Source of the DNA: Tangfeifania diversioriginum
GTDB taxonomy: Bacteria > Bacteroidota > Bacteroidia > Bacteroidales > Prolixibacteraceae
Length of the DNA: 64,000 nt
Assembly (NCBI GenBank): GCA_945873105.1
Contig: CAMCBW010000001.1
Coordinates: forward strand, 1-64,000
Reading direction: 5' to 3'
Shown here piece after piece: positions 1 through 64,000 of this stretch. The first letter of the stretch is position 1. Every line of letters begins with the position of its first letter. The translations under genes were made by a program, and so were the position numbers. Below the pieces are notes generated by a model that made no database searches, was not told the origin of the DNA, and saw nothing but the letters and a program-made list of their open reading frames with translations.

Positions 1-540
1 AACAAAATAACCAAACAGGTACTGAGGGGACTCAGGTTTGAGGAGTCATTGGAATTGAACAAGACGCCCATGCCAGGGATAGGAGATCTCCTCAACGAAA
101 CCTATCTGGCAGAAATGCCCAAACAGCTGAAGCTGGTGCCGGGGGCCATCAAGGTACTGGATTATCTCCACCACAACTACAGGATGGCCATTGTAACGAA
201 TGGCTTCAAGGAGGTTCAGGTAGACAAGCTGGTACAGTCAGGATTGAAAAAATATTTCGACAAGGTGTTTATCTCCGAAGTGGTAGGTGCCCAGAAGCCC
301 CACAAAATGATTTTCGAACATGCCGTGAAGTCCATGAATGCTCCCAAAAAGAGGAGCCTGATGATCGGTGATTCCTGGGAAGCTGATATTGTAGGTGCAC
401 GAATGTTTGGGATGGACCAGGTATATTATTGTCCGGACCCGAATCGGCGACCATCTCCGGAAGAAGATTCCGCCAGCCTATCTTTGAAGTCCACGACGAC
501 CATTATTACCCATCTGGAGCAATTGATGGGGATACTATGA
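1..540 (+). CDS. HAD-family hydrolase (YjjG-like nucleotidase), 5' end cut off by window
   Basis: The frame is open from the first base, so the true start lies outside the window and only the C-terminal 179 residues are seen. The visible part has the HAD core: the motif II context IVTNG, then the conserved lysine in GAQKPHKMIF, then the acidic motif MIGDSWEADIVGA that binds the catalytic magnesium. The motif I DxD aspartates would lie upstream. The layout fits the YjjG group, which dephosphorylates (non-canonical) pyrimidine nucleotides and other small phosphate esters in the cytoplasm. An internal TTG at 49 could be read as a start but would remove the catalytic N-terminus. The family call is solid; the substrate is inferred. 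Confidence 0.85.
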   Translation, partial: NKITKQVLRGLRFEESLELNKTPMPGIGDLLNETYLAEMPKQLKLVPGAIKVLDYLHHNYRMAIVTNGFKEVQVDKLVQSGLKKYFDKVFISEVVGAQKPHKMIFEHAVKSMNAPKKRSLMIGDSWEADIVGARMFGMDQVYYCPDPNRRPSPEEDSASLSLKSTTTIITHLEQLMGIL

Positions 541-1199
541 GCCAAATGACGAAAATTGAGGTGCAAAGATTGGCTATTTGACCTTTGGACGGGTAAATCA
601 GAATATGTAATAAGGTAAATATATTAATATATGTCGATTTTTGACGAATAGGAAGCGATACTTCATGAGATCTATTTTGTTTAAATAGTAGAAAAATGAG
701 ATATACCCCCTATTTTTTATGTGTTTACATGTTGAAAAATGATAAAATATCAAATAGACCCCCTAAAAAATGACCATGACCTTAAGTAATTGTTAAATTG
801 CCTGTTTCGAAGAGTTTTTGTACAAGCTAGCCCAACAAATAATGTGCAAAAATTAAAGGTCAGATTTACAATAGTATAGAATTCTACTCTTGTGGTCGTT
901 TGGTTGAATTTATGACTTTTGTCATATTAAATAGCTGTTAGTCAATAAAAAGAATCCCTTCAGGCTATTGCAGGATCTTTTTCTTTAAATATATTTGCAT
1001 CGTGTAACAATTTTTAACACATTTGTTGTTTGAGGTAGGAATCTACTGGAGAAAGTGGGTTTTGTGCTTTAAAACGGCATTTTTGGCTATGTCTGGCTGG
1101 AAATTTGACATTTTTTATAAATTGTTCGAAAAAACAGGCAATTTTTGTTTCACTAACTATATTAAAGTTCTTTTTTTGTTTAACGCTAAAAATTTGTCT
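541..1199. other. Intergenic region upstream of SusC1
   Basis: AT-rich 659-base spacer with no convincing gene. It holds two direct copies of ACCCCCTA (705-712 and 758-765) and a promoter (967-997). The frame of SusC1 stays open back to 1023, but the 59 extra codons encode no signal peptide and are read here as untranslated leader. Confidence 0.6.
967..997 (+). promoter_or_regulatory. Promoter of the SusC1 operon
   Basis: ATTG at 967-970, a 19-base spacer and TATATTTG at 990-997 match the Bacteroidota consensus TTTG-N19-21-TAnnTTTG. Transcription would start near 1004, giving a leader of about 195 bases before the chosen ATG at 1200. Confidence 0.7.
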
Positions 1200-4100
1200 A
1201 TGAGAAAAATTTCGCTGTTGCTTGTATTCCTCGGTTTTATAGGATTACAAGTTGTCTTCGCACAGACCCGTCAAATAACGGGTATTGTGACTTCCGGCGA
1301 TGATGGCACCTCTATTCCGGGGGTATCGGTCGTTGTGAAGGGATCAACGCTTGGGACTACTACCGACATGGATGGTAAGTTCACCCTGAAGGTTCCTGAA
1401 GGTGCAAAGACACTTTCCGTAACTTTTGTAGGGATGTCTTCCACGGAAGTGACGTTAACCTCCGCAAGCAATTACAAAATTGTGCTGCAGTCAGAGAACG
1501 TCAGTGTCGACGAAGTTATTGTTACTGCAATGGGTATCAAGAGGAAACCCAAAGAGATGGGTGTCGCCACAGCAAAAGTTGACAACCAGGAGCTGACCAA
1601 TGCCGGTGCTTCCAACGTAATGAATGGAATGGCCGCAAAGGTTTCCGGGTTACAAATCAATACAATCAACAACGGTGTGAATCCGGATACCAAGATTACC
1701 CTTCGCGGTAACCGCCACTTCCTGGCTTCCAACCAGGCATTGGTTGTTTTGGACGGCGTACCGGTCAGTGCAACTTACCTGAACTCCATCAACCCGAACG
1801 ACATCGCCGATGTGAACGTGTTGAAGGGTGCTTCGGCTGCTGCACTTTATGGCAACGATGCTTCCAACGGGGTTATGATCGTAACTACCAAAAAAGGGGA
1901 AAAGGGAAAATTGACGGTTAAAGTCAGTAACATCACCACCTTCGAACAGATCTCCTACCTGCCGAATCTTCAAACCCGTTTTGGCGGTGGTTCAAGCGAG
2001 ACCATTTTCAACTCTGATCCCAACTACACCATGTGGGTGGGCGACGGAAGAAATACTGACCCTTATACCTCCTACGAAAACCAGACTTATGGTCCTGAAT
2101 TCAACGGCCAGATGGTAATCTTGGGCGGTAAACTGGTGGACGGAACCTACCAGATGGTGCCTTACAGTGCTGTTAAAAATCAAAAGTTGAATTTCTTCGA
2201 CATCGGTCACTCCATTCAGAACGACATTTCTGTATCGGGTGGTGATGAGAAGGGGCACTTCTACCTTTCCGCACAGGATGTGAACAGTACAGGTACAATT
2301 CCGGACGATACCAACAGGAGGTCAGGTGCCCGTATGGCAGCCGGACGTAAATATGGGATGTTCAGTGCAGAGTATTCACTCAGCTTTACCAGAACAAAAA
2401 CCAGCACCTCGGGTGGTGACATGAACCAAAACCGTCCTGTTTACTGGAATGTATTGAATACTCCTCCCCATGTTCCAATTACGGAATACAAGGACATCGA
2501 GAACAATCCATTTGCACAGTTGGATGGTTATTTCAATGCTTACTATCCAAACCCTTACTGGCAGATCAAGCACTCCCGCCAGAATCAGATGCGCAACGAC
2601 GTAATGGGTTCTGTCAACCTCTCGCTCAAACCAACCAAGTGGATGGAGATCAGCAACCGTTCGGGTATTGTTTACAACGGTATCAACAACCACAACTACA
2701 AGGATGAGGCAATTTACAACTCATACTCCCATTCAGATCCATGGAGCCAGGGTCACATGGGAACCTCCTCTCCCTACAAGGCAACTTCCAGCGATCAGAT
2801 GCGCAACACCTTCATCCTGACCAACGACTTCCTGGTTACTTTCGATCAGAAATTCGGTGAATTCACTTTGAAGGCGATTGCAGGTAACTCCATCTACAGT
2901 CAGAAATATGAATCCATCTTCGATGCCGCTGACGGTGGTTTAGTAATCCCGGGATTGTACAACATCAGCAACCGTGTTGGGGAAGCTACCATTTCTCAAA
3001 CTTCGCTGGAACGTAATTCAATTGGTATTTTTGGTGACTTAACTGTTGGCTACAAGGACTACGCATTCCTTCACCTCTCAGGTCGTAATGACTGGGACTC
3101 CAGGTTGACCAAGGAGAACCGCTCCTTCTTCTACCCTGCAGTGGATGCCAGTTTGATTCTTTCCCAAATGTTCCCATCCATCGTTGACAACCAGGTACTC
3201 TCTTTTGCAAAAATCCGCGGAGGTTTCTCCCAGACAGGACAGATTGCGCTGAATGACTGGTACGGTACACTTCCAGCCTATTTCACCGCAGGCGGATTCC
3301 CCTATGGTTCCAATGCAGGTTTTGCCCTGAGTACAACGCTTAGCAACCCACTGTTGAAACCAGAAACCACCAAAGAAGTTGAGGTTGGTTTGGAGTTGAG
3401 CTTCCTGAAGAACAAGATTCATTTTGAGACCAATGCATACCAGTCCAAGACTTTTGACCAGACCATCCCTGCCAATCTATCGGCTACCACCGGTTATTAC
3501 AGCGCGCTGATCAATGCTGGTCAAATGGACAACAAGGGTATCGAGGCTGACCTTAAATTCACCCCGATCCTGAACCTGGGCAAGGTGACCTGGAATGCAT
3601 CTGTTGCCTATTCCTACATGACCTCTGAGGTTGTATCCATTCTTCCAGGTACTTTGGATGAATTGGGCGTCGGTGAAGCATCCTATGCCATTGTTGGTCA
3701 ACAGTTCCCTGCCATCAAGGTTACCGATGTACTGAGAACACCTGAAGGTGCCATCATCGTCAACAAGAATACAGGTCTTCCTACCAAGCAAACAGCCCTG
3801 GTAAATATCGGTCATGGTAACCCTAACCACACGTTGGGTATTTCAACTGACTTGAATTACAGAGGATTGCGTTTGTCTGCAACTGCAGAGTACCGCGGTG
3901 GTAACGTGATTGTAAATGCTGTTGGTAATGCACTTGACTTTACCGGAGTTTCCGAGCACTCTGCTCAAAACGGTCGTCAACCATTCATCATTCCAGGATC
4001 TGTGATTGAAACTTCCCCTGGTGTTTATACACCCAATACCACTGCACTTGTGCAGAATACAAGCAGGCCTTTCTGGGTAAATTCTGACTACCACAACGTA

Positions 4101-4379
4101 AACAGAACCTACACCACCAGTGCCGCATTCTGGAAATTGAGAGAAGTAGCATTGTCCTATGACGTTCCTGTGAAGAAACTTTTCGGTGGCAATGCCATCC
4201 AGGCAGCACAGGTTGCCCTGATAGGGCGTAACTTGCTGATGTTGCGTCCCAAATCCAACGTTTGGACAGACCCTGAGTTCAACAACTCTGCCGTTACCAC
4301 GAATGCTGTTGGTTATACCACGGAAGACCAGACGCCTCCTACCAGAGTATTTGGTTTTAGTGTAAAACTCACTTTCTAA
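1200..4379 (+). CDS. SusC/RagA-family TonB-dependent outer-membrane transporter (SusC1)
   Basis: A 1059-residue TonB-dependent transporter of the SusC class. It forms the barrel through which a substrate captured by the SusD lid protein enters the periplasm using TonB energy. The start is placed at 1200 because MRKISLLLVFLGFIG begins a typical signal peptide ending at FAQ; the longer frame from 1023 has none. After the signal come the carboxypeptidase-like regulatory domain (about 22-105, with TTTDMDGKFTLKVP), a DEVIVTAMG segment, the plug (about 115-230, with NPNDIADVNVLKGASAAALYG) and the barrel ending in KLTF. It is first in an operon with SusD1 19 bases downstream. The substrate is unknown; no glycoside hydrolase is nearby. 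Its N-terminal third closely resembles SusC2. Confidence 0.95.
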   Translation: MRKISLLLVFLGFIGLQVVFAQTRQITGIVTSGDDGTSIPGVSVVVKGSTLGTTTDMDGKFTLKVPEGAKTLSVTFVGMSSTEVTLTSASNYKIVLQSENVSVDEVIVTAMGIKRKPKEMGVATAKVDNQELTNAGASNVMNGMAAKVSGLQINTINNGVNPDTKITLRGNRHFLASNQALVVLDGVPVSATYLNSINPNDIADVNVLKGASAAALYGNDASNGVMIVTTKKGEKGKLTVKVSNITTFEQISYLPNLQTRFGGGSSETIFNSDPNYTMWVGDGRNTDPYTSYENQTYGPEFNGQMVILGGKLVDGTYQMVPYSAVKNQKLNFFDIGHSIQNDISVSGGDEKGHFYLSAQDVNSTGTIPDDTNRRSGARMAAGRKYGMFSAEYSLSFTRTKTSTSGGDMNQNRPVYWNVLNTPPHVPITEYKDIENNPFAQLDGYFNAYYPNPYWQIKHSRQNQMRNDVMGSVNLSLKPTKWMEISNRSGIVYNGINNHNYKDEAIYNSYSHSDPWSQGHMGTSSPYKATSSDQMRNTFILTNDFLVTFDQKFGEFTLKAIAGNSIYSQKYESIFDAADGGLVIPGLYNISNRVGEATISQTSLERNSIGIFGDLTVGYKDYAFLHLSGRNDWDSRLTKENRSFFYPAVDASLILSQMFPSIVDNQVLSFAKIRGGFSQTGQIALNDWYGTLPAYFTAGGFPYGSNAGFALSTTLSNPLLKPETTKEVEVGLELSFLKNKIHFETNAYQSKTFDQTIPANLSATTGYYSALINAGQMDNKGIEADLKFTPILNLGKVTWNASVAYSYMTSEVVSILPGTLDELGVGEASYAIVGQQFPAIKVTDVLRTPEGAIIVNKNTGLPTKQTALVNIGHGNPNHTLGISTDLNYRGLRLSATAEYRGGNVIVNAVGNALDFTGVSEHSAQNGRQPFIIPGSVIETSPGVYTPNTTALVQNTSRPFWVNSDYHNVNRTYTTSAAFWKLREVALSYDVPVKKLFGGNAIQAAQVALIGRNLLMLRPKSNVWTDPEFNNSAVTTNAVGYTTEDQTPPTRVFGFSVKLTF

Positions 4380-4398
4380 CATTAAAATGATACAAGAT

Positions 4399-5904
4399 AT
4401 GAACAAGAAAATATTAATCCTGTTAGTTTCCCTGGTGATGTTCGGAAGCTCCTGTTCTGATTTCCTTTCTGTGAACGAAAAGAATCCGAACAATGCCTCT
4501 GCAGTGCCACCCAAACTGTTGCTGCCAGCTGTTCTGAACAACATGGCAAGTATGATGAATACTCCTGGTAATTTTGATTTTATTTACCTGTGGCATGGTT
4601 TATGGTCTATCAGTTCAGGTTATAGTCAGCCTGCCGCATTGGTACAATACAATTTGTTGAACAGCAGCTACCAGGGCCCATTCAACAGTAGCTATGTCTA
4701 TGGACAGAACCTTACTGAGATTGAAAAGGCATCCACCGATCCCAAAGATGTTTACTACCTGGCTTCAGCCATGATTCTGAAAGCATATCTCTTTCAAAAC
4801 CTGGTGGATTTATGGGGTGACGTTCCCTATTCAGAGGCATTTAAATCCAACGAAGGCATCTTAAAACCTAAATACGACAAGCAGAAGGCCATCTACGAAG
4901 ATGTGGTTCTTAAACTGGATGCAGCAATTAAACTGATTCAAAATGCTCCGGCGACTGCCAATGCAGTTCCATCCAGCAGCGATATCATGTTTGGAGGCAA
5001 TATGACCAAATGGGCTAAATTTGCCAATACCATCAAGCTGAGGATGCTGGTTCACCAATCCGGTATGACCGGTCGCGATACCTACATCAAAGCAGCAATT
5101 GCCACAACAGCATCTGTCGGATACCTGGGAGCCGGTGAAAGTGCGCTGGTTAATCCTGGTTATGTAGAGTCTACAGGAAAAATGAATCCATTTTACAACA
5201 GGTACTACTCTGCTGCGGGCACTCAAAATTCGGATGGTGTTACCTACCACAATGCTGGAAGGGATGCGGTTGATTTTATGAATTCTTCTGCAGATCCGCG
5301 AATTGGTCGTTTCTTCAATCCTTATGCTGGTACCAGCTATGCCGGTAACTTTTTGGGACAAGCCGCTCCGCCGCTCACAGCTGCCAACACCTCCAAGCTT
5401 GGTTATTTGAAGGGTTCCAAAGGTCATATGATTGGTACTTTTGACAAATCGTCTCCGATCTTAACTGACTTCGAAAGTTTGTTTGTACAGGCTGAAGCTA
5501 CGGAGAGAGGTTTCCTGACCGGGACTTCTGCCAAGACTTTGTACAATTCTGCGATTGCTCAGTCATTTGTATATATGGGTTTGACCAGTGCCGAAGCAGC
5601 TGTGTATACTGCATCCGACAAATCCAATGTCAACTATGATTTGAATTCCAATAAAATTAACCTGATACTACAGCAGAAGTGGATTTCGCTGAATGGCGTT
5701 GCCCCGGTTGAAATCTGGACGGATTTCAGAAGATCTGGAATTCCTTCTTTTATTCATTGGAGTGAAGATGCAGCCAAGCAAAATCCTACCCCACCGGTAC
5801 GTCTGCTTGTGCCACAAAATGAAATTCTCTACAACAACGAAAACGTAGTTGCCTTGGGAACCATCAATGCCTTTACATCTAAAATATTCTGGCAGAATCG
5901 CTAA
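4399..5904 (+). CDS. SusD/RagB-family lipoprotein (SusD1, SusD-like_2 type)
   Basis: A 501-residue surface lipoprotein forming the substrate-binding lid over SusC1. The signal peptide MNKKILILLVSLVMFGSSC has its lipobox cysteine at residue 19; an ATG four codons upstream (4387) is less likely. The early SDFLSVNEKNPNNAS segment, the helical repeats around DPKDVYYLASAMILKAYLFQNL and the DVPYSEAF motif are standard for SusD proteins. The overall pattern is closer to the SusD-like_2 branch than to classical RagB. It lies 19 bases after SusC1 in the same operon. The ligand cannot be deduced from sequence. Confidence 0.93.
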   Translation: MNKKILILLVSLVMFGSSCSDFLSVNEKNPNNASAVPPKLLLPAVLNNMASMMNTPGNFDFIYLWHGLWSISSGYSQPAALVQYNLLNSSYQGPFNSSYVYGQNLTEIEKASTDPKDVYYLASAMILKAYLFQNLVDLWGDVPYSEAFKSNEGILKPKYDKQKAIYEDVVLKLDAAIKLIQNAPATANAVPSSSDIMFGGNMTKWAKFANTIKLRMLVHQSGMTGRDTYIKAAIATTASVGYLGAGESALVNPGYVESTGKMNPFYNRYYSAAGTQNSDGVTYHNAGRDAVDFMNSSADPRIGRFFNPYAGTSYAGNFLGQAAPPLTAANTSKLGYLKGSKGHMIGTFDKSSPILTDFESLFVQAEATERGFLTGTSAKTLYNSAIAQSFVYMGLTSAEAAVYTASDKSNVNYDLNSNKINLILQQKWISLNGVAPVEIWTDFRRSGIPSFIHWSEDAAKQNPTPPVRLLVPQNEILYNNENVVALGTINAFTSKIFWQNR

Positions 5905-5936
5905 TGATCGGTTGTTTAAATTTTAAAAAATTAAGT

Positions 5937-6854
5937 ATGAAAAATAAAGTAATATTGACACTCTCCTTTCTTGCCGGGATTATTCTTTTGAACTCCTGCC
6001 TGAAAGATGACATTGGAGAATACTGGAAGGATGACCTGGCTGGCAAGATGTATGCCACGGTCGCCGTTCCGACCCTTCAGTCCATGGCTTTGAAGCCGGT
6101 GGCCGGAGAAGTTCCATTTACCTTTTTGGTGAATATCGCGACAGATGCCCTTCCTACGGAGGATATCACGGTAAGTTTTGTAGTAGATCCTGCATCAGTT
6201 ACCAAGTACAATGCCGATTACAAAAAGAACTACAAGCCATTTCCGACTATTTCAATGACAACTACTTCATTGGTTATCAAGGCGGGTACACGTAATGGTT
6301 ATGCAAGTGGTAAGGTTTGGGGAGCAGAGGCTTTAAATGCATGTGATAATTTTATGGCTGCTATATCCATTTCTTCTGCCAAGACAGCTTCAGGTAAGGA
6401 GATTGCTATTGCTGGAAATATGAAATCCCATCTTCTTGCTTTGCCCATTTCTAACCCCTATGCGGCTGATTACCGCACAGTTGGATATCGTATCCGTCCT
6501 GGTAATGCTACAGAGCCAGTGGATGCCATTCAGACATTTGCAACTGCAGATTGTAAAACTGTCAGAAAAAATGGTTTTGGTAATTATGGAGCATATGATA
6601 TTACCATAGAAATCACTACAAACACAGTTGTAGTAGGTGGTGTAACCTGCTATAAGGTAATTGCTACTCCAATTGACCCAACTACCGGAGCATCTGTTGG
6701 TGGAATGTTTGACGTTTGGACTGGAGATCCGGCACAGGCGCCTGCCGACAAAACAATTAATTATTACAACCCTGTTAAGAAGCAGTTTGTTTTGAACTGT
6801 TATTACACTTTTACAGTAAACCGTATCATGTATGAAGTGAATACGAGGTTGTAG
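5937..6854 (+). CDS. DUF1735 (BT_3987-like) surface lipoprotein
   Basis: A 305-residue lipoprotein with a lipobox cysteine at residue 21 (ILLNSC). The start is at 5937 because the upstream in-frame ATG at 5904 would put eleven odd residues before the signal peptide. The N-terminal half (about 35-165) looks like the Ig-like DUF1735 domain, with ITVSFVVDPASVTKYNADY as the recognisable part. The C-terminal half starts at NPYAADYRTVGYRIRPG and resembles the companion domain in the same family. Such proteins are usually encoded after susD and are thought to be surface ligand-binding accessories. It sits third in the SusC1 operon. The binding function is inferred from family and context. Confidence 0.75.
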   Translation: MKNKVILTLSFLAGIILLNSCLKDDIGEYWKDDLAGKMYATVAVPTLQSMALKPVAGEVPFTFLVNIATDALPTEDITVSFVVDPASVTKYNADYKKNYKPFPTISMTTTSLVIKAGTRNGYASGKVWGAEALNACDNFMAAISISSAKTASGKEIAIAGNMKSHLLALPISNPYAADYRTVGYRIRPGNATEPVDAIQTFATADCKTVRKNGFGNYGAYDITIEITTNTVVVGGVTCYKVIATPIDPTTGASVGGMFDVWTGDPAQAPADKTINYYNPVKKQFVLNCYYTFTVNRIMYEVNTRL

Positions 6855-6898
6855 TCATTGTTGCTTTACTACATTAATTGTTTAAAATAATAAAAAAT

Positions 6899-7603
6899 AT
6901 GAAAAGAAAAATTTTATTTAGTGCGTTGCTGCCTGTTTTGTTTGGCTTGATTGCCTTGCAAAGCTGTACCAAGGAGGAGGGAGCTTTCACTGTGTATGCT
7001 TCCTTTACGGAACCAAAGGCCACTGCGCCTTTGGATGCTGCCCAGATATATGTAACCGGTACAACCGTCGATTTGAAATGGGCAACCGTAGACGCCGATG
7101 GTGATACACCCAAGGCGGATGTCTATTTTGGTAAGGAAGATGACCCTGCTTTGTTAAAAGCCGGCGTCGCTGCCCTTGTCTACAATGTTCCTGTTGCTAC
7201 TGGTAATACTTACTACTGGAGAGTGGTGATGACCGATGCCAACAATGTAAAGATCTCTAGTCCTGTCTTCAGTTTTACGGTATTGGTGAAGTATGACTTC
7301 AACAACATGATTGGCCTTTTTGATTGTAATGAGCCTGGATATGCTCATTATAACTGTAACATTACGAAGGTTAATGCCACCACCGTTTCAAATGACAATT
7401 TCTGGGATAGCGGCTGGACTGTTCAGTACGTATTCAATGCAGACGGGAGCAAGATTGATATCGTTCCGATTACCATTTCGGGATACAGTATCACCGGCAC
7501 CGGTGCATTTGACAAGATGACCGGTCAGTGGTATGTTCATTACAAAGTAATGCAGGGTACCAAGTTAATCGATGACAATACCCATACCTTTACCAAAAAG
7601 TAA
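6899..7603 (+). CDS. FN3-like domain lipoprotein of the SusC1 operon
   Basis: A 234-residue lipoprotein. MKRKILFSALL starts the signal peptide and the lipobox cysteine is residue 23 (ALQSC). Residues about 30-130 form a fibronectin-III-like strand pattern ending in NTYYWRVVMTDANNVKISS, as in SusE/SusF-like accessory proteins. The remaining 100 residues, starting near YDFNNMIGLFDCNEPG, are an unrecognised beta-rich domain. It is last in the SusC1 operon and is followed by a strong terminator at 7624-7655. It is probably a surface-exposed accessory binding protein; the ligand is unknown. Confidence 0.7.
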   Translation: MKRKILFSALLPVLFGLIALQSCTKEEGAFTVYASFTEPKATAPLDAAQIYVTGTTVDLKWATVDADGDTPKADVYFGKEDDPALLKAGVAALVYNVPVATGNTYYWRVVMTDANNVKISSPVFSFTVLVKYDFNNMIGLFDCNEPGYAHYNCNITKVNATTVSNDNFWDSGWTVQYVFNADGSKIDIVPITISGYSITGTGAFDKMTGQWYVHYKVMQGTKLIDDNTHTFTKK

Positions 7604-7623
7604 TTTTACTTGATACGATTGAA

Positions 7624-7655
7624 AAAGAGCTTCCCCTTGGGAGGCTCTTTTTTTT
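7624..7655 (+). terminator. Intrinsic terminator of the SusC1 operon
   Basis: An 11-bp stem (AAAGAGCTTCC with GGAGGCTCTTT, one G-T pair), a 5-base loop and a run of T residues, 20 bases after the FN3 lipoprotein stop codon. Confidence 0.9.
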
Positions 7656-7749
7656 GGGGATGAGAATTACACATTTCATGTTGGGATGAAGGGGGGGAGG
7701 TTACGATAAATAAGTTGTTTTTTAGAATATTTCTTGATAAATTGGGAAT

Positions 7750-7781
7750 ATTGGTTATTATTGATTATTTACATATGTTTG
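7750..7781 (+). promoter_or_regulatory. Promoter of the SusC2-SusD2 operon
   Basis: TATGTTTG at 7774-7781 is a good -7 box, with ATTG at 7750-7753 about 20 bases upstream as the -33 element. The leader to the ATG at 7879 would be about 90 bases. Confidence 0.6.
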
Positions 7782-7878
7782 TATAAATAGACAAAATTTA
7801 ACATTTCGACAGAAGATCGGGCAATGATAAAGATCGTCTAGTGATTTGCAAGCCATGTTTAACCTTAAAAAAAGATCG

Positions 7879-10800
7879 ATGAAAAAATTTTCGCTGTTGC
7901 TTACTTTCCTCTGTTTGATTGGGACGCAACTGGTTTTTTCTCAAACCAGGGATGTTTCAGGGGTGGTTACCTCTGCAGATGATGGGTCGACGATTCCAGG
8001 TGCCTCAATTGTAGTCAAGGGGACTACTGTCGGTACTGTTACCGATATGGAGGGTCGTTTCACTTTAAAAATTCCAAACGGGGCCAAAAATTTAACCATC
8101 TCTTTCGTAGGTTTTGCTGCGACAGATGTTGCAATTACGGATGCCAAGACTTACAAGATTGTCTTGCAATCGGAACGTGTTGCTGTGGATGAAGTTGTTG
8201 TTGTTGCATTTGGTACGGCAAAGAAGTCAAGTTTGACTGGTGCAATTACCTCTGTGAATGCAGCCTCTTTGGAGAAGAGACCGGTAACCAATGTGCTGTC
8301 AGCACTTTCGGGTACGGCAGCGGGAGTCCAGGTGAATACCTCCTATGGACAGCCCGGAAGTGACCCAACTATACGGATCAGGGGTTTTGGTTCTGTGAAC
8401 TACTCATCAGAACCGTTGATCGTATTGGACGGATCTCCATTCAACGGAGTAATGGCCAACATCAATCCTTCGGATATTGAAACCATCAACTTCCTGAAGG
8501 ATGCTGCCTCGACAGCGCTTTATGGCGCCAGAGGTTCCAACGGGGTGATCATGATCACCACCAAAAAAGGTAAAAAAGAAAAATTAAGCATCAATACAAC
8601 CATTTCCCAGGGGGTGTCCGGTAGAGGTCTTCCTGAATATGACAGGATTGACGCCTTCCAGTATTACCCCATCATGTGGGAGTCGCTGAGAAACAGTTTG
8701 GTTACAGCTACCAGGCCTATCGATCAGGCAAGTATACTGGCATCAGGATCTACCTCCAATGGTATTGTTTCGCAACTTGGCTACAATCCATACAAAGGTA
8801 TTGCCAATGACCAGGTGGTAGGTGTGGATGGAAAACTTAATCCTGCAGCCAATACGCTGCTATGGGATGATACAGACTGGTACTCACCGGTCGAGCAATT
8901 GGGCAACAGAACGGATGCCACGGTGACGGCCAATGGTGGATCAGAGATGGTAGACTACTATCTTTCTGCCGGTTACACCTCAGACCATGGCTGGATCAAA
9001 AAGACCGATTACGAGCGTATCACCGCAAGGGGTAACATCAATGTAACTCCCAAAAAATGGCTCACTTTCGGGGCAAATATCAGTGCCTCCTACAATACTT
9101 CCAATTCCGCTAATACTGATAGTAACACCGGTTATGCAAACCCTGTTTATTTTGCCAGGACAATGGGCCCGATCTATCCGGTTTACCTCCACAACAGGGC
9201 TACAGGAGATTACCTGCTGGATGCCATGGGGGAAAGGCAGTGGGACATCGGCGGACAGGTTATACAGGATGGTATTACCTATGGTGCCAGGGCACAGAAC
9301 AATGGTCGTCATGGTATTGCCGAGCACATGCTGAACGACAGGAGTTTTGAAAGGAATACCGTACAGTCAAGGGTCTATTCTGAATTTTCTTTCCTGAAGG
9401 ATTTTAAATTCCGCCTTTCCAATTCCATCGACATCAACAATGCCTATTCAGGCAGGTATGAAAATACCAAAGTTGGTGACGGAGCTCCATCCGGGCGTTC
9501 TACCAGAACCAATTCGGTAAGGTACACCATTACCAACAGCCAGATTCTTACCTACAACAAGAATTTCGGCAAGCATGAAGTAAAAGTTATGGCAGGCCAC
9601 GAAGCCTACAAGAATCAGTACAAGGAGCTCTACGGCTTTCGTCAGGGTCAGGTAATTCCGGATAATTCGGAGTTGATCAACTTCACCACGACCAACAGCC
9701 TCTCCTCCTATGTCGACAACCACCGTACAGAGGGCTTCATTTCCCGGGCCACCTATGGTTATGAGAATGGCAAGTATACCTTTGAAACCTCTTTCAGAAG
9801 GGATGGTTCCTCAAAGTTTGAAAGTCAGGTAAGATGGGGTAACTTCTACTCCTTTGGTGGAGGATGGAAGATTAACAGCGAAAGTTTCCTTTCAGATGTG
9901 AAATGGGTTGACCTGCTAAAATTGAGAGCCTCTTATGGACTGAATGGGAACGACGGAGGTATCAGCTATTATGCCTGGCAGGTTCTTTACAACTACAATT
10001 TCAATGCGGCAGAACCTGGTTATATTCAATCGACCGTACCCGGAAATCCTGCGCTTCAGTGGGAGACCACTGCCCAAACGGATGTGGGTGTTGAGTTCAG
10101 TATCTTTAACAACTTGTTGAGAGGAACTGTCGACTGGTACAACAAAGAATCCAGGGACCTTATTTTTGCGGTGCCACTTGCACCAACCACCGGTTATACT
10201 TCTCAAAACAGAAATATCGGTAAACTTTTCAACCGAGGTTTTGAAGTGGATTTGACGGCGCAAATTGTTAAAAGCAAGAATTTTAGCTTCAACCTCAACG
10301 TGATTGCCGCTACCAACAAGAACCAGATTACTGAATTGCCGGAAAAAAATCGTGAAAAGGGCATTATTTCAGGAAGCTACAAGCGTGTAGAAGGTGGTTC
10401 AATTTATGACTATTGGCTGCGTCAATGGTATGGGGTAGATCCTGCTAATGGCGATGCACTCTACCTGTTTGATGAGGCATTGGTTTGGGCCGATACGGAT
10501 TGCAAGACCATGGCAGATGGACAGAAGGTTACCTCCAATCAGGCGAAGGCCAAATACGATTGGGCTGGCACCAGTATGCCGGATGTTTTCGGGTCTGTAA
10601 CTCCCTCCTTCAGCGTTTACGGAATAGATATCTCCATGCAGTTTAACTATTCGATTGGGGGAAAATCTTACGACAACAACTGGGCATCGCTGATGTCTAC
10701 CGGTGGTATGGGTTCCGCGAAGTCGGTGGATATTCTGGATCGTTGGACAACTCCAGGCCAGATTACCAATGTACCAAGAATGGACAATTCCAAGACCACC

Positions 10801-11061
10801 AACTTCAATGCTGCCTCTTCCAGGTGGCTGCTCAGTTCTACCTATTACTCGCTCAGGAATATCAATATATCTTACAGCTTCAAACCGAATGTGTTGAAGA
10901 AATTGGATATGAATGCCTTGCGCGTTTATCTTTCCGCAGAGAACCTTGCATTGATCTCTTCCAAGAAGGGACTCGATCCAACCCAGAATTTTAGCGGTAG
11001 TGTCTTGAACGATGTTGGATTCAACAGAATTCTAACTTTAGGTGTTAATGTAAACTTCTAA
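7879..11061 (+). CDS. SusC/RagA-family TonB-dependent outer-membrane transporter (SusC2)
   Basis: A 1060-residue SusC transporter. The start at 7879 begins the signal peptide MKKFSLLLTFLCLIG, cleaved after VFSQ; an upstream in-frame ATG (7846) adds eleven residues with no role. The regulatory domain (about 22-105, TVTDMEGRFTLKIP), the DEVVVVAFG segment, the plug (about 115-235, with NPSDIETINFLKDAASTALYG and GSNGVIMITTKKG) and the barrel ending in VNVNF follow in order. It pairs with SusD2 13 bases downstream. The first 110 residues closely parallel SusC1, suggesting that the two loci share ancestry, while the barrels diverge, as expected for different substrates. Confidence 0.95.
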   Translation: MKKFSLLLTFLCLIGTQLVFSQTRDVSGVVTSADDGSTIPGASIVVKGTTVGTVTDMEGRFTLKIPNGAKNLTISFVGFAATDVAITDAKTYKIVLQSERVAVDEVVVVAFGTAKKSSLTGAITSVNAASLEKRPVTNVLSALSGTAAGVQVNTSYGQPGSDPTIRIRGFGSVNYSSEPLIVLDGSPFNGVMANINPSDIETINFLKDAASTALYGARGSNGVIMITTKKGKKEKLSINTTISQGVSGRGLPEYDRIDAFQYYPIMWESLRNSLVTATRPIDQASILASGSTSNGIVSQLGYNPYKGIANDQVVGVDGKLNPAANTLLWDDTDWYSPVEQLGNRTDATVTANGGSEMVDYYLSAGYTSDHGWIKKTDYERITARGNINVTPKKWLTFGANISASYNTSNSANTDSNTGYANPVYFARTMGPIYPVYLHNRATGDYLLDAMGERQWDIGGQVIQDGITYGARAQNNGRHGIAEHMLNDRSFERNTVQSRVYSEFSFLKDFKFRLSNSIDINNAYSGRYENTKVGDGAPSGRSTRTNSVRYTITNSQILTYNKNFGKHEVKVMAGHEAYKNQYKELYGFRQGQVIPDNSELINFTTTNSLSSYVDNHRTEGFISRATYGYENGKYTFETSFRRDGSSKFESQVRWGNFYSFGGGWKINSESFLSDVKWVDLLKLRASYGLNGNDGGISYYAWQVLYNYNFNAAEPGYIQSTVPGNPALQWETTAQTDVGVEFSIFNNLLRGTVDWYNKESRDLIFAVPLAPTTGYTSQNRNIGKLFNRGFEVDLTAQIVKSKNFSFNLNVIAATNKNQITELPEKNREKGIISGSYKRVEGGSIYDYWLRQWYGVDPANGDALYLFDEALVWADTDCKTMADGQKVTSNQAKAKYDWAGTSMPDVFGSVTPSFSVYGIDISMQFNYSIGGKSYDNNWASLMSTGGMGSAKSVDILDRWTTPGQITNVPRMDNSKTTNFNAASSRWLLSSTYYSLRNINISYSFKPNVLKKLDMNALRVYLSAENLALISSKKGLDPTQNFSGSVLNDVGFNRILTLGVNVNF

Positions 11062-11074
11062 AAGTATTGATGTT

Positions 11075-12571
11075 ATGAAAAAGTTAAGAATTTATATTTT
11101 GATGTTGGCGGCAGGATTGCTGATGATTCCAACCTCCTGCTCTAACGATTTCCTGGAAACCCGGCCGACCGATCAGCTATCCGGGGGTGAGGTCTTTACC
11201 ACCATATCAGGAGCCTGGGGCGCGCTCAACGGAGTTCACCGGTCTATGTACAACCAGTACAACAGTACACAAGCCCACGGAGGTTTTGCCGGTTTGTATG
11301 AGCACATTGATTTCTTGGGAACAGACAACTTGTTTAATAGTACGGCAAGTACATGGTTCTTAAATACCTACAAATGGGTTGACCATCGGAATCAGAAGTC
11401 GGGAACTGTTCTGTATTGGACAAATCTCTACCGGATGATTGGAAATATCAACCAGATTATCAACAACATTGACAATATTGTTGGTTCCGACAATGAGAAG
11501 AAATATGTCAAGGGTCAGGCACTGGCTTACAGGGCATGGGCTCATTTTATGTTGGTACAGCTTTGGGCCGACAGGTATGTTCCCGGGGGAGCCAATAGTC
11601 AGTTGGGGGTACCTTACATGGAGCAGATCACCTACGATGGTCAAAAGCGGAATACCGTTGCTGAGGTGTACACCAAAATCAATGCTGATCTTACGGCTGC
11701 CATTACCAATTTGGAGGGTTACAACAGGGCCAACAAATCCCATTTGAACAAGTCAGTTGCTCAGGCACTTCAGGCTCAGGTGGCCCTTGTGCAAGGAAAC
11801 TGGTCACAGGCTGCTACATTGGCCAATGCTGCAAAAGTCGGCTATACCTTTATGTCAGCTGCGCAACATCTGGATGGTTACAGACTTCAGACCAATCCGG
11901 AGAATTTGTGGTCGAGTTATGTCCAGGAGGACCAGACACTCTATTTCTACTCTTTCTACGCCTATATGTCGCACAATTATAACTCTACCGTAATCCGTAC
12001 CTGTCCGAAGTCGATTTCCAAAGAGCTGTACGATAAGATTGCAGCGACCGATGTAAGGAAGGGTTTCTGGTATCCAACAGCTGTAGCGCTTAAGCTTCCT
12101 GAAGTACCACCGAATGGTGTGAGATACAACTACATGAGTTCGAAATTTAAAGCCGTATCTGTTTCTGATAGTCGTGGCGACTTCCCATGGATCAGGGTAG
12201 CAGAGGTATACCTGATCGAGGCAGAAGCCTTGGCACGTTCAGGCAAGGAAGCTGAGGCAAGAGATGTCCTCTACCTGTTGGCAAAAAATAGAAATCCGGC
12301 CTATGTGCTTTCCGCTAACACAGGCCAGGCCTTGGTCGATGAGATATTGGTACAGCGTAGAGTCGAACTTTGGGGCGAAGGCAGGAACTGGACCGATTTG
12401 AAGCGGTTAAACCTTCCTATGATCCGGACTGTTGGTCCAACCGCAGGACAGGGTGCGCACGTGGAGGCTTACTGTGCAGTTTCAAATGTTCCGGCAGGCG
12501 GAAGTCTGTGGACCTGGATGATCCCGCAAGACGAGATCGACGCCAATCCACTGATCGTACAAAATCCTTGA
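11075..12571 (+). CDS. SusD/RagB-family lipoprotein (SusD2)
   Basis: A 498-residue SusD protein that caps SusC2 and binds its substrate at the cell surface. The signal peptide ends at the lipobox cysteine 22 (MIPTSC). The SNDFLETRPTDQLS opening, the ALAYRAWAHFMLVQLWADR helix and the late block VQRRVELWGEGRNWTDLKR are typical of classical RagB/SusD. It starts 13 bases after SusC2 and is followed by a terminator at 12609-12650. There are no further genes in the operon, so this is a minimal SusCD pair without enzymes. Confidence 0.95.
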   Translation: MKKLRIYILMLAAGLLMIPTSCSNDFLETRPTDQLSGGEVFTTISGAWGALNGVHRSMYNQYNSTQAHGGFAGLYEHIDFLGTDNLFNSTASTWFLNTYKWVDHRNQKSGTVLYWTNLYRMIGNINQIINNIDNIVGSDNEKKYVKGQALAYRAWAHFMLVQLWADRYVPGGANSQLGVPYMEQITYDGQKRNTVAEVYTKINADLTAAITNLEGYNRANKSHLNKSVAQALQAQVALVQGNWSQAATLANAAKVGYTFMSAAQHLDGYRLQTNPENLWSSYVQEDQTLYFYSFYAYMSHNYNSTVIRTCPKSISKELYDKIAATDVRKGFWYPTAVALKLPEVPPNGVRYNYMSSKFKAVSVSDSRGDFPWIRVAEVYLIEAEALARSGKEAEARDVLYLLAKNRNPAYVLSANTGQALVDEILVQRRVELWGEGRNWTDLKRLNLPMIRTVGPTAGQGAHVEAYCAVSNVPAGGSLWTWMIPQDEIDANPLIVQNP

Positions 12572-12608
12572 TTAATTTGACAATGTGTTAATTCGACGAT
12601 TCGACAAT

Positions 12609-12650
12609 AAAAAAAAGCCCGTCAGATTTATTTCTGATGGGCTTTTTTTT
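12609..12650 (+). terminator. Intrinsic terminator after SusD2
   Basis: A 16-bp stem (AAAAAAGCCCGTCAGA with TCTGATGGGCTTTTTT, one G-T pair) with a short T-rich loop. Flanking A and T runs let it work in both directions, but it ends the SusC2 operon. Confidence 0.9.
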
Positions 12651-12688
12651 GAAGGATAAAGTACGTCACGAATTTGGTGCGATGAACC

Positions 12689-12731
12689 GTAGAGACGTTG
12701 CATGCAACGTCTCTACATGCAACGTCTCTAC
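12689..12731. repeat. Perfect 28-bp palindrome with an extra half copy
   Basis: Positions 12689-12716 form a perfect 28-base palindrome whose half is GTAGAGACGTTGCA. The half ATGCAACGTCTCTAC is then repeated once more at 12717-12731. It sits between the SusD2 terminator and the convergent dnaB. It looks like a dispersed REP-type element. Confidence 0.85.
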
Positions 12732-12753
12732 ATGTGGCAATCATTCAAAATTT

Positions 12754-14313
12754 TCAAAAAGGCGTGTCATCAGCGAAGCTTGCGCCTGGCCTGCCAAAGT
12801 CTGATTTGCCACGGTCGCTATCCGTGTGACTGGGTTCCGCATTCATTTTGGAATGAAATACATTTCTCCCCTTGGTTTCGTGGAGGTTACCAATCGGATG
12901 CTCCTCCTGTGACGATTCTAGATTGTTGAATTGTGCCAGGTGTGCCTTGAACGATAGATGAAACTCTCCTACGGCTCCATTACGGTGCTTTGCCACAATT
13001 ATCTCGGCAATTCCTTTAAGGGAATTACCCTCAGCATCGCTCTGAATGCCGTAATATTCAGGTCGATGTATGAACATGACCATATCGGCATCCTGCTCAA
13101 TGGCACCCGATTCGCGCAAATCGGAAAGTTGCGGTCTTTTCCCCTCCCTCGATTCAACCGATCGGTTCAACTGGGAGAGGGCAATGATCGGGACATTGAT
13201 CTCCTTGGCAATGGCTTTCAGGTTGCGGGAGATCATACTGACCTCCTGCTCACGGTTACCCCTTATGTCACCTCCTGCGGTCATCAACTGGAGGTAATCG
13301 ACGATGACGATCCCAATGTTGTACTGCATCTTCAACCTCCGGCATTTGGCCCTGAATTCGAAGATGGAGAGGGCAGGGGTATCGTCGATGAAGAGGGGTG
13401 CCTCTTCCAGGTTCTTTAATTTCCGGTTGAATACTTCCCATTCCCAGTTTTCGAGTCGTCCGCTCTTGATTTTATCTGAACCCAGTTCAGTTTCGGCAGA
13501 AATCAAGCGGTTGACCAGCTGTAGCGATGACATCTCCAGGGAGAATACGGCAACGGGCACCTTGTGGATGGCAGCCATGTTTCTGGCCATCGTTAGTACA
13601 AAGGCGGTCTTTCCCATGGCAGGTCTGGCCGCAATGATGATCAGGTCTGTTTTTTGCCAGCCGCTGGTAATTTGGTCAAGTTTGTTGAATCCGGAAGGAA
13701 TTCCACTGAGCCCGTCCGGCTTCTTTGAGTTAATCTCGATCTGTTCCACGGCCCGTTGAAGCAGGGGTTTGATGGGCTGCGACTCTTTGGTAATGTTTCC
13801 TTCGGTAACCCTGAAGAGGGAAGATTCGGCAAAGTCGATCAGGTCGTTCAGCTCCATGGCATCGTCGTACGACTTCCCCTGGATCTCGGAGGAGATCAGG
13901 ATCAACTCCCGTTGAATGAACTTTTGGGCAATGATCCGGGCATGAAATTCGATGTGGGCTGCCGAAGCTACCCGACTGGTTAACTGGGTGATGTATAGTG
14001 GTCCCCCAACTTCGTCCAGCTCCCCCTTGTTTTTCAATGCCTGGGTAACTACCAGCAAATCGATGGGTTTCTCTTTGGCTGCCAACTCTTTGATGGCATT
14101 GAAGATCTTCTTGTGCTCCTCCTTGTAAAAACTTTCAGGTCTCAAAATGGCCTGAACGGTATGGTATGCATCCTTCTCCAGCATCAAGGCCCCCAGCACA
14201 GCCTCCTCCACTTCAACGGCCTGGGGCGGAACCTTGCCATAATAGGCATTCAGTTGTTCAATGGTGTTGCCTGCAGGTTTCTTGTTGCGGTAGTTGTTGG
14301 GTGATTCGGCCAT
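12754..14313 (-). CDS. dnaB: Replicative DNA helicase DnaB
   Basis: The hexameric 5'-3' helicase that unwinds DNA at the replication fork. The 519 residues carry the N-terminal primase-binding domain (about 28-130, starting VPPQAVEVEEAVLGALM) and a RecA-type ATPase domain. The Walker A is ARPAMGKTAF near 229, the Walker B is IVIVDYLQLM near 336, and RESGAIEQDADMVMFIHR follows. The length is normal and there is no intein. The C-terminal tail of about 55 residues after FNNLESS is low-complexity and polar. A -7-like box CAAAGGTA (14358-14365, read on the minus strand as TACCTTTG) lies upstream. Confidence 0.98.
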   Translation of the reverse strand: MAESPNNYRNKKPAGNTIEQLNAYYGKVPPQAVEVEEAVLGALMLEKDAYHTVQAILRPESFYKEEHKKIFNAIKELAAKEKPIDLLVVTQALKNKGELDEVGGPLYITQLTSRVASAAHIEFHARIIAQKFIQRELILISSEIQGKSYDDAMELNDLIDFAESSLFRVTEGNITKESQPIKPLLQRAVEQIEINSKKPDGLSGIPSGFNKLDQITSGWQKTDLIIIAARPAMGKTAFVLTMARNMAAIHKVPVAVFSLEMSSLQLVNRLISAETELGSDKIKSGRLENWEWEVFNRKLKNLEEAPLFIDDTPALSIFEFRAKCRRLKMQYNIGIVIVDYLQLMTAGGDIRGNREQEVSMISRNLKAIAKEINVPIIALSQLNRSVESREGKRPQLSDLRESGAIEQDADMVMFIHRPEYYGIQSDAEGNSLKGIAEIIVAKHRNGAVGEFHLSFKAHLAQFNNLESSQEEHPIGNLHETKGRNVFHSKMNAEPSHTDSDRGKSDFGRPGASFADDTPF

Positions 14314-14357
14314 AATTCGCTAATAATCAATTGTTGTGTGAGTTTATCTCGATTTTT

Positions 14358-14365
14358 CAAAGGTA
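14358..14365 (-). promoter_or_regulatory. Candidate -7 box of dnaB
   Basis: TACCTTTG on the minus strand, 45 bases upstream of the dnaB ATG. No clear -33 element was seen at the expected distance. Confidence 0.4.
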
Positions 14366-14478
14366 GTGAAGAGAAGCCAAAAACCATCTTTTTTATTTTG
14401 TAGACCATCCAAAACCATCCCTGCCTGAATCAGTTGTTTAGGTAATACCAACAGTTTTATCAACAAAAGTTATGCACC

Positions 14479-14548
14479 AATGTGGAAAACTTATGGTAAA
14501 AGTAAAAATTTGCCAAAGTTTCCACATTTTCACATTTCCACATTTTCC
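14479..14548. repeat. Mosaic repeat element at the ddl 3' end
   Basis: Units of the type AATGTGGAAA/AATGTGAAA run back from within the end of ddl. The block at 14516-14528 (AAGTTTCCACATT) is inverted relative to 14479-14492 with one base inserted. The ddl stop codon (14530-14532) lies inside one unit. Confidence 0.7.
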
Positions 14549-15507
14549 TGAATAATCTCCGTCAGCAGATCCGTCAAATTCAATCCTGCCGCTTTCACCT
14601 GCTGTGGGATAAAACTGGTGGCGGTCATTCCGGGTACGGTATTGATCTCCAGAAAGAAAAAGGTATCCTCTTTGAGGATGTAATCCACCCTGACGATCCC
14701 TTTGCAATTGCACAGGTCATAGATATATGAGGAGAGCTCCTGTACTTTCAGGGTCAACTCCGTACTGATTCTGGCAGGAGTAATCTCTTCAGCCATGCCG
14801 GGAGTATATTTCGCCTCGTAGTCAAAAAATTCATTCTTGGGGATCACTTCGGTGACAGGCAATAGCAATTTCTTTGAACCAACTCTAACCACTCCGCAGG
14901 TAAACTCTTTTCCGTCAATGAATTGCTCGATAAGTATTTCCGAACTTTCCAGGAATGCTTTGTCGACTGCAGCTGTAAGATCCTCCTCTTTTTTTACTTT
15001 CGTGACCCCGAAACTGGATCCTCCGGCACTTGGCTTGACAAAGAGTGGCAGTGATAGCTGGTTCACCACTGCTGCAGGATTCCATTTTTCGCCCGCATGA
15101 AGCCGCAGTGAGCGGGCCATTGGGATCCCATACGATTGAAGGTACTTGTTACAAAAATTCTTGTTGAAGGTAAGAGCAGAAGATTGCACACCGCAGGAGG
15201 AGTAAGGGATTCCAAGCATTTCAAAATAGCCTTGCAGGTTGCCATCCTCTCCCGGTGTTCCGTGAATCATGATGTAGGCATACTCCAGTCTGACCGGTTT
15301 TCCATCCAGTACAAAGGAAAAGTCACCCTTGTCGATGGAGGCTATCTCCTTTTCACCATCCAGGACCTTCCACGCTCCATTCCGTATGGAGACCAGCCAG
15401 GGAGTAAAAAGGCTGCGATCGATGGCGCTGAATACATTGGCACTACTTTTTATGGAAACAACATATTCGGAGGAGTCTCCGCCGGCGACTATCGCGATAT
15501 TTCTCAT
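14530..15507 (-). CDS. ddl: D-alanine--D-alanine ligase
   Basis: A cytoplasmic ATP-grasp enzyme that joins two D-alanines for the peptidoglycan stem peptide. The 325 residues show the N-terminal GGDSSEYVVS loop, the ATP-grasp part with LPLFVKPSAGGSSFGVTKV, the FIDGKEFTCGV block, and the metal-binding EINTVPGMTATSFIPQQ near 285-300. It lies downstream of rluD and the PASTA gene on the same strand, a cell-wall grouping common in Bacteroidota. The last residues (ENVEM) and the stop codon are encoded by units of the repeat array that follows, so the C-terminus seems to have been rewritten by it. Confidence 0.96.
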   Translation of the reverse strand: MRNIAIVAGGDSSEYVVSIKSSANVFSAIDRSLFTPWLVSIRNGAWKVLDGEKEIASIDKGDFSFVLDGKPVRLEYAYIMIHGTPGEDGNLQGYFEMLGIPYSSCGVQSSALTFNKNFCNKYLQSYGIPMARSLRLHAGEKWNPAAVVNQLSLPLFVKPSAGGSSFGVTKVKKEEDLTAAVDKAFLESSEILIEQFIDGKEFTCGVVRVGSKKLLLPVTEVIPKNEFFDYEAKYTPGMAEEITPARISTELTLKVQELSSYIYDLCNCKGIVRVDYILKEDTFFFLEINTVPGMTATSFIPQQVKAAGLNLTDLLTEIIQENVEM

Positions 15508-15693
15508 AATGTGAAAACTAATGTGAAAATTGGGAAATTGGGAAATGTGAAAATTAATGTGAAAATTGGGAAATGTGAAAATAAAGAAATGTACCCAATG
15601 TCCAAAGTAAAATAAATTAAATAAGAATGTGAAGGCATTATTTATTATTTACTTCAAATCTTATTAATTTTCACATTTCCCAATTTCCACATT
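15508..15693. repeat. Mosaic inverted-repeat element filling the rluD-ddl spacer
   Basis: The spacer is built from units AATGTGAAAATTGGG and GGGAAATGTGAAAAT starting directly beside the ddl start codon. The arm 15556-15582 is nearly the reverse complement of 15667-15693 (27 bp, one mismatch region), separated by 84 AT-rich bases. The right arm ends 3 bases from the rluD stop codon. Confidence 0.85.
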
Positions 15694-15696
15694 TGT

Positions 15697-16758
15697 TCAT
15701 TCCCGGTTTACGACATAGCTTCGCCACTTTTCAACACAGGCTTCCATATCATCGGGTAGTTCGGAATCAAAGATCATCTCCTGGTGGGTTGTGGGGTGGA
15801 TAAATCCAAGTGTTTTGGCATGCAATGCCTGTCGGGGAAGCAGGGCAAAGCAATTCTCCACAAATTGCTTGTATTTGGCGAAGGTTGTCCCCTTCAAAAT
15901 TTTGTTCCCACCATACACCTCATCGTTGAAGAGCGGATGGCCGATCTCTTTCATGTGGACCCTGATCTGGTGGGTACGCCCTGTCTCCAGGGTGCACTCA
16001 ACCAGGTTCACATAACCCAGCCGCTCCAGGACCCTGTAATGGGTCACTGCTGGTTTGCCGTGGTCCCCGTTGGGGTAGACGGTAAAAACCTGGCGATCCT
16101 TGGTACTGCGCCCAATATTTCCCTCAATGGTGCCTGTGTCGGCGGCCAGGTTTCCCCACACCAATGCCACGTATTGCCTTTGGGTCGTTTTTCGAAAAAA
16201 CTGCATGGCCAGGTTGAGTTTGGCATGTTCTGTTTTAGCAACCAACAACAATCCTGAGGTATTCTTGTCTATGCGGTGTACCAATCCGGGTCTCGGATCG
16301 TCGCCTCCGTACAGGGGAAGTCCCATAAATCTGAAAGCCAAAGCATTGACAAGTGTTCCGCTGTAATTCCCGTGTCCAGGATGTACCACCAAACCCGGAG
16401 GTTTGTTAACTACCAGTAGCTCTTCATCCTCGTAAACGATGTTCAATGGAATATCCTCCGGAATGATTTTCAACTCCCTTCGTGGATAATCCATGACGAC
16501 AGTCACTTCATCGTTGGGCTTTACCCTGTAGTTGGATTTTACAGGCTTCCCATTGACCAGAATACTCTCAGCCTCTGCTGCCTGCTGGATACGGTTTCTG
16601 GAGGTTCCGAGAATGCGGTTGGATAGGAATTTATCGACCCGCATCAGCCCTTGACCAGGATCTGCTATAAAACGATGGTGTTCGAACTGTCCGGCCAGTT
16701 CTTCGTTGTCTTCGGGAAGATCTGTCTCCTCATCAAAAAAATCCTCTTTTTGGCTCAT
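15697..16758 (-). CDS. rluD: RluA-family 23S rRNA pseudouridine synthase (RluD-like)
   Basis: Isomerises uridines to pseudouridine in 23S rRNA, expected at the helix 69 sites for RluD. The 353 residues have an S4 RNA-binding domain (about 38-98, GLMRVDKFLSNRILGTSRNRIQ) and a catalytic domain with the signature RPGLVHRIDKNTSGLLLVAK, whose catalytic aspartate is residue 164. LETGRTHQIRVHMKEIGHPL is the second family motif. An acidic 35-residue extension precedes the S4 domain. The gene starts 17 bases after the PASTA gene, so they are probably cotranscribed. Confidence 0.93.
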   Translation of the reverse strand: MSQKEDFFDEETDLPEDNEELAGQFEHHRFIADPGQGLMRVDKFLSNRILGTSRNRIQQAAEAESILVNGKPVKSNYRVKPNDEVTVVMDYPRRELKIIPEDIPLNIVYEDEELLVVNKPPGLVVHPGHGNYSGTLVNALAFRFMGLPLYGGDDPRPGLVHRIDKNTSGLLLVAKTEHAKLNLAMQFFRKTTQRQYVALVWGNLAADTGTIEGNIGRSTKDRQVFTVYPNGDHGKPAVTHYRVLERLGYVNLVECTLETGRTHQIRVHMKEIGHPLFNDEVYGGNKILKGTTFAKYKQFVENCFALLPRQALHAKTLGFIHPTTHQEMIFDSELPDDMEACVEKWRSYVVNRE

Positions 16759-16775
16759 GGGCTGAAAGATACCAA

Positions 16776-17555
16776 TTATTCTTTTATTCTGGCCGAGAGA
16801 ACCAGGTTGATGGAACTTCCGGCCGGTACTACGATGGTAGAGTCGGCAACCGGAAACTGGCTGATCACAGTAGCTGATATTGAATCGGCATGGCTGTTCA
16901 CGGAACCATCGTAGACGACCGATCCGGTCTGCAGTTGCCGCTCATTGAGTATCACAAGGAGGTCGGCCATGGTCATCCCCAAAAGGTCTGGTACGAAGGT
17001 ATCATTGGCACTAAAGCTCTGCCCGACTACCAGGTCGACGGTTGAACCGGTATCCATGCGGGTCCCGGGAGGTATTGGTGCCCCGTTGTTTTTTTGTTCC
17101 AGCACAAGGTCATTGAATTCAGAGGGCCTAAATTCTATCCTGCCCACCAAAAAACCTTTGGATTCAAGCAAAACCCTGGCCTGACGAAGTGAGATATCGG
17201 TTACCTGCGGAACTATTTCCTGTCCAGGTACAGAGGTTACCAGTGTGAGGTAAATCTTTCTGCCTGATTTGATCCTGTGTCCCGGTAGCGGATTTTGGAT
17301 CAATATAGTCCCGGCTTTCTTGTCTGCTTTGTAGACTGAATCTTCCACTTCGAAACGCAGGTCCAGTTTTTTAGACGCCTGCCTGGCTTCTGAGATGGTC
17401 ATTCCGGTGAAATCGGGGATAGACAGGCTTTCTCCGCGGTGGGTATACAAGGAGAGGATCATCATGGTAATCCAGAGCAACACCAGGGTAAGGACTACTG
17501 CGGCCAGCAGGTGTTTTCTGAATAATTTACTGAGGAAGAATTCCTTAAGGGCCAT
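16776..17555 (-). CDS. PASTA-domain membrane protein
   Basis: A 259-residue protein with a short cytoplasmic tail, one membrane segment (about 17-37) and three extracytoplasmic PASTA repeats at about 44-106, 107-180 and 185-256. Each has the IPDFTGM or VPDLLGM opening typical of the fold that binds muropeptides or other wall components. No kinase or transpeptidase domain is attached, unlike PASTA kinases and PBPs. It is upstream of rluD and ddl in the same direction, the usual Bacteroidota arrangement, which suggests a role linked to the cell wall. The exact function is unknown. Confidence 0.85.
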   Translation of the reverse strand: MALKEFFLSKLFRKHLLAAVVLTLVLLWITMMILSLYTHRGESLSIPDFTGMTISEARQASKKLDLRFEVEDSVYKADKKAGTILIQNPLPGHRIKSGRKIYLTLVTSVPGQEIVPQVTDISLRQARVLLESKGFLVGRIEFRPSEFNDLVLEQKNNGAPIPPGTRMDTGSTVDLVVGQSFSANDTFVPDLLGMTMADLLVILNERQLQTGSVVYDGSVNSHADSISATVISQFPVADSTIVVPAGSSINLVLSARIKE

Positions 17556-17600
17556 AGGGGCAAGTTAAGATTGTTGGCTGTAAAATTAGGTTTTTTTCTT

Positions 17601-17718
17601 TAAGAAGTGCCTAAAGTGCACTAAAGTGCCTAATGTGCCTAAAGAAATTAGATCCTAATGTTGGGGGTCCGCAACTCTAGGCACATTAGGCACTTTAGCG
17701 CACTTTAGGCACTTCTTA
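17601..17718. repeat. 40-bp inverted repeat of AAGTGCCTA units at the mqnE 3' end
   Basis: The arm 17601-17640 is a tandem of 9-bp units (AAGTGCCTA and variants). Arm 17679-17718 is its reverse complement with one mismatch in 40 bases. The 38-base spacer holds GTCCGCAACTC at 17667-17677, immediately before the right arm. The mqnE stop codon (17705-17707) and its last codons (RSA) lie inside the right arm. The whole could form a very long hairpin in the mqnE transcript. Confidence 0.93.
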
Positions 17719-18829
17719 TTTCCCTGTAAAGGGTATCCCGCTCTACGGCGATGTAACCGGCACCTTCAATCATCTCGACCAGCTGAGCCGTGGTGGCAGT
17801 AGGCGCCTGTTCTTCGGCACCTGCCATGGAGTATATTTTGGTGGTATCGTCAATGGTTCCGTCCAGATCATCGACTCCAAAGGCCAGTGAGAGCTGGGCA
17901 ACCTGCTTTCCGATCATGGGCCAGTAAGCCTTCAGGTGTGGGATATTGTCAAGAAAAATGCGGGAGACCGCATAATTACGAAGATCTTCCACCGTTGTCT
18001 GTTCCTCAATGTGAGAAAACCGGTTGTTGTAATGACGGAATTTTAGCGGGATAAAGGCGTTGAATCCACTGGTCTCATCTTGCAGGCTTCGCAACCTGGT
18101 GAGGTGATCGATCCGTTGCGAATAGTCTTCCAGCAGTCCATAGAGCATGGTTGAATTGGTGGGGATTCCCAATTGGTGGGCGATGCGGTGTATGTTGAGC
18201 CAACCTTCGGATCCGGTCTTGTCGGGACAGATTTTAGACCGCAAGGTTTCGTCAAAGATTTCGGCTCCCCCTCCGGGCATGGAGACCAGTCCCGCCTCTT
18301 TCAGGAGCATTAACCCCTCCCTGATTCCCATGGAGGCAAAATTGCACATGGCATCTATCTCCACCGCCGTAAAAGCCTTGATCTGTACATCCGGCAGAAT
18401 CCTCTTTATTTCACGGAGCAGCTCTGCATAGAAATGCACATCCCTGTCGGGATGGACTCCTCCCACAACATGAATCTCCGTAATTCCGGAGCGTGAATGC
18501 TTTTCTGCCAGTTCAACCAGCTCGCTGATACCCAGCTCCCAGCAGCCTTCTTCCCCTTTTTTCCTACGGTAGGAGCAGAAAGCACAATGGTTGACGCAGA
18601 TGTTGGTGGGTTCAAGGTGGATGTTACGGTTGAAATAGACCTTTTTCCCATTGATCCTGTGGCGCACATGATCCGCCAAAACAGCCAAAAAAGGCAGTGA
18701 GCCTTCCCGGTAGAGGAGAATTCCCTCTTCGGGAGTGACGCGTTTGCCTGCAGCTACATTTTCTGCGACCTGAATTAATTTGTGGGAGATCCCTGTTTGA
18801 GAAAAGAGTGAAAATAGGGTGGCCGGCAT
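17705..18829 (-). CDS. mqnE: Aminodeoxyfutalosine synthase MqnE (radical SAM)
   Basis: A radical-SAM enzyme of the futalosine route to menaquinone. It joins the 3-enolpyruvyl benzoate product of MqnA to an adenosyl radical, giving aminodeoxyfutalosine. With the start at 18829 (MPATLFSLF) it has 374 residues. The iron-sulfur cluster cysteines are 78, 82 and 85 (NICVNHCAFCSYRR). DDLDGTIDDTTKIYSMAGAE and the C-terminal VERDTLYR fit MqnE better than MqnC. A 26-residue longer form is possible but lacks conserved features. No other mqn gene is nearby. The 3' end overlaps a long inverted repeat. Confidence 0.9.
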   Translation of the reverse strand: MPATLFSLFSQTGISHKLIQVAENVAAGKRVTPEEGILLYREGSLPFLAVLADHVRHRINGKKVYFNRNIHLEPTNICVNHCAFCSYRRKKGEEGCWELGISELVELAEKHSRSGITEIHVVGGVHPDRDVHFYAELLREIKRILPDVQIKAFTAVEIDAMCNFASMGIREGLMLLKEAGLVSMPGGGAEIFDETLRSKICPDKTGSEGWLNIHRIAHQLGIPTNSTMLYGLLEDYSQRIDHLTRLRSLQDETSGFNAFIPLKFRHYNNRFSHIEEQTTVEDLRNYAVSRIFLDNIPHLKAYWPMIGKQVAQLSLAFGVDDLDGTIDDTTKIYSMAGAEEQAPTATTAQLVEMIEGAGYIAVERDTLYREIRSA

Positions 18830-18859
18830 ATTGATTTGGATTTTCGATTTTGGACAAGG

Positions 18860-18867
18860 CAAAGTTA
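18860..18867 (-). promoter_or_regulatory. Candidate -7 box of mqnE
   Basis: TAACTTTG on the minus strand, 30 bases upstream of the chosen ATG. It supports the shorter MqnE start, since the longer form would begin upstream of this box. Confidence 0.45.
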
Positions 18868-18907
18868 GGTTTTTTGTCAGAATTTTAATCGGTTTACACC
18901 AAAGCAC

Positions 18908-18938
18908 AAAAGGTAAAGAATCCAGTTCTTTACCTTTT
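18908..18938 (-). terminator. Intrinsic terminator of rpmH
   Basis: A perfect 13-bp stem (AAAAGGTAAAGAA with its complement at 18926-18938) and a 5-base loop, 27 bases after the rpmH stop codon. Confidence 0.75.
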
Positions 18939-18965
18939 GCCTAACACCTTGTACGTGCAGGAAAA

Positions 18966-19124
18966 TTATCTTTTGTGACGTGGCTCGTCTGAAACACTTA
19001 GTTTGTGACGACCTTTCGCACGACGGGCGTTCAAAACGCGACGGCCATTGGACGTAGACATTCTTTCACGAAACCCGTGCTTGTTTTTTCTTTTTCTGTT
19101 GGATGGTTGAAATGTTCTTTTCAT
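18966..19124 (-). CDS. rpmH: 50S ribosomal protein L34
   Basis: A 52-residue, highly basic ribosomal protein. The translation [20 protein letters not shown] followed by [20 protein letters not shown] is unmistakable L34. A short tail ([12 protein letters not shown]) extends beyond the usual 44-46 residues, as in other Bacteroidota. A well-formed promoter lies at 19176-19207 and a terminator at 18908-18938, so it is its own transcription unit. rnpA does not follow it, unlike in many other bacteria. Confidence 0.97.
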
Positions 19125-19175
19125 CTCTGTGAAATATTATATTTTCGACTTTTTATTTCTCTTATTTAAGGAGTG

Positions 19176-19207
19176 CAAAAATAGTTTTTTTTTAATTAAT
19201 GTCCAAA
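19176..19207 (-). promoter_or_regulatory. Promoter of rpmH
   Basis: On the minus strand TTTG (19204-19207), a 20-base spacer and TATTTTTG (19176-19183) match the Bacteroidota consensus. The leader to the ATG is about 45 bases. Confidence 0.75.
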
Positions 19208-19247
19208 CAATTGGAGAAATAGTGGTAAAATTTATATTTTGTATAAA

Positions 19248-19871
19248 TTACCTGACTGGCAGATAGATCACCTTCTTGGTGTCAAAGAAGGACTCCCCAA
19301 ATAATTTTGAGATCTCAAATATTTCCACAGAGGCTTTGAATGCTTTGATTTCATCTTCAAAATCGCCTCCTTTCAAGTAGATGATCCCGTTAGGGAGAAC
19401 ATTCTTTTGGATTGGCGAGATGTTTTTCCGGACCATCTGTACGAACTCTGGAAATGCAGTAACTGCCCGGCTAAGGACAAAATCAAAGCGTTCCCGGATC
19501 TCCTGAACCCTGTTTTTCCTGGCAGAGACATTGGTCAAGCCGAGTTGACTAGCCACCTCCTGCACAACCAGTATCTTTTTACCAATCGAATCGATCAGGG
19601 TGAAATGGCATTCAGGATAGAGTATGGCCAGTGGAATCCCTGGAAACCCTCCTCCCGTTCCAACATCCAGCAGGGTAGTTCCTGCCTGGAACCGGATGAT
19701 TTTTGCGATGGCCAGGGAGTGAAGTACATGGCGAAGATAGAGTTCGTCGATGTCCTTTCTGGAAATGACGTTGATCTTTTCGTTCCATTCGTGGTACAAT
19801 CCTTCCAGCCTCTCAAACTGACTGATTTGAAGAGGGGATAAGTCGGGAAAGTATTTGATTAGAAGCTTCAA
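19248..19871 (-). CDS. rsmG: 16S rRNA (guanine527-N7)-methyltransferase RsmG
   Basis: Methylates G527 in 16S rRNA using S-adenosylmethionine. The 207 residues carry the GidB fold with the SAM-binding loop LLDVGTGGGFPGIPLAI near 67-83 and the early family block WNEKINVISRKDIDELYLRH. The start codon is TTG at 19869-19871: a TAA lies immediately upstream, and the residues that follow (MKLLIKYFPDLSP) match the usual family N-terminus, so no better start exists. A repeat array begins within three bases of this TTG and may have replaced the original upstream sequence. Confidence 0.95.
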   Translation of the reverse strand: MKLLIKYFPDLSPLQISQFERLEGLYHEWNEKINVISRKDIDELYLRHVLHSLAIAKIIRFQAGTTLLDVGTGGGFPGIPLAILYPECHFTLIDSIGKKILVVQEVASQLGLTNVSARKNRVQEIRERFDFVLSRAVTAFPEFVQMVRKNISPIQKNVLPNGIIYLKGGDFEDEIKAFKASVEIFEISKLFGESFFDTKKVIYLPVR

Positions 19872-20019
19872 TTAATGTGAAAATGTGAAAATGGACAGTG
19901 TGATTGGGGCAAAATTGCCCAGATGTGATTTTCTCCCAATTTATTCATTGTTATGTTGCTGATTGTAACAATCATCGATTACCTAAATTTTCACATTTTC
20001 ACATTTCCCAATTTCCACA
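19872..20019. repeat. Mosaic repeat element filling the sigma factor-rsmG spacer
   Basis: Arms 19874-19892 and 19987-20005 are perfect 19-bp reverse complements built from AATGTGAAA units. The right side continues with TTGGGAAATGTG-type units up to the sigma-factor stop codon. The array touches the rsmG start on one side and the stop codon on the other, so the whole 148-base spacer is the element. Confidence 0.85.
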
Positions 20020-20628
20020 TTACTTCGCGATCTCATTGTTCTTCAGCAATTCAAAAAGCATTTCACGGGAACGAAAGAGCTGTACTTTAACAGTGCCCAG
20101 CGGCAGATCCAGTTCTTTGGCAATTTCGTCGTAAGAGTACTCCTGAAAGTAGCGCAGTTCCAATAATTTCCTGTAGCGGGGCTTGAGCTTGGCTACCATT
20201 CGGCGCAGGATCTGTGAGTTTTGGTCACGGATAATGCTCTCTTCCGGATTGTGCCCTTCAGCCCTGGCATTGTAATTGTAGTCACCACTAACCTGTCTGT
20301 CGCCGGAAGTAGGTTCCAGTGGAACAGTAATGGCTCTTTTCTTTCGCATAAAATCAATGGCATTGTTGGAAGCTATGCGGAAAAGCCAGGTACTAAAGGC
20401 ATATTGGGGGGTGTATTGGCGAATATTGGTAAAGGCTTTTCCAAATGCTTCGATGGTAAGGTCCTCTGCATCGGTCCGGTTATTGACCATTTTAAGCAGC
20501 ATGAAGTAGATGGTGTCCTTGTAACGGCGCATCAGATCGGCGTAAGCTTTTTCGCTTCCGTTCCGAGCCGCTTCCACCAGTTCGATGTCGCGTTTCGCAT
20601 TTCCGGATATGCCTTGGCTTATTTCCAT
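20020..20628 (-). CDS. RNA polymerase ECF-type sigma-70 factor
   Basis: A 202-residue sigma factor with region 2 at about 30-100 (YKDTIYFMLLKMVNNRTDAE then AFSTWLFRIASNNAIDFMRK) and region 4 at about 140-195 (LLELRYFQEYSYDEIAKELD). An unusually long polar linker of about 40 residues joins the two. There is no region 1.1 or 3, as in ECF factors. No anti-sigma gene adjoins it. The start overlaps the end of the upstream glycosyltransferase by 10 bases, which indicates cotranscription. Its regulon is unknown. The stop codon is the first base block of a repeat array. Confidence 0.9.
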   Translation of the reverse strand: MEISQGISGNAKRDIELVEAARNGSEKAYADLMRRYKDTIYFMLLKMVNNRTDAEDLTIEAFGKAFTNIRQYTPQYAFSTWLFRIASNNAIDFMRKKRAITVPLEPTSGDRQVSGDYNYNARAEGHNPEESIIRDQNSQILRRMVAKLKPRYRKLLELRYFQEYSYDEIAKELDLPLGTVKVQLFRSREMLFELLKNNEIAK

Positions 20629-21755
20629 TTTCTTCTATTGCCAGTGAACAATTGGTTAATGACGAAGCAAACGTTGATAAAAGGCAGAAATGCCTTGTAA
20701 ACCAGCAGCATGGGCAAGAAATTCTTTTCTCCTATTTTTTTTGTCTCTACCGCGATGAGGGTAGTTTCAAAAATCAACAGAAAAGCCCATATGCCCAGAA
20801 TCCAGAATTTCCATGGAGAGAGAATCAGTAGCAAAACCAGTGAAGCCGTAAGGGTAAGTCTGCTGATAAGGTTAAATGTTCTGAAGAATCGCTGGCCGGA
20901 AGAAAATTTTCTTCTCAACATCAGCTGCTTTTTCTTGAATTCCACCAGATCGATCCATTCCGATTCCCCCAAATAGGCTATCGAGGTGTTTTTGTTGTTT
21001 TGCAGAACCGTGTTTTGTTTGGTTCTTATCTTGTTGATGAACAATTCATTTTCACTGAAGGGAGAGTCCAGTACTGCCGCAAATCCGCGAAGTTCAAGGA
21101 ATTTTTCGCGTCGGTAAGCCATGTTGAATTCAAAAACGGGCATGGCCAGGCCGAAAGTCTTGCCGCTCCCGGATAAAAGATAGGAGGTGAAACTCTCGAA
21201 GCGAAGCCAACTTTTGTATCCTCCTACTGCATCGTTGTAGTGCATATATCCAATACAGACCTCCTTATCCGCCTCGAGTCTCTGGGCATAATTCCTGAGC
21301 CATTGGTTGTCACTGACCCGGCAGAGTGGGCTCAGATAGACCAACCAATCCTTGCTGGCAGCCCTCACACCAATGGTAATGGCCAGCGCATTGGGGAAAT
21401 CGGTCTCCTGAATAATCTTGGTGGTTTTGAGATTTCCATGGCTGATCTTGAGTTCAGCCAGCAACCAGTCTGTTCCGTCGGTGGAACAGTCTTCCACGAC
21501 AACTATTTCATAATCCGGATAATCCTGCGAAAGAAGCATGGGCAACAACTCCTTCAGCTGGTCCAGGTAATTTCTGGAAGTTACAATGATGGATACTGAG
21601 GGCAGATTTGGTTCTTCTGCTTTCTGTTTGCCGTTTAAGATGAATTTAAGGAGCAATATCAGGTAGAACAGTTGCACCAAAAAGGCCAATCCAAACAGAA
21701 TCAATCCGATGAATTCTCCTACAGAAAATTGAAATCCAGCAAATTCTATGATCAT
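20619..21755 (-). CDS. Membrane-bound family 2 glycosyltransferase
   Basis: A 378-residue protein with an N-terminal membrane segment (about 8-35), a GT2 domain beginning LPSVSIIVTSRNYLDQLKEL with YEIVVVEDCSTDGTDWLL as the nucleotide-sugar part, and at least two C-terminal membrane segments after NLISRLTLTASLVLLLIL. It probably transfers a sugar on the cytoplasmic face of the inner membrane; the acceptor is unknown. The start is set at 21755 (MIIEFAGFQF); a longer frame to 21827 adds 24 residues without support. It is upstream of, and overlaps, the sigma factor and is divergent from tgt. Confidence 0.85.
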   Translation of the reverse strand: MIIEFAGFQFSVGEFIGLILFGLAFLVQLFYLILLLKFILNGKQKAEEPNLPSVSIIVTSRNYLDQLKELLPMLLSQDYPDYEIVVVEDCSTDGTDWLLAELKISHGNLKTTKIIQETDFPNALAITIGVRAASKDWLVYLSPLCRVSDNQWLRNYAQRLEADKEVCIGYMHYNDAVGGYKSWLRFESFTSYLLSGSGKTFGLAMPVFEFNMAYRREKFLELRGFAAVLDSPFSENELFINKIRTKQNTVLQNNKNTSIAYLGESEWIDLVEFKKKQLMLRRKFSSGQRFFRTFNLISRLTLTASLVLLLILSPWKFWILGIWAFLLIFETTLIAVETKKIGEKNFLPMLLVYKAFLPFINVCFVINQLFTGNRRKWK

Positions 21756-21868
21756 AGTTCTAACAAAAGTCCTCAAAAATACACAATGGGATGGTAAGTA
21801 CCTATTTTTACCATTTTTTTTTACCAATGGAGCGGAAAATCACCGAAATGATATTTTGCTATTATGAC

Positions 21869-21876
21869 TATCTTTG
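21869..21876 (+). promoter_or_regulatory. Candidate -7 box of the tgt operon
   Basis: TATCTTTG 18 bases upstream of the tgt ATG, implying a leader of only about ten bases. No good -33 element is visible. Confidence 0.45.
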
Positions 21877-21894
21877 TGCCCTGAAATTTATTGA

Positions 21895-23025
21895 ATGGTC
21901 TTTGAGTTACAACATACAGCGGCCGGTTCCAATGCAAGGGCAGGGCTTTTTCACACCGGGCATGGGGTAGTAGAGACCCCTGTTTTCATGCCTGTGGGAA
22001 CTGTCGGATCTGTGAAGGGGATCCACATGAAGGATCTCAAGGAGGATATCAAGGCACGCATTATTTTGGGAAATACCTATCACCTCTACCTTCGTCCGGG
22101 AATTGAGATCCTCGAGAAGGCAGGGGGGCTTCACCGCTTCAATGGATGGGATAAGCCCATTCTGACAGATAGCGGTGGATTTCAGGTATTTTCACTGGGC
22201 GATATTCGCAAAATTACCGAGGAGGGAGCCAAATTCCAATCTCACATTGATGGCTCCCGGCATCTTTTTACACCGGAGCGGGTCATCGATATCCAAAGAT
22301 CCATCGGGGCCGACATTATCATGGCATTTGATGAGTGTACACCCGGGGATGCAGATTACGACTATGCCAGGAAATCATTGGAGCTTACCCAGCGGTGGCT
22401 GGACCGTTGTATGAATCAATTCGCTGCAACGGACCCAAAGTATGGTTACGAACAAACACTGTTTCCCATCGTTCAGGGATGCGTTTATCCTGATTTGAGG
22501 AGAAGGGCAGCAGAACATGTCACTTCTTACAACGCCGATGGCTATGCCATTGGGGGACTTTCTGTGGGAGAAAAGGAGGAGGAGATGTATGCCATGATCG
22601 ATGTGGTCAACGAGGTGCTGCCAACCGGCAAACCCCGCTACCTGATGGGTGTTGGAAACCCGGTAAATATCCTGGAAGGGATCGACCGGGGGATCGACAT
22701 GTTTGACTGTGTGATGCCAACCCGAAATGGCCGCAATGGAATGCTCTTTACCAAACAGGGAGTGATCAACATCCGGAACAACAAATGGGCAAGCGATTTT
22801 TCACCCGTTGATCCTGAAGGAACCTCCTTTGTGGACCACCAGTATACCCGGGCCTATTTGCGGCACCTCTTTCAGGCAGGAGAGATGCTCGGACCCATGA
22901 TTGGCAGCATTCACAACCTTGCTTTTTACTTGTGGCTGGTGGATGAAGCCAGAATTCAGATTTTTCAGGGTACTTTTAAACCGTGGAAAGAGCAGATGGT
23001 AAAACAGCTCCGAAACAGACTTTGA
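21895..23025 (+). CDS. tgt: Queuine/preQ1 tRNA-guanine transglycosylase
   Basis: Exchanges guanine 34 for preQ1 in tRNAs with GUN anticodons, a step of queuosine synthesis. The 376 residues hold the TIM-barrel motifs LTDSGGFQVFSLGDIRKI (first catalytic aspartate), the IGGLSVGEKEEEMY block and MFDCVMPTRNGRNGMLFT (nucleophile aspartate). The usual zinc cysteines CxCxxC are missing: the aligned stretch reads DPEGTSFVDHQYTRAYLRHL, with G, S and D in their places, while the histidine in SIHNL remains. It is followed after 2 bases by an LptF/G permease gene, so they form an operon. Confidence 0.95.
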   Translation: MVFELQHTAAGSNARAGLFHTGHGVVETPVFMPVGTVGSVKGIHMKDLKEDIKARIILGNTYHLYLRPGIEILEKAGGLHRFNGWDKPILTDSGGFQVFSLGDIRKITEEGAKFQSHIDGSRHLFTPERVIDIQRSIGADIIMAFDECTPGDADYDYARKSLELTQRWLDRCMNQFAATDPKYGYEQTLFPIVQGCVYPDLRRRAAEHVTSYNADGYAIGGLSVGEKEEEMYAMIDVVNEVLPTGKPRYLMGVGNPVNILEGIDRGIDMFDCVMPTRNGRNGMLFTKQGVINIRNNKWASDFSPVDPEGTSFVDHQYTRAYLRHLFQAGEMLGPMIGSIHNLAFYLWLVDEARIQIFQGTFKPWKEQMVKQLRNRL

Positions 23026-23027
23026 AG

Positions 23028-24119
23028 ATGAGGAAGAAATTTATACAAAGAATCGACAGATACATAATCAAGAAATACCTTGGAACCTATTTCCTGGCTA
23101 TAGCATTGATTATTAGTATCTCAATTATTTTTGATGTTTCTGAAAACATCGATGATTTTATTTCAAAAAAGGCACCCCTGAAGGCGATTGTCGTCGATTA
23201 CTACCTGAATTTCATCCCCTATTTTACCAACCTGTTCAGTGCCCTGTTCACCTTTATTGCGGTGATCTATTTTACTTCAAAGATGGCGTACAATTCAGAG
23301 ATTATTGCCATCCAGTCGAGTGGGGTTAGTTACAAAAGGATGATGCGTCCGTACCTGGTTGCATCCGGGGTAATTGCTGTTTTGTCGTGGTTGCTGGGAA
23401 ACTTTGTCATTCCTCCGGCAACGCAGTCAAGGGTCAATTTCCGCAATACCTATATCAAGAATGAGTACATCAACCAGGATAAGAACATCCACCGGCAGCT
23501 GGAACCGGGACTCTTTATCTACATGAAGAGTTACAACAACCGTTCGGATGTAGGCTATAAATTTACGATTGAGAAATTTGAGGGAACACAATTAAAGTCC
23601 AAGCTGATTGCCGATTACATCAAATGGGACAGAGAGAAGAAGAAGTGGGTCATCCACGATTATTTCATCAGGGACCTGACAAGCGGGGTAGAGAAGATTA
23701 CAAAGGGGGCTGTAATTGATACGACCTTACGTATGTTGCCTGCTGAATTTGGGCAACAGACCTCCAAAGAGGAGACCATGGACTATTGGCAGCTCAACAA
23801 ATACATCAAAGACCTTAAATTAAGGGGGGTCGACAACGTTTCAAGTTACCAAAAGGAGAAGTATCAGCGTACTTCAGGACCGATCAGTACTTTTATACTC
23901 ACCATCATCGGCGTTTCACTTGCCTCCCGAAAGACCAGGGGTGGGATTGGTATTCACCTGGGATTGGGCCTTTTGCTGAGTTTCTCCTACATCATGTTCA
24001 TGCAGGTTAGTACAATTTTTGCCTTCAAGGCGGGATTCAATGTATTGCTTGCCGTATGGTTGCCCAATATAATTTATGCCGGAATTGCACTGGTTTTGTA
24101 CAACAGGGCATCCAAATAA
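23028..24119 (+). CDS. LptF/LptG-family permease (lipopolysaccharide export)
   Basis: A 363-residue YjgP/YjgQ-type inner-membrane protein that with LptB extracts lipopolysaccharide from the inner membrane. There are membrane segments near 15-40, 55-80 and 100-120, then a periplasmic beta-jellyroll (about 135-270) and three C-terminal membrane segments. The start MRKKFIQRIDRYIIKKYLGT at 23028 is the typical family N-terminus and lies 2 bases after tgt. A second member lies at 48080-49546; one is probably LptF and the other LptG, but sequence reading alone cannot assign them. Confidence 0.88.
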   Translation: MRKKFIQRIDRYIIKKYLGTYFLAIALIISISIIFDVSENIDDFISKKAPLKAIVVDYYLNFIPYFTNLFSALFTFIAVIYFTSKMAYNSEIIAIQSSGVSYKRMMRPYLVASGVIAVLSWLLGNFVIPPATQSRVNFRNTYIKNEYINQDKNIHRQLEPGLFIYMKSYNNRSDVGYKFTIEKFEGTQLKSKLIADYIKWDREKKKWVIHDYFIRDLTSGVEKITKGAVIDTTLRMLPAEFGQQTSKEETMDYWQLNKYIKDLKLRGVDNVSSYQKEKYQRTSGPISTFILTIIGVSLASRKTRGGIGIHLGLGLLLSFSYIMFMQVSTIFAFKAGFNVLLAVWLPNIIYAGIALVLYNRASK

Positions 24120-24206
24120 CAATGAAAATTGGTGCTGATCACGGGATAAAGCCGGGATTGGAGGGAGACAATTGTGGCAACTCAAAGCCAAAGCGAATAT
24201 TTTTTG

Positions 24207-24214
24207 TACTTTTG
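24207..24214 (+). promoter_or_regulatory. Candidate -7 box of the carboxylase genes
   Basis: TACTTTTG 67 bases upstream of the carboxyltransferase ATG. The -33 element is weak. Confidence 0.4.
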
Positions 24215-24281
24215 TCGCACGGAATTTAGACCAAAAACAGGTTCTTATATAGGACAAAACATAAGTAAACAACTACAGATT

Positions 24282-25826
24282 ATGTCATTAAAAAGAAACA
24301 TTCTAGACCTTCGCAGAAGAAAGAAAGAGGCTCAGCAAGGTGGTGGCGAAGCAGCCATAGGAAAACAAGTCGCCATGGGCAAAAAAACTGCCCGTGAAAG
24401 AATCAAAGCGATACTCGATGAGAACTCTTTCCACGAATACGACCTTTTTGTCGAACATACGGGGAAAGATTTTGACATGGAGAAGAAGGTGTTGCATGGG
24501 GATGGCGTCATCATTGGCACCGGTACCATGTACAACCAACCTGTCTGCATTTATGCCCAGGACTTCACAGTTGCCGGAGGCTCACTGGGTCTGATGCACG
24601 CCAGGAAGATCACCAAGATCATGGACCATGCCTTGAAGATGCGTGTGCCAATCATTGGGATCAACGATTCAGGGGGTGCCAGGATTCAGGAGGGTGTTAA
24701 CTCCCTGGCTGGTTATGGTGAGATTTTTTACCGAAATACGGAAGCCTCTGGCGTTATTCCGCAGCTGTCGGTCATTCTTGGGCCTTGCGCCGGAGGTGCA
24801 GTCTATTCACCTGCCCTGACTGACTTCGTTTTTGTGGTTGAAAATATTTCCAAGATGTTTATCACAGGTCCCAGCGTTATTAAAACTGTTTTGGGGGAAG
24901 AAATATCGATGGAAGAATTGGGTGGGGCCCTCGTTCACAGCGAAATAACTGGGAATGCCCATTTTTATGCGCTGAGTGAAGATGAGTGTTTCGAGCAGAT
25001 TAAAAAGCTGATCTCCTTCATTCCCTGGAACAATACCCAGAAAGCCCTGCGCTTTCCAACCCAGGCACCGACTTTCGGTGTCAGCATCGAAGACATCGTA
25101 CCCAGCGATCCGCACTATCCCTACGATATCCGCGACATCATCAAGGCAGTTACGGATAGTTCAGATTTCTTTGAAGTGATGGAACTATTTGCCCGCAATA
25201 TCGTGATCGGTTTTGGTCGTATCGGAGGGAATACGGTAGGCTTTGTGGCCAACCAGCCGATGTACCTGGCTGGTGTACTGGACTGTGACAGTTCGGACAA
25301 GGCAGCCCGCTTTATCCGTTATTGCGATGCATTCAATATTCCCATCGTGACCCTCGAAGACATGCCGGGTTATCTCCCCGGTGTTGACCAGGAACATGCC
25401 GGGGTTATCCGCCATGGAGCCAAATTGTTGTATGCCTACAGCGAAGCTACTGTTCCAAAGGTTACCGTTATTATCCGCAAGGCTTATGGTGGAGGCTACA
25501 TTGCCATGAACTCCCGCCACCTGGGTGCCGACTTCGTCTATGCCTGGCCAACTGCCGAAATCGCAGTGATGGGACCCGAAGGGGCTGCAAATATTGTCTT
25601 CCGCAAGGAGATCGATGAGGCTGAGAATCCTGCTGAAATGCGTAAACAAAAGATTCAGGAGTACAAGGATAAGTTTGCCAACCCGTTTGTTGCCGCATCA
25701 AAAGGATACATTGATGAGGTGATTGAACCGCTGGAGACTCGTGCCAGACTTATCCACTCTCTTGAAATCTCAGAGCACAAAGTGGACAAAAGGCCTGCAA
25801 AGAAACACGGAGTACCTCCATTCTGA
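24282..25826 (+). CDS. Acyl-CoA carboxylase carboxyltransferase subunit (PccB/MmdA family)
   Basis: A 514-residue carboxyltransferase that moves CO2 between biotin and an acyl-CoA, most likely propionyl-CoA/methylmalonyl-CoA. The two crotonase-like halves are clear: VAGGSLGLMHARKITKIMDH with the oxyanion-hole GPCAGGAVYSPALTD in the first, and RKAYGGGYIAMNSRHLGADF plus AEIAVMGPEGAANIVFRKEI in the second. The start is taken at 24282 (MSLKRNILDLRRRK); the frame extends to 24174 but that part overlaps the putative promoter. The biotin carrier gene follows by 28 bases. It could work as carboxylase or sodium-pumping decarboxylase; missing partners leave that open. Confidence 0.93.
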   Translation: MSLKRNILDLRRRKKEAQQGGGEAAIGKQVAMGKKTARERIKAILDENSFHEYDLFVEHTGKDFDMEKKVLHGDGVIIGTGTMYNQPVCIYAQDFTVAGGSLGLMHARKITKIMDHALKMRVPIIGINDSGGARIQEGVNSLAGYGEIFYRNTEASGVIPQLSVILGPCAGGAVYSPALTDFVFVVENISKMFITGPSVIKTVLGEEISMEELGGALVHSEITGNAHFYALSEDECFEQIKKLISFIPWNNTQKALRFPTQAPTFGVSIEDIVPSDPHYPYDIRDIIKAVTDSSDFFEVMELFARNIVIGFGRIGGNTVGFVANQPMYLAGVLDCDSSDKAARFIRYCDAFNIPIVTLEDMPGYLPGVDQEHAGVIRHGAKLLYAYSEATVPKVTVIIRKAYGGGYIAMNSRHLGADFVYAWPTAEIAVMGPEGAANIVFRKEIDEAENPAEMRKQKIQEYKDKFANPFVAASKGYIDEVIEPLETRARLIHSLEISEHKVDKRPAKKHGVPPF

Positions 25827-25854
25827 TCAATAATTGAGCTTAATTTAGCGAACA

Positions 25855-26193
25855 ATGGAAGAAAAGAAACCAAAATATGAGGTATTCGTTGTGAATACAG
25901 CGCAATACTATACCCTTCATACCAAGAAATTCGGATTGCGTAAACGGTGGGAACCGGTTAAGCCGAATGAGGTGCGCTCGTTCATCCCTGGTACGATCCT
26001 TGAAGTTTATGTCAAAGTAGGACAGGAAGTTCCGGCTGGAGAAAAACTGCTCAAATATGAAGCAATGAAGATGCAGACCATCCTGGAAATGCCATTTACC
26101 GGATTGGTGAAGGAGGTTCTTGTGTCGGAAGGCGACAAAGTCCGAAAAGATCAGTTGATGATTCTGCTGGAAGAGTATGAGGAGGTTAACTAA
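25855..26193 (+). CDS. Biotin carboxyl carrier protein of an acyl-CoA carboxylase
   Basis: A 112-residue biotinyl-domain protein. The biotin-accepting lysine is residue 72 in the canonical YEAMKMQ motif, placed in a domain starting near RSFIPGTILEVYVKVGQEVP. The 40-residue N-terminal part is basic and is probably the contact surface for the carboxyltransferase encoded just upstream. No biotin carboxylase gene is present nearby. The stop codon TAA (26191-26193) is also the first bases of a TAAAGTGAC tandem array. Confidence 0.93.
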   Translation: MEEKKPKYEVFVVNTAQYYTLHTKKFGLRKRWEPVKPNEVRSFIPGTILEVYVKVGQEVPAGEKLLKYEAMKMQTILEMPFTGLVKEVLVSEGDKVRKDQLMILLEEYEEVN

Positions 26194-26245
26194 AGTGACT
26201 AAAGTGAGCTAGAGTGACTAAAGTGATCTAAAGTTAAGCTAGATT
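26190..26245. repeat. TAAAGTGAC tandem array after the biotin carrier gene
   Basis: About five imperfect 9-bp units (CTAAAGTGA and variants) start on the stop codon of the biotin carrier gene. The unit shares CTAAAGTG with the inverted repeat at the mqnE 3' end. No matching inverted arm was seen. Confidence 0.75.
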
Positions 26246-26267
26246 AAAATAGAGCTTCACGGATATT

Positions 26268-26332
26268 AAAGTTTCCAAAGTTTTAGTTGCGGGCGATCAT
26301 AGCCCAAAACGTAAACTTTGGAAATTTTTTTT
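26268..26332. terminator. Bidirectional hairpin between convergent genes
   Basis: AAAGTTTCCAAAGTTT (from 26268) pairs imperfectly with AAACTTTGGAAATTT (26313-26327). An inner GGGC/GCCC stem and a T run follow. It lies between the carrier protein gene and the convergent glycosyltransferase. Confidence 0.65.
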
Positions 26333-26365
26333 GTAGCGGAATCAACCAGGGCTTTGTATCCACTT

Positions 26366-27637
26366 TTATTCTCCGGAATTGTCGATGCAACGGTATATCT
26401 CGAGCAATTCGCGTGCGGATACGACTTGTGGCAATTCAACTCCTTGTTCCGACAATAGATTGGTTGCCTCCTCCTCCAGGATCCCTTTCCCACCCATTGA
26501 CTCCTCGCTCTGGTTGAGATACTGTATGATCCAGAAGGCGCTTATCTCGTGGTAAAACCTTCGGACAAAGGTTTTGGCATCCCCACAATTTTTTTTCAGC
26601 TCCTTTAACCGTTCGGTGGTTTTTGTTGCGGCAATGCAGTGCTGCAGTCGTTGATCGAAAGTATCCAACCTGACATGCCAGTTTTGCTCATCGGTGGCGA
26701 AAAAGAAGAGCGGATCGTTCAGCAGTGGCTTCAGGGTACGGAACAACTCCAGTGAATAGGAGGTTTTGAGCTCCTGGTCTCCCGCTTCCCATCTCTTTAA
26801 AGCTGCCCCCGTACCAAAAGGAACCCTGTGGGAGATTCTGCTGGAGGGATAAACTGTTGCCTCTCCAATCCTTCCGTAATTGCCCAACAATACCATTTTG
26901 TGAAGGAAATGGAAGTCTTCACCTGCCTGACGTCTGTTCATCCCTCCTTGCTTTACATAGGCGGAAGCCCTTACGGCGAAACTGGAACCAACCGTATGAA
27001 TGGCATGGGGATATCCGCTCCATTGCATCGCATTTCGGAGGTATCGCAGATAGAGTTCATAGCGTATGATTCCTTCCCGCAACGAAGGTGTCAGTTCGGG
27101 GTCATCGACCCAATGACTAAAATTAATTGTAACAAAATTGAAGGAGTTGTTTTTGCGGAACCCATTTTCTATGGCGGTGAAATAATTTGCAGAGACAGTG
27201 CTGTCGGCATCAAAGGCAATCAAGATTCCATCTTCCATTTCCGATTGGTCCAGCGCGTGGATTGCCGCATCCATCGCGATCTTTCTTGCCCAACCCACGC
27301 CAGCCCATTTGGCGGGCAATGCAGGTGCGTGCAACAGCCTCAGGTGGAAAAAGGGTCGGGGAGGATGCTCCCACCAGTCCAAAACATCCTGGATACTCTT
27401 CAGATTTTGAGCCTGAACCTCAGGAGAAGCCTTTTCGGATGCATTGACCACTACAATGACTGTCACAGTGGAGGCAGGCGGATGACATGCAGCCAACGAT
27501 TTCAGCGATTCCAGCAAATCTGGCTCATCAAAGCAGGGAATGGTAACAAACAGGCTGGATTTGGCACCGGCAGGCGTTAACAAGTCCAAAACCTTTGGGG
27601 GCTGCTGCCGTTCCAGATAGGCTCTGAATTTTGTCAT
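26366..27637 (-). CDS. Family 2-like glycosyltransferase
   Basis: A 423-residue predicted glycosyltransferase. SSLFVTIPCFDEPDLLESLK opens a GT-A fold, and the metal/nucleotide-sugar motif is GILIAFDADSTVSANYFTAI (DAD). HTVGSSFAVRASAYVKQGGM and QAGEDFHFLHKM, containing the ED acidic pair, follow as in GT2 enzymes. There are no membrane segments, so it is probably cytoplasmic. The C-terminal 130 residues are helical and unassigned. Start at 27637 (MTKFRAYLERQ); two extra residues are possible. No sugar pathway genes adjoin it, so donor and acceptor are unknown. Confidence 0.78.
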   Translation of the reverse strand: MTKFRAYLERQQPPKVLDLLTPAGAKSSLFVTIPCFDEPDLLESLKSLAACHPPASTVTVIVVVNASEKASPEVQAQNLKSIQDVLDWWEHPPRPFFHLRLLHAPALPAKWAGVGWARKIAMDAAIHALDQSEMEDGILIAFDADSTVSANYFTAIENGFRKNNSFNFVTINFSHWVDDPELTPSLREGIIRYELYLRYLRNAMQWSGYPHAIHTVGSSFAVRASAYVKQGGMNRRQAGEDFHFLHKMVLLGNYGRIGEATVYPSSRISHRVPFGTGAALKRWEAGDQELKTSYSLELFRTLKPLLNDPLFFFATDEQNWHVRLDTFDQRLQHCIAATKTTERLKELKKNCGDAKTFVRRFYHEISAFWIIQYLNQSEESMGGKGILEEEATNLLSEQGVELPQVVSARELLEIYRCIDNSGE

Positions 27638-27699
27638 ACACAAAAAATGGTCTAAGAAAATTCAGCTGAAAATCCCTAATATCCCTGACTGATAATTCT

Positions 27700-28278
27700 T
27701 CAGGGTTTGTATCGCTTGTTCAGCCCGTCTGCAACATCCTTGGTGATGTTGAATTTCTGCGTCCCCTCCAGCATACTTGCGCTGTTGAGGATGATGTCAT
27801 ATTTTTTGCTGGCGTTGTAGCTTTTAAGAAACGAGGAGATGCTGTCGATGATTTGCTGGTTGATCTGCCCCTGCATTTCATTTAGTTTCTGGGTCAATTC
27901 GTAGTCGAGCCTTTCGACCTCTTGCTGCTGTCCCATCAAACGCTCTTGTTCGAGCTTCGCGCGTTCTTCAGTCAGGAAACCTCCCCGCTGAACTTTTTCG
28001 CGAAATGAGTTTGCTTCATTTTCGAATTTAATCCGTTTGAGGTTGTACTCTTTTTTGTAGGACTCCTGGTTCATCTGAAGATTTGACGTCAGTTTCTTGG
28101 CTAGTTCATAGGTGTAAAGAACAGAGTCCATTTTAACATAGGCAATCAAAGCGGCTTTTGAATCTGCCGAATTACCATCTCCCTTTTGCCTGCTTCCGGA
28201 AGTATCAACAAAATGAAGCAGATAGAGTACTGCAACTGCAACTCCCAATACAACCAATACAATAGTAGAATTCTTCAT
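27700..28278 (-). CDS. OmpH/Skp-family periplasmic protein
   Basis: A 192-residue Skp-like protein. It has an N-terminal membrane segment (about 5-22), then a long charged coiled coil (about 65-150, rich in K, E and Q) between short beta strands, the tentacle layout of chaperones that hold unfolded outer-membrane proteins. AYVKMDSVLYTYELAKKLTS and KYDIILNSASMLEG are the family blocks. The signal segment lacks an obvious cleavage site, so it may stay anchored. It stands alone, with a -7-like box upstream at 28319-28326. Confidence 0.85.
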   Translation of the reverse strand: MKNSTIVLVVLGVAVAVLYLLHFVDTSGSRQKGDGNSADSKAALIAYVKMDSVLYTYELAKKLTSNLQMNQESYKKEYNLKRIKFENEANSFREKVQRGGFLTEERAKLEQERLMGQQQEVERLDYELTQKLNEMQGQINQQIIDSISSFLKSYNASKKYDIILNSASMLEGTQKFNITKDVADGLNKRYKP

Positions 28279-28630
28279 GTGTTAATTGTGACGTTCAAGT
28301 ATCATGATTTAAGCGAGACAAATATAGCTGAAATGTTGAAAGTGTAACATTAAAAAGCTCATTTTTCACGAGATCGTGAAATTGTTTTTTTATTCCGGAG
28401 TGGCTCCCACCAGAATAATTCTGCTCCACGGAGAGCGTTTTACCGTTTTTTGAGATTTTGGCAGACTACTGATTTTTCGACAGTTGCGGTTTACAGCGGC
28501 TCAGCCCCACCTCCGACGCTTCCTTTTTATTTTCAGCCTGCAATTACGTGCCGAAATTTCGGACGAGTTGATAAACATCATAGATTGGTGGAAATGGCAT
28601 CATTACTTTTACAGAACAAATTCAAGAAAG
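28279..28630. other. Divergent intergenic region between OmpH and proline dehydrogenase genes
   Basis: About 350 bases without a supported gene. It holds the minus-strand box TATATTTG (28319-28326), a short palindrome TTTCACGA-GA-TCGTGAAA (28364-28381) followed by a T run, and CAGAATAATTCTG (28411-28423). Frames open across it (from 28450 and 28484) encode no recognisable protein. Confidence 0.5.
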
Positions 28631-29542
28631 ATGATAAATCGTATGATTGCCGGGATCCTTCCCTATATGCCCAAAAAACTGGTATGGATCTTCTCCAAAA
28701 AGTACATTTCCGGAGAAAACATGTCGGATGCCATGCGCGAGTCGGTTCGTCTCAATGCAGAAGGGTGTTCAGTCACACTGGATGTATTGGGAGAACATAT
28801 CAACATGCTATCTGAAGCTGAATCATTCAAGACGCAATACATCGAAGTCATAGAACAGTTTTCCTCCAGAAAGATCCTAGGAAATATCTCGCTGAAACCT
28901 TCCATGTTTGGGCTGTTGCTCGACAAGGAGGTTTGTTACAGCAATATCCGTGATATATTGCAGGTTGCGGTAAAGTATGACAATTTTATTCGGATTGACA
29001 TGGAAGATTCCACCTGTACAGACGATGAAATCGCTCTTTACAACCGGTTGCGGAGTGAGTTTCCAAACCATGTAGGACTGGTTCTGCAAGCCTATATGCA
29101 CCGTACGCTGGGTGATGTGAAAGCGATGATGTCTGACCCAACGGTTTCGTCACCACTCAATTTCCGTTTGTGCAAGGGCATCTACATCGAGGATAAATCA
29201 ATTGCTTTCAAGGGATACCAGGAGGTAAGGGATCACTACCTCGAAGATCTTGAATTGATGTTGAAGAACAATATCTACGTAGGAATTGCCACCCACGACC
29301 GTTACCTGGTTGATCAGGCTATCCTGCTGGTAGAGAAGCTGCAAATACCAAAAGAGAGATATGAATTCCAGATGTTGTTTGGTGTAAACTCCAACCTGCG
29401 CAGGTCGTTGGTGAAGAGGGGATTTCCAATGAGGGTATATGTGCCATTTGGAACCCATTGGTTTAGCTATTCCACCCGCCGTCTGAAAGAGAATCCACAC
29501 ATGGTGTGGCACATCCTCAAGGCCCTTTTTGTAAGGGGTTAA
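28631..29542 (+). CDS. Proline dehydrogenase family protein
   Basis: A 303-residue monofunctional PRODH that oxidises proline to pyrroline-5-carboxylate with FAD. The TIM-barrel signatures are present: VTLDVLGEHI, ISLKPSMFGL, FIRIDMEDSTCTDDEIALYN, and the C-terminal VYVPFGTHWFSYSTRRLKEN, which carries the substrate-binding arginines. The start at 28631 (MINRMIAGILPYMPKK) is chosen because the longer frame adds 49 residues unlike the family. The next enzyme of the pathway is encoded at 34187-35821. Its stop codon shares TTAA with the convergent GH172 gene. Confidence 0.92.
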   Translation: MINRMIAGILPYMPKKLVWIFSKKYISGENMSDAMRESVRLNAEGCSVTLDVLGEHINMLSEAESFKTQYIEVIEQFSSRKILGNISLKPSMFGLLLDKEVCYSNIRDILQVAVKYDNFIRIDMEDSTCTDDEIALYNRLRSEFPNHVGLVLQAYMHRTLGDVKAMMSDPTVSSPLNFRLCKGIYIEDKSIAFKGYQEVRDHYLEDLELMLKNNIYVGIATHDRYLVDQAILLVEKLQIPKERYEFQMLFGVNSNLRRSLVKRGFPMRVYVPFGTHWFSYSTRRLKENPHMVWHILKALFVRG

Positions 29543-30699
29543 TTCACCTCCAGCTCCCGCCAACCCGGAAATTTAGGGAAAGCGGCATGCGGATCCAGCT
29601 GGTACCAGAAACAGGTAGAGGCTATGTCAGAGTGCTGCGGAAGGTACCTTCCTCCATGGTGCCATCCCAGATCCTGAATGGTTATTTTCAAATCTTTTTC
29701 AAAGCGTATGGGATCCATGATGTGCCATCGGTACAATCCAAATCGCATCATCACCTTGTAATCCCCTGAAGGACGGATTACCTGGTGCAGGCCGGCATAG
29801 GGGGTACAAAACTCCTTGTATTTCCCTTCGCGGTCAAAATTGTAGGAGCCACAAAAGTAATCTTCTGTACCGGTACCGCAGATGGTAGGATATTTGCTGT
29901 CTCCATCCATGTAAAACTTGATTTCGCCCTCTCCCCACCATCCATTGTTGTTGGCACCCCAGGCCATGTATAATCCGACAAACTGTCCTTTCCCCTTGAT
30001 GCCGTCAATGACCGTGTACAGGGAAGATTCTACCGGATTGGCCCTCCTGAACTGGGCATGAAAGTAAGCTGCATCTGAAGGTACCTCCGTCAGGGTATAA
30101 TCGATCTGGTAATAGACCGACATGGCATCCTTATCGTTGAGGTTCTCCATGGTAATTTTGCATTTCTTGCGGAAGGGCATGGGCCAATAGCTGTTGAAGG
30201 CACTTCCCGGGTTGACGCAAATGGGCAATGACGTCAGCTGGGCATAGGTGTTCCATCCCTGTCCGAAAAAGTCGCCCACCGGACAGGCTACGGAGGGTTC
30301 GGATTCATCGTCCCAATAAATTCGGATAATGGAGAATCTCCAGTTGCCTGTAGGGGTCATCCAGATATGCTGGATGGCACCTGGTCCCTCCATTTCTGCC
30401 AGGGTAAAGGTTTTTCCGGGCTGGATGACTACGTAGGGATTCACCTTCCAGCCGGTGCCCAGGTCACGTGCTGCATTGTAGGCATTGGCAGTATTGGGCT
30501 GGTCTTTGTCTGCAGGATCGGCCATTCCTCCCTTGCCCTTTTCCCCGGAAAAATTCTCCGGACTGATGGAGCGGGTTTTGGCATCAGAAGTTCGGTAGAG
30601 ATTTCCCAGGTTCATTTCAAGCCCGCTGAATTTTGATTGTGTATACCCTCCCATTGTCAGGAGCGAAAAAACGATTGTGAAAATTTTTTTACTGTTCAT
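29539..30699 (-). CDS. Secreted GH172 (DUF2961) glycoside hydrolase
   Basis: A 386-residue exported protein with a signal peptide (MNSKKIFTIVFSLLTMGG). The rest is the DUF2961 fold now classed as GH172, a family with activities on fructose anhydrides and D-arabinofuranosides. Recognisable blocks are GPGAIQHIWMT, RIYWDDESEPSVACPVGDFF, WGEGEIKFYMDGD and ICGTGTEDYFCGSYNF, which include the conserved acidic residues. It is an isolated gene with no SusCD partner next to it, so the substrate source is unclear. It converges with, and overlaps by 4 bases, the proline dehydrogenase gene. Confidence 0.88.
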   Translation of the reverse strand: MNSKKIFTIVFSLLTMGGYTQSKFSGLEMNLGNLYRTSDAKTRSISPENFSGEKGKGGMADPADKDQPNTANAYNAARDLGTGWKVNPYVVIQPGKTFTLAEMEGPGAIQHIWMTPTGNWRFSIIRIYWDDESEPSVACPVGDFFGQGWNTYAQLTSLPICVNPGSAFNSYWPMPFRKKCKITMENLNDKDAMSVYYQIDYTLTEVPSDAAYFHAQFRRANPVESSLYTVIDGIKGKGQFVGLYMAWGANNNGWWGEGEIKFYMDGDSKYPTICGTGTEDYFCGSYNFDREGKYKEFCTPYAGLHQVIRPSGDYKVMMRFGLYRWHIMDPIRFEKDLKITIQDLGWHHGGRYLPQHSDIASTCFWYQLDPHAAFPKFPGWRELEVN

Positions 30700-30926
30700 T
30701 GTTGCGGAGTTATTGGATTAGTAATGGATTCAGAGGCTCAATTTACTCAAAATTGCAGAAATTTTTAAGGTTTCTTAGAAGGATTTGTCCTGAATATGGA
30801 GTTCTTATCCATCTTTTTGAAAGTTGGTATTTTTCAAGCTGGGGGAGGACTCTGTCGTATCCAAAGTTTTGCCTAATTTTAACATCGAAGGAAAGGTTCA
30901 TCAGCAGATCCACTAATACCCGTCAT

Positions 30927-31913
30927 TTGAAGGATTTATCAGTTATAATCGTAAATTTCAGGGGAGGCGAGAAATTGAAGAAGTGTTTGAATTCACTTCA
31001 GGCAATTGCTCCCCATCGCTTCTCCCTGGAGGTAATCGTAGTGGATAACCAATCGAATGATGGTAGTTTGGGTGCATTCATCCAACAATACCCCCAGTTT
31101 ACTTTCGAGTCCAACAGCGGGAACAATGGATTCGCCAATGGTTGCAACAGGGGGGCAGCCTGCAGCCATGGCAGGGTACTCTTGTTTTTAAATCCAGATA
31201 CCTCGGTGGAGGAAGAGGCCATTTACAAGATGATGCAGGAGTTGGAAAAGTTGCCTGCATACTCCATTGTTTCCTGCAGCCAGCGGCGGGAAGATGGTAA
31301 AATGGACCGCCCCTATGGCAGATTCCTGACTGTTGGAACCCTGACCGGCTGGTTGCGGGCCATACACAGGATTTTCTACGGGAAGGTGGAAGATGCATTC
31401 AGGGAGGAAGCGAAAAGGTTGTACCCGGATTGGGTTTCGGGTTCTGTTGTCATGATGCGCAAAGAGGATTTTTCCAGTTTGGGTGGATGGGACGACAATT
31501 TCTGGATGTATTACGAGGATGTGGATCTTTGCCGAACAGCCAGAAATTCCGGAGGGGAGATTTTACTGTTAAAGGAGGCAGTCATCGGACATATGCATGG
31601 AGGTTCTTCCAGGAGCAACCTTGAAGTTACAGTGATGACCAAAACAGAGGTTCATATTTCCAGGCATCTTTACCTCTCCAAACACGAAACGAAGCGCAAA
31701 CTCCTCTTCATGCATCTGATCCTGATTTTGAACAATATGGTGCTTGGTTTCCTACCGGCCCTGTTGGGCGTATTGCTTTTCTTCGTCAAAAGGATTCACG
31801 TCCTTTCACGGATTTACCTTGCGCTCGCTGTATACTATCTTAAAGTTATGAAATCAGGAAGTTGGATGAGTGAAAGATCCGTGAATTATCCAACTCAAAG
31901 GGGAAAGAGGTAA
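30927..31913 (+). CDS. Family 2 glycosyltransferase (rhamnosyltransferase-like)
   Basis: A 328-residue GT2 enzyme. LSVIIVNFRGGEKLKKCLNS begins the domain almost at once, followed by VIVVDNQSNDGSLGAF, LFLNPDTSVEE (metal-binding region), WVSGSVVMMRKEDFSSLGGW and DDNFWMYYEDVDLCRTA. One or two membrane segments near 265-300 likely anchor it. No ATG precedes the domain: the frame is open to 30699 but that stretch has no conserved content, so TTG at 30927 is the best start. It probably extends a surface polysaccharide or O-antigen, but no such cluster is nearby. Confidence 0.83.
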   Translation: MKDLSVIIVNFRGGEKLKKCLNSLQAIAPHRFSLEVIVVDNQSNDGSLGAFIQQYPQFTFESNSGNNGFANGCNRGAACSHGRVLLFLNPDTSVEEEAIYKMMQELEKLPAYSIVSCSQRREDGKMDRPYGRFLTVGTLTGWLRAIHRIFYGKVEDAFREEAKRLYPDWVSGSVVMMRKEDFSSLGGWDDNFWMYYEDVDLCRTARNSGGEILLLKEAVIGHMHGGSSRSNLEVTVMTKTEVHISRHLYLSKHETKRKLLFMHLILILNNMVLGFLPALLGVLLFFVKRIHVLSRIYLALAVYYLKVMKSGSWMSERSVNYPTQRGKR

Positions 31914-31923
31914 GTATGGGTTT

Positions 31924-34017
31924 TCAATGGACAATCCGCAGGTGATTGTTCCCTGCTTCATAGGACAAAACAAACGAGAACCGGGATCCCTTGCCCAAGG
32001 TTGAAACCACCTTTATTTTACTGCCCAGCATCTTGACAAAATCATTGGCCAGGGAGAGGCCAATCCCGGATCCTCCATACAATCGCTTCATCCTCAAGTC
32101 GATCTGGTAGAAGCGGTCGAATATTTTTTCCAGCTGATCTTCCGGGATTCCGATACCAGTATCCTGGACGAAAAATTCAATTTCAGCGTCACCAATCAAA
32201 TGATACCCGAATTCAATTTCTCCCTCTTCGGTAAATTTGAGTGCGTTATCCAGCAGACTTTCCATGATATCCTTGATCTTATGGCCATCACAGAGAATCG
32301 AGAACTTGGGGTGATCATTCCCTTTGACCGGATGGATTTTCAAATGGTCTTTTTCAATTTGACCCTTTTCATAGCTGAATTGTCTGTTTAATTCATTCAC
32401 CAATCCATTGAGGTTGTAAAATTGCTTTTCCACCTTCTCCACCCCGCTTTGAATCTTCGATAGTTTGATGGTGTCGCTGAAGACATGGAGCAATATCTTG
32501 CAATTGCGGGTGATGATCTGGAGGTAGTTGAACCGCTCAGGCCTGGAAACTTCATCGGTCAGGAGAATATTGGAGAATCCAACAATGGCATTGAGCGGGG
32601 TGCGGACTTCATGGGAGATGTTCTGCAAGAATGCTGCTTTGAGCATGTCGGCCTCTTCCGCTTTTTTTCGGGCCTCCTCAATCGCATGGGCAGCAAATTT
32701 TTGCTTGGAGATATCCCTGGAGACTGCCATCACGGAATGGTTGTTGAGCTTGACCATCCTCATTTCGAAAAAGCAGGATCCCTTTCCTTTTACCTCCAAT
32801 GCATATTCGATGGTCTCGATCGAGTCATTTGAAATTACTGTCTTGATCGATTTACTGACCTGATTGACCATCCTTGGTGAAAATCCCACTTCAAAAATGG
32901 TACTGCCGATGATCTCTCCGGCAAGAAGATCAATTCCTGTTTCAGATTTTGGTACATAATCGATGTAGGTGCCATCGCTGTCGATCACAAAAAACATATC
33001 GGGGATGGTCTCCAGCAAGACTTTGTAACGGTGCTTGCTTTTACTTAATTCGTTGATCGACGTTTTAAAAGTAGTGATATTGTCAAAAAAGCAGATGATA
33101 TGGTTGTTGTCGAGTGGGATTGAGATGACGCGGTACCATTTGGCAGTGTGGGGAACATAGATCTCTTTTTTGACCCGCTTGGCCGGATCAAAGATGGATT
33201 GCCAGTCTACGGCATCCCTGAAAAGTCTTTGAAACAGCAAGTGAACTGGAATCTCCCTGACTTCGGAATTGCGTACCTCAAAAAACTCTTCGAAGGCCGT
33301 ATTCACATAGGTGACGGTATATCCGGTGCGCTCCCCCAGTTCATCCCTTTCGATGGTAAATCTTAAAATCCCTTCAAAATGTTGATGGTAAAGACGGTTT
33401 TGGTTCTCCCTGAGTAGCTCGGCATCCCGGCGCTTCTCTTTTAAGGCAAGGTACCATTGCATGTAGAGCAGGAAAAGAACCCCGGCGACCAGCAGGTAAA
33501 TCAGAACCGGATGCAGTGTGCCGTTGTGACTCCAGTTAATACTGTAAAGCAATGACTGATCCGAGGTCAGGAAGAGATGAAAAACAATCGACAGGGTCGT
33601 TACCAGGAAATAAGTCACCACTTGAATCGGCTTTTCGGCTAATAGCAAGAAAATGGGAGCAACCGAGAGGTAAAAATAGATCTCATAGCTGTAGGAAGAG
33701 TTGGGCGGAAATAGCGCATATTGACTGGATACCATCAAAAAGTAGGCAGGTACGGGGATCAGCAAGAGCATATTCAATGCCGTGGTTCTTTTTCCTTCCC
33801 ACAGAAAGAGGAGGATCAAAGAAGATATTCCAATGAAGGAAAGGGCATGGGGGGTATAGGTTGTATTGAAAAAATCAAAGAAATCCAACACAACGATGAC
33901 AATGGCCCCAACCAAAAAAAGGAGTGAGAGGAAGAAAAATAAACGTATTAATCCCAATTCCTTCTTGTGCAGTTGGGTATACTTACCCGCTAATCCGCTA
34001 ACTGATTTTTTTGGCAT
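31924..34017 (-). CDS. Membrane PAS-domain sensor histidine kinase
   Basis: A 697-residue sensor kinase. About six membrane segments occupy residues 22-190, then two PAS-like domains (about 205-320 and 325-440, the second containing MFFVIDSDGTYIDYVP), a short coiled coil, and HisKA with phosphoacceptor histidine 469 in ISHEVRTPLNAIVGF. The HATPase part has the N box SLLDNALKFT, the G1 box DTGIGIP and the G2 box YGGSGIGLSLA. There is no receiver domain and no adjacent response regulator, so it is an orphan. The signal is unknown. Confidence 0.92.
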   Translation of the reverse strand: MPKKSVSGLAGKYTQLHKKELGLIRLFFFLSLLFLVGAIVIVVLDFFDFFNTTYTPHALSFIGISSLILLFLWEGKRTTALNMLLLIPVPAYFLMVSSQYALFPPNSSYSYEIYFYLSVAPIFLLLAEKPIQVVTYFLVTTLSIVFHLFLTSDQSLLYSINWSHNGTLHPVLIYLLVAGVLFLLYMQWYLALKEKRRDAELLRENQNRLYHQHFEGILRFTIERDELGERTGYTVTYVNTAFEEFFEVRNSEVREIPVHLLFQRLFRDAVDWQSIFDPAKRVKKEIYVPHTAKWYRVISIPLDNNHIICFFDNITTFKTSINELSKSKHRYKVLLETIPDMFFVIDSDGTYIDYVPKSETGIDLLAGEIIGSTIFEVGFSPRMVNQVSKSIKTVISNDSIETIEYALEVKGKGSCFFEMRMVKLNNHSVMAVSRDISKQKFAAHAIEEARKKAEEADMLKAAFLQNISHEVRTPLNAIVGFSNILLTDEVSRPERFNYLQIITRNCKILLHVFSDTIKLSKIQSGVEKVEKQFYNLNGLVNELNRQFSYEKGQIEKDHLKIHPVKGNDHPKFSILCDGHKIKDIMESLLDNALKFTEEGEIEFGYHLIGDAEIEFFVQDTGIGIPEDQLEKIFDRFYQIDLRMKRLYGGSGIGLSLANDFVKMLGSKIKVVSTLGKGSRFSFVLSYEAGNNHLRIVH

Positions 34018-34116
34018 CTATATCCAAAAGACTACATGTAATACATTAATAAACACAAAATCTGACAGTGTGGTACAAAGGTGACATTTATTAGCAATTT
34101 TGAGACAGAGATCCCA

Positions 34117-34124
34117 TAGATTTG
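34117..34124 (+). promoter_or_regulatory. Candidate -7 box of pruA
   Basis: TAGATTTG 62 bases upstream of the pruA ATG. A TTTTG at 34098-34102 is nearer than the usual -33 distance. Confidence 0.45.
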
Positions 34125-34186
34125 TACAATCAAAAAGCAATAGTCAGTCAGATCAAACCAATACAATAATACAAAAAAACAGCAAT

Positions 34187-35821
34187 ATGTCAACTGGATT
34201 CTACAACGTCCCAATTCCAAAGAATGAGCCAGTCAAAAGCTATTCTCCAGGATCACCCGAACGAGCCGAACTTCAAAAAGCAGTGCATGAAATGCGAAGC
34301 ACGCAAGTCGACTTACCCATGATTATTGGCGGGGAGGAGGTTCGGTCAGGCAAGACTACAGCGATGTATCCGCCACACGACCTTTCCCACAAACTGGGAG
34401 TATACCACCAGGGAGACAAATCCCATGTCTCCCTTGCCATCGATGCAGCTTTGAAGGCAAAAAGTGAGTGGGCCATAACTCCCTGGCAACACAGGGCCGC
34501 CATTTTTCTAAAGGCTGCTGAGTTATTGGCAGGCCCCTACCGGGCCAGGATCAACGCTGCCACCATGCTGGGGCAATCCAAGAATGCCTTTCAGGCCGAG
34601 ATTGATGCCGCATGCGAATTGGCTGATTTTTATCGCTTTGGAGTAAAATGTATGACAGATATCTATTCCATGCAACCAGAATCCAATCCAGGTATGTGGA
34701 ATTACAATGAGTTCAGGCCATTGGAAGGATTTGTCTTCGCACTCACCCCCTTCAATTTCACCTCCATCGCAGGAAACCTTCCGGTAGCACCCGTTATGCT
34801 TGGAAATGTTTCGGTCTGGAAACCCGCCAAAACTGCCGTCTATTCGGCCAGCGTGATCATGGAGATTCTGATGGAAGCAGGATTGCCTGCCGGTGTTATC
34901 AACCTGGTATTTGTCTCCGGACCCGCAGCCGGGGAGGTCATCTTCAGCCATCCTGATTTTGCCGGGATCCACTTCACTGGTTCCACTGGTGTGTTCCAGG
35001 ATATCTGGAAAACCATTGGTGCCAATATTTCAAGGTACAAATCCTACCCGCGGATTGTAGGTGAGACGGGAGGCAAGGATTTTATTTTCGCCGACCCAAC
35101 TGCCGATACTACCGCACTGGCAACCGCCATCGTGAGGGGCTCATTCGAATACCAGGGGCAGAAATGTTCTGCTGCATCCAGGGTTTATGTCCCAAAATCG
35201 ATCTGGCCTGAGACCTGGGCCCTTTGTGAGGCACAATTGGCGAGGGTCAAAATGGGGCCTCCGGAAGACTATACCAATTTTGTCAATGCAGTCATCGATG
35301 AAGCCTCCTTTGACAAACTCAAAGGGTTTATCGACCAGGCGGACAAAGATGAAGCTGCAACGGTGATTTACGGTGGAAAGTGCGATAAGTCAGTTGGCTA
35401 TTTCATCCAGCCAACCGTTATTCTAACGAAAGATCCGCAATACATTACCATGAAGGAGGAACTTTTCGGACCGGTGGTGACCATCTACGTTTATGAAGAT
35501 GACCAGCTGGATGAGACACTGACATTGCTGGATGAGACCTCCCTCTATGCGTTGACAGGGGCCATCTTCTCCCAGAGTCGCTATTCCATCGATCGGATGA
35601 CCCGACGACTTACCAATGCGGCAGGAAACTTCTACATCAACGATAAGCCTACCGGAGCCGTCGTCGGACAACAACCATTTGGCGGTGCACGCGGATCAGG
35701 TACCAACGACAAGGCCGGCTCAGTATTCAACATGCTCCGCTGGGTCTCTATCCGCACAGTGAAAGAGACCTTTGTACCTGCCAGGGATTTTAGCTACCCA
35801 AGTTTTTTGGCAGATAAATAG
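34187..35821 (+). CDS. pruA: L-glutamate gamma-semialdehyde (P5C) dehydrogenase
   Basis: A 544-residue NAD-dependent aldehyde dehydrogenase that converts glutamate semialdehyde, in equilibrium with pyrroline-5-carboxylate, to glutamate. The key blocks are FNFTSIAGNLPVAPVMLGN, GIHFTGSTGVFQDIWK (cofactor), the catalytic glutamate in RIVGETGGKDFIFAD and the catalytic cysteine in EYQGQKCSAASRVYVP. FGGARGSGTNDKAG is the C-terminal signature. The start at 34187 (MSTGFYNVPIPKNEP) is favoured over the frame from 34100, which runs through the promoter. It completes proline breakdown with the dehydrogenase at 28631. Confidence 0.95.
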   Translation: MSTGFYNVPIPKNEPVKSYSPGSPERAELQKAVHEMRSTQVDLPMIIGGEEVRSGKTTAMYPPHDLSHKLGVYHQGDKSHVSLAIDAALKAKSEWAITPWQHRAAIFLKAAELLAGPYRARINAATMLGQSKNAFQAEIDAACELADFYRFGVKCMTDIYSMQPESNPGMWNYNEFRPLEGFVFALTPFNFTSIAGNLPVAPVMLGNVSVWKPAKTAVYSASVIMEILMEAGLPAGVINLVFVSGPAAGEVIFSHPDFAGIHFTGSTGVFQDIWKTIGANISRYKSYPRIVGETGGKDFIFADPTADTTALATAIVRGSFEYQGQKCSAASRVYVPKSIWPETWALCEAQLARVKMGPPEDYTNFVNAVIDEASFDKLKGFIDQADKDEAATVIYGGKCDKSVGYFIQPTVILTKDPQYITMKEELFGPVVTIYVYEDDQLDETLTLLDETSLYALTGAIFSQSRYSIDRMTRRLTNAAGNFYINDKPTGAVVGQQPFGGARGSGTNDKAGSVFNMLRWVSIRTVKETFVPARDFSYPSFLADK

Positions 35822-35891
35822 CATTCAGTCGTCTCTCTATTTTTTTAACAGGCAGATTTTCTAACTTTGTGTGGAAAATCTGCCTGTTTCT

Positions 35892-36194
35892 ATGAAGTCA
35901 CTGATCTCCAAAAAGCTTTTCAAGGCCCTGACAAACAAATATTTGGTTGCATTCATGGTTTTCAGCGTCTGGATGATCTTCATTGACGACAACAACCTGT
36001 TTTTTCTGCGGAAAAATGTGAACCGGCTGAAGGAGTACAGGGTGGAAAAGGCTCATTTTCAGGAGAAAATCAGAAAAGACAGCTTGCAATTGCAGGAGAT
36101 GAAGGCCAATGCCAAAAACCTGGAAAAATTTGCCCGCGAAGAATTTTTGATGAAGAAGAAAGATGAGGATATATTTCTTATCATTGAAAAATAA
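35892..36194 (+). CDS. FtsB/DivIC-type septum formation initiator
   Basis: A 100-residue bitopic protein. A short cytoplasmic N-terminus and a membrane segment (about 17-35) precede the typical coiled coil (about 40-80) and a C-terminal FAREEFLMKKKDEDIFLIIE block, the end of FtsB/DivIC proteins. It belongs to the FtsQLB-type divisome bridge that activates septal wall synthesis. The start at 35892 is chosen over a GTG seven codons upstream. yqgE follows after 18 bases, and pruA lies 70 bases upstream. Confidence 0.88.
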   Translation: MKSLISKKLFKALTNKYLVAFMVFSVWMIFIDDNNLFFLRKNVNRLKEYRVEKAHFQEKIRKDSLQLQEMKANAKNLEKFAREEFLMKKKDEDIFLIIEK

Positions 36195-36212
36195 ATCTAG
36201 TCACCAAAGCCC

Positions 36213-36797
36213 ATGCTTCTGGATCTCGACATATTCAAGATAGAGAGCACCCTGCAACCCAAACAGGGAAGAGTGCTTATCGCAGAGCCATTTCTTCCTG
36301 GCGATTATTTTAGCAGGTCGACGGTCCTGCTTGTTCAGTGCTCTGACGATGGGGATGTTGGATTTATTCTCAACAAACCAACCGATCTGGAGGTCAAACA
36401 GCTCTTCAAGGGTTTCCCTGATTTTGAAGCCAATGCCTTTTTGGGGGGGCCGGTCAGCAATGACAAACTATTTTTCCTTCATACCCTGGGTGAAAAGATT
36501 TCAGATAGTCTTCCGGTGAGCGGCAACCTCTACTGGAGCGGTAATTTTGAAAACCTGGTATCCCTGATAAGGGCTGGGCTGGTCGAAGAGGAAGAGGTAC
36601 GCTTCTTCCTGGGTTATTCTGGGTGGAGTGCCGGTCAGCTGGCCGCCGAAATCGCAGATCACTCCTGGGTAGTGGTGGAGCCCTCGGTTGAAACAATTCT
36701 CTTGAGTGACGAAAACTTCTGGAACGAAAGCATTAAAACCCTGGGTGGAAACGCACTTTTGTGGCAGAACTTTCCAGAGAATCCGGAACTGAACTAG
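36213..36797 (+). CDS. YqgE/AlgH family protein
   Basis: A 194-residue cytoplasmic protein of the UPF0301 family. QGRVLIAEPFLPGDYFSRST, VGFILNKPTDLEVKQLF, FLGGPVSNDKLFFLHT and FFLGYSGWSAGQLAAEI are the conserved blocks. The biochemical role of the family is not established; AlgH has been linked to alginate regulation in Pseudomonas. It follows divIC by 18 bases. A GGTTAAA-type repeat array begins 8 bases after its stop codon. Confidence 0.93.
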   Translation: MLLDLDIFKIESTLQPKQGRVLIAEPFLPGDYFSRSTVLLVQCSDDGDVGFILNKPTDLEVKQLFKGFPDFEANAFLGGPVSNDKLFFLHTLGEKISDSLPVSGNLYWSGNFENLVSLIRAGLVEEEEVRFFLGYSGWSAGQLAAEIADHSWVVVEPSVETILLSDENFWNESIKTLGGNALLWQNFPENPELN

Positions 36798-36805
36798 ATA
36801 AAGAA

Positions 36806-36951
36806 TAAAGGTTAAAGGAGAAAGGTTAAAGGTTAAAGTAAAGGGGATGGGGAACTCCAAAAATTCCAGTATATAAAATCCTATGATCTTGTTAACCCCT
36901 CCAACATTGGGAGTCCAAACCTTTAACCTTTAACCTTTAACCTTTCTCCTC
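36806..36951. repeat. Inverted GGTTAAA arrays between convergent genes
   Basis: Left array 36806-36845 and right array 36918-36951 are tandems of 7-bp units (GGTTAAA). A perfect 22-bp inverted repeat joins 36817-36838 and 36928-36949. The spacer contains ATTGGGAGTCCAAAC just before the right array. The aminotransferase stop codon (36937-36939) and its final residues REEKG are read from the right array. Confidence 0.9.
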
Positions 36952-37785
36952 CCGGTCCTTCCGGGCCAGAGCTGAAAATTTCCCCGCAATCCATTGTGTC
37001 TTTGTGCCAAAGTATCGTCTTTCTTCCAGTCCCAGTACCGTCTGAATTCCGTCGCTGCTGTCGAAAAGGAACAACTCTTCTGCCAAAAGCAATTCGTCGG
37101 GGGTGATCACCTCTTTTTCACTTGTACTGAATCCTGCTTCGTGGACGGCAAGGATTACTTTTTCCAATAGGGCGGATCGGTAACCTCCCGAGGAGGATGC
37201 GGGAAAAGTAACCTGATTTTCGTTCACTATGGCGAAGGATCCATGGATGCATTCGCAGGCAAACCCCAGTGAATTCAGTAGGATGATGTTGGTTTGACCC
37301 AGGGACTGGGCTTTTTGGAAGGCTTTTTGACGAAGAAAGCTTCCCGAAGTTGCATAGGCAGGGTGGGGTGAAATTTCTTTCAAACGATCACGGTAGAGAG
37401 AGAGGAGCAAGCCTGGCTCCTTCAGTGGAAAAAAACCCCGCTCACACTCTTTTGCCCGCAGCAGGAGGTTGATCCGTTCGATGGAAGCAAATACCAGGAT
37501 CTCAATTTTTGCAGCAAGGTAAAGTTTGTTTTTGTTCAGCAACCTGGAGACATCCTTGCGCAGCAGTTTTCCCTCCGGGTCAATCAGTCCGGTCAGATCA
37601 ATTCCTGCAGTGTCGGCTGTTGCAATCAGATGTTGACAGATAGATGGGGCGAAGAGCACCTCGTTGTGTTCCGACCTGAACTGCTCCCTGAATCCACTAC
37701 ACATGTTGGTGAGATCTTCCAGGGTGAATACCGCTTCCTCCTCTTTGTGAAACCTTCCGTTCAACAAAAAATAGCCACCCTTCAT
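36937..37785 (-). CDS. Class IV (PLP) aminotransferase, possibly aminodeoxychorismate lyase
   Basis: A 282-residue fold-IV PLP enzyme. The block IILLNSLGFACECIHGSFAI, then VTFPASSSGGYRSALLEKVI, corresponds to the class IV region binding PLP and the carboxylate. A lysine in FLRQKAFQKAQ may be the Schiff-base residue, but I am unsure of the exact position. Similarity to PabC (4-amino-4-deoxychorismate lyase) and branched-chain or D-amino-acid aminotransferases cannot be separated by eye. It is the last gene of the amn-holA-rhomboid operon, 10 bases after the rhomboid gene. Start at 37785 (MKGGYFLLNGRF). Confidence 0.78.
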   Translation of the reverse strand: MKGGYFLLNGRFHKEEEAVFTLEDLTNMCSGFREQFRSEHNEVLFAPSICQHLIATADTAGIDLTGLIDPEGKLLRKDVSRLLNKNKLYLAAKIEILVFASIERINLLLRAKECERGFFPLKEPGLLLSLYRDRLKEISPHPAYATSGSFLRQKAFQKAQSLGQTNIILLNSLGFACECIHGSFAIVNENQVTFPASSSGGYRSALLEKVILAVHEAGFSTSEKEVITPDELLLAEELFLFDSSDGIQTVLGLEERRYFGTKTQWIAGKFSALARKDREEKG

Positions 37786-37795
37786 CTGCTTGAAA

Positions 37796-38422
37796 TTACA
37801 TTTGCAAGTTAGGAGCAAACAACATATTCAGAAACTCCCAGAAAAGGGAAGGTCTGATGATCATTGGCGTACAGAATCCGATGACTGCTCCGAGGAAGTG
37901 GGCATCGTGTCCGATGTTGTCCAGTTTCTTGCGGCTCAGGTAAAAGGAGTAATAAAGGTAGAGAATGCCAAAGATGATCCCGGGTATCGGAAGAATGCCA
38001 AAAAAATAGATGTTTTGCCAGGGATTGAAGAAGATCGCCGCATACAACACGGCTGAAACGGCTCCCGAGGCACCTACAGCGTTGTAATAGACGTTGTTTC
38101 GTTGTTTTAGCAAAGACCAGGATGATGAAAAAAGGAGGGATCCCACAAAGAGTGCCAAGTAGTACCATCGGCCATTTCCACCGAAGTATAATTGGAAACT
38201 GTGCTCAACAGCCAACCCAAACGACCACAAAACGATCATGTTTACCAACAGGTGTTCCCAGTTGGCATGCACCAGCGCATGGGTCACCATGCGGTAATAC
38301 TGTCTCTTGTGCCATATCTGGAAGGCATTGAACTGAAATTGCCTGACGATTTCCCTGTTTGAAAAGGCCATGACAGAGGTCAGGGATATGATGAGGATCA
38401 GCATGATCGTAATGGATGCCAT
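37796..38422 (-). CDS. Rhomboid-family intramembrane serine protease
   Basis: A 208-residue membrane protease with about six segments. HALVHANWEHLLVNMIVLWSF gives the family HxxxxHxxxN motif, VGASGAVSAVLYA has the catalytic serine in GxSG, and IGHDAHFLGAVIGF holds the catalytic histidine on the last segment. It would cut transmembrane segments of other inner-membrane proteins. It sits 3 bases after holA and 10 bases before the aminotransferase gene, in one operon. The substrate is unknown. Confidence 0.92.
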   Translation of the reverse strand: MASITIMLILIISLTSVMAFSNREIVRQFQFNAFQIWHKRQYYRMVTHALVHANWEHLLVNMIVLWSFGLAVEHSFQLYFGGNGRWYYLALFVGSLLFSSSWSLLKQRNNVYYNAVGASGAVSAVLYAAIFFNPWQNIYFFGILPIPGIIFGILYLYYSFYLSRKKLDNIGHDAHFLGAVIGFCTPMIIRPSLFWEFLNMLFAPNLQM

Positions 38423-38425
38423 GGG

Positions 38426-39430
38426 TCAGAGGTGTAAGATTTTGTAAGTTAATTCGCGCATTAATTCTCCATTGTCAGTGGTTCCGCCCCGGGCACCTTT
38501 GGATCTCAGATCGTACTCCCTCAGCAGCGACATCACCAATACGGCTTTCTGCAGCGGATAGTTTCTTCCGGCTGTCAGATAGTCCTTGACAAAAAAGGGA
38601 CTTACGCCCAATCTTTGTGCCACTTCCCCCTCGTTGCCCTTGTTGGGGAGGGAATGGTAAGTGAGAATCTTCCTGAAGTAGGTAACCAGTATAGAGATTA
38701 CCATCTGGATGGGGTTGGCCTTCTCGTTCTCAACAAAGTAATTGACGATTCTGTTGGCATTGTAGATGTCGCGGTACCCAAGTGCCTTTTGAAATTCAAA
38801 TGCATTGTACTCTTTGCTGATCCCGATGTTTTTCTCCACATCGTCTACCGTGATGCTGGTGCCGGGAATTGCGGAGAAGATGATTTTATCCAGCTCATTC
38901 ACAATTCTTTGCAGGTTATTTCCGATGTGATCGGTAATCATCTGCACCGCCTTGTGTTCTATTCCAAGTTGTTTCGTCTTCAGGTAGGCGATGATCCATT
39001 CCGGAATCTTGTACTCGTACAGAGGTTTGGACTCCATGTAAACACCATGTTTGGAGAGGATCTTGTAGAGTTTTTTACGTTTGTCGAGGGTTTTGTACTT
39101 GTGACAGATCACCAGCAGGGTGGTGGGGGCCGGCTTTTCGACGTAACCGGCAAGTTCGTCAATGTCTTTGAGGTTCTGTGCCTCCCTGACCACCACCACC
39201 TGCCGTTCCGCCATCATCGGGTATCGCCGTGCGGCAGTCAGGATGGAGTCCAAGGTGATATCCTTTCCGTACAACAAGGTTTGGTTGAACGATTTTTCAC
39301 TCTCCGTGAGCACATTTTCCAGGATGTAATCACTGATCAGATCGATGTAATAGGGCTCTTCACCCTCCAGGAAATAGACAGGACTGTATTTTTTTTCTTT
39401 TAAATCGGCAAGAATGTTCTGATATTCCAT
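38426..39430 (-). CDS. holA: DNA polymerase III subunit delta
   Basis: The clamp-loader subunit that opens the sliding clamp. The 334 residues have the N-terminal PVYFLEGEEPYYIDLISDYI, the degenerate AAA+ region AARRYPMMAERQVVVVREAQ (no Walker A, as normal for delta), and the C-terminal block MVISILVTYFRKILTYHSL. The gene starts 4 bases after amn and ends 3 bases before the rhomboid gene, in a tight operon. An HsdR_N-type gene lies divergently near amn, a common Bacteroidota neighbourhood. Confidence 0.93.
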   Translation of the reverse strand: MEYQNILADLKEKKYSPVYFLEGEEPYYIDLISDYILENVLTESEKSFNQTLLYGKDITLDSILTAARRYPMMAERQVVVVREAQNLKDIDELAGYVEKPAPTTLLVICHKYKTLDKRKKLYKILSKHGVYMESKPLYEYKIPEWIIAYLKTKQLGIEHKAVQMITDHIGNNLQRIVNELDKIIFSAIPGTSITVDDVEKNIGISKEYNAFEFQKALGYRDIYNANRIVNYFVENEKANPIQMVISILVTYFRKILTYHSLPNKGNEGEVAQRLGVSPFFVKDYLTAGRNYPLQKAVLVMSLLREYDLRSKGARGGTTDNGELMRELTYKILHL

Positions 39431-39434
39431 GCAA

Positions 39435-40205
39435 TCAGAATTTCAGGTGTTTGACAGATCTGCCGTCGTTGATGATCTCCATGAGGGCGTTGATCCCAAC
39501 TTCGAGGTGGGAATTTACAAACAACCTGGTCACCTCCTTGTCGCTCTCCTGGGTTTTCACACCGGTCGAAATCATGGGTTGATCGGATACCAGCAGGAGT
39601 GCACCACAGGGGATGGAATTGCAAAACCCTACCGTGAAGATGGTGGCGGTCTCCATATCGATGGCCATGGCACGGGTCTTTATCAGGTATTTCTTGAATC
39701 GTTCGTCGTACTCCCACACCCTTTTGTTGGTGGTAAAAACAGTGCCGGTCCAATAGTCGAGCCCCATGTCGCGAATGGTGGAAGAGACTGCACGCTGAAG
39801 GCTGAAGGCCGGTAGGGCAGGTACTTCAGGAGGCAAATAGTCATTGGAGGTACCATCGCTGCGGATGGCAGCCAATGGCAGGATCAAACTGCCAAGTTCG
39901 CTTTTACGTTTCAACCCGCCACACTTCCCCAGGAAGAGCACCGCATCAGGCATGGTGGCACTCAGCAAATCCATGATCGTGGCAGCATTGGGACTCCCCA
40001 TGCCAAAATTGATGATGGTGATCCCGTTGGCACTGGCATTGGGCATCGTTTTGTCCTCCCCGACAATGGGTACGCCAAATCTCTCGGCGAAGGTTTCAAC
40101 ATAGCCTTGAAAATTGGTTAACAGGATGTGCTGGGTAAATTGATCCAATGGTCTGCCGGTATATCGGGGGAGCCAATTCTGAACGATCTCTTCTTTGGTC
40201 TTCAT
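39435..40205 (-). CDS. amn: AMP nucleosidase, short Bacteroidota type
   Basis: A 256-residue PNP-fold enzyme that splits AMP to adenine and ribose-5-phosphate. Its blocks are ITIINFGMGSPNAATIMDLL, AVLFLGKCGGLKRKSELGSL, and the C-terminal AMAIDMETATIFTVGF with the catalytic METAT glutamate. The N-terminal stretch typical of longer Proteobacterial Amn is absent, as usual in Bacteroidota. It could also act on related nucleosides such as futalosine, but the fit is to AMP nucleosidase. It leads the amn-holA-rhomboid-aminotransferase operon, with a -7-like box at 40220-40227. Confidence 0.88.
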   Translation of the reverse strand: MKTKEEIVQNWLPRYTGRPLDQFTQHILLTNFQGYVETFAERFGVPIVGEDKTMPNASANGITIINFGMGSPNAATIMDLLSATMPDAVLFLGKCGGLKRKSELGSLILPLAAIRSDGTSNDYLPPEVPALPAFSLQRAVSSTIRDMGLDYWTGTVFTTNKRVWEYDERFKKYLIKTRAMAIDMETATIFTVGFCNSIPCGALLLVSDQPMISTGVKTQESDKEVTRLFVNSHLEVGINALMEIINDGRSVKHLKF

Positions 40206-40219
40206 AAGGCGCTTTTCTG

Positions 40220-40227
40220 CAAAATTA
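40220..40227 (-). promoter_or_regulatory. Candidate -7 box of the amn operon
   Basis: TAATTTTG on the minus strand, 15 bases upstream of the amn ATG, so any leader would be very short. Confidence 0.4.
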
Positions 40228-40292
40228 CCTGCTTTTTGTATTAAGTTGGCTGAATTGGAAATAAAAATTTAGTTTTAGAGAGATTTTCACCA

Positions 40293-40742
40293 ATGATGCA
40301 ACTTAATCTGCCTGGTTACGAATTCAGCACCGCCCAAAAGGAGGGGCGAACCATGATCTTCGACACTTACCGCCGCAGGTGGGTCAAACTGACGCCCGAA
40401 GAGTGGGTGAGGCAGAACTTTATCCGTTACCTGGTCGAGGAGAAGCATTACCCGGCCTCCTTGATGGCGGTGGAACACTCCCTGAAGATCAACAGGCAGG
40501 TATTCCGCGCCGATGCAGTGGTCTTCTCGACCAATGGCCAGCCGCTGCTGTTGGTCGAATGCAAGGCCCCGGAGGTTAAAATCACCCAAAAGGTCTTCGA
40601 ACAGATCGTTCGTTACAACTTCGAGTTTCAGGTCGATTACCTGATCGTCACCAATGGGATGATGCATTTCTGCTGCAGGATCGACAAGTCCAACCAATCC
40701 TATGAATACCTGAAGGAGATTCCGGATTACTCCAATCTTTGA
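40293..40742 (+). CDS. Orphan HsdR_N-like PD-(D/E)xK nuclease domain protein
   Basis: A 149-residue stand-alone domain matching the N-terminus of type I restriction subunit R. It has all nuclease positions: E61, D74 in FRADAVVF, ExK at 89-91 in LLLVECKAPE, and Q104 before RYNFEFQVDYLIVTNG. No HsdM, HsdS or helicase accompanies it, so it is not a restriction system. Its place beside amn-holA is typical of Bacteroidota, which suggests a housekeeping DNA role, perhaps in repair. The specific function is unknown. Confidence 0.8.
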   Translation: MMQLNLPGYEFSTAQKEGRTMIFDTYRRRWVKLTPEEWVRQNFIRYLVEEKHYPASLMAVEHSLKINRQVFRADAVVFSTNGQPLLLVECKAPEVKITQKVFEQIVRYNFEFQVDYLIVTNGMMHFCCRIDKSNQSYEYLKEIPDYSNL

Positions 40743-40907
40743 CCATAGTTCCTCTTTTGAGGAGGATGGTAGACGATACTTTCATTGATATTGTACAGCA
40801 TAGCTTTTACAAGACAGATGGGAAAGTAAGAAATTGGAGAAAAAATTTGGATGGTAGCTACAGTTTGTTTAACTTTCTGTTTTTCAACCAATCCTAAAAT
40901 TACATTC

Positions 40908-41492
40908 ATGAAAACTAAACTTGCGCTCATCGTAGTTTTTCTGTTCTGCCAAACCTTTTTATTCCCACTTTCTGCAGGAAAACCTGCCAGTGGCGAGCCC
41001 GTACCAGGAGCAGAAATTTTCGTTGAACTGGAGCCAGATGACCAGCCTATCATGGCAACTGCTTCCAAAAATGGAACCTTCACCTTTGAAAATTTGAAGG
41101 CGGGGATTTACCATGTAGTCGTTCGTTTGCCAGAGAATCCGAAAGAGGCCTATACCAACAAGGAGGCCATCAAAAGTCCAAATCTTAAGAAATCTGGTTT
41201 TTACCATAAAAAGGGAGAATACTTTTTGAGCAAGAATCGTGGTCTTTTTGTCATCAAACTGGAGGATTTCAAAAAGGTCAATGAAGATGCCATCAAGGTC
41301 TCCTCCAAAAAGATGGGCAGCAAAGAGAGCAAAACGGATGCAGCGATTCTCGATTTTCAGGTAACAGGGAAGGGTGGTAAAATCGTGATCTCTTTGGAAT
41401 CAGTGAAACCCAAAGAGTACAATGCACGAAATACCAGTGCAATTTTAACTGGACCTTACGGAGCCTCTCTTTCCAATCTTGAAGACAATTAG
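40908..41492 (+). CDS. Secreted protein with a carboxypeptidase-regulatory-like domain
   Basis: A 194-residue exported protein. The signal peptide MKTKLALIVVFLFCQTFLFP ends near SAG. The first domain (about 25-80) looks like a beta-sandwich of the CarboxypepD_reg type: GEPVPGAEIFVELEPDD, then NGTFTFENLKAGIYHVVVR. The remainder is lysine-rich with GKIVISLESVKPKEYN and is unassigned. It converges with the GNAT gene. Start at 40908; an in-frame ATG at 40851 is upstream of the signal. Function unknown. Confidence 0.65.
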   Translation: MKTKLALIVVFLFCQTFLFPLSAGKPASGEPVPGAEIFVELEPDDQPIMATASKNGTFTFENLKAGIYHVVVRLPENPKEAYTNKEAIKSPNLKKSGFYHKKGEYFLSKNRGLFVIKLEDFKKVNEDAIKVSSKKMGSKESKTDAAILDFQVTGKGGKIVISLESVKPKEYNARNTSAILTGPYGASLSNLEDN

Positions 41493-41546
41493 TCAGAAAT
41501 TGATATTCTTTATAAATGAGGTAAGAATGTAGAAGCTTAAATTTTG

Positions 41547-42077
41547 CTAAATCTTATTGATCAACTGCATCAAATTCTCATCCTTCCATTCGCCGCCATC
41601 CCTGATCCACTCCCTCTTGGTGCCAGCAAGTTTGAATCCTGCATTGGCAAACAACTTCATGCTAATTAGGTTGTCGGTAAGGATGTTGGCATATATTTGG
41701 TGAAGTTGCAGCTTTTCAAAACAATAGCGGATCATCAGCTGCAAAGCGGCAGTGGCATAACCTTTGGTCCGATCTTCCAGACGATGGATCAATATGCCCA
41801 AACCGACCCGTGCATGTAGCGGGTCAAAATCGAACAGATCGATGGCTCCGATTGTTTTTCCCTCCCGGGTGGTGATCATCATCCGCAGTTGCTGGTTCGC
41901 GTAAAGTCCCTTGTCCGAATTTTGAATGTAAAGCGCCAGGAGGTGTTTGGAAAAGGGGGCAATGGTATGGCTGATGGTCCAGACCTCCTCGGCATTCTCC
42001 CAGGCATACAACAAATCAATGTCTTCCGGTTCCAGGGCGCGCAGCGCGATAAGTTCATCTTGCAGGTAAAGATTCAT
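41547..42077 (-). CDS. GNAT-family N-acetyltransferase
   Basis: A 176-residue acetyltransferase of the RimJ/SpeG-like GNAT_3 group. LIALRALEPEDIDLLYAWEN is the N-terminal block, GKTIGAIDLFDFDPLHARVG holds the central strands, and LEDRTKGYATAALQLMIRYC carries the acetyl-CoA-binding R/Q-x-x-G-x-A loop. NLISMKLFANAGFKLAGTKR closes the domain. The acceptor may be an amine or a protein N-terminus; this is not resolved. It follows recR after 7 bases on the same strand. Confidence 0.88.
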   Translation of the reverse strand: MNLYLQDELIALRALEPEDIDLLYAWENAEEVWTISHTIAPFSKHLLALYIQNSDKGLYANQQLRMMITTREGKTIGAIDLFDFDPLHARVGLGILIHRLEDRTKGYATAALQLMIRYCFEKLQLHQIYANILTDNLISMKLFANAGFKLAGTKREWIRDGGEWKDENLMQLINKI

Positions 42078-42084
42078 GGCAGTG

Positions 42085-42708
42085 TCAGGAGTTGAATTGT
42101 TCGTACAACAACCGGTTCACAATCGAGCGTCCCAGTGTTAATTCATCGGTGTACTCCAGCTCGTCTCCAACAGAGACACCCCTTGCGAGTGTGGTAATAC
42201 GAATATTGCTGTTTTTCAGCTTTTTGAATAGGTAAAAGTTGGTGCTGTCTCCCTCCATGGTCGTGCTCAGGGCAAATATGATCTCACGGATGCTCCCCTT
42301 TTCTACCCTGTTGAGCAGGGAATCTATCTCCAGGTCAGCGGGACCAATTCCATCCATGGGTGAGATGATCCCCCCCAAAACATGGTAAACCCCGCGAAAC
42401 TGCTGCGTGTTTTCAATGGACATCACATCCCGGATGCTCTCTACCACACAAACCAAACCATGGTCGCGCGAAGGGTTGCTGCAAATGTTGCACACCTCCG
42501 TATCTGAGATGTTGTAGCAATGTTGGCAATGTTTCACCTCATCCCTGAGCTGGGTCATGGTTCCACTGAAGCGGTGCACCTCCTCCGGCTCCTTCTTGAG
42601 CAGGTGCAGAACGAGCCGCAAAGCGGTTTTTTTCCCGATGCCCGGCAATTTTGCAAATTCGGCTACGGCGTTCTCAAGCAGTTTGGAGGGAAAGTGGTCG
42701 GCGTTCAT
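42085..42708 (-). CDS. recR: Recombination protein RecR
   Basis: A 207-residue RecFOR-pathway protein that helps load RecA on gapped DNA. The helix-hairpin-helix [19 protein letters not shown], the four-cysteine zinc site [16 protein letters not shown] and the Toprim domain with [20 protein letters not shown] are all present. The start at 42708 ([15 protein letters not shown]) fits the family; ATGs 2 and 10 codons upstream are possible. It is first in a two-gene unit with the GNAT gene. Confidence 0.95.
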
Positions 42709-42865
42709 CGGCATAAAATATCTTCCCAAAAGTAGCAACTACCTGCGATATATCTATTCCCCCATTTCAATATTTCTTTTCAGAGAACAAATAGGGGAAC
42801 TATATTTAAAATCAAGGTTAAACCAAATAGGGTGTAAGAAGTCAAAGGGAAGTAACTAAAAAAAT

Positions 42866-43252
42866 ATGGATATGATTAAAAAACTTTTTCTGGTTTCATC
42901 CTTGATTTGGATGATGGTTATGACTGTAGCCGCTCAAGGCGGAATGCAGAATATGACTCCTGAGGACATGGCCAAACGGACGTCCGAAATGATCAAAAAA
43001 ACAACAGGTTGCGATGCCGCAGTCGGTACTAAAGTTGATGCTATCTGCCTGAAATATGCAAAAGAGATGGCAGCTGTTCGTGAAAAATATGCCGACCGTG
43101 AGGCAAGACGCGAGCCAACCAAGGTTCTCAGGGACAAGCAGGATGTTGAGTTGAAAGCAGCCTTGACTGCCGACCAGTATGCCAAATACATGGCAGCGAT
43201 GGAAGAGCGTCGCAAACAAATGCAAAACGGCGGTGGCGGCGGCCCTCGCTAG
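42866..43252 (+). CDS. Small secreted methionine- and lysine-rich protein
   Basis: A 128-residue protein with a signal peptide (MIKKLFLVSSLIWMMVMTVA) cut near AQ. The mature part is helical: a TPEDMAKRTSEMIKKT helix, then KYADREARREPTKVLRDKQD, ending in a glycine-rich tail (QNGGGGGPR). The layout recalls small Spy/CpxP-like or DUF4890-like periplasmic proteins of Bacteroidota, but I cannot assign a family firmly. It is monocistronic and ends at a terminator (43269-43308). Start at 42866, or at the ATG two codons later. The function is unknown. Confidence 0.65.
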   Translation: MDMIKKLFLVSSLIWMMVMTVAAQGGMQNMTPEDMAKRTSEMIKKTTGCDAAVGTKVDAICLKYAKEMAAVREKYADREARREPTKVLRDKQDVELKAALTADQYAKYMAAMEERRKQMQNGGGGGPR

Positions 43253-43268
43253 TCGTTGTAAAATAAAC

Positions 43269-43308
43269 AAAAAGTCCTGGATTTCAATAAATTCAGGACT
43301 TTTTATTT
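43269..43308 (+). terminator. Intrinsic terminator of the small secreted protein gene
   Basis: Stem AAAAGTCCTG with its complement CAGGACTTTT, about a 12-base loop and a T-rich tail. Confidence 0.85.
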
Positions 43309-43319
43309 GAACAGAACCA

Positions 43320-43535
43320 GGGGAAACGGGGAAACGGAGAAACGGGGAAACGGGGAAACGGGGAAACGGGGAAACGGAGAAGCAGAGAAACGGAGAAACG
43401 GAGAAACAGAGAAACGGGGAAGATGATATTTGAGGTAGATCGGACCAACTAAATTTTCACTGATAGCATCGCCGTTTCAGTTCTTCTCCGTTTCTCCGTT
43501 TCTCCGTTTCAGTTTTTCTCCGTTTCACTGTTTCC
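43320..43535. repeat. Inverted GAAACGGGG/GAAACGGAG arrays
   Basis: About eleven 9-bp units at 43320-43420 face a reverse-complement array at 43472-43535. The spacer contains GATCGGACCAACT. The cdd stop codon (43525-43527) lies in the right array, in GAAACAGTGAAACGG read on the minus strand. Confidence 0.9.
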
Positions 43536-44013
43536 TTAGGTCCTCCTTCTTGAACCGAAACGGCAAAAGTGTGTCAATCCCATTCACTACCGTGATGGCT
43601 GAACTCCCATCCAGGATGATTTCGATGGGGGATCCCGACAGATCTTCATATTCAGCCATAACTTGCCGGCAACTTCCGCATGGCTTCGCAATTTCAGTGG
43701 AGGAGGGATCATTGGAAATGGTCGAAACGGCGATGGATTGAACGGCAATGTTGGGGTACCTGGAGGAGGCATAGAAAAGTGCTGTTCGTTCGGCGCAAAG
43801 ACCGGAAGGATAAGCCGCGTTTTCCTGGTTGTTGCCGGAAATCACCTCCCCGTTGGCCAACAATACTGCTGCTCCTACCCTGTATCCCGAATAGGGAGAA
43901 TAGGCTCGCATGGCTGCCTCCCTGGCCAGCAGAATGAGTTTTTGCGAAAGCTCGGGCAACTCTGCCAGTGTTTCGTAGCTTTTTACTCTATAGTTGAGGT
44001 ATATCTCCTTCAT
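43525..44013 (-). CDS. cdd: Cytidine deaminase
   Basis: Converts cytidine and deoxycytidine to uridine forms in pyrimidine salvage. The 162 residues have the zinc site: Cys73 with catalytic Glu75 in GLCAERTALF, and Cys112 and Cys115 in KPCGSCRQV. The substrate-binding block is YSPYSGYRVGAAVLLANGE. An N-terminal extension of about 20 residues precedes the domain. Its last two codons (KQ) and its stop are part of a 9-bp tandem array. Confidence 0.95.
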   Translation of the reverse strand: MKEIYLNYRVKSYETLAELPELSQKLILLAREAAMRAYSPYSGYRVGAAVLLANGEVISGNNQENAAYPSGLCAERTALFYASSRYPNIAVQSIAVSTISNDPSSTEIAKPCGSCRQVMAEYEDLSGSPIEIILDGSSAITVVNGIDTLLPFRFKKEDLRKQ

Positions 44014-44089
44014 GGTGATCCGATTAATTCAATCTCAAAAGTAAACATATTCCTTCATTTAACAGAGGGTTACAATTGACCTAAATTTT

Positions 44090-44097
44090 TATCTTTG
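44090..44097 (+). promoter_or_regulatory. Candidate -7 box of the glucosaminidase gene
   Basis: TATCTTTG 10 bases before the first ATG. Transcription could start next to the coding region, giving an almost leaderless mRNA. Confidence 0.45.
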
Positions 44098-44107
44098 GTG
44101 CAAACAA

Positions 44108-45085
44108 ATGCCGATGTTGAATTTTTGCAGACTGTGTATCCTATTCTGTTTTGGAGTTGCTTTTGCAGGCAATCTCTTTGCTGCATCACCTGTCAGACAG
44201 ACCAGGCAGCAATACATCGACAAGTTTGCCAAAATAGCGGTCCAGGAGATGATCGAGTTCCACATTCCGGCCAGTATCACCATGGCACAAGCCTGTCTCG
44301 AATCGTCAGACGGAAATTCTGAACTAACCCGGAAATCCAACAACCACTTTGGCATCAAATGCAAGAGCAATTGGACCGGACCATCGGTCAGACACCATGA
44401 TGATGCGGCCAACGAATGTTTTAGAAAATACCAAACCGCAGAAGAGTCGTTCAAGGACCACTCCCTTTTTCTAACCACCAACACCCGTTACGGCTTTCTT
44501 TTTGCCTACGATATCAGGGACTTTAAACAGTGGGCTTACGGTCTTAAGAAGGCTGGATATGCCACAGATCCTGCTTACCCTGGAAAACTGATAAAAATAA
44601 TCGAGGATTTTAAGCTGTATGAACTGGATCAGCTGGATTGGAAATATGTCAAGGCGCCCGAGCAAAAGAAGAAACGATTCTCCCTCTTCGGCTTCCTGAA
44701 GAAAAAGGCTCCGGAGAAGGAACTTGCTGTAGCCTCCGGCTTCCTACCCCGCAAGGTGGAGCGTAGAAATGGCAAAAAGGCGATCATTGCCATCGAAGGG
44801 GACGATTATGCCCGCATTGCAGAAGAGATGAAGCTGAAGGATTGGCAGATTTACCAATACAACGATGCCCAATCCGGGGATGTACCGGAGACCGGTGAGC
44901 CAGTCTTCCTGCAATTGAAAAGGTCGAAGGCTCCGAGAGGCAATGACACACACATTGTTCAACAGGGAGAAACCCTGCGGTCCATTTCGCAGTGGTATGG
45001 TGTTCAGCTTCAGTCGTTGAGAAAAATGAACCGTTTGGAAGACAACGAGGAGGCTGTGGCCGGTACCACCATTTCGCTGAGGTAG
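44108..45085 (+). CDS. Exported glucosaminidase-domain protein with C-terminal LysM
   Basis: A 325-residue peptidoglycan hydrolase. After a signal peptide (ending near LFAAS) comes a glucosaminidase domain (about 30-175). It contains IPASITMAQACLESSDGNSE with the catalytic glutamate, and NNHFGIKC plus RYGFLFAYDIRDFKQWAYG. A lysine-rich linker follows, then a LysM domain (about 280-325, HIVQQGETLRSISQWYGVQL). It should cleave the glycan chain in the periplasm, perhaps in cell separation. It is divergent from cdd. Start at 44108 or two codons later. Confidence 0.9.
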   Translation: MPMLNFCRLCILFCFGVAFAGNLFAASPVRQTRQQYIDKFAKIAVQEMIEFHIPASITMAQACLESSDGNSELTRKSNNHFGIKCKSNWTGPSVRHHDDAANECFRKYQTAEESFKDHSLFLTTNTRYGFLFAYDIRDFKQWAYGLKKAGYATDPAYPGKLIKIIEDFKLYELDQLDWKYVKAPEQKKKRFSLFGFLKKKAPEKELAVASGFLPRKVERRNGKKAIIAIEGDDYARIAEEMKLKDWQIYQYNDAQSGDVPETGEPVFLQLKRSKAPRGNDTHIVQQGETLRSISQWYGVQLQSLRKMNRLEDNEEAVAGTTISLR

Positions 45086-45182
45086 GAATGCGCTTAATTT
45101 CACGGAGGAAGGTTGGATTTCGCAGATTACCCCCACCAACCACTAATTACACAAATTACAAGAATGGAGAAATAAAAATATT

Positions 45183-45272
45183 CCCCGTTTCTTCGTTTCC
45201 CTGTTTCATCGGCTCTCCCCCAGTCCCCCAGTCCCTCAGTCCCCCAGTCCCCCAGTCCCTCCGTCCCTCCGT
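45183..45272. repeat. GTTTCTTC and CAGTCCCC tandem arrays after fmt
   Basis: A short GAAAC-type array (45183-45208, related to the one beside cdd) is followed by about seven CAGTCCCC-type units (45216-45272). No inverted partner was found. The arrays lie in the 194-base gap between the convergent LysM gene and fmt, ending 8 bases from the fmt stop. Confidence 0.75.
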
Positions 45273-45279
45273 CATTTTC

Positions 45280-46248
45280 CTAAAGAGCCCTGTACGCCGC
45301 TATCTGCGAAAATCCCCGCAGAAACTCCTCGATTCCCATCCGTTTCTTTCCGGCGAGTTGCAGATCGGTGAGCCACAAATATCCATCCGGACAAGCAATC
45401 TTGGCCCACTTTTTTTGATCCGACAGGATGGTTCCGGGGGTATGGCTATGGCTGGAGGTTTCGGTTTTGGTGTGGAAGATCTTGAGTGTTATTGGTTCTT
45501 TGGAGGGGGAGGTTAATTCAGTCCAGGCAGCAGGGTAGGGACTCAACCCCCTTATTTTGTTGTAGTTTTTTTGCAGGCCAAGATTCCAGTCTATCCTGCA
45601 ATCTTCCTTGAAGATCTTGGGGGCATGTAGCTTTTCAGGTTCAATTTCGAGCTTGTTCTGGTCGATGGGAATCGCAGTACCATCTGCCAGTGCATCGACC
45701 GTTTTCAATACCAGTCCGGCCCCAATGCCCATCAGCTGATCGTGCAGCTCGCCGACAGTTTGGTCGGGAGCAATGGTTACTTTCTCGAAGAAAAGGATGT
45801 TCCCGGTATCGATCTCCTGCTTTAGCAAGAAGGTGGTGACTCCGCTCTCGCTGTCCCCATTCATGATGGCCCAATTGAGCGGTGCGGCTCCGCGGTAGCG
45901 GGGCAGGAGCGACCCATGCAGGTTGAATGTCCCAAGGGGGGGCATCTTCCAAACAGCTTCGGGCAACATGCGGAATGCCACAATGATCTGCAGATCGGCT
46001 TTCAGGGCAGCCAATTCTGCCAGGAAGGCCTCGTTTTTCAGTTTTTCGGGCTGCAATACGGGGATCATCGAAACCTGCGCATAACTCTTCACTGCCGACT
46101 GTTGCATTTTCTGTCCCCGTCCGGCGGGTTTGTCGGGTGCCGTCACGACTCCAACCACGTTGTAGCCATGCTCAACCAGGGCTGAGAGACTAGCCACTGC
46201 AAAATCGGGCGTTCCCATAAAAACTATTCGTACTTCCTTCCCGGTCAT
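45280..46248 (-). CDS. fmt: Methionyl-tRNA formyltransferase
   Basis: Formylates the initiator Met-tRNA with 10-formyltetrahydrofolate. The 322 residues start RIVFMGTPDFAVASLSALVE. Catalytic Asn109 and His111 lie in FNLHGSLLPRYRGAAPLNWA and Asp147 in QEIDTGNILF. The C-terminal OB-like tRNA-binding domain follows about residue 205. The length is normal. A GGATTTT repeat array begins three bases upstream of the start codon, so the promoter must lie within or beyond the repeat element. Confidence 0.96.
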   Translation of the reverse strand: MTGKEVRIVFMGTPDFAVASLSALVEHGYNVVGVVTAPDKPAGRGQKMQQSAVKSYAQVSMIPVLQPEKLKNEAFLAELAALKADLQIIVAFRMLPEAVWKMPPLGTFNLHGSLLPRYRGAAPLNWAIMNGDSESGVTTFLLKQEIDTGNILFFEKVTIAPDQTVGELHDQLMGIGAGLVLKTVDALADGTAIPIDQNKLEIEPEKLHAPKIFKEDCRIDWNLGLQKNYNKIRGLSPYPAAWTELTSPSKEPITLKIFHTKTETSSHSHTPGTILSDQKKWAKIACPDGYLWLTDLQLAGKKRMGIEEFLRGFSQIAAYRAL

Positions 46249-46250
46249 TG

Positions 46251-46414
46251 CAAGAAAATTTTGGATTTTGGATTTTGGATTTTGGATTTTTGCAATGGTT
46301 CAATATTGTTGACAGATCGTCTGTTCATAATTTTGAATAAGAATAATTGTAAGACAAATGTGGCAAAGTTATAAGTCCGCAACTCGAAAATCCAAAATCC
46401 AAAATCGAAAATTG
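46251..46414. repeat. Inverted GGATTTT arrays between the DUF5522 gene and fmt
   Basis: Left array 46251-46291 (7-bp unit GGATTTT) faces the reverse complement at 46386-46406, giving a 20-bp inverted repeat. GTCCGCAACTC (46375-46385) precedes the right arm directly, exactly as in the mqnE element. Confidence 0.88.
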
Positions 46415-46435
46415 CATTGAATTGTACGATGCTCT

Positions 46436-46618
46436 TTACCTGAGGTTTGTGTTCCCTTTTATCGCTTTTGGGTGATAGGGACAATGCTTGCATCCGTTCC
46501 CACAGCAATATCCCCGCTCGGCCAGGTATTTTTCGGTCATGATCCGGTAACCTTCCGGAGAAAGATAATAATCAACTCCCCTTACCAGCTCATCTCCGTA
46601 TTTTATCTCTTCCTCCAT
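46436..46618 (-). CDS. DUF5522-type small cysteine protein
   Basis: A 60-residue protein with the block GVDYYLSPEGYRIMTEKYLA and the cysteine motif RGYCCGNGCKHCPYHP. The spacing CC-x3-C-x2-C suggests a metal or iron-sulfur site. The short size and motif match the DUF5522 family, whose role is unknown to me. It lies between fmt and ribBA on the same strand, with repeat arrays on both sides. Confidence 0.8.
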   Translation of the reverse strand: MEEEIKYGDELVRGVDYYLSPEGYRIMTEKYLAERGYCCGNGCKHCPYHPKAIKGNTNLR

Positions 46619-46629
46619 CCTATTAATTA

Positions 46630-46791
46630 GTTTGAAATGTTTGAAATGTTTGAAATGTTTGAAATGTTTGAAATGTTTGAAATGTTTGAAATGTTTGAAA
46701 TGTTTACTCTATAAACAATTTTTAAACCCTTTAAACCCTTTAAACCCTTTAAACCCTTCAAACCCTTCAAACCCTTCAAACAGTTTTTTGC
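46630..46791. repeat. GTTTGAAAT array followed by AAACCCTTT/AAACCCTTC array
   Basis: Eight exact copies of the 9-bp unit GTTTGAAAT (46630-46701) are followed, 22 bases on, by about six copies of AAACCCTTY (46724-46777). The two share the inverted core GTTTGAA/TTCAAAC. The element lies between the ribBA stop and the DUF5522 start. An open frame across the left array would encode KCL repeats and is not a gene. Confidence 0.9.
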
Positions 46792-46816
46792 AATCCCTTC
46801 AAACATCCTTGGTTAT

Positions 46817-48034
46817 TTAAAGATTGCTGTCCAGGGAGTGCCCCATCCGGTCACGTTTGGTTTGCAGGTAGAATGCGTTGAAAGGGTTTGACTTAATTTC
46901 GATAGGTACCGATTCAACCACCTTTAATCCATAGGATTCGAGTCCTACACGCTTGACAGGATTGTTGGTAATCAGCTTCATCTTGCTGATTCCCAGGCTG
47001 TGAAGAATCTGGGCGCCTACGCCATAATCCCGTTGATCCGGATCAAATCCGAGGTGGATGTTGGCATCTACGGTATCCAGTCCTTGTTCCTGAAGCTTGT
47101 AGGCTTTGATTTTGTTCATCAGGCCAATTCCACGGCCCTCCTGTTGCATGTAGACGATCACTCCTTTCCCCTCTTTTTCAATCAGGCTCATGGCTTTGTG
47201 CAGTTGCTCGCCACATTCGCAACGCAGTGAGCCGAAAATATCGCCGGTGGCGCAGGAGGAGTGAACCCTTACCAGGATCGGCTCATTGGCCTCCCAGGTA
47301 CCTTTGATCAGGGCGATGTGTTCAATTCCATTCGATTTCTGCAAAAAGGGGATCAACCTGAAATGGCCGAATTCAGTCGGAAGTTTAACCTCTTCCCCCC
47401 TTTCAATCAGGGTCTCCTTGTCGAGTTTGTAGGCGATCAGATCGGCAATGGAGACCAGCTTGAGATCCATTTTCCTGGCGATTTCATACAACTGTGGCAG
47501 GCGAGCCATGGTTCCATCCGGGTTGAGAATCTCCACCAAAACCCCGGCCGGTTGCAATCCTGCCAGTCTGGCAAGATCCACCGTTGCCTCCGTGTGGCCG
47601 GCGCGTCTGAGAACCCCCCTGCTCTTTGCCCGCAAGGGGAAAATATGTCCGGGTCGCCCCAATTCACTGGGTTTGGTATCGGGGGATGCAAGTTTTTGAA
47701 TGGTGATTGCCCTGTCATGGGCAGAGATGCCGGTGGCCACATTGTCGCCAACAGCATCCACGGATACGGTGAAAGGGGTGTCGTGGATGGAGGTATTCCG
47801 GCCAACCATCATCTCCAGTTCCAGCTCTTCACAGCGCTCTTCGGTAAGGGCAACACATATCAGGCCACGTCCTTCCGTCGCCATAAAGTTGACCATGTCA
47901 GGGGTGACTTTTTCCGCAGCAGCGATAAAATCCCCCTCGTTCTCGCGGTCTTCATCATCCACAACAATGATAAACTTTCCCTCGCGGATGGCTTCTATGG
48001 CTTCGTCAATGGTATTTAATTTGATCTCACTCAT
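46817..48034 (-). CDS. ribBA: Bifunctional 3,4-dihydroxy-2-butanone-4-phosphate synthase / GTP cyclohydrolase II
   Basis: Makes both precursors of riboflavin. The 405 residues fuse a RibB domain (about 1-200, with [17 protein letters not shown] and [17 protein letters not shown]) to a RibA domain (about 205-400). The second has zinc cysteines in [20 protein letters not shown] and the catalytic GTP-binding segment [20 protein letters not shown]. Both active sites look intact. It lies 45 bases after the LptF/G gene on the same strand, so it may be cotranscribed. Confidence 0.97.
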
Positions 48035-48079
48035 CGTAAAATAATATGGTAAATTGTATCTAAAAGGAACAATTGCAAG

Positions 48080-49546
48080 TTACTCGGTTACCGCCGGACT
48101 GCTTTTGCGCCAAAATTTTAATTTTTTAAAGAATTCCAGGTAGGAATCAATGTTAAGCACAGTAGAGTCTGTTACTGCCTTGTAGGTTAGAAATACCCCG
48201 GCCGGCAGAAAGACAAAGGTCGAGAACCATACCCCAAACCACAATCCGGACATGGCTTCACGCACATACTTCTCTCCCGTGGTAGAGAGGATCCAGTAGA
48301 ATATAAACAGGACAACCGATACCACCAAGGGCATCCCCAGTCCTCCCTTGCGGATGATTGCGCCAAGCGGGGCACCAATGAAGAAGAAGATCAGGCAGGC
48401 AATGGAATAGGTGTATTTTTTGTGCCATTCGGTATCGTACCTGTTCAGCATCCGGGTATTGGCCACATTCAGGTCATCTGCCTGACGGATGGAACGCAAA
48501 TTGTTCCTGGCATTGGCCAGGGCCCCTTCAATGAGTTGGAGGCGCAGAGGTTGCAGGCTGTTGGTCAACAAACTGTCGATGTTGATGTAGCTTTTTAGCC
48601 GGAGCACCGGCTGTACAGTGGTATCCTGGCGCGCCAGGGCAGTCACTGCGATGGTGACAGGCAGGGGATAGGTGATGCTCAATGCCTGTTCGGTAATGGA
48701 CATGTCCAGTTGGCGGGAGACAGAATCAACGACATATTGCAATTGACTATTGTTCAGTGCCCTGAAGTGATTCCTGAAAATACTCTCATCTTTTTTCTCG
48801 AAATCCATTCCCTCCAGGGAGGAATAGATGGTCTGTTTGGTAAAATTGTCTGTTCGGTTGGGGTACCCCGAAGCCTCCTTGCTGGCAGGCTGGATCTCGG
48901 CAAAAGATTCCCCTGAATAGAGGGTCAGGACCATGTAACGTTTATCGGTGGTAATCTTCATGGTCCCTGAATCCGCAACCGTTACCATCTCATTCCCCTG
49001 GTCGTGGCGATGATCGTAGATCATGATGTCGTAAAGCATCGATCCATCCTTGGCTCTTCGTCCCACCTTGATCGAAAAATTGTCAATATCGTTGGAGAAG
49101 ACACCCTCTTTGACCACTATTTCCGGCCGCATGCTTCGGATGCTCGACATGAGGGCAATCAGTTTCTTGTAGGAGACGGGAATCACGGTGTTGGAAAACT
49201 GGAATGCTCCGATGCTCAGCAGGACACTGAGCACAATGACGGGTTTCATGATCCTGAAAAGGGAGATTCCGGCTGCTTTCATGGCCAGCAATTCGTTGTT
49301 TTCACCCATGTCGCCGAAGGTCATGATGGAGGCCAGCAGCATCGAAAGCGGGAGGGCCATGGGCATCAGCATGGCCAGGGTGTAGATCAGAAATTCAAGG
49401 ATGATGTTCCATTCCAGGCCTTTACCGACCAGGTCATCGAGGTAGACCCACAAGAATTGCATCAGGAGCACAAACAAGCTGATGAACAAGGTAACGATCA
49501 GCGGACCGATAAAACGCTTGATGATGTATAGATGTAATCGCTTCAT
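48080..49546 (-). CDS. LptF/LptG-family permease, long form
   Basis: A 488-residue YjgP/YjgQ permease of the lipopolysaccharide export machine. Its N-terminus MKRLHLYIIKRFIGPLIVTL parallels the shorter copy at 23028. Three membrane segments (about 12-35, 55-80, 100-120), an extended periplasmic part (about 135-380, over 100 residues longer than usual) and three C-terminal segments follow. The extra periplasmic part contains an insertion around LALARQDTTVQPVLRL-type helices. With the other copy it likely forms the LptFG pair. It is upstream of ribBA. Confidence 0.88.
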   Translation of the reverse strand: MKRLHLYIIKRFIGPLIVTLFISLFVLLMQFLWVYLDDLVGKGLEWNIILEFLIYTLAMLMPMALPLSMLLASIMTFGDMGENNELLAMKAAGISLFRIMKPVIVLSVLLSIGAFQFSNTVIPVSYKKLIALMSSIRSMRPEIVVKEGVFSNDIDNFSIKVGRRAKDGSMLYDIMIYDHRHDQGNEMVTVADSGTMKITTDKRYMVLTLYSGESFAEIQPASKEASGYPNRTDNFTKQTIYSSLEGMDFEKKDESIFRNHFRALNNSQLQYVVDSVSRQLDMSITEQALSITYPLPVTIAVTALARQDTTVQPVLRLKSYINIDSLLTNSLQPLRLQLIEGALANARNNLRSIRQADDLNVANTRMLNRYDTEWHKKYTYSIACLIFFFIGAPLGAIIRKGGLGMPLVVSVVLFIFYWILSTTGEKYVREAMSGLWFGVWFSTFVFLPAGVFLTYKAVTDSTVLNIDSYLEFFKKLKFWRKSSPAVTE

Positions 49547-49603
49547 GTGGTGAATGGAGATTCGCCGGCAAAGCTAATGCTTTTTTGCGATTTTTGGGGG
49601 ATT

Positions 49604-49975
49604 TCAGGAACCAATGGCTTTTCTGAGGCGGCTGATGGCGGAGTCCCACATTTTAACGTTATCCGCTTCATCCCCATCCTCTGCCATGTCGACGACCATC
49701 AGGGAAAGATCTTCGATGATTTCGCCCATCACAATGTAAAATTCAAATTCGGAGGGTTCATCGCTGTCGATCCACCTGAATTTGACGGATTCCATCGGGC
49801 GGATGGCAAGAAGTTCGGCACTTTGACTGGTCTTTCCCCAAAAGAAGGTATACTTCGCACCTTCCACATGAACGTTGTCAGAAAACCATTCAGCCAGTCC
49901 CGAAGCAGTGCTAAGTCTGCTGAACAGGACCGATGGAGAGGACCTAATCTGATATTCAAGTTCAATCTTCTTCAT
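49604..49975 (-). CDS. START-like (SRPBCC) domain protein
   Basis: A 123-residue small protein starting MKKIELEYQIRSSPSVLFSR. The strand pattern, with LSTASGLAEWFSDNVHVEG and ESVKFRWIDSDEPSEFEFYI, fits the AHSA1/SRPBCC ligand-binding fold. The C-terminal helix is KMWDSAISRLRKAIG. Start at 49975; the frame extends 15 codons upstream without family similarity. Such proteins are widespread in Bacteroidota next to LptF/G genes, but the ligand is unknown. It lies 57 bases upstream of the LptF/G gene on the same strand. Confidence 0.8.
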   Translation of the reverse strand: MKKIELEYQIRSSPSVLFSRLSTASGLAEWFSDNVHVEGAKYTFFWGKTSQSAELLAIRPMESVKFRWIDSDEPSEFEFYIVMGEIIEDLSLMVVDMAEDGDEADNVKMWDSAISRLRKAIGS

Positions 49976-50185
49976 TTGGACACAAATATCAATGGTAAGA
50001 ATTATAGGTTTTTGTTTCATTTGGAAGTCATTTGTTTGTTAACTGCCAAATGGAATACCCACAAAATCATTTTCGGTTGCGGTGGAAATAATCTCATGGG
50101 TATTTCTTCTGCAAAGTACCATTTTTTTCATGCAAATCAAAAAAAAAGGAGCTACACATTTAATTTGCCTTTTTTTTCAAACGGC

Positions 50186-50216
50186 CTTGTCCAAAAAAAG
50201 AAAGGTATTATATTTG
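50186..50216 (+). promoter_or_regulatory. Promoter of the tRNA gene
   Basis: CTTG at 50186-50189, a 19-base spacer and TATATTTG at 50209-50216. This is one of the best matches to the Bacteroidota consensus in the window and lies 34 bases before the tRNA. Confidence 0.75.
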
Positions 50217-50250
50217 CAGGCTCAAAGTTCAAGTTGTTAATTGAAATAAT

Positions 50251-50324
50251 GGCGAGGTAGCTCAGTTGGTTAGAGCGCATGATTCATAATCATGAGGTCG
50301 CGGGATCATGCCCCGCCCTCGCTA
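50251..50324 (+). tRNA. tRNA with anticodon CAT (elongator Met or Ile2), unusual T-loop
   Basis: A 74-base cloverleaf: acceptor GGCGAGG/CCTCGCT (with G-T at the end pair), D arm GCTC/GAGC, anticodon stem CATGA/TCATG with loop TTCATAA, T stem GCGGG/CCCGC and discriminator A. There is no GGG/CCC in the anticodon stem, so it is not the initiator. CCA is not encoded. The T-loop reads ATCATGC instead of the usual TTCRANN, so positions 54 and 58 are A and T rather than T and A. A good promoter and a terminator flank it. Confidence 0.88.
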
Positions 50325-50335
50325 CAGTGAAAGAC

Positions 50336-50373
50336 AAGGAGTTAGGAAGGTGAAATCTCTTAACTCCTTTTTT
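50336..50373 (+). terminator. Intrinsic terminator after the tRNA
   Basis: AAGGAGTTA at 50336-50344 pairs with TAACTCCTT at 50361-50369, with a 16-base loop and a T run behind. Confidence 0.8.
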
Positions 50374-50667
50374 CTTGCCCGAAACTTGCCTAACTTTCGA
50401 CAACGACCCCATTTTTCCTCCATTATTCCGGTAAGCAAATTTTATGATTTTACGGAAGGGTAGGTAGTTTTTCCACCATACTTTGACCACGATTCACCTG
50501 ACAACGATAAATCAAATCGGGAAATGGTTCAATATTTTTGGAAACAGGGACCAAGTTATCGGGGCGATGACTGTCAGATTAATGGGAAAGGTGATAAACC
50601 ACTGAGGATAAATGCTCCGCCGGTAACACAATAAAATTTGCAGATTTGTTGATATAATTTTCCGGAG
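50374..50667. other. tRNA-proximal spacer with a possible gene remnant
   Basis: No complete gene. A 56-codon open frame (50464-50634, plus strand, no start codon before its middle) reads protein-like: VVFPPYFDHDSPDNDKSNRE, later YFWKQGPSYRGDDCQINGKG, then stop. It could be the 3' end of a deleted gene or chance. I do not recognise it. Confidence 0.3.
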
Positions 50668-51156
50668 TCAGTGCAAGGGGTCGTCTTTCATGTTAATGGT
50701 AAAAGTTCCACTGGTTTTACAGCCCTTTGCGTAAGGATCCTTTGGGTCACCTCCACCAGAAAATGTGCCTGCTATAATATCTCCCTGGATGACGCCTGAG
50801 TAATCCCAAACGACTGTAAACCCCGGCGTGCAACCCGTTCCATATCTCTGAAATTGAACAGTCGTACCATTAACAGTGCCTCCAAGATTGATCGGGTTGT
50901 TATCTGTGCAATTTCCTGAACCTGTAATTGTATTCCCATTCTGTGATACCCGCAAAGTGAACCTACTTACATATGCCCCATTACCGGCAGATCCTGGAGC
51001 AGTACCAACACAATCAGCGGTAATCCCCTTTTCATAAAAATCCCAAATATCCTTAATACCTTGAGGCTCTGGTGTCGTGACTGGAGTATCGCACCCAACC
51101 CAAAAAAACAGCACCAATGTTACTCCAATTATTGACTGTAACAACTTGTGAATCAT
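50668..51156 (-). CDS. Hypothetical lipoprotein
   Basis: A 162-residue predicted lipoprotein with a lipobox cysteine at residue 22 (FFWVGCDT). The mature part is polar, beta-rich and glycine-rich: VSQNGNTITGSGNCTDNNPI, NLGGTVNGTTVQFQRYGTGC, then IIAGTFSGG. It has four cysteines that may pair. This alternating strand pattern suggests a small beta-barrel or sandwich but does not match a family I can name. The start at 51156 is supported by GAAAGGAG seven bases upstream, one of the few Shine-Dalgarno-like sites here. It lies alone between the tRNA and the regulator. Confidence 0.7.
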   Translation of the reverse strand: MIHKLLQSIIGVTLVLFFWVGCDTPVTTPEPQGIKDIWDFYEKGITADCVGTAPGSAGNGAYVSRFTLRVSQNGNTITGSGNCTDNNPINLGGTVNGTTVQFQRYGTGCTPGFTVVWDYSGVIQGDIIAGTFSGGGDPKDPYAKGCKTSGTFTINMKDDPLH

Positions 51157-51495
51157 TTTTTTCTCCTTTCGATGCACTAATCTTCTATCTAAACACCTAA
51201 TAATCTGGAATTTTGATAATTATCCATCGTAAGACGTTATATTAAAAATTGATTTTCAAATTTTAATATAAATAATAGGAATTGCAAACACTGCCTAACA
51301 TATTTTGCTGCGAATATGGTTCTTAAAATTATGTAAAAAAAAGAGATATTGCTACAACAACAACCTTTTTATGCCGAACTTTTCCAAATAAAAGATTGGC
51401 AATACAAACTGGTGTACTGTAAAAACAAAATGTCGTTAGTTAGGAGAAATGATTGTCAAAAAATAAGTTTGGGTAAAATGAGATAAAAACGCTGC
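51157..51495. other. AT-rich spacer
   Basis: About 340 strongly AT-rich bases between the lipoprotein start and the regulator stop. I see no gene or clear signal. Confidence 0.5.
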
Positions 51496-54393
51496 TTAGA
51501 TTTCCGTAATAATATCGTATAAGTTTCCATCCCTATCCAGACCCATTTTTTTTCGAAGTCGGTAACGACCGGTTTCTACGCCCCTAATCGACATATTCAT
51601 AAGAGAGGCAATTTCCTTAGTCGTTTTATTCATCTTAAGGAATGTGCAAAGGCGGAGATCATTCGGATTCAGGGCAGGAAATCTTTCTTTGAGTATTTTG
51701 ACAAAATCTTCATGAACAGCCGAAAAATTGAGATCAAATATCTCAAGATCCTTTTTACTACTTATTTCTCTGTCAATGGTGCGCAACTGAATCTGAATAA
51801 TTCTATCTCTTTTGGAAACATTTTTTTCCAAATAAAGTTTTTGCATTTCCTCTTTAAATTCGAGTAGTATTTCATTTTTATGCAAAATATTAAGGGTTGA
51901 GTTTGATAACTCTTTTGTTTTATACAGAAGATCTTGTTGTAGTTTTTGATATTCAAGCTCAGTTATCTTTTGTTGGGCTTTCAATTGCTCTTCTTCAAAT
52001 TGTTTCTTTTTTTGCTCTATCTCAAGGTGTTTTTTCTCTTCAACTTTCTTCTTTTCCATTTCAATTCGTCTGATTCGAAGTTTATTGAAGATAAAAATCA
52101 AGATCGACAAAAAAACCAAATAGACCATATAAGCCAACACTGATCGATAATATGGAGGAGTTATTATAAACGTAAAGGAATCCTCATTACTTTCATTTCC
52201 ATTTCCATCACTCGCTTTTACTTTTAGGATATAAGTTCCTTCATGGAGGCTGTTGTATTCTTTACTGCTTTTTGATGACCACTCCGACCAATCATCTTCA
52301 AAGCCATCCAGTTTAAATTGGTAAAATACATTATCCGGATTTTGGAAGAAATCGGAAGTGAAGGAGAATTCGAAAGCATTTTTTTTATACTTATAAATGG
52401 GTATACGAGCATCTTCAGAACTTGATTGATTCCATTTTTTTGGTAATGATGAAGTGGTTAGATTTGAAATAAAAGCATGATAATTTTTCCTAATTGTTTC
52501 GGTACAGTTGCACTTATAATGATAGAATCCATTATCGACGCCAAAAAATACATCATCCTTATCAATGATTCCAATTCTTCCATATAATTTTGAAAAAGCG
52601 TTCAATATTTTTATAGAAGGAAGGAGAACCTTTTCGGGATTGCCAAAATGTAAAGAGAAATAACCGATCTCATTTTTTTTGATATACCAGATACGGTTAT
52701 AATTATCCTCATAAAATTCATGACATTTTTCGTTTTTCCCAATAACCTGATTGTATAATTCGTTGTTTTCAAACTGATCTTCCGAATAATTATATTTGAA
52801 TAGACCATGATTGGTCGAAAAAAAGATCTGCCCTTTATTTCCTACAATAGTAACAGTGTTAAATTTAGTTAGCCCTTTGTGTCTAGTCATATCGGTCATT
52901 CCGGAAACATCCTGATTGACTTCATCAATTTTAAATCGGAATATTCTGTTATCGTAGGTATTTAACCATAAAAATCCATTCCTGTCTTCTTTAAATGTTC
53001 TTGAATTTGCTGGAATTGCATCAAGTCTCTTTTTCATGAGTAATTCCCCTTTCTTATTGAGCTTTAAAAGGTAGTACCCACGATATGTTGACTCCAGAAA
53101 ATATCCGGGAGCACAAACCAGAGAACAAATTTGCCAACATCCTTCAACAGGATTGAGTAAAACCACCTTGTTGACATCAACCCTGAATAATCCTTTATGG
53201 TGGCCACAATACAACACATTTCCATCAGAATACAGGTCATAAACCTGACCTGTACTATTCCGAACTTCACGAATTATAGAATTCACATTATTATCAGTGT
53301 TCACAGTATCCCATTTCATATAGAAAAGCCCCTGGTTAGTTCCAAGATATAGATTACCTTCAAAATATTTCGAAACATATCCCGTACCTAAATCTATCTC
53401 AGGATTCAAATGGGTGAGGCAGGAGTTTAGATGCACATAACTGATGCCATTTTCAAGACCCAGCCATAAATTATTGATACTGTCGGCCTGCATTGAAATA
53501 ATGGTATTATTTTGCAGACCATTTTTTTTGTTAAGATGTTGTATCAATTTACCATTCCTGTCAAAAATGAATAGTCCGTTTTTAACTGTTCCTATCACAA
53601 AATATTTTCCAGACAGAAAGCAAACCTTACTTATTTGACTGGAAATCAGATTTTTAGTATTAAGAGAATCATAGGGGCGAAGATGTGTTTTGTCAGTAAT
53701 AAAAACCCCGTTATCATCAGTGAATATGAGATATTCCTTTTCGTTAAGTGCCTCGATACCGACTATTCTAACATTTGCAAAATCCTGTCCAAAGGGAAAT
53801 AATTGAAATTTACCTTTATTTATAAAACCAAATCCTTCATTCGAAATTTGAACAAAAATGGTTTCATTGATAATTTTGGTATAATCAACAATCTGACCAA
53901 ATATGAGAGGTGTGATTGTGTCATTTTCATATCTGAATAATGCTTTGCCGGCACGGATTAAAAATGATTGGTGGTCGGGAATGATTTGCCATACTGTACT
54001 GAAAGAGTAAAAGCTTGAATCCAACCTGTTCATAAGCGACTTATAATTTTTTTTCCCTGGCAAAGTTCCTGTTTCAAAAATTCCAATCTCGCTATTTCCT
54101 CCTACTAGAATTGAATTATCATTTAAAGCATAAACACTTCGGATGTAATGAGAATTCGGCAGATAGTAACGTTTCCATGATTTTGTTCCAGCTTCAAGCA
54201 ATGGCCCATTGGCAAAATAAATCAATCCATTTCCCCCAATGGAAATATCCCAGTTTTGTTTTTCAGACTGATAATCTGTTGTCGAATAGTTGGTGACAAA
54301 TAAATTCCCAACAGATTTAATTTCCAAATCGGCTGCAAGTAATGAGATTACCCAAAAGAAAAGGCATGAAAATACAAACCAGTTTTTATTCAT
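51496..54393 (-). CDS. Membrane-spanning propeller/Y_Y_Y sensor with LuxR-type HTH
   Basis: A 965-residue one-component regulator. After a signal peptide, about 30-640 are repeated beta-propeller blades (for example DSINNLWLGLENGISYV, DRNGFLWLNTYDNRIFRF). A Y_Y_Y domain follows at about 660-735 (FYQFKLDGFEDDWSEWSSKS), then one membrane segment at about 745-765, a long K/E/Q coiled coil at about 770-870, and a LuxR-type HTH at about 905-955 (KTTKEIASLMNMSIRGVETG). There is no kinase or receiver domain, so ligand binding outside would be passed directly to DNA. It is divergent from the FAS1-SusC3 operon, the likely target. Its coding DNA is much more AT-rich than the core genes. Confidence 0.9.
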   Translation of the reverse strand: MNKNWFVFSCLFFWVISLLAADLEIKSVGNLFVTNYSTTDYQSEKQNWDISIGGNGLIYFANGPLLEAGTKSWKRYYLPNSHYIRSVYALNDNSILVGGNSEIGIFETGTLPGKKNYKSLMNRLDSSFYSFSTVWQIIPDHQSFLIRAGKALFRYENDTITPLIFGQIVDYTKIINETIFVQISNEGFGFINKGKFQLFPFGQDFANVRIVGIEALNEKEYLIFTDDNGVFITDKTHLRPYDSLNTKNLISSQISKVCFLSGKYFVIGTVKNGLFIFDRNGKLIQHLNKKNGLQNNTIISMQADSINNLWLGLENGISYVHLNSCLTHLNPEIDLGTGYVSKYFEGNLYLGTNQGLFYMKWDTVNTDNNVNSIIREVRNSTGQVYDLYSDGNVLYCGHHKGLFRVDVNKVVLLNPVEGCWQICSLVCAPGYFLESTYRGYYLLKLNKKGELLMKKRLDAIPANSRTFKEDRNGFLWLNTYDNRIFRFKIDEVNQDVSGMTDMTRHKGLTKFNTVTIVGNKGQIFFSTNHGLFKYNYSEDQFENNELYNQVIGKNEKCHEFYEDNYNRIWYIKKNEIGYFSLHFGNPEKVLLPSIKILNAFSKLYGRIGIIDKDDVFFGVDNGFYHYKCNCTETIRKNYHAFISNLTTSSLPKKWNQSSSEDARIPIYKYKKNAFEFSFTSDFFQNPDNVFYQFKLDGFEDDWSEWSSKSSKEYNSLHEGTYILKVKASDGNGNESNEDSFTFIITPPYYRSVLAYMVYLVFLSILIFIFNKLRIRRIEMEKKKVEEKKHLEIEQKKKQFEEEQLKAQQKITELEYQKLQQDLLYKTKELSNSTLNILHKNEILLEFKEEMQKLYLEKNVSKRDRIIQIQLRTIDREISSKKDLEIFDLNFSAVHEDFVKILKERFPALNPNDLRLCTFLKMNKTTKEIASLMNMSIRGVETGRYRLRKKMGLDRDGNLYDIITEI

Positions 54394-54683
54394 AGAATAA
54401 TGATAACTTTTTGAATAATGGAAGATTCTGCCTAAGTAAACTAGATGAACAAGAGTGTTTTATTCTTTCGTTAAAGGTAGATTGTTTATACGATTTTTTG
54501 AAATATTTACAGAGAATTAAATCCAAATAATATAATATCCAATGATCTATCAATGATTTGGCTCCATTGTTACTGGAAGCATGTTTTACTTATATCTCAT
54601 TATATCAATAATATATCATATCGCGAAGTACCATTGAAGTAGGAGTATTTTTAGGTAGACGAGTTTTTAAAGTGGCAATATAT

Positions 54684-54714
54684 TTTTATCCGATTCAGTA
54701 CGCAATTAGCTTTG
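54684..54714 (+). promoter_or_regulatory. Promoter of the FAS1-SusC3-SusD3 operon
   Basis: TAGCTTTG at 54707-54714 with a T-rich -33 element (54684-54687) 19 bases upstream. The leader would be about 25 bases. Confidence 0.55.
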
Positions 54715-54721
54715 ATCAAAG
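54710..54721. promoter_or_regulatory. Operator-like palindrome CTTTGATCAAAG
   Basis: A perfect 12-bp palindrome overlapping the end of the -7 box and the expected transcription start of the FAS1-SusC3 operon. It is a candidate binding site for a dimeric regulator. Confidence 0.45.
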
Positions 54722-54745
54722 ATTTAACTTTAATCTAATAATCCT

Positions 54746-56791
54746 ATGAAAAAACTAAAAATTTTGGTTTTTTTTAGTTCATTGTTGTTTTGGTCATGCA
54801 ACGAACTGGAAAAAGAACAGATCTACGAGCGCCCCGAGTGGTTAAAGGGTACGCTATACGAACAGCTGAAAAATGATCAGAACCACCAAATTTACATTAA
54901 AGCGCTTGATTTGACGGGTTATTCAGACAAGTTAAGCAGAACAGGTTCATACACACTTTTTGTTCCAAATGATGCTGCTTTTAACACTTATTTGAGTAAA
55001 TACGGAGGTGATGTAAAGAATGTACCGGTTGAAGTTTTAAAGGGAATTGTTGAATACTCGATTGTTGATTACCCGTATACCCGTGACATATTGACCGCTA
55101 TTTCGCAGTGGGGATATTGGGATAAATCTCAAAATAGTGCATTCAAGAAAAAGACCTACTATTATAAGCCTAACTATCCCGAAGATGGCAAAATGGTGCT
55201 AAGTCAACGAAAGTACCTCCCTCTATATACGGTTGAATATTTCAAAACTATTGGATTGGCTGGCAGTGATGCTGCAACCTATCAATTCTTGTTTCCAACA
55301 GCCAAATGGGATAAAGGGGGATTGGGTGCTCAGGCATACGATGCCAATATAGTGTCTATTGAAAATCCAGCTGAAAATGGTTTGTACTATGGAATTGATA
55401 AGGTGATTCTACCCCTGAATAACATTGCCGAGGAGTTGGCCGTTGATATTCGTTCCTCTGCCATGTCTAGTCAATTTGCCCGATTCAGGGAGTTTTATTA
55501 CAATGATTATACTACCATCTCTACGGGAAGTGCTGTCAAACTGTACAATATGAAATATACCGGATCAAGACCGGTTGAATTGGCCTCTTCAATTGCAGAC
55601 ATTGACATCGATATCTTTGAAGAGGGTATAAATTCCACCTACTCTGATCAGGCAGCTACTTATGCTGCCCATACCGTGTTTTCTCCTTCAAATGAAAAAT
55701 TAATCGAACACCTTGCCAAATATGATGGCCAACCATCTAGGCCGGCGTTGAGGCACTTGTTAAATAATCATTTCATTAAAAATGTGGTCCAATATCCGAA
55801 GCATTTAACAAAGGAAGGAAGTCCGCATAAATACCTTTTTGATCAAAATCTAGTGTTGGATAAAAAAGTGGTAAGCAATGGTTTAATATACTTCATTAAC
55901 GATGTGTTAGAATCGAATGTCTTCAAAGGTGTCACCGCACCTGTTTTTTTCAAGGGTAAGTACAGCAAATTTATGTATGCTCTTGAGAAAGTTGACCAAA
56001 CATTACAACTTTCCGATGGTGTCACTCCATTCTATTTGATGGCCTTCGACAATGCCGCATTAACTTCAATGGGCATTGAATATGACGAATCAACTGATAC
56101 CTTCCTGAAAAATGGAACTCGTTGGGCAGTTACAACCAACGCGAAAGCTACTTCGAAAGATTCGGTTCGTGCATTTGTTGAAAGACACATTGCCAAGGGT
56201 CCCTTAAAAGGAGGTTTTGCAAAAACATTGACTGGTGAGTTTGTTGAGATTGACCTAGAGAATAATCGAATCAAATCGGATGATCTAGTCATACCTGTAA
56301 ATGAAAAGATTGCTGCCAGGAATAATACTGGTTATACTTTTTCAATTAATCAAAGGCTTCCAATACAGCAGGATAATATGTTATATTTAAAAAACAACCA
56401 CCCAAAGTTCTATAACCTGTTAATAAGAGCAGGAATCACAACCCTTTTTGACGAATATACCGCGTTTATCATCCCTGATTCTAAAATAGTTTATGGAACC
56501 GCACCTTTTAATATGTTGAAAACAGACGGAACAATTAATTCTGTAGTTCCTGACGCTCAACTCAAATTGTTGGCGATTCTGAATAACCATCTGGTAACCC
56601 AAACTCTGTTCACTACTGACATAAATGCTTTTGGCACAGTAAAAACCAAAAGCGGGAAAAGTATCGTTTTTAATGGAGGAAACATCGCCGATGCATCTGG
56701 AACGGTAATGATTGATACCAAGAAACGCAATATCACCAAAGCAAGTGGAGTCGTACTTCATTTAATTGACAGGGTAATGGTTCCTCAATAA
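54746..56791 (+). CDS. Multi-FAS1 (fasciclin) domain lipoprotein
   Basis: A 681-residue lipoprotein with lipobox cysteine 18 (LLFWSC). It contains about four FAS1-like modules, near 36-220, 290-400, 405-545 and 560-681. They are marked by GSYTLFVPNDAAFNTYLSK, AAHTVFSPSNEKLIEHLAKY, TPFYLMAFDNAALTSMGI and FDEYTAFIIPDSKIVYG, and by closing strands such as VVLHLIDRVMVPQ. FAS1 modules usually mediate protein or carbohydrate adhesion. It is first in the operon, 20 bases before SusC3. It may be a surface substrate-binding component; the ligand is unknown. Confidence 0.85.
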   Translation: MKKLKILVFFSSLLFWSCNELEKEQIYERPEWLKGTLYEQLKNDQNHQIYIKALDLTGYSDKLSRTGSYTLFVPNDAAFNTYLSKYGGDVKNVPVEVLKGIVEYSIVDYPYTRDILTAISQWGYWDKSQNSAFKKKTYYYKPNYPEDGKMVLSQRKYLPLYTVEYFKTIGLAGSDAATYQFLFPTAKWDKGGLGAQAYDANIVSIENPAENGLYYGIDKVILPLNNIAEELAVDIRSSAMSSQFARFREFYYNDYTTISTGSAVKLYNMKYTGSRPVELASSIADIDIDIFEEGINSTYSDQAATYAAHTVFSPSNEKLIEHLAKYDGQPSRPALRHLLNNHFIKNVVQYPKHLTKEGSPHKYLFDQNLVLDKKVVSNGLIYFINDVLESNVFKGVTAPVFFKGKYSKFMYALEKVDQTLQLSDGVTPFYLMAFDNAALTSMGIEYDESTDTFLKNGTRWAVTTNAKATSKDSVRAFVERHIAKGPLKGGFAKTLTGEFVEIDLENNRIKSDDLVIPVNEKIAARNNTGYTFSINQRLPIQQDNMLYLKNNHPKFYNLLIRAGITTLFDEYTAFIIPDSKIVYGTAPFNMLKTDGTINSVVPDAQLKLLAILNNHLVTQTLFTTDINAFGTVKTKSGKSIVFNGGNIADASGTVMIDTKKRNITKASGVVLHLIDRVMVPQ

Positions 56792-56811
56792 ATTAACTAA
56801 ACCGATAAGTT

Positions 56812-59800
56812 ATGAAGAAAAATATTTACATTTTTTGGTCGCTGATCTTGCTCTGTTTGAGCTTCTCCGCCGAAATATACGCTCAAAAAACAACGATTAC
56901 CGGCAAAGTGATTACTGGTAACAATAAAGAAACATTGATTGGTGCTACAATTGTGGAACAAGACAAAGATAACCGTACTATCAATGCTACGATTACCAAT
57001 GTGGATGGTGCTTTTTCCCTGAACATCTCAAAACCAAATACCGACCTTACTGTATCATACATCGGTTACAAAACAATAGTGATTTCTATCGATGCCAATA
57101 TCAAAAAGCAGTTTGAATTCTTACTCGAAGAAAATATACAGGAAATTGGGGGTGTCGAAGTAGTGGCTAAGTTACGAACAGTAAATTCGAATCCTCTGCT
57201 TCCAGTTGACAATCGCGACATGGCTATATCTGTTGGGACACTTGCATCCAAGGATGTAGCTGAAATACCAGTTACCTCCGTTGGCGAGATGCTTCAGGGT
57301 CGGGTTTCTGGAGTAGATATTACTTCGGTATCGGGTAATCCGGGAGCAGGCATGAGTATCCGTATTCGTGGAACCAGTTCATTGAATGGTTCTTCAGAAC
57401 CCTTGATTGTAGTAGATGGTGTACCCTATGAAACAAAAGTTGACGCCTCAATCAACTTTGCAACTGCAACCCAAGAAGAATTTGGAGCAATGCTTGACAT
57501 TTCACCATCTGATATTCAGACAATTGATGTACTCAAAGATGCTGCTGCAAGTGCTGTATGGGGTTCGCGTGGAGCCAACGGAGTGCTGCTTATTACAACC
57601 AAACGTGGTGTCAAAGGACGCTCTGCCTTCGAATATGATATGAAGTTGACCTCCAACTGGGAACCAAAATCAATTCCTATGCTCAACGGAGACCAGTATT
57701 CAATGTTGCAACTCGAAGGAATTTTTAATGGATATGGAATGGTCTCAGTTCCGCAAGAACTATCGTACAATAAAAGTTGGATCAATTATCACAATTATGC
57801 GCAAAACACCGATTGGATTAATGCCATCACAAAGAATGCCATGTCACATGAACACAATTTTTCGCTTATTGGGGGTGGTGAAAAGGCTCGTTTCCGAATT
57901 GCCATGGGTTATTTAGATCAGGATGGAACCACCATTGGTACTGGGTTTAAGCGATTGACAACCCGGATGAATGTCGATTATGATCTTTCAACCAAGCTTC
58001 GGCTTTCCACTGATATTTCTTACACAAACTCAGATAATGATCGTAACAATGGTGATGTAAGAGGTATCGCTTACAAGAAGTCACCCAATATGGCGATGTA
58101 CGAGTTTGACCCTACAGGAAAAAGTACCGGAAAGTTTTTTTCCCCAGAAAATTCTTACCAAGGAACAGGTGATGTTTACTACAACCCATTGGCAATGGCT
58201 GTTGAAGGAATAAACAACTTGAAATCTGATCGCATTTTATCGAAATTTTCATTGCGTTATTTTCTCCTCCCTGAGGTTTTGATGTACCAGGGAGACATCG
58301 CTTTTGATTTTTTGAATAGTCAAACCAGGTCGTTTGTACCACAGTCAGCTACAGGAGCCGCATGGACAAGTGATAAAATGAACCGTGCACTAAAAAAGGA
58401 AGAAGAAGCTACTACAACACAATCCTTCAATAAGTTGGTTTTTACTCCACAATTGGGCAAAGATCACCGACTGATCTTGTTGGGTATGGCTGCTACTTAC
58501 GAAAAGTCAAATTCGAACATGACTGCTCAATCTTCAAATACCGCTGCACCCTCGATTTCTGAACCCGGTTCTGATTCTCGAAAATTGTCACTTTCATCCG
58601 GGAAAAATTCTATTCGTAATGTCTCTTTTCTCTTAAATTCGAATTATGTAGCATTCGATCGCTACATAATTGGTGCGAGTATTCGTGCCGATGGCGATTC
58701 CCGGTTTGGTTTAGCATCAAGGTGGGGTTACTTCCCAAGTATTTCGCTCGCCTGGAGGCTGTCAAGTGAACCATTTGCAAAAGACCTAAAATGGATAGAT
58801 GACTTTAAGTTCAGAGCTTCTTATGGTGAAACTGGAACTCCTCCGCCTACAACCTATGGCTTTCTGGCAAAATATACTGCCGGTAGTAGCTTTTTGGATT
58901 TAGGCTCTATTATTCCTTCCAACATCCAACTCGACAATTTGAAGTGGGAAACTGTTATTCAAAAGGACTTTGGAATTGATTATTCATTTTTTAAGGGGAA
59001 AATCAACGGTAGCTTTGATCTTTATTCGAAAAAAACGGAAGATGTCATATTTGTAAATACCCAGCTTCCTTCCACATCAGGGTTTACTACACTGGAAGCC
59101 CAAAATTGGGGCACTATAACAAACAAAGGGTGGGAATTTAATCTATCGGGTGAAGTATACAAAAATAAAGATTTAAGTATTGTTTTAAATGTAAACCTCG
59201 CGCAAAACAAAAACATAATTGTTGATATTCCGGATGGATATGCAAAAGTGAAATACACTTATGATAATGGTCAGTATGCACGCCGGATCGAAGAGGGCAA
59301 GCCAATAGGCTCATTTTATGGTTATAGGTATTTGGGCGTTTATCCAACGAGTGCAGATGCTGTCGTTAGAGACAAAGATGGGAATGTGGTGGTCAATCCA
59401 ATCAACAACACCAATGTTAAAATGATGGCGAAGGGTGGTTACTCTTATTTTGGTGGTGGCGACGCCATTTACAAGGACATGGATTACAATGGGGTCATTG
59501 ATGAACGCGACATGGAATACCTAGGTGATTCAAATCCCTTGTTCACCGGTGGATTCGGAGGCAATATAACCTACCGGAATTTCTCACTGACAAGCTTCTT
59601 CCATTTTAAATACAATTTTGATGTGGTAAATTCCACCCGAATGTATTCAGAGAACATGTACAACAAAGACAACCAAAGTCTTGCTACAATATCACGCTGG
59701 CGTAAACCGGGGGATCAAACAACCATCCCTCGTGCCCTGCAATATAACGGATTCAACTGGTTAGGTTCCGATCGCTTTGTTGAAGATGCTTCCTATATCC

Positions 59801-60033
59801 GATTGAAAACACTTACCATAACCTATAAACTTGACAAATCGATGCTAAACAAAATCAACATCAAGACGGTCAAGTTCTACCTAACTGCCTACAATCTTTT
59901 TACCTGGACAAACTATTCTGGTCAAGATCCGGAAATTAACCTTCCAGGGGGAGATCCATATGCAGTTGCAGTGGACTTTTCAAGAACTCCACCTGCCAAA
60001 TCGTTTACTCTTGGGGCAAATATTTCATTCTAA
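56812..60033 (+). CDS. SusC/RagA-family TonB-dependent outer-membrane transporter (SusC3)
   Basis: A 1073-residue SusC transporter. Signal peptide MKKNIYIFWSLILLCLSFSA, cut near YAQ; regulatory domain at about 25-110 (TNVDGAFSLNISKPNTDLTV); plug at about 130-265 with EMLQGRVSGVDITSVSG and SPSDIQTIDVLKDAAASAVW; barrel ending in LGANISF. The DEVVV segment found in SusC1 and SusC2 is replaced by QEIGGVEVVAKLR, and an insertion of about ten residues lies in the plug (NFATATQEEFGAMLD). It pairs with SusD3 12 bases downstream and FAS1 lipoproteins on both sides. Confidence 0.95.
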   Translation: MKKNIYIFWSLILLCLSFSAEIYAQKTTITGKVITGNNKETLIGATIVEQDKDNRTINATITNVDGAFSLNISKPNTDLTVSYIGYKTIVISIDANIKKQFEFLLEENIQEIGGVEVVAKLRTVNSNPLLPVDNRDMAISVGTLASKDVAEIPVTSVGEMLQGRVSGVDITSVSGNPGAGMSIRIRGTSSLNGSSEPLIVVDGVPYETKVDASINFATATQEEFGAMLDISPSDIQTIDVLKDAAASAVWGSRGANGVLLITTKRGVKGRSAFEYDMKLTSNWEPKSIPMLNGDQYSMLQLEGIFNGYGMVSVPQELSYNKSWINYHNYAQNTDWINAITKNAMSHEHNFSLIGGGEKARFRIAMGYLDQDGTTIGTGFKRLTTRMNVDYDLSTKLRLSTDISYTNSDNDRNNGDVRGIAYKKSPNMAMYEFDPTGKSTGKFFSPENSYQGTGDVYYNPLAMAVEGINNLKSDRILSKFSLRYFLLPEVLMYQGDIAFDFLNSQTRSFVPQSATGAAWTSDKMNRALKKEEEATTTQSFNKLVFTPQLGKDHRLILLGMAATYEKSNSNMTAQSSNTAAPSISEPGSDSRKLSLSSGKNSIRNVSFLLNSNYVAFDRYIIGASIRADGDSRFGLASRWGYFPSISLAWRLSSEPFAKDLKWIDDFKFRASYGETGTPPPTTYGFLAKYTAGSSFLDLGSIIPSNIQLDNLKWETVIQKDFGIDYSFFKGKINGSFDLYSKKTEDVIFVNTQLPSTSGFTTLEAQNWGTITNKGWEFNLSGEVYKNKDLSIVLNVNLAQNKNIIVDIPDGYAKVKYTYDNGQYARRIEEGKPIGSFYGYRYLGVYPTSADAVVRDKDGNVVVNPINNTNVKMMAKGGYSYFGGGDAIYKDMDYNGVIDERDMEYLGDSNPLFTGGFGGNITYRNFSLTSFFHFKYNFDVVNSTRMYSENMYNKDNQSLATISRWRKPGDQTTIPRALQYNGFNWLGSDRFVEDASYIRLKTLTITYKLDKSMLNKINIKTVKFYLTAYNLFTWTNYSGQDPEINLPGGDPYAVAVDFSRTPPAKSFTLGANISF

Positions 60034-60045
60034 ACACGCTAAATC

Positions 60046-61551
60046 ATGAAAAATATGAGACCAAAATACATGAATAAAATCGCAATAACCTTATTGTCGG
60101 TGTTTCTTCTGACTTCATGTTCCGAATGGTTAACCCTTGAGCCGGAAAATGACCTAATCAAGGATGAATATTGGAAGAGCAAAGGAGATGTTCAGGCAAC
60201 TTTAGCAGGTGCCTACAATGCGATGGCTAGCAATGTGAGCTATATGTTGCTCTGGGGAGAATTGAGAGGGGACATGCTTGAAATGACCTTAAAGACACCA
60301 CTGGAACAACAACGGATTATGACCAACATCATCACAAATAATTCAACAATGGTTAGTTGGTCCGGTTTTTATAGAATTATCAATTATGTAAATAACGTGA
60401 TTGAAAATGCACCCAAGGTAAAAGAAATCGACCCTTCTTATACACAGAACGAATATGATCAAATGATGGCCGAAGCCTATTTTATACGTTCGCTTGCTTA
60501 CTTTTATCTGGTTAGGGTATTTCGCGATGTTCCCTTTGTTGAAAAACCATCTGAATCGGACGGACAAGACTATTACGTTACGAAATCGGATGAAATGACC
60601 ATTCTGGATCGATTAATTGGTGATTTGGAAAGTGTGAAGGGAGGTTTGCCAGAGAGCTACAGTACCCTGGCATTTACCAAAGGACGGGCTACCAAAGGAG
60701 CCTTGAATGCCCTATTGGCTGATATTTACCTACTTAGAGGTTCAGTAAAAAAGGGAAATGGCCAAAACGGTGATATCGACTTTAAGGCTGCCGTTTCGGC
60801 ATGTCAAATTGTTCGCTCTCAGCCCTATTCCTTGGTATCTCAATCGAATTGGTTTACCTTGTTTTATCCGGGTAATAGTTCCGAATCGATTTATGAATTA
60901 CAATTTAGCAAGGATTTAGGGCAAACCAATTCCATTTTGAGTCGTTTTTCGAGTGAACTTAACTTCGAATTGGCGGCATCATCCGGAATGGACTCCTATT
61001 ATTCTGGAAATGTTGGAGATATTCGGGCACTTGGAAGTACCTATTACCCATCTGTATCAGGATTAAATGAAATCTGGAAATACACAGGTTTGGCTACAAC
61101 TACCAGCTCCTCTGCAAATCGCCGAGCCAAAGATAAAAATGATAACAACTTCATTATTTACCGATTGGCCGATGTTTACCTATTGGAAGCTGAAGCCCGT
61201 CTGTTAACAAACCCAAACGACGAAGTTGCCAGACAGCTTATTCAGGATGTCAAAAACAGAGCCTCCGTCACAGCAGCCGATTGGAATTTAGACCTCAATG
61301 AAGTATTGATGGAACGTTCACGCGAGTTGGCTTATGAGGGTAAACGCTGGTTCGATCTTTTACGCTACGCCCGACGTAGCGCAGAAGGAAAACAGATGGT
61401 AATTGATATTCTTTTGGCTTCGGTTGGCGCTTCTGAAAGGCCATTCTTCGAATCGAAATACAAGGATATCAATAGCTATTATTTCCCAATCCATATCGAT
61501 GAGTTGAACCTCAATCCGAACTTGGTCCAAAATCCCTTTTATTCATTCTAA
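60046..61551 (+). CDS. SusD/RagB-family lipoprotein (SusD3)
   Basis: A 501-residue SusD protein, the lid of SusC3. The lipobox cysteine is residue 25 (VFLLTSC); an ATG at 60070 would give a shorter but sufficient signal. The opening SEWLTLEPENDLIKDEYWKS, the middle AEAYFIRSLAYFYLVRVFRD with DVPFVEKPSE, and the end block LMERSRELAYEGKRWFDLLR with FPIHIDELNLNPNLVQNPFY are classical RagB. The helical TPR-like core is complete. It is followed after 11 bases by a second FAS1 lipoprotein gene. Confidence 0.95.
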   Translation: MKNMRPKYMNKIAITLLSVFLLTSCSEWLTLEPENDLIKDEYWKSKGDVQATLAGAYNAMASNVSYMLLWGELRGDMLEMTLKTPLEQQRIMTNIITNNSTMVSWSGFYRIINYVNNVIENAPKVKEIDPSYTQNEYDQMMAEAYFIRSLAYFYLVRVFRDVPFVEKPSESDGQDYYVTKSDEMTILDRLIGDLESVKGGLPESYSTLAFTKGRATKGALNALLADIYLLRGSVKKGNGQNGDIDFKAAVSACQIVRSQPYSLVSQSNWFTLFYPGNSSESIYELQFSKDLGQTNSILSRFSSELNFELAASSGMDSYYSGNVGDIRALGSTYYPSVSGLNEIWKYTGLATTTSSSANRRAKDKNDNNFIIYRLADVYLLEAEARLLTNPNDEVARQLIQDVKNRASVTAADWNLDLNEVLMERSRELAYEGKRWFDLLRYARRSAEGKQMVIDILLASVGASERPFFESKYKDINSYYFPIHIDELNLNPNLVQNPFYSF

Positions 61552-61562
61552 ATTTAAATCTT

Positions 61563-63080
61563 ATGAAAACTATCATTGAAAATATAAAATTCAGAATGGG
61601 GCTAATTTTGTTTGCTTTTTCCTTCATTTTCTCTTGCACCCAGGATATCGATGAGAAAATTGTCTTTGGGAAGCAAGATATTTCAATAGCTACCTACATC
61701 GGGCAAAACCAGGATCAAATTGGAGACTTCCTAGCATTGGCCAAACAGGCTGGCTATTCCGGAATTTTGGGGGTATATGGAAGCAATACAGCCTTTGTTT
61801 TTACCAACAAAGCATTAGCTGATTACAAGCAAAAAAAAGGAATTTCACAATTCACCGACACTCAGGCCAAACGACTGATACAATATCATTTGCTTAAAGC
61901 TGGATTGACTACTGAAACGATGGGAAATGGCGGTCTGAAGCAAGTTACCTATGCCGACGATTACCTTGAAGTGTCATTTCAAAATTCGAATGATTTAATA
62001 ATAAACCGCAGTGCGAAAATCGTTACCCGCGATGTGGTACTTACCAATGGGGTTCTCCATGTCATTGATAAAGTTCTTGAGCCCATTGAACTTAGTGTGC
62101 GCGACCTTATTTTCAATACAGCCGATTTCTCTATTTTCAAAGCTGCATGGCAAGAATCCGGATTTGATGCCGTATACAATGCACAGATCAATCCAACAAC
62201 CTTCTTCCTGATTTCGGACGATATTTATAAGAGCAATGGGATTCTCACACTGGCAGATCTAAAGTCTCAATCTTTTATAAATAATGATGCGGCAGCTTTA
62301 AAAAACTATGTTGCGTACCATGCAATTTCAGGATTTAAGTTCCTGAATATGCTTGAAAATGGAAACTTTTCAACGCTTGGAAATGAGTTGATTAGTTTCA
62401 AAATCGAAAATGTTTATAAAATCAACAAGGAAATCATCAACCTAAAAGAGACATTTGTGTCACCAATTCCAACGAAAAGTAATTTTCAGGCAAAAAATGG
62501 GGTGGTGCATCGTATTGATAAAATACTGATCCCTAAAAATCCAAAGGCAGAATATTATTTCTTCGATTTCTGGTTCATTCCGGAGGTGATGGCACTGCCA
62601 GGTTATTTGACCATTCCAAAAGGCACATCGATACCGGGAATGGAAAATCTTCCCTATGAGAAATTTAAGGCACAAATTACAGGTGGTGAACTGCAATATT
62701 TCATTTCGTCATACCTGCCTGACAATCAGAATTTCTACAATATGGATCAGGTAAATGTAACTGCAGGAAGTTGGACACTGGAATGGAACATGCCGAAAAT
62801 TGCAGCAGGAAAATATCGGGTCAGATTGGCGTTTAAGAAAGGAGCTACCCGTGCAATTGTTCAAACTTATTGGGATGGTGAAAAATTGGGTGATCCCGTA
62901 AATATGAAAGATACTTATGTCCTCAATGCGGAAAAAGACCTGCAAACAGCATCTGAATATCGAAGAATTTTCATCGCAGATATGGAATTTAAGGAAACCA
63001 AAGAGCATGTTTTAAAATTGAAAACAGTGGTTGCAGGCCAAGGGAATATGGATGGAATCGAATTCTTACCTATTAACTAA
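61563..63080 (+). CDS. FAS1-domain lipoprotein with a separate C-terminal domain
   Basis: A 505-residue lipoprotein with lipobox cysteine 25 (FIFSC). Two FAS1-like modules span about 40-175 (SNTAFVFTNKALADYKQKKG, then VLTNGVLHVIDKVLEP) and 180-325 (VVHRIDKILIPKNP). The last 180 residues form another domain, with AGSWTLEWNMPKIAAGKYRV and GATRAIVQTYWDGEKLGDPV. It resembles a beta-sandwich carbohydrate-binding or lectin-like fold, but I cannot name a family. It lies 11 bases after SusD3 and 8 bases before the next FAS1 gene. The combination suggests a binding protein for a polymeric substrate. Confidence 0.8.
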   Translation: MKTIIENIKFRMGLILFAFSFIFSCTQDIDEKIVFGKQDISIATYIGQNQDQIGDFLALAKQAGYSGILGVYGSNTAFVFTNKALADYKQKKGISQFTDTQAKRLIQYHLLKAGLTTETMGNGGLKQVTYADDYLEVSFQNSNDLIINRSAKIVTRDVVLTNGVLHVIDKVLEPIELSVRDLIFNTADFSIFKAAWQESGFDAVYNAQINPTTFFLISDDIYKSNGILTLADLKSQSFINNDAAALKNYVAYHAISGFKFLNMLENGNFSTLGNELISFKIENVYKINKEIINLKETFVSPIPTKSNFQAKNGVVHRIDKILIPKNPKAEYYFFDFWFIPEVMALPGYLTIPKGTSIPGMENLPYEKFKAQITGGELQYFISSYLPDNQNFYNMDQVNVTAGSWTLEWNMPKIAAGKYRVRLAFKKGATRAIVQTYWDGEKLGDPVNMKDTYVLNAEKDLQTASEYRRIFIADMEFKETKEHVLKLKTVVAGQGNMDGIEFLPIN

Positions 63081-63088
63081 ATTGAATT

Positions 63089-64000
63089 ATGAAACGCTTC
63101 AAAAAAATAATTATACTATTAACAGCACTTTGGGCAATTATTTTGCTTGGCGTGGCTTGTTCTTCCGAATGGAACAATCATTATAACTTGGCAGAAACAA
63201 CCTCGGCGTTCGATTTATTAAAAGGACAATCCGAGTTCTCGGAATTTGTCCAACTGATTGAACAGAATCATTTGGAGGATCTCTTAAAAGGTTCTGCTGT
63301 AACTGTATTTGCACCTGCAAATGGGTCAATTCGTACTTCCGGTTTTACTGAACCAGAATTAAATAACCTGCTTCGGCAGCACATTGTTAGCGGAAGATTA
63401 ACGGCTGACCTAGCTTCAGGCAAAAATTATTTTGCCAGTAACGGAGCAGTGTTATCGTTCGATGCAACATTCACAAAGGTCAACGGGATCATTATTTCCC
63501 AGCATGGAACACAGAAAAATGGTTCCATCATCCATAAAGTAGCATCACTGATGAATTCAACATCAAAGGGGACACTGTATGGCTTTTTGAGGAAGAATAA
63601 ATCAATTTACAGTTACATTTTATCTCTTTATGACAACGTTACTTTTGATGAAAAAGCAAGCGCTAAATATGTCGATGCGAATGGGAAAATGGCTTACGAT
63701 TCAGTTTTTCTTGCAAAGAGTTCCTATCTCGACCCATATCTTTCCAATTCCGATTACAGCACCGTGATTTTATTTACAGATCAGCAGTTCGATAATGGTT
63801 TAACAACATTCTCATCTGCAGTAAATGCCGCCATTTCGGCATCTCCTGCAATTAAAAAAGGCTTGATCGCACAAACTTATGTTCAAAATGTATTTAAAGG
63901 ATCCAAAATTTTGCCTTCAGGGACTGAAAACTGGCAGGCAGTAAATGGATTGTCTCAGGCTGTCAATTCCGCCAAACTAAATGCAAAAATTGAAGTGCTG
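63089..64000 (+). CDS. FAS1-domain lipoprotein, 3' end cut off by window
   Basis: The frame is open from the ATG at 63089 to the last base, 304 codons with no stop, so the C-terminus is missing. The signal MKRFKKIIILLTALWAIILL ends at lipobox cysteine 24. A FAS1-like module follows at about 40-155 (GSAVTVFAPANGSIRTSGFT, then HGTQKNGSIIHKVASLMN), and a second begins near TLYGFLRKNKSIYSYILSLY. It is the third FAS1 lipoprotein of the operon. The operon may continue beyond the window. Confidence 0.82.
   Translation, partial: MKRFKKIIILLTALWAIILLGVACSSEWNNHYNLAETTSAFDLLKGQSEFSEFVQLIEQNHLEDLLKGSAVTVFAPANGSIRTSGFTEPELNNLLRQHIVSGRLTADLASGKNYFASNGAVLSFDATFTKVNGIIISQHGTQKNGSIIHKVASLMNSTSKGTLYGFLRKNKSIYSYILSLYDNVTFDEKASAKYVDANGKMAYDSVFLAKSSYLDPYLSNSDYSTVILFTDQQFDNGLTTFSSAVNAAISASPAIKKGLIAQTYVQNVFKGSKILPSGTENWQAVNGLSQAVNSAKLNAKIEVL

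Follow-up and report, generated by a model that had tools for sequence, protein, structure and literature searches.

Intergenic arrays of short tandem units in Tangfeifania diversioriginum as probable gene-less copies within a widespread, putatively mobile class of elements resembling rRNA intervening sequences

The array-bearing spacers of the window (the whole 64,000-nucleotide stretch of Tangfeifania diversioriginum DNA analysed here) probably belong, as copies without a gene, to a widespread and putatively mobile class of elements resembling the intervening sequences (IVSs) of rRNA genes. Gene-bearing copies, and the match between their units and the enclosed gene, are what the original prediction could not see.

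Tandem Repeats Finder was used to locate arrays at all ten spacers in which short-unit arrays had been claimed, and all ten hold intergenic arrays of 7-9 bp units:

14508..14548, minus strand: array of the AATGTGRAA family (period 8-9), its purine strand being the minus strand, with a partial partner near 14479
15507..15592, plus strand: left arm of AATGTGAAA/AATTGGGAA units in the RluD-Ddl spacer, for which orthologous spacers were compared
15667..15694, minus strand: right arm, partner of 15507..15592
17605..17644, plus strand: left arm, AAGTGCCTA family, period 9, 4.3 copies, in the MqnC-PASTA spacer
17674..17714, minus strand: right arm, partner of 17605..17644, 4.4 copies
19874..19893, plus strand: left arm, AATGTGAAA family, in the GidB-sigma factor spacer
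19987..20021, minus strand: right arm, partner of 19874..19893, 4.4 copies; it overlaps the stop codon of the sigma-factor gene
26189..26234, plus strand: single array of CTAAAGTGA (AAGTGCCTA family) that overlaps the biotin/lipoyl-domain gene at its end
36799..36838, plus strand: left arm, TAAAGGT family, period 7
36918..36945, minus strand: right arm, partner of 36799..36838, AACCTTT in 4.0 copies
43320..43421, plus strand: left arm, GGGGAAAC family, 12.8 copies, adjoining a terminator-like hairpin with a T run
43472..43534, minus strand: right arm, partner of 43320..43421
45181..45211, minus strand: short array, GAAACGGG family, without inverted partner
45216..45267, minus strand: array of TCCCCCAG (GACTGGGG family), 6.5 copies, without inverted partner
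46258..46290, plus strand: left arm, ATTTTGG family, period 7
46387..46412, minus strand: right arm, partner of 46258..46290, AAAATCC
46630..46705, plus strand: left arm, GTTTGAAAT family, 8.4 copies; L262 is its 4HB-bearing counterpart
46721..46781, minus strand: right arm, partner of 46630..46705, TTTAAACCC, 6.8 copies

Across 463 kb of the source genome, 63 of 71 merged arrays (period 5-10, score >=40) are intergenic, where intergenic DNA accounts for just 9% of the total. At equal threshold, no array rows came from Markov-resampled sequence (10 contigs, one copy of each). The reported absence of arrays from the SusCD regions holds for this window, which has none (period 7-10, score >=40) outside 14.5-46.8 kb. 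Most spacers had also been said to have an inverted partner array. A same-family partner is indeed present in seven of the ten (15508, 17601, 19872, 36806, 43320, 46251 and 46630); the spacer at 14479 has no more than a fragment of a partner, at 26190 no inverted partner of the same family was found, and 45183 has two adjacent arrays of different families, both pyrimidine-oriented.

Six window stretches were folded as RNA and scored by z. The suggested potential to form long hairpins was seen in four of them, which fold strongly through their own arms (17605-17714, z -13.1; 46630-46779, z -10.0; 19874-20021, z -5.4; 36806-36945, z -3.8). It was not seen in the other two: 45181-45275 stays unfolded (z +0.46), and 26190-26330 owes its strong fold to a separate hairpin, TTTCCAAAGTTT, and not to the array.

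A single architecture with many unit sequences was correctly described; the idea that units are locus-specific fails. The genus has about ten dispersed unit families, different species have the same families at unrelated loci, and the pattern AATGTGRAAATGTGRA alone has 195 matches in the source genome (<=1 mismatch, overlaps counted). The original prediction had named the same units at unrelated loci in relatives as evidence that would count against it, and such evidence was partly found, because the unit families are dispersed in just this way. Its proposal of a generating process rather than copies of one element is weakened by the dispersal of the units and their match to a protein, but keeps some force because elements of one family hardly ever have related loops: only 3 of 496 loop pairs within unit families are similar (E 1e-3), a result not predicted by copy-and-paste of whole elements. 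The source genome has the 19894-19986 loop in a single copy. A GGA(S)TC box shared at the inner arm edge is too weak a signal (8 of 137 arrays, vs 1 at outer edges; shuffles, mean 2.0, maximum 8).

Every unit family of the window has a counterpart in the genus with an enclosed gene, which encodes a four-helix-bundle protein (4HB; TIGR02436/PF05635), the protein that 23S rRNA intervening sequences also carry. All six PF05635 matches above the Pfam cut-off in the source genome (seven matches in total) sit between inverted arrays. When enclosing arrays were scored against shuffled sequence, 45 of 50 testable 4HB genes in the genus beat the best of 20 shuffles, as did 42 of 60 at family and phylum level and 5 of 75 control ORFs of 90-180 aa. 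The remaining 18 of the 60 family- and phylum-level genes gave no signal above shuffles, and only 27 of the 60 reach a score of 14. On cyanobacterial and spirochaete plasmids, all 12 of the 4HB genes read (from 25 records with a match) are flanked by inverted heptamer arrays. Remnants of 4HB genes were sought in gene-less spacers and were significant in only 1 of 84 array-bearing spacers.

GxxExxY (PF13366; Pfam name PDDEXK_3) is similarly enclosed, in several phyla, by 9-10 bp CRCNRAG units of its own. In the source genome, all six PF13366 matches lie between inverted arrays, L084 weakly so (score 10.5) and L082 with CAGGAT units. At 57 of 76 testable loci from several phyla the arrays beat the best of 20 shuffles, and the other 19 gave no signal above shuffles. 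Inward tandem CRCNRAG occurs at 67 of 82 GxxExxY loci, in none of one shuffle of each, and at 2 of 63 4HB loci; outward runs also occur at 30 of the 82. The AlphaFold model (pLDDT 94.8) has LHK-Exo, lambda exonuclease and SSO0001 as its best Foldseek matches, all at E 1.5e-3 or weaker and thus none at E <=1e-3, with probabilities of 0.97-1.00 in the first six rows. D67, E77 and K79 are invariant in 33 proteins. With the modelled fold and the D...ExK residues that define a PD-(D/E)XK nuclease, GxxExxY is a putative nuclease.

In 40 kb samples, four species of the genus have 6.9-30 arrays per 100 kb, six other Bacteroidota with 5-15 4HB genes have 0-2.5, and G017, with no 4HB genes, yet has 7.5 arrays per 100 kb, of period 11. 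Over 14 genomes sampled in this way, array density was not significantly correlated with the number of 4HB genes (Spearman 0.37, p 0.19); for GxxExxY genes the correlation was 0.54 (p 0.045, uncorrected).

Unit identity follows the 4HB protein tree, with 14 changes (minimum 11) over 42 rows and 12 labels, against a mean of 28.7 and a minimum of 25 in 300 shuffles. A Mantel comparison of protein and unit gave r 0.61, and 0.48 for pairs of <=70% identity, with none of 5000 permutations as high in either case. This congruence could come from co-inheritance without binding. Unit abundance also goes with the cognate gene: pairs of TAATGTGC have 32, 60 and 233 matches in G005, G006 and G007, the only three species where the cognate 4HB gene was found, and 0-2 in five other genomes, the G006 gene containing one stop codon. 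For AATGTGRAA pairs, there are 195, 156 and 92 matches in G000, G002 and G006, where the cognate gene is unbroken, 55 and 124 in G007 and G004, where it is broken, and 16, 1 and 0 in G003, G005 and G001, which yielded no cognate gene. Stop codons interrupt two of the cognate genes used for these counts, and one is truncated.

Copy number is nearly constant, with medians of 4.6, 4.5 and 4.4 for periods 7, 8 and 9 (median arm lengths of 32, 36 and 40 bp) and 3.55 for period 10; expanded arms are common in the genus, with >=9 copies in 21 of 91 arrays. CRCNRAG runs at GxxExxY loci comprise two units in 44 cases, three in 44 and four in 24. Among solved structures, the closest 4HB entry, 2rld, has five chains; we adduce beside it Lin et al., a title in the reference list of PMC3936711.

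Comparison with relatives shows the same sites with and without elements. The sigma-GidB spacer is empty in three relatives (4, 6 and 28 bp between alignment ends), measures 148-479 bp where filled, and harbours a 4HB gene in G007. Between arrays of the same kind, the RluD-Ddl spacer holds a full 4HB gene in G005 and a shortened one in G006, a pair that suggests decay of the gene. In G003, the counterparts of the spacers at 36799..36945 and 45216..45267 measure about 20 and about 30 bp. Movement itself was not observed, and target duplication was not definable at syntenic sites, the relatives being too distant.

An element of this class has two inverted ends built of tandem units, typically four to five per end where the unit is 7-9 bp long and two to four where it is a 9-10 bp CRCNRAG unit. 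In a full copy one small gene lies between the ends, 4HB with the former units and GxxExxY with the latter. We propose that a multimer of the encoded protein may read the row, with roughly one subunit per unit, and bring both ends together, potentially also acting in trans on gene-less copies; it would allow the element to spread and be maintained in intergenic DNA next to gene ends. The architecture, the enclosed genes, the agreement of unit family with protein lineage, the joint presence of a cognate gene and plentiful units, and the empty syntenic sites were observed directly, whereas binding, its stoichiometry and the chemistry of movement are what we infer here. The gene-bearing parents encode 4HB or GxxExxY and in neither case a known transposase; GxxExxY could itself cut.

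It is unlikely that a chromosomal regulator or a nucleoid system instead binds the arrays, with the small proteins as regulators encoded beside their own sites and recombination spreading them. Global regulators or IHF/HU were proposed for the paired opposite-strand tandem sites of Geobacter metallireducens, according to the accessible part of Aklujkar et al. (2009), and a near-fixed unit number with a protein-unit match would suit any sequence-reading protein. However, the gene lies between both arms at the 45 of 50 genus loci given above, 43 of the 73 left arrays and 38 of the 64 right arrays lie no more than 10 bp from a gene end, divergent spacers are under-used in the source contigs (4 of 48 array spacers vs 45 of 247), and syntenic sites are empty in relatives, all of which speak against regulatory sites.

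Distinctly less probable is selection of the arrays as terminators or mRNA-stabilising hairpins at gene ends, renewed by slippage and by template switching between arms. Purine-rich arms do prevail on the left of spacers (56 of 71) and pyrimidine-rich arms on the right (46 of 64), a bias with a Fisher p of 2.6e-9. Convergent spacers are over-represented (14 of 48 array spacers vs 38 of 247), and four of the six stretches folded are stable through their own arms. An intrinsic terminator is a GC-rich hairpin with a T run behind it at which transcripts end. Yet a separate terminator-like hairpin adjoins the arrays at 43.3 kb and one is also present in the counterpart spacer of G003, some equivalent spacers in relatives are without any array, and unpaired arrays exist. 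Slippage also fails to explain how a unit can be common to several loci and species and still track a protein.

A purely mutational process, in which local duplication and quasi-palindrome repair write arrays de novo at each locus, would account for arms that share a unit around unrelated loops and for the length and perfection of some arrays. We give it slightly less weight still: the unit families are few, recur at many sites and change from species to species together with the resident protein, a congruence that already speaks against it, and periods 5 and 6 are absent among arrays scoring >=40 in the 463 kb of source contigs, with unit number near constant. The least probable account of all is that the arrays are ordinary MITEs mobilised by some unrelated transposase, for instance a Y1 (RAYT) enzyme. 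A search found Y1 genes in 13 of 15 genomes, the source genome included, but only 1 of 10 Y1 loci has a unit array nearby and loops are not common to copies; the Y1 transposase was rejected as carrier on the evidence of these loci.

Among known repeats, REPs usually have Y1 (RAYT-type) transposases as partners. The arrays were rightly set apart from classical REPs, several of the Y1 loci carrying other, REP-like hairpins instead, and from CRISPR, with units of 7-10 bp without spacers vs repeats of 20-50 bp with unique spacers beside cas genes. The seven spacers with partners share the terminal inverted repeats of MITEs but not the whole-length homology of MITE copies, as the mostly unrelated loops of same-family elements show. 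The cyanobacterial heptamer repeats are named STRRs. One of them, csR4, is ATTGCGAATTG (PMC2408588), and the 4HB genes L330 and L331 of Nostoc plasmids lie between AATTGCG arrays that contain it, whereas in the available text of that paper the repeats appear without a partner gene.

The IVSs of bacterial 23S rRNA, of sporadic distribution, have hairpin ends and a loop with S23/23S_rRNA_IVP (PF05635), as far as the available parts of PMC4990558 and PMC11270868 go. They are inserted within an rRNA gene, from which RNase III excises them. The class described here likewise has hairpin ends around an S23/four-helix-bundle gene, the window copies being without it, and is sporadic in its distribution too. 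It differs in its tandem unit arrays of near-constant copy number matched to protein lineage and in its second cargo family, GxxExxY, with units of its own. Because the window elements lie between protein genes and not inside an rRNA gene, we say that they work like an IVS, not that they are one.

Other intergenic repeats are described in sources available to us in part. The 'global regulator binding sites' of Geobacter metallireducens (classes 1-3; PMC2700814) are 3-5 tandem 7-8-mers paired on opposite strands at variable distance, and the class 2 consensus TCTCCGTS approximates the reverse complement of a CRCNRAG-type unit; they are treated there as regulator or IHF/HU sites, and the accessible text describes no cargo gene or cross-phylum link. 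The GGGAATC repeats of Xanthomonas (PMC4692102) are mostly intergenic heptamers, mostly of four units, with 70 and 75 convergent inverted pairs, studied as G-quadruplex sequences with no protein partner in the portion available. TAACTGA repeats (PMC4679880) form intergenic heptamer arrays in several phyla, with syntenic relatives without arrays; they have a single unit, post-transcriptional regulation was proposed, and no partner gene is described in the part accessible. None of the open-licence literature matches listed, mostly titles and starts of abstracts, links four-helix-bundle or GxxExxY genes with tandem-unit arrays, a link that may exist in print.

A broader reading, to which we give not quite even chances, is of a transposase-less mobile class in at least eight phyla (as taken from record titles), in which a ring-forming protein counts units, five for a pentameric 4HB and up to four for the GxxExxY nuclease, protein and unit co-evolve like key and lock, and arms alone, with no conserved interior, may spread; 'four' is only a ceiling here because CRCNRAG runs of two and three outnumber runs of four. 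One system would then stand behind the cyanobacterial, Xanthomonas, Geobacter and TAACTGA repeats and the rRNA IVSs. On the reading proposed here, 4HB and GxxExxY, common families of unknown role, would gain a concrete one, several unexplained intergenic repeat families of different phyla would be one system, and the old question of how IVSs move would become directly testable.

The available part of PMC3936711 counts 18 four-helix-bundle genes in cas loci. Two of our 12 plasmid 4HB copies lie in the cas2-cas1 interval, inside their own arrays, and the four-helix-bundle genes of cas loci may be insertions.

Intergenic tandem arrays were present at all ten spacers between 14479 and 46630 for which the original prediction had described units of 7-9 bp, and seven of the ten had a same-family inverted partner, in agreement with its claim for most of them. 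The predicted hairpins held in part: among six stretches folded, four gave strong hairpins from their own arms, but the 26190 spacer folds via another hairpin and 45181-45275 gave no fold. Across 463 kb of the same genome (G000; 5.36 Mb in 99 contigs, the window being C1:1-64000), 63 of 71 merged arrays (period 5-10, score ≥40) were intergenic, compared with 9% of the sequence, and only periods of 7 to 10 occurred. A resampled control (one per contig, ten contigs, same threshold) contained zero arrays. The 26190 spacer also holds a separate, non-tandem inverted repeat (TTTCCAAAGTTT...AAACTTTGGAAA, window 26257-26325), with a similar one in G004 and G006. In the fmt-ribBA spacer, a stretch separating its two elements (window ~46420-46620), with a similar stretch in G003, looks by eye like a short minus-strand coding sequence.

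The units had been thought locus-specific, which they are not: in two G000 contigs and contigs of same-genus species (G001-G007), a few families recur at many sites (AATGTGRAA/AATTGGRAA, AAGTGCCTA/GTGAACTA, AAGGNTA, GAAACGGG, GATTTTSG, GTTTGAAAT, GGGACTGG, GAGTTAT and TTAGCTA), with TAATGTGC and CACAGAG as further families in other species. The arrays are real, widespread and of more interest than a local oddity: the window spacers are best read as members, lacking the gene, of an IVS-like class of elements whose units are nearly counted. Anatomy, cargo and unit are linked by good evidence, and the mechanism proposed (binding, movement) is hypothetical.

Some loops in relatives contain a small ORF, identified by profile searches as a four helix bundle (4HB) protein (TIGR02436, PF05635; the protein of 23S rRNA intervening sequences, IVS) or a GxxExxY protein (TIGR04256, PF13366). 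In G000, inverted arrays enclose 6/6 PF05635 matches over the Pfam cut-off and 6/6 PF13366 matches. A seventh PF05635 match is weak, inside a longer ORF and without arrays; among the PF13366 loci, L084 is a weak match (score 10.5), the units at L082 are CAGGAT, and additional hairpin arms occur at L081 and L083. Every window unit family has a 4HB-bearing counterpart.

4HB-bearing counterparts (individual loci) of the window unit families
AATGTGRAA family: L072
AAGTGCCTA family: L074
AAGGNTA family: L076, L077
GAAACGG family: L260
GACTGGGG family: L263 and others
GATTTT family: L075
GTTTGAAAT family: L262

A wider test covered 116 loci, with the 4HB gene found by our own profile in 112 (117 genes) and L262 detected by Pfam only. 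Arm scores exceeded the best of 20 shuffles at 45 of 50 testable genus genes (five left out for short flanks) and at 42 of 60 from the family and phylum (two left out; taken from the best-scoring among the matches listed), 27 of these 60 reaching a score of at least 14. Of 75 control ORFs (90-180 aa, taken from ten other genomes), 5 exceeded shuffles, as did 4/68 small ORFs on G000 contigs (10 shuffles) and 3/9 Y1 transposase loci, the last owing to REP-like hairpins. At L249-L258, several Y1 transposase genes are flanked by short REP-type hairpins different from the unit arrays.

From 55 genus 4HB proteins, 44 with paired arms were compared after dropping 10 (flank, protein length or arm score) and one duplicate; their arms form 14 unit groups. 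Unit labels mapped on the protein tree (42 rows, 12 shared labels) required 14 changes (minimum 11), against at least 25 in 300 label shuffles. Arm similarity increased with protein identity (Mantel r 0.61, and 0.48 for pairs at ≤70% identity; 0/5000 permutations as high in each case). Adjacent clades have related units; protein and unit therefore drift jointly while copies inside one element stay alike, a behaviour that resembles plasmid iterons and Rep proteins.

Unit pairs were counted at ≤1 mismatch in the eight genus genomes. Matches to TAATGTGCTAATGTGC numbered 233 in G007, 60 in G006, 32 in G005 and 0 to 2 in each of the remaining five, and 4HB genes with a matching unit were typed in G007, G006 and G005 only (L292, L293; L271, with one stop codon; L272). 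Those to AATGTGRAAATGTGRA numbered 195 (G000), 156 (G002), 124 (G004), 92 (G006), 55 (G007), 16 (G003), 1 (G005) and 0 (G001). Its cognates, 4HB genes lying between arms of this family, are free of stops in G000 (L072), G002 (L288) and G006 (L283) and broken in G007 (L305, two stops) and G004 (L309, truncated, within AATGTGRAAATGTGRA-type arrays); none was found in G003, G005 or G001.

Syntenic spacers vary in occupancy. The sigma-GidB spacer (window 19872) is empty in G003, G006 and G001, where the alignment ends lie 4, 6 and 28 bp apart. AATGTG elements without a gene occupy it in G000, G004 and G002 (148, 169 and 199 bp), and in G007 (479 bp) it has an open 4HB gene with TAATGTGC arms. Between RluD and Ddl, there are AATGTGAAA arrays in G000, AAGGATA arrays in G004 and G003, TAATATGC with a full 4HB gene in G005, TAATGTGC with a shortened one in G006 (remnant E 3.5e-7), and no array in G001. 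In the G003 spacers matching window 36806 and 45183, the distance from one alignment end to the other is ~20 and ~30 bp. The MqnC-PASTA spacer of G002 (contig C230, 864 bp), which has AAGTGCCTA arms in other species, contains two small ORFs resembling, by eye, an antitoxin and a PIN-domain protein.

Loops of same-family elements showed no similarity at E 1e-3 in 493/496 comparisons (32 paired elements), one window loop had no second copy in the G000 genome, and a significant 4HB remnant occurred in 1/84 array-bearing spacers. Old elements may retain their arms as the loops diverge, or the arms may spread with no constant interior. Among the genomes sampled (12-463 kb each), high array density was confined to the genus of Tangfeifania diversioriginum and did not track 4HB number.

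Anatomy was read from 137 intergenic arrays on nine contigs. Left-end arrays are purine-rich on the plus strand (56/71, two at exactly 0.5 set aside) and right-end arrays pyrimidine-rich (46/64; Fisher p 2.6e-9), and 43/73 left and 38/64 right arrays lie ≤10 bp from a predicted gene end. TAATGTGC elements of G005-G007 touch or overlap stop codons of adjacent ORFs (e.g., L316, L319, L325). Periods 7, 8 and 9 have median copy numbers of 4.6, 4.5 and 4.4 (n = 38, 35, 48) although median arm length grows from 32 to 36 to 40 bp; at period 10 the median is 3.55 copies (n = 16). Copy number is 4.0-5.0 in 65/137 arrays, and longer arrays also exist; this peak is not a cut-off effect, because a score of 36 (~18 matched bases) is already reached at 2 to 2.6 copies. 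At the inner edges of AAGTGCCTA and AAGGNTA arms of G000, G004, G006 and G007, 8/137 arrays carry a GGACTCC-like box a few bases into the arm, and six carry AAGAACG; these statistically weak boxes are possibly a conserved subterminal motif.

GxxExxY loci, the best 80 of 579 confirmed in a scan of genome contigs, came by record title from Bacteroidota, Ignavibacteria, Acidobacteria, Anaerolineae, Alpha- and Betaproteobacteria, Cyanobacteria, Planctomycetota, Verrucomicrobia, Hydrogenedentota and others; among these 80, 57 of 76 with both flanks exceeded the best of 20 shuffles. With the six G000 loci included (82), 67 had inward tandem CRCNRAG cores 8-12 bp apart on one or both sides (both sides at 45), in runs of two (44), three (44) or four (24) and none longer; outward cores occurred at 30. 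One shuffle of each locus gave none, and 4HB genes had such tandem cores at only 2/63. TRF periods are mainly 8, 9 and 10 near GxxExxY genes (26, 48 and 37 arrays) and 7 and 8 near 4HB genes (56 and 21). The GxxExxY structure is confidently predicted (pLDDT 94.8) and is nearest to lambda-exonuclease-like PD-(D/E)XK nucleases (E 1.5e-3 or weaker), and D67, E77 and K79 are invariant in 33/33 proteins.

A 4HB relative also occurs in 25 plasmid records, mostly cyanobacterial; at all 12 genes read from these (11 cyanobacteria, one Treponema), inverted period-7 arrays exceeded the best of 50 shuffles, and exactly 4.7 copies, or five cores, were present in several of the arms. AATTGCG arms of L330 and L331, which have similar neighbouring genes and are probably a single insertion, contain the Nostoc repeat csR4 (PMC2408588). 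The cas2-cas1 interval holds a 4HB gene and inverted heptamer arrays in Anabaena cylindrica plasmid pANACY.01 (L329) and a Nostoc sp. TCL26-01 plasmid (L333); the family's link with cas loci may be a reflection of insertion. At L335, a 4HB gene with inverted heptamer arrays lies between genes annotated DrmD and PglX.
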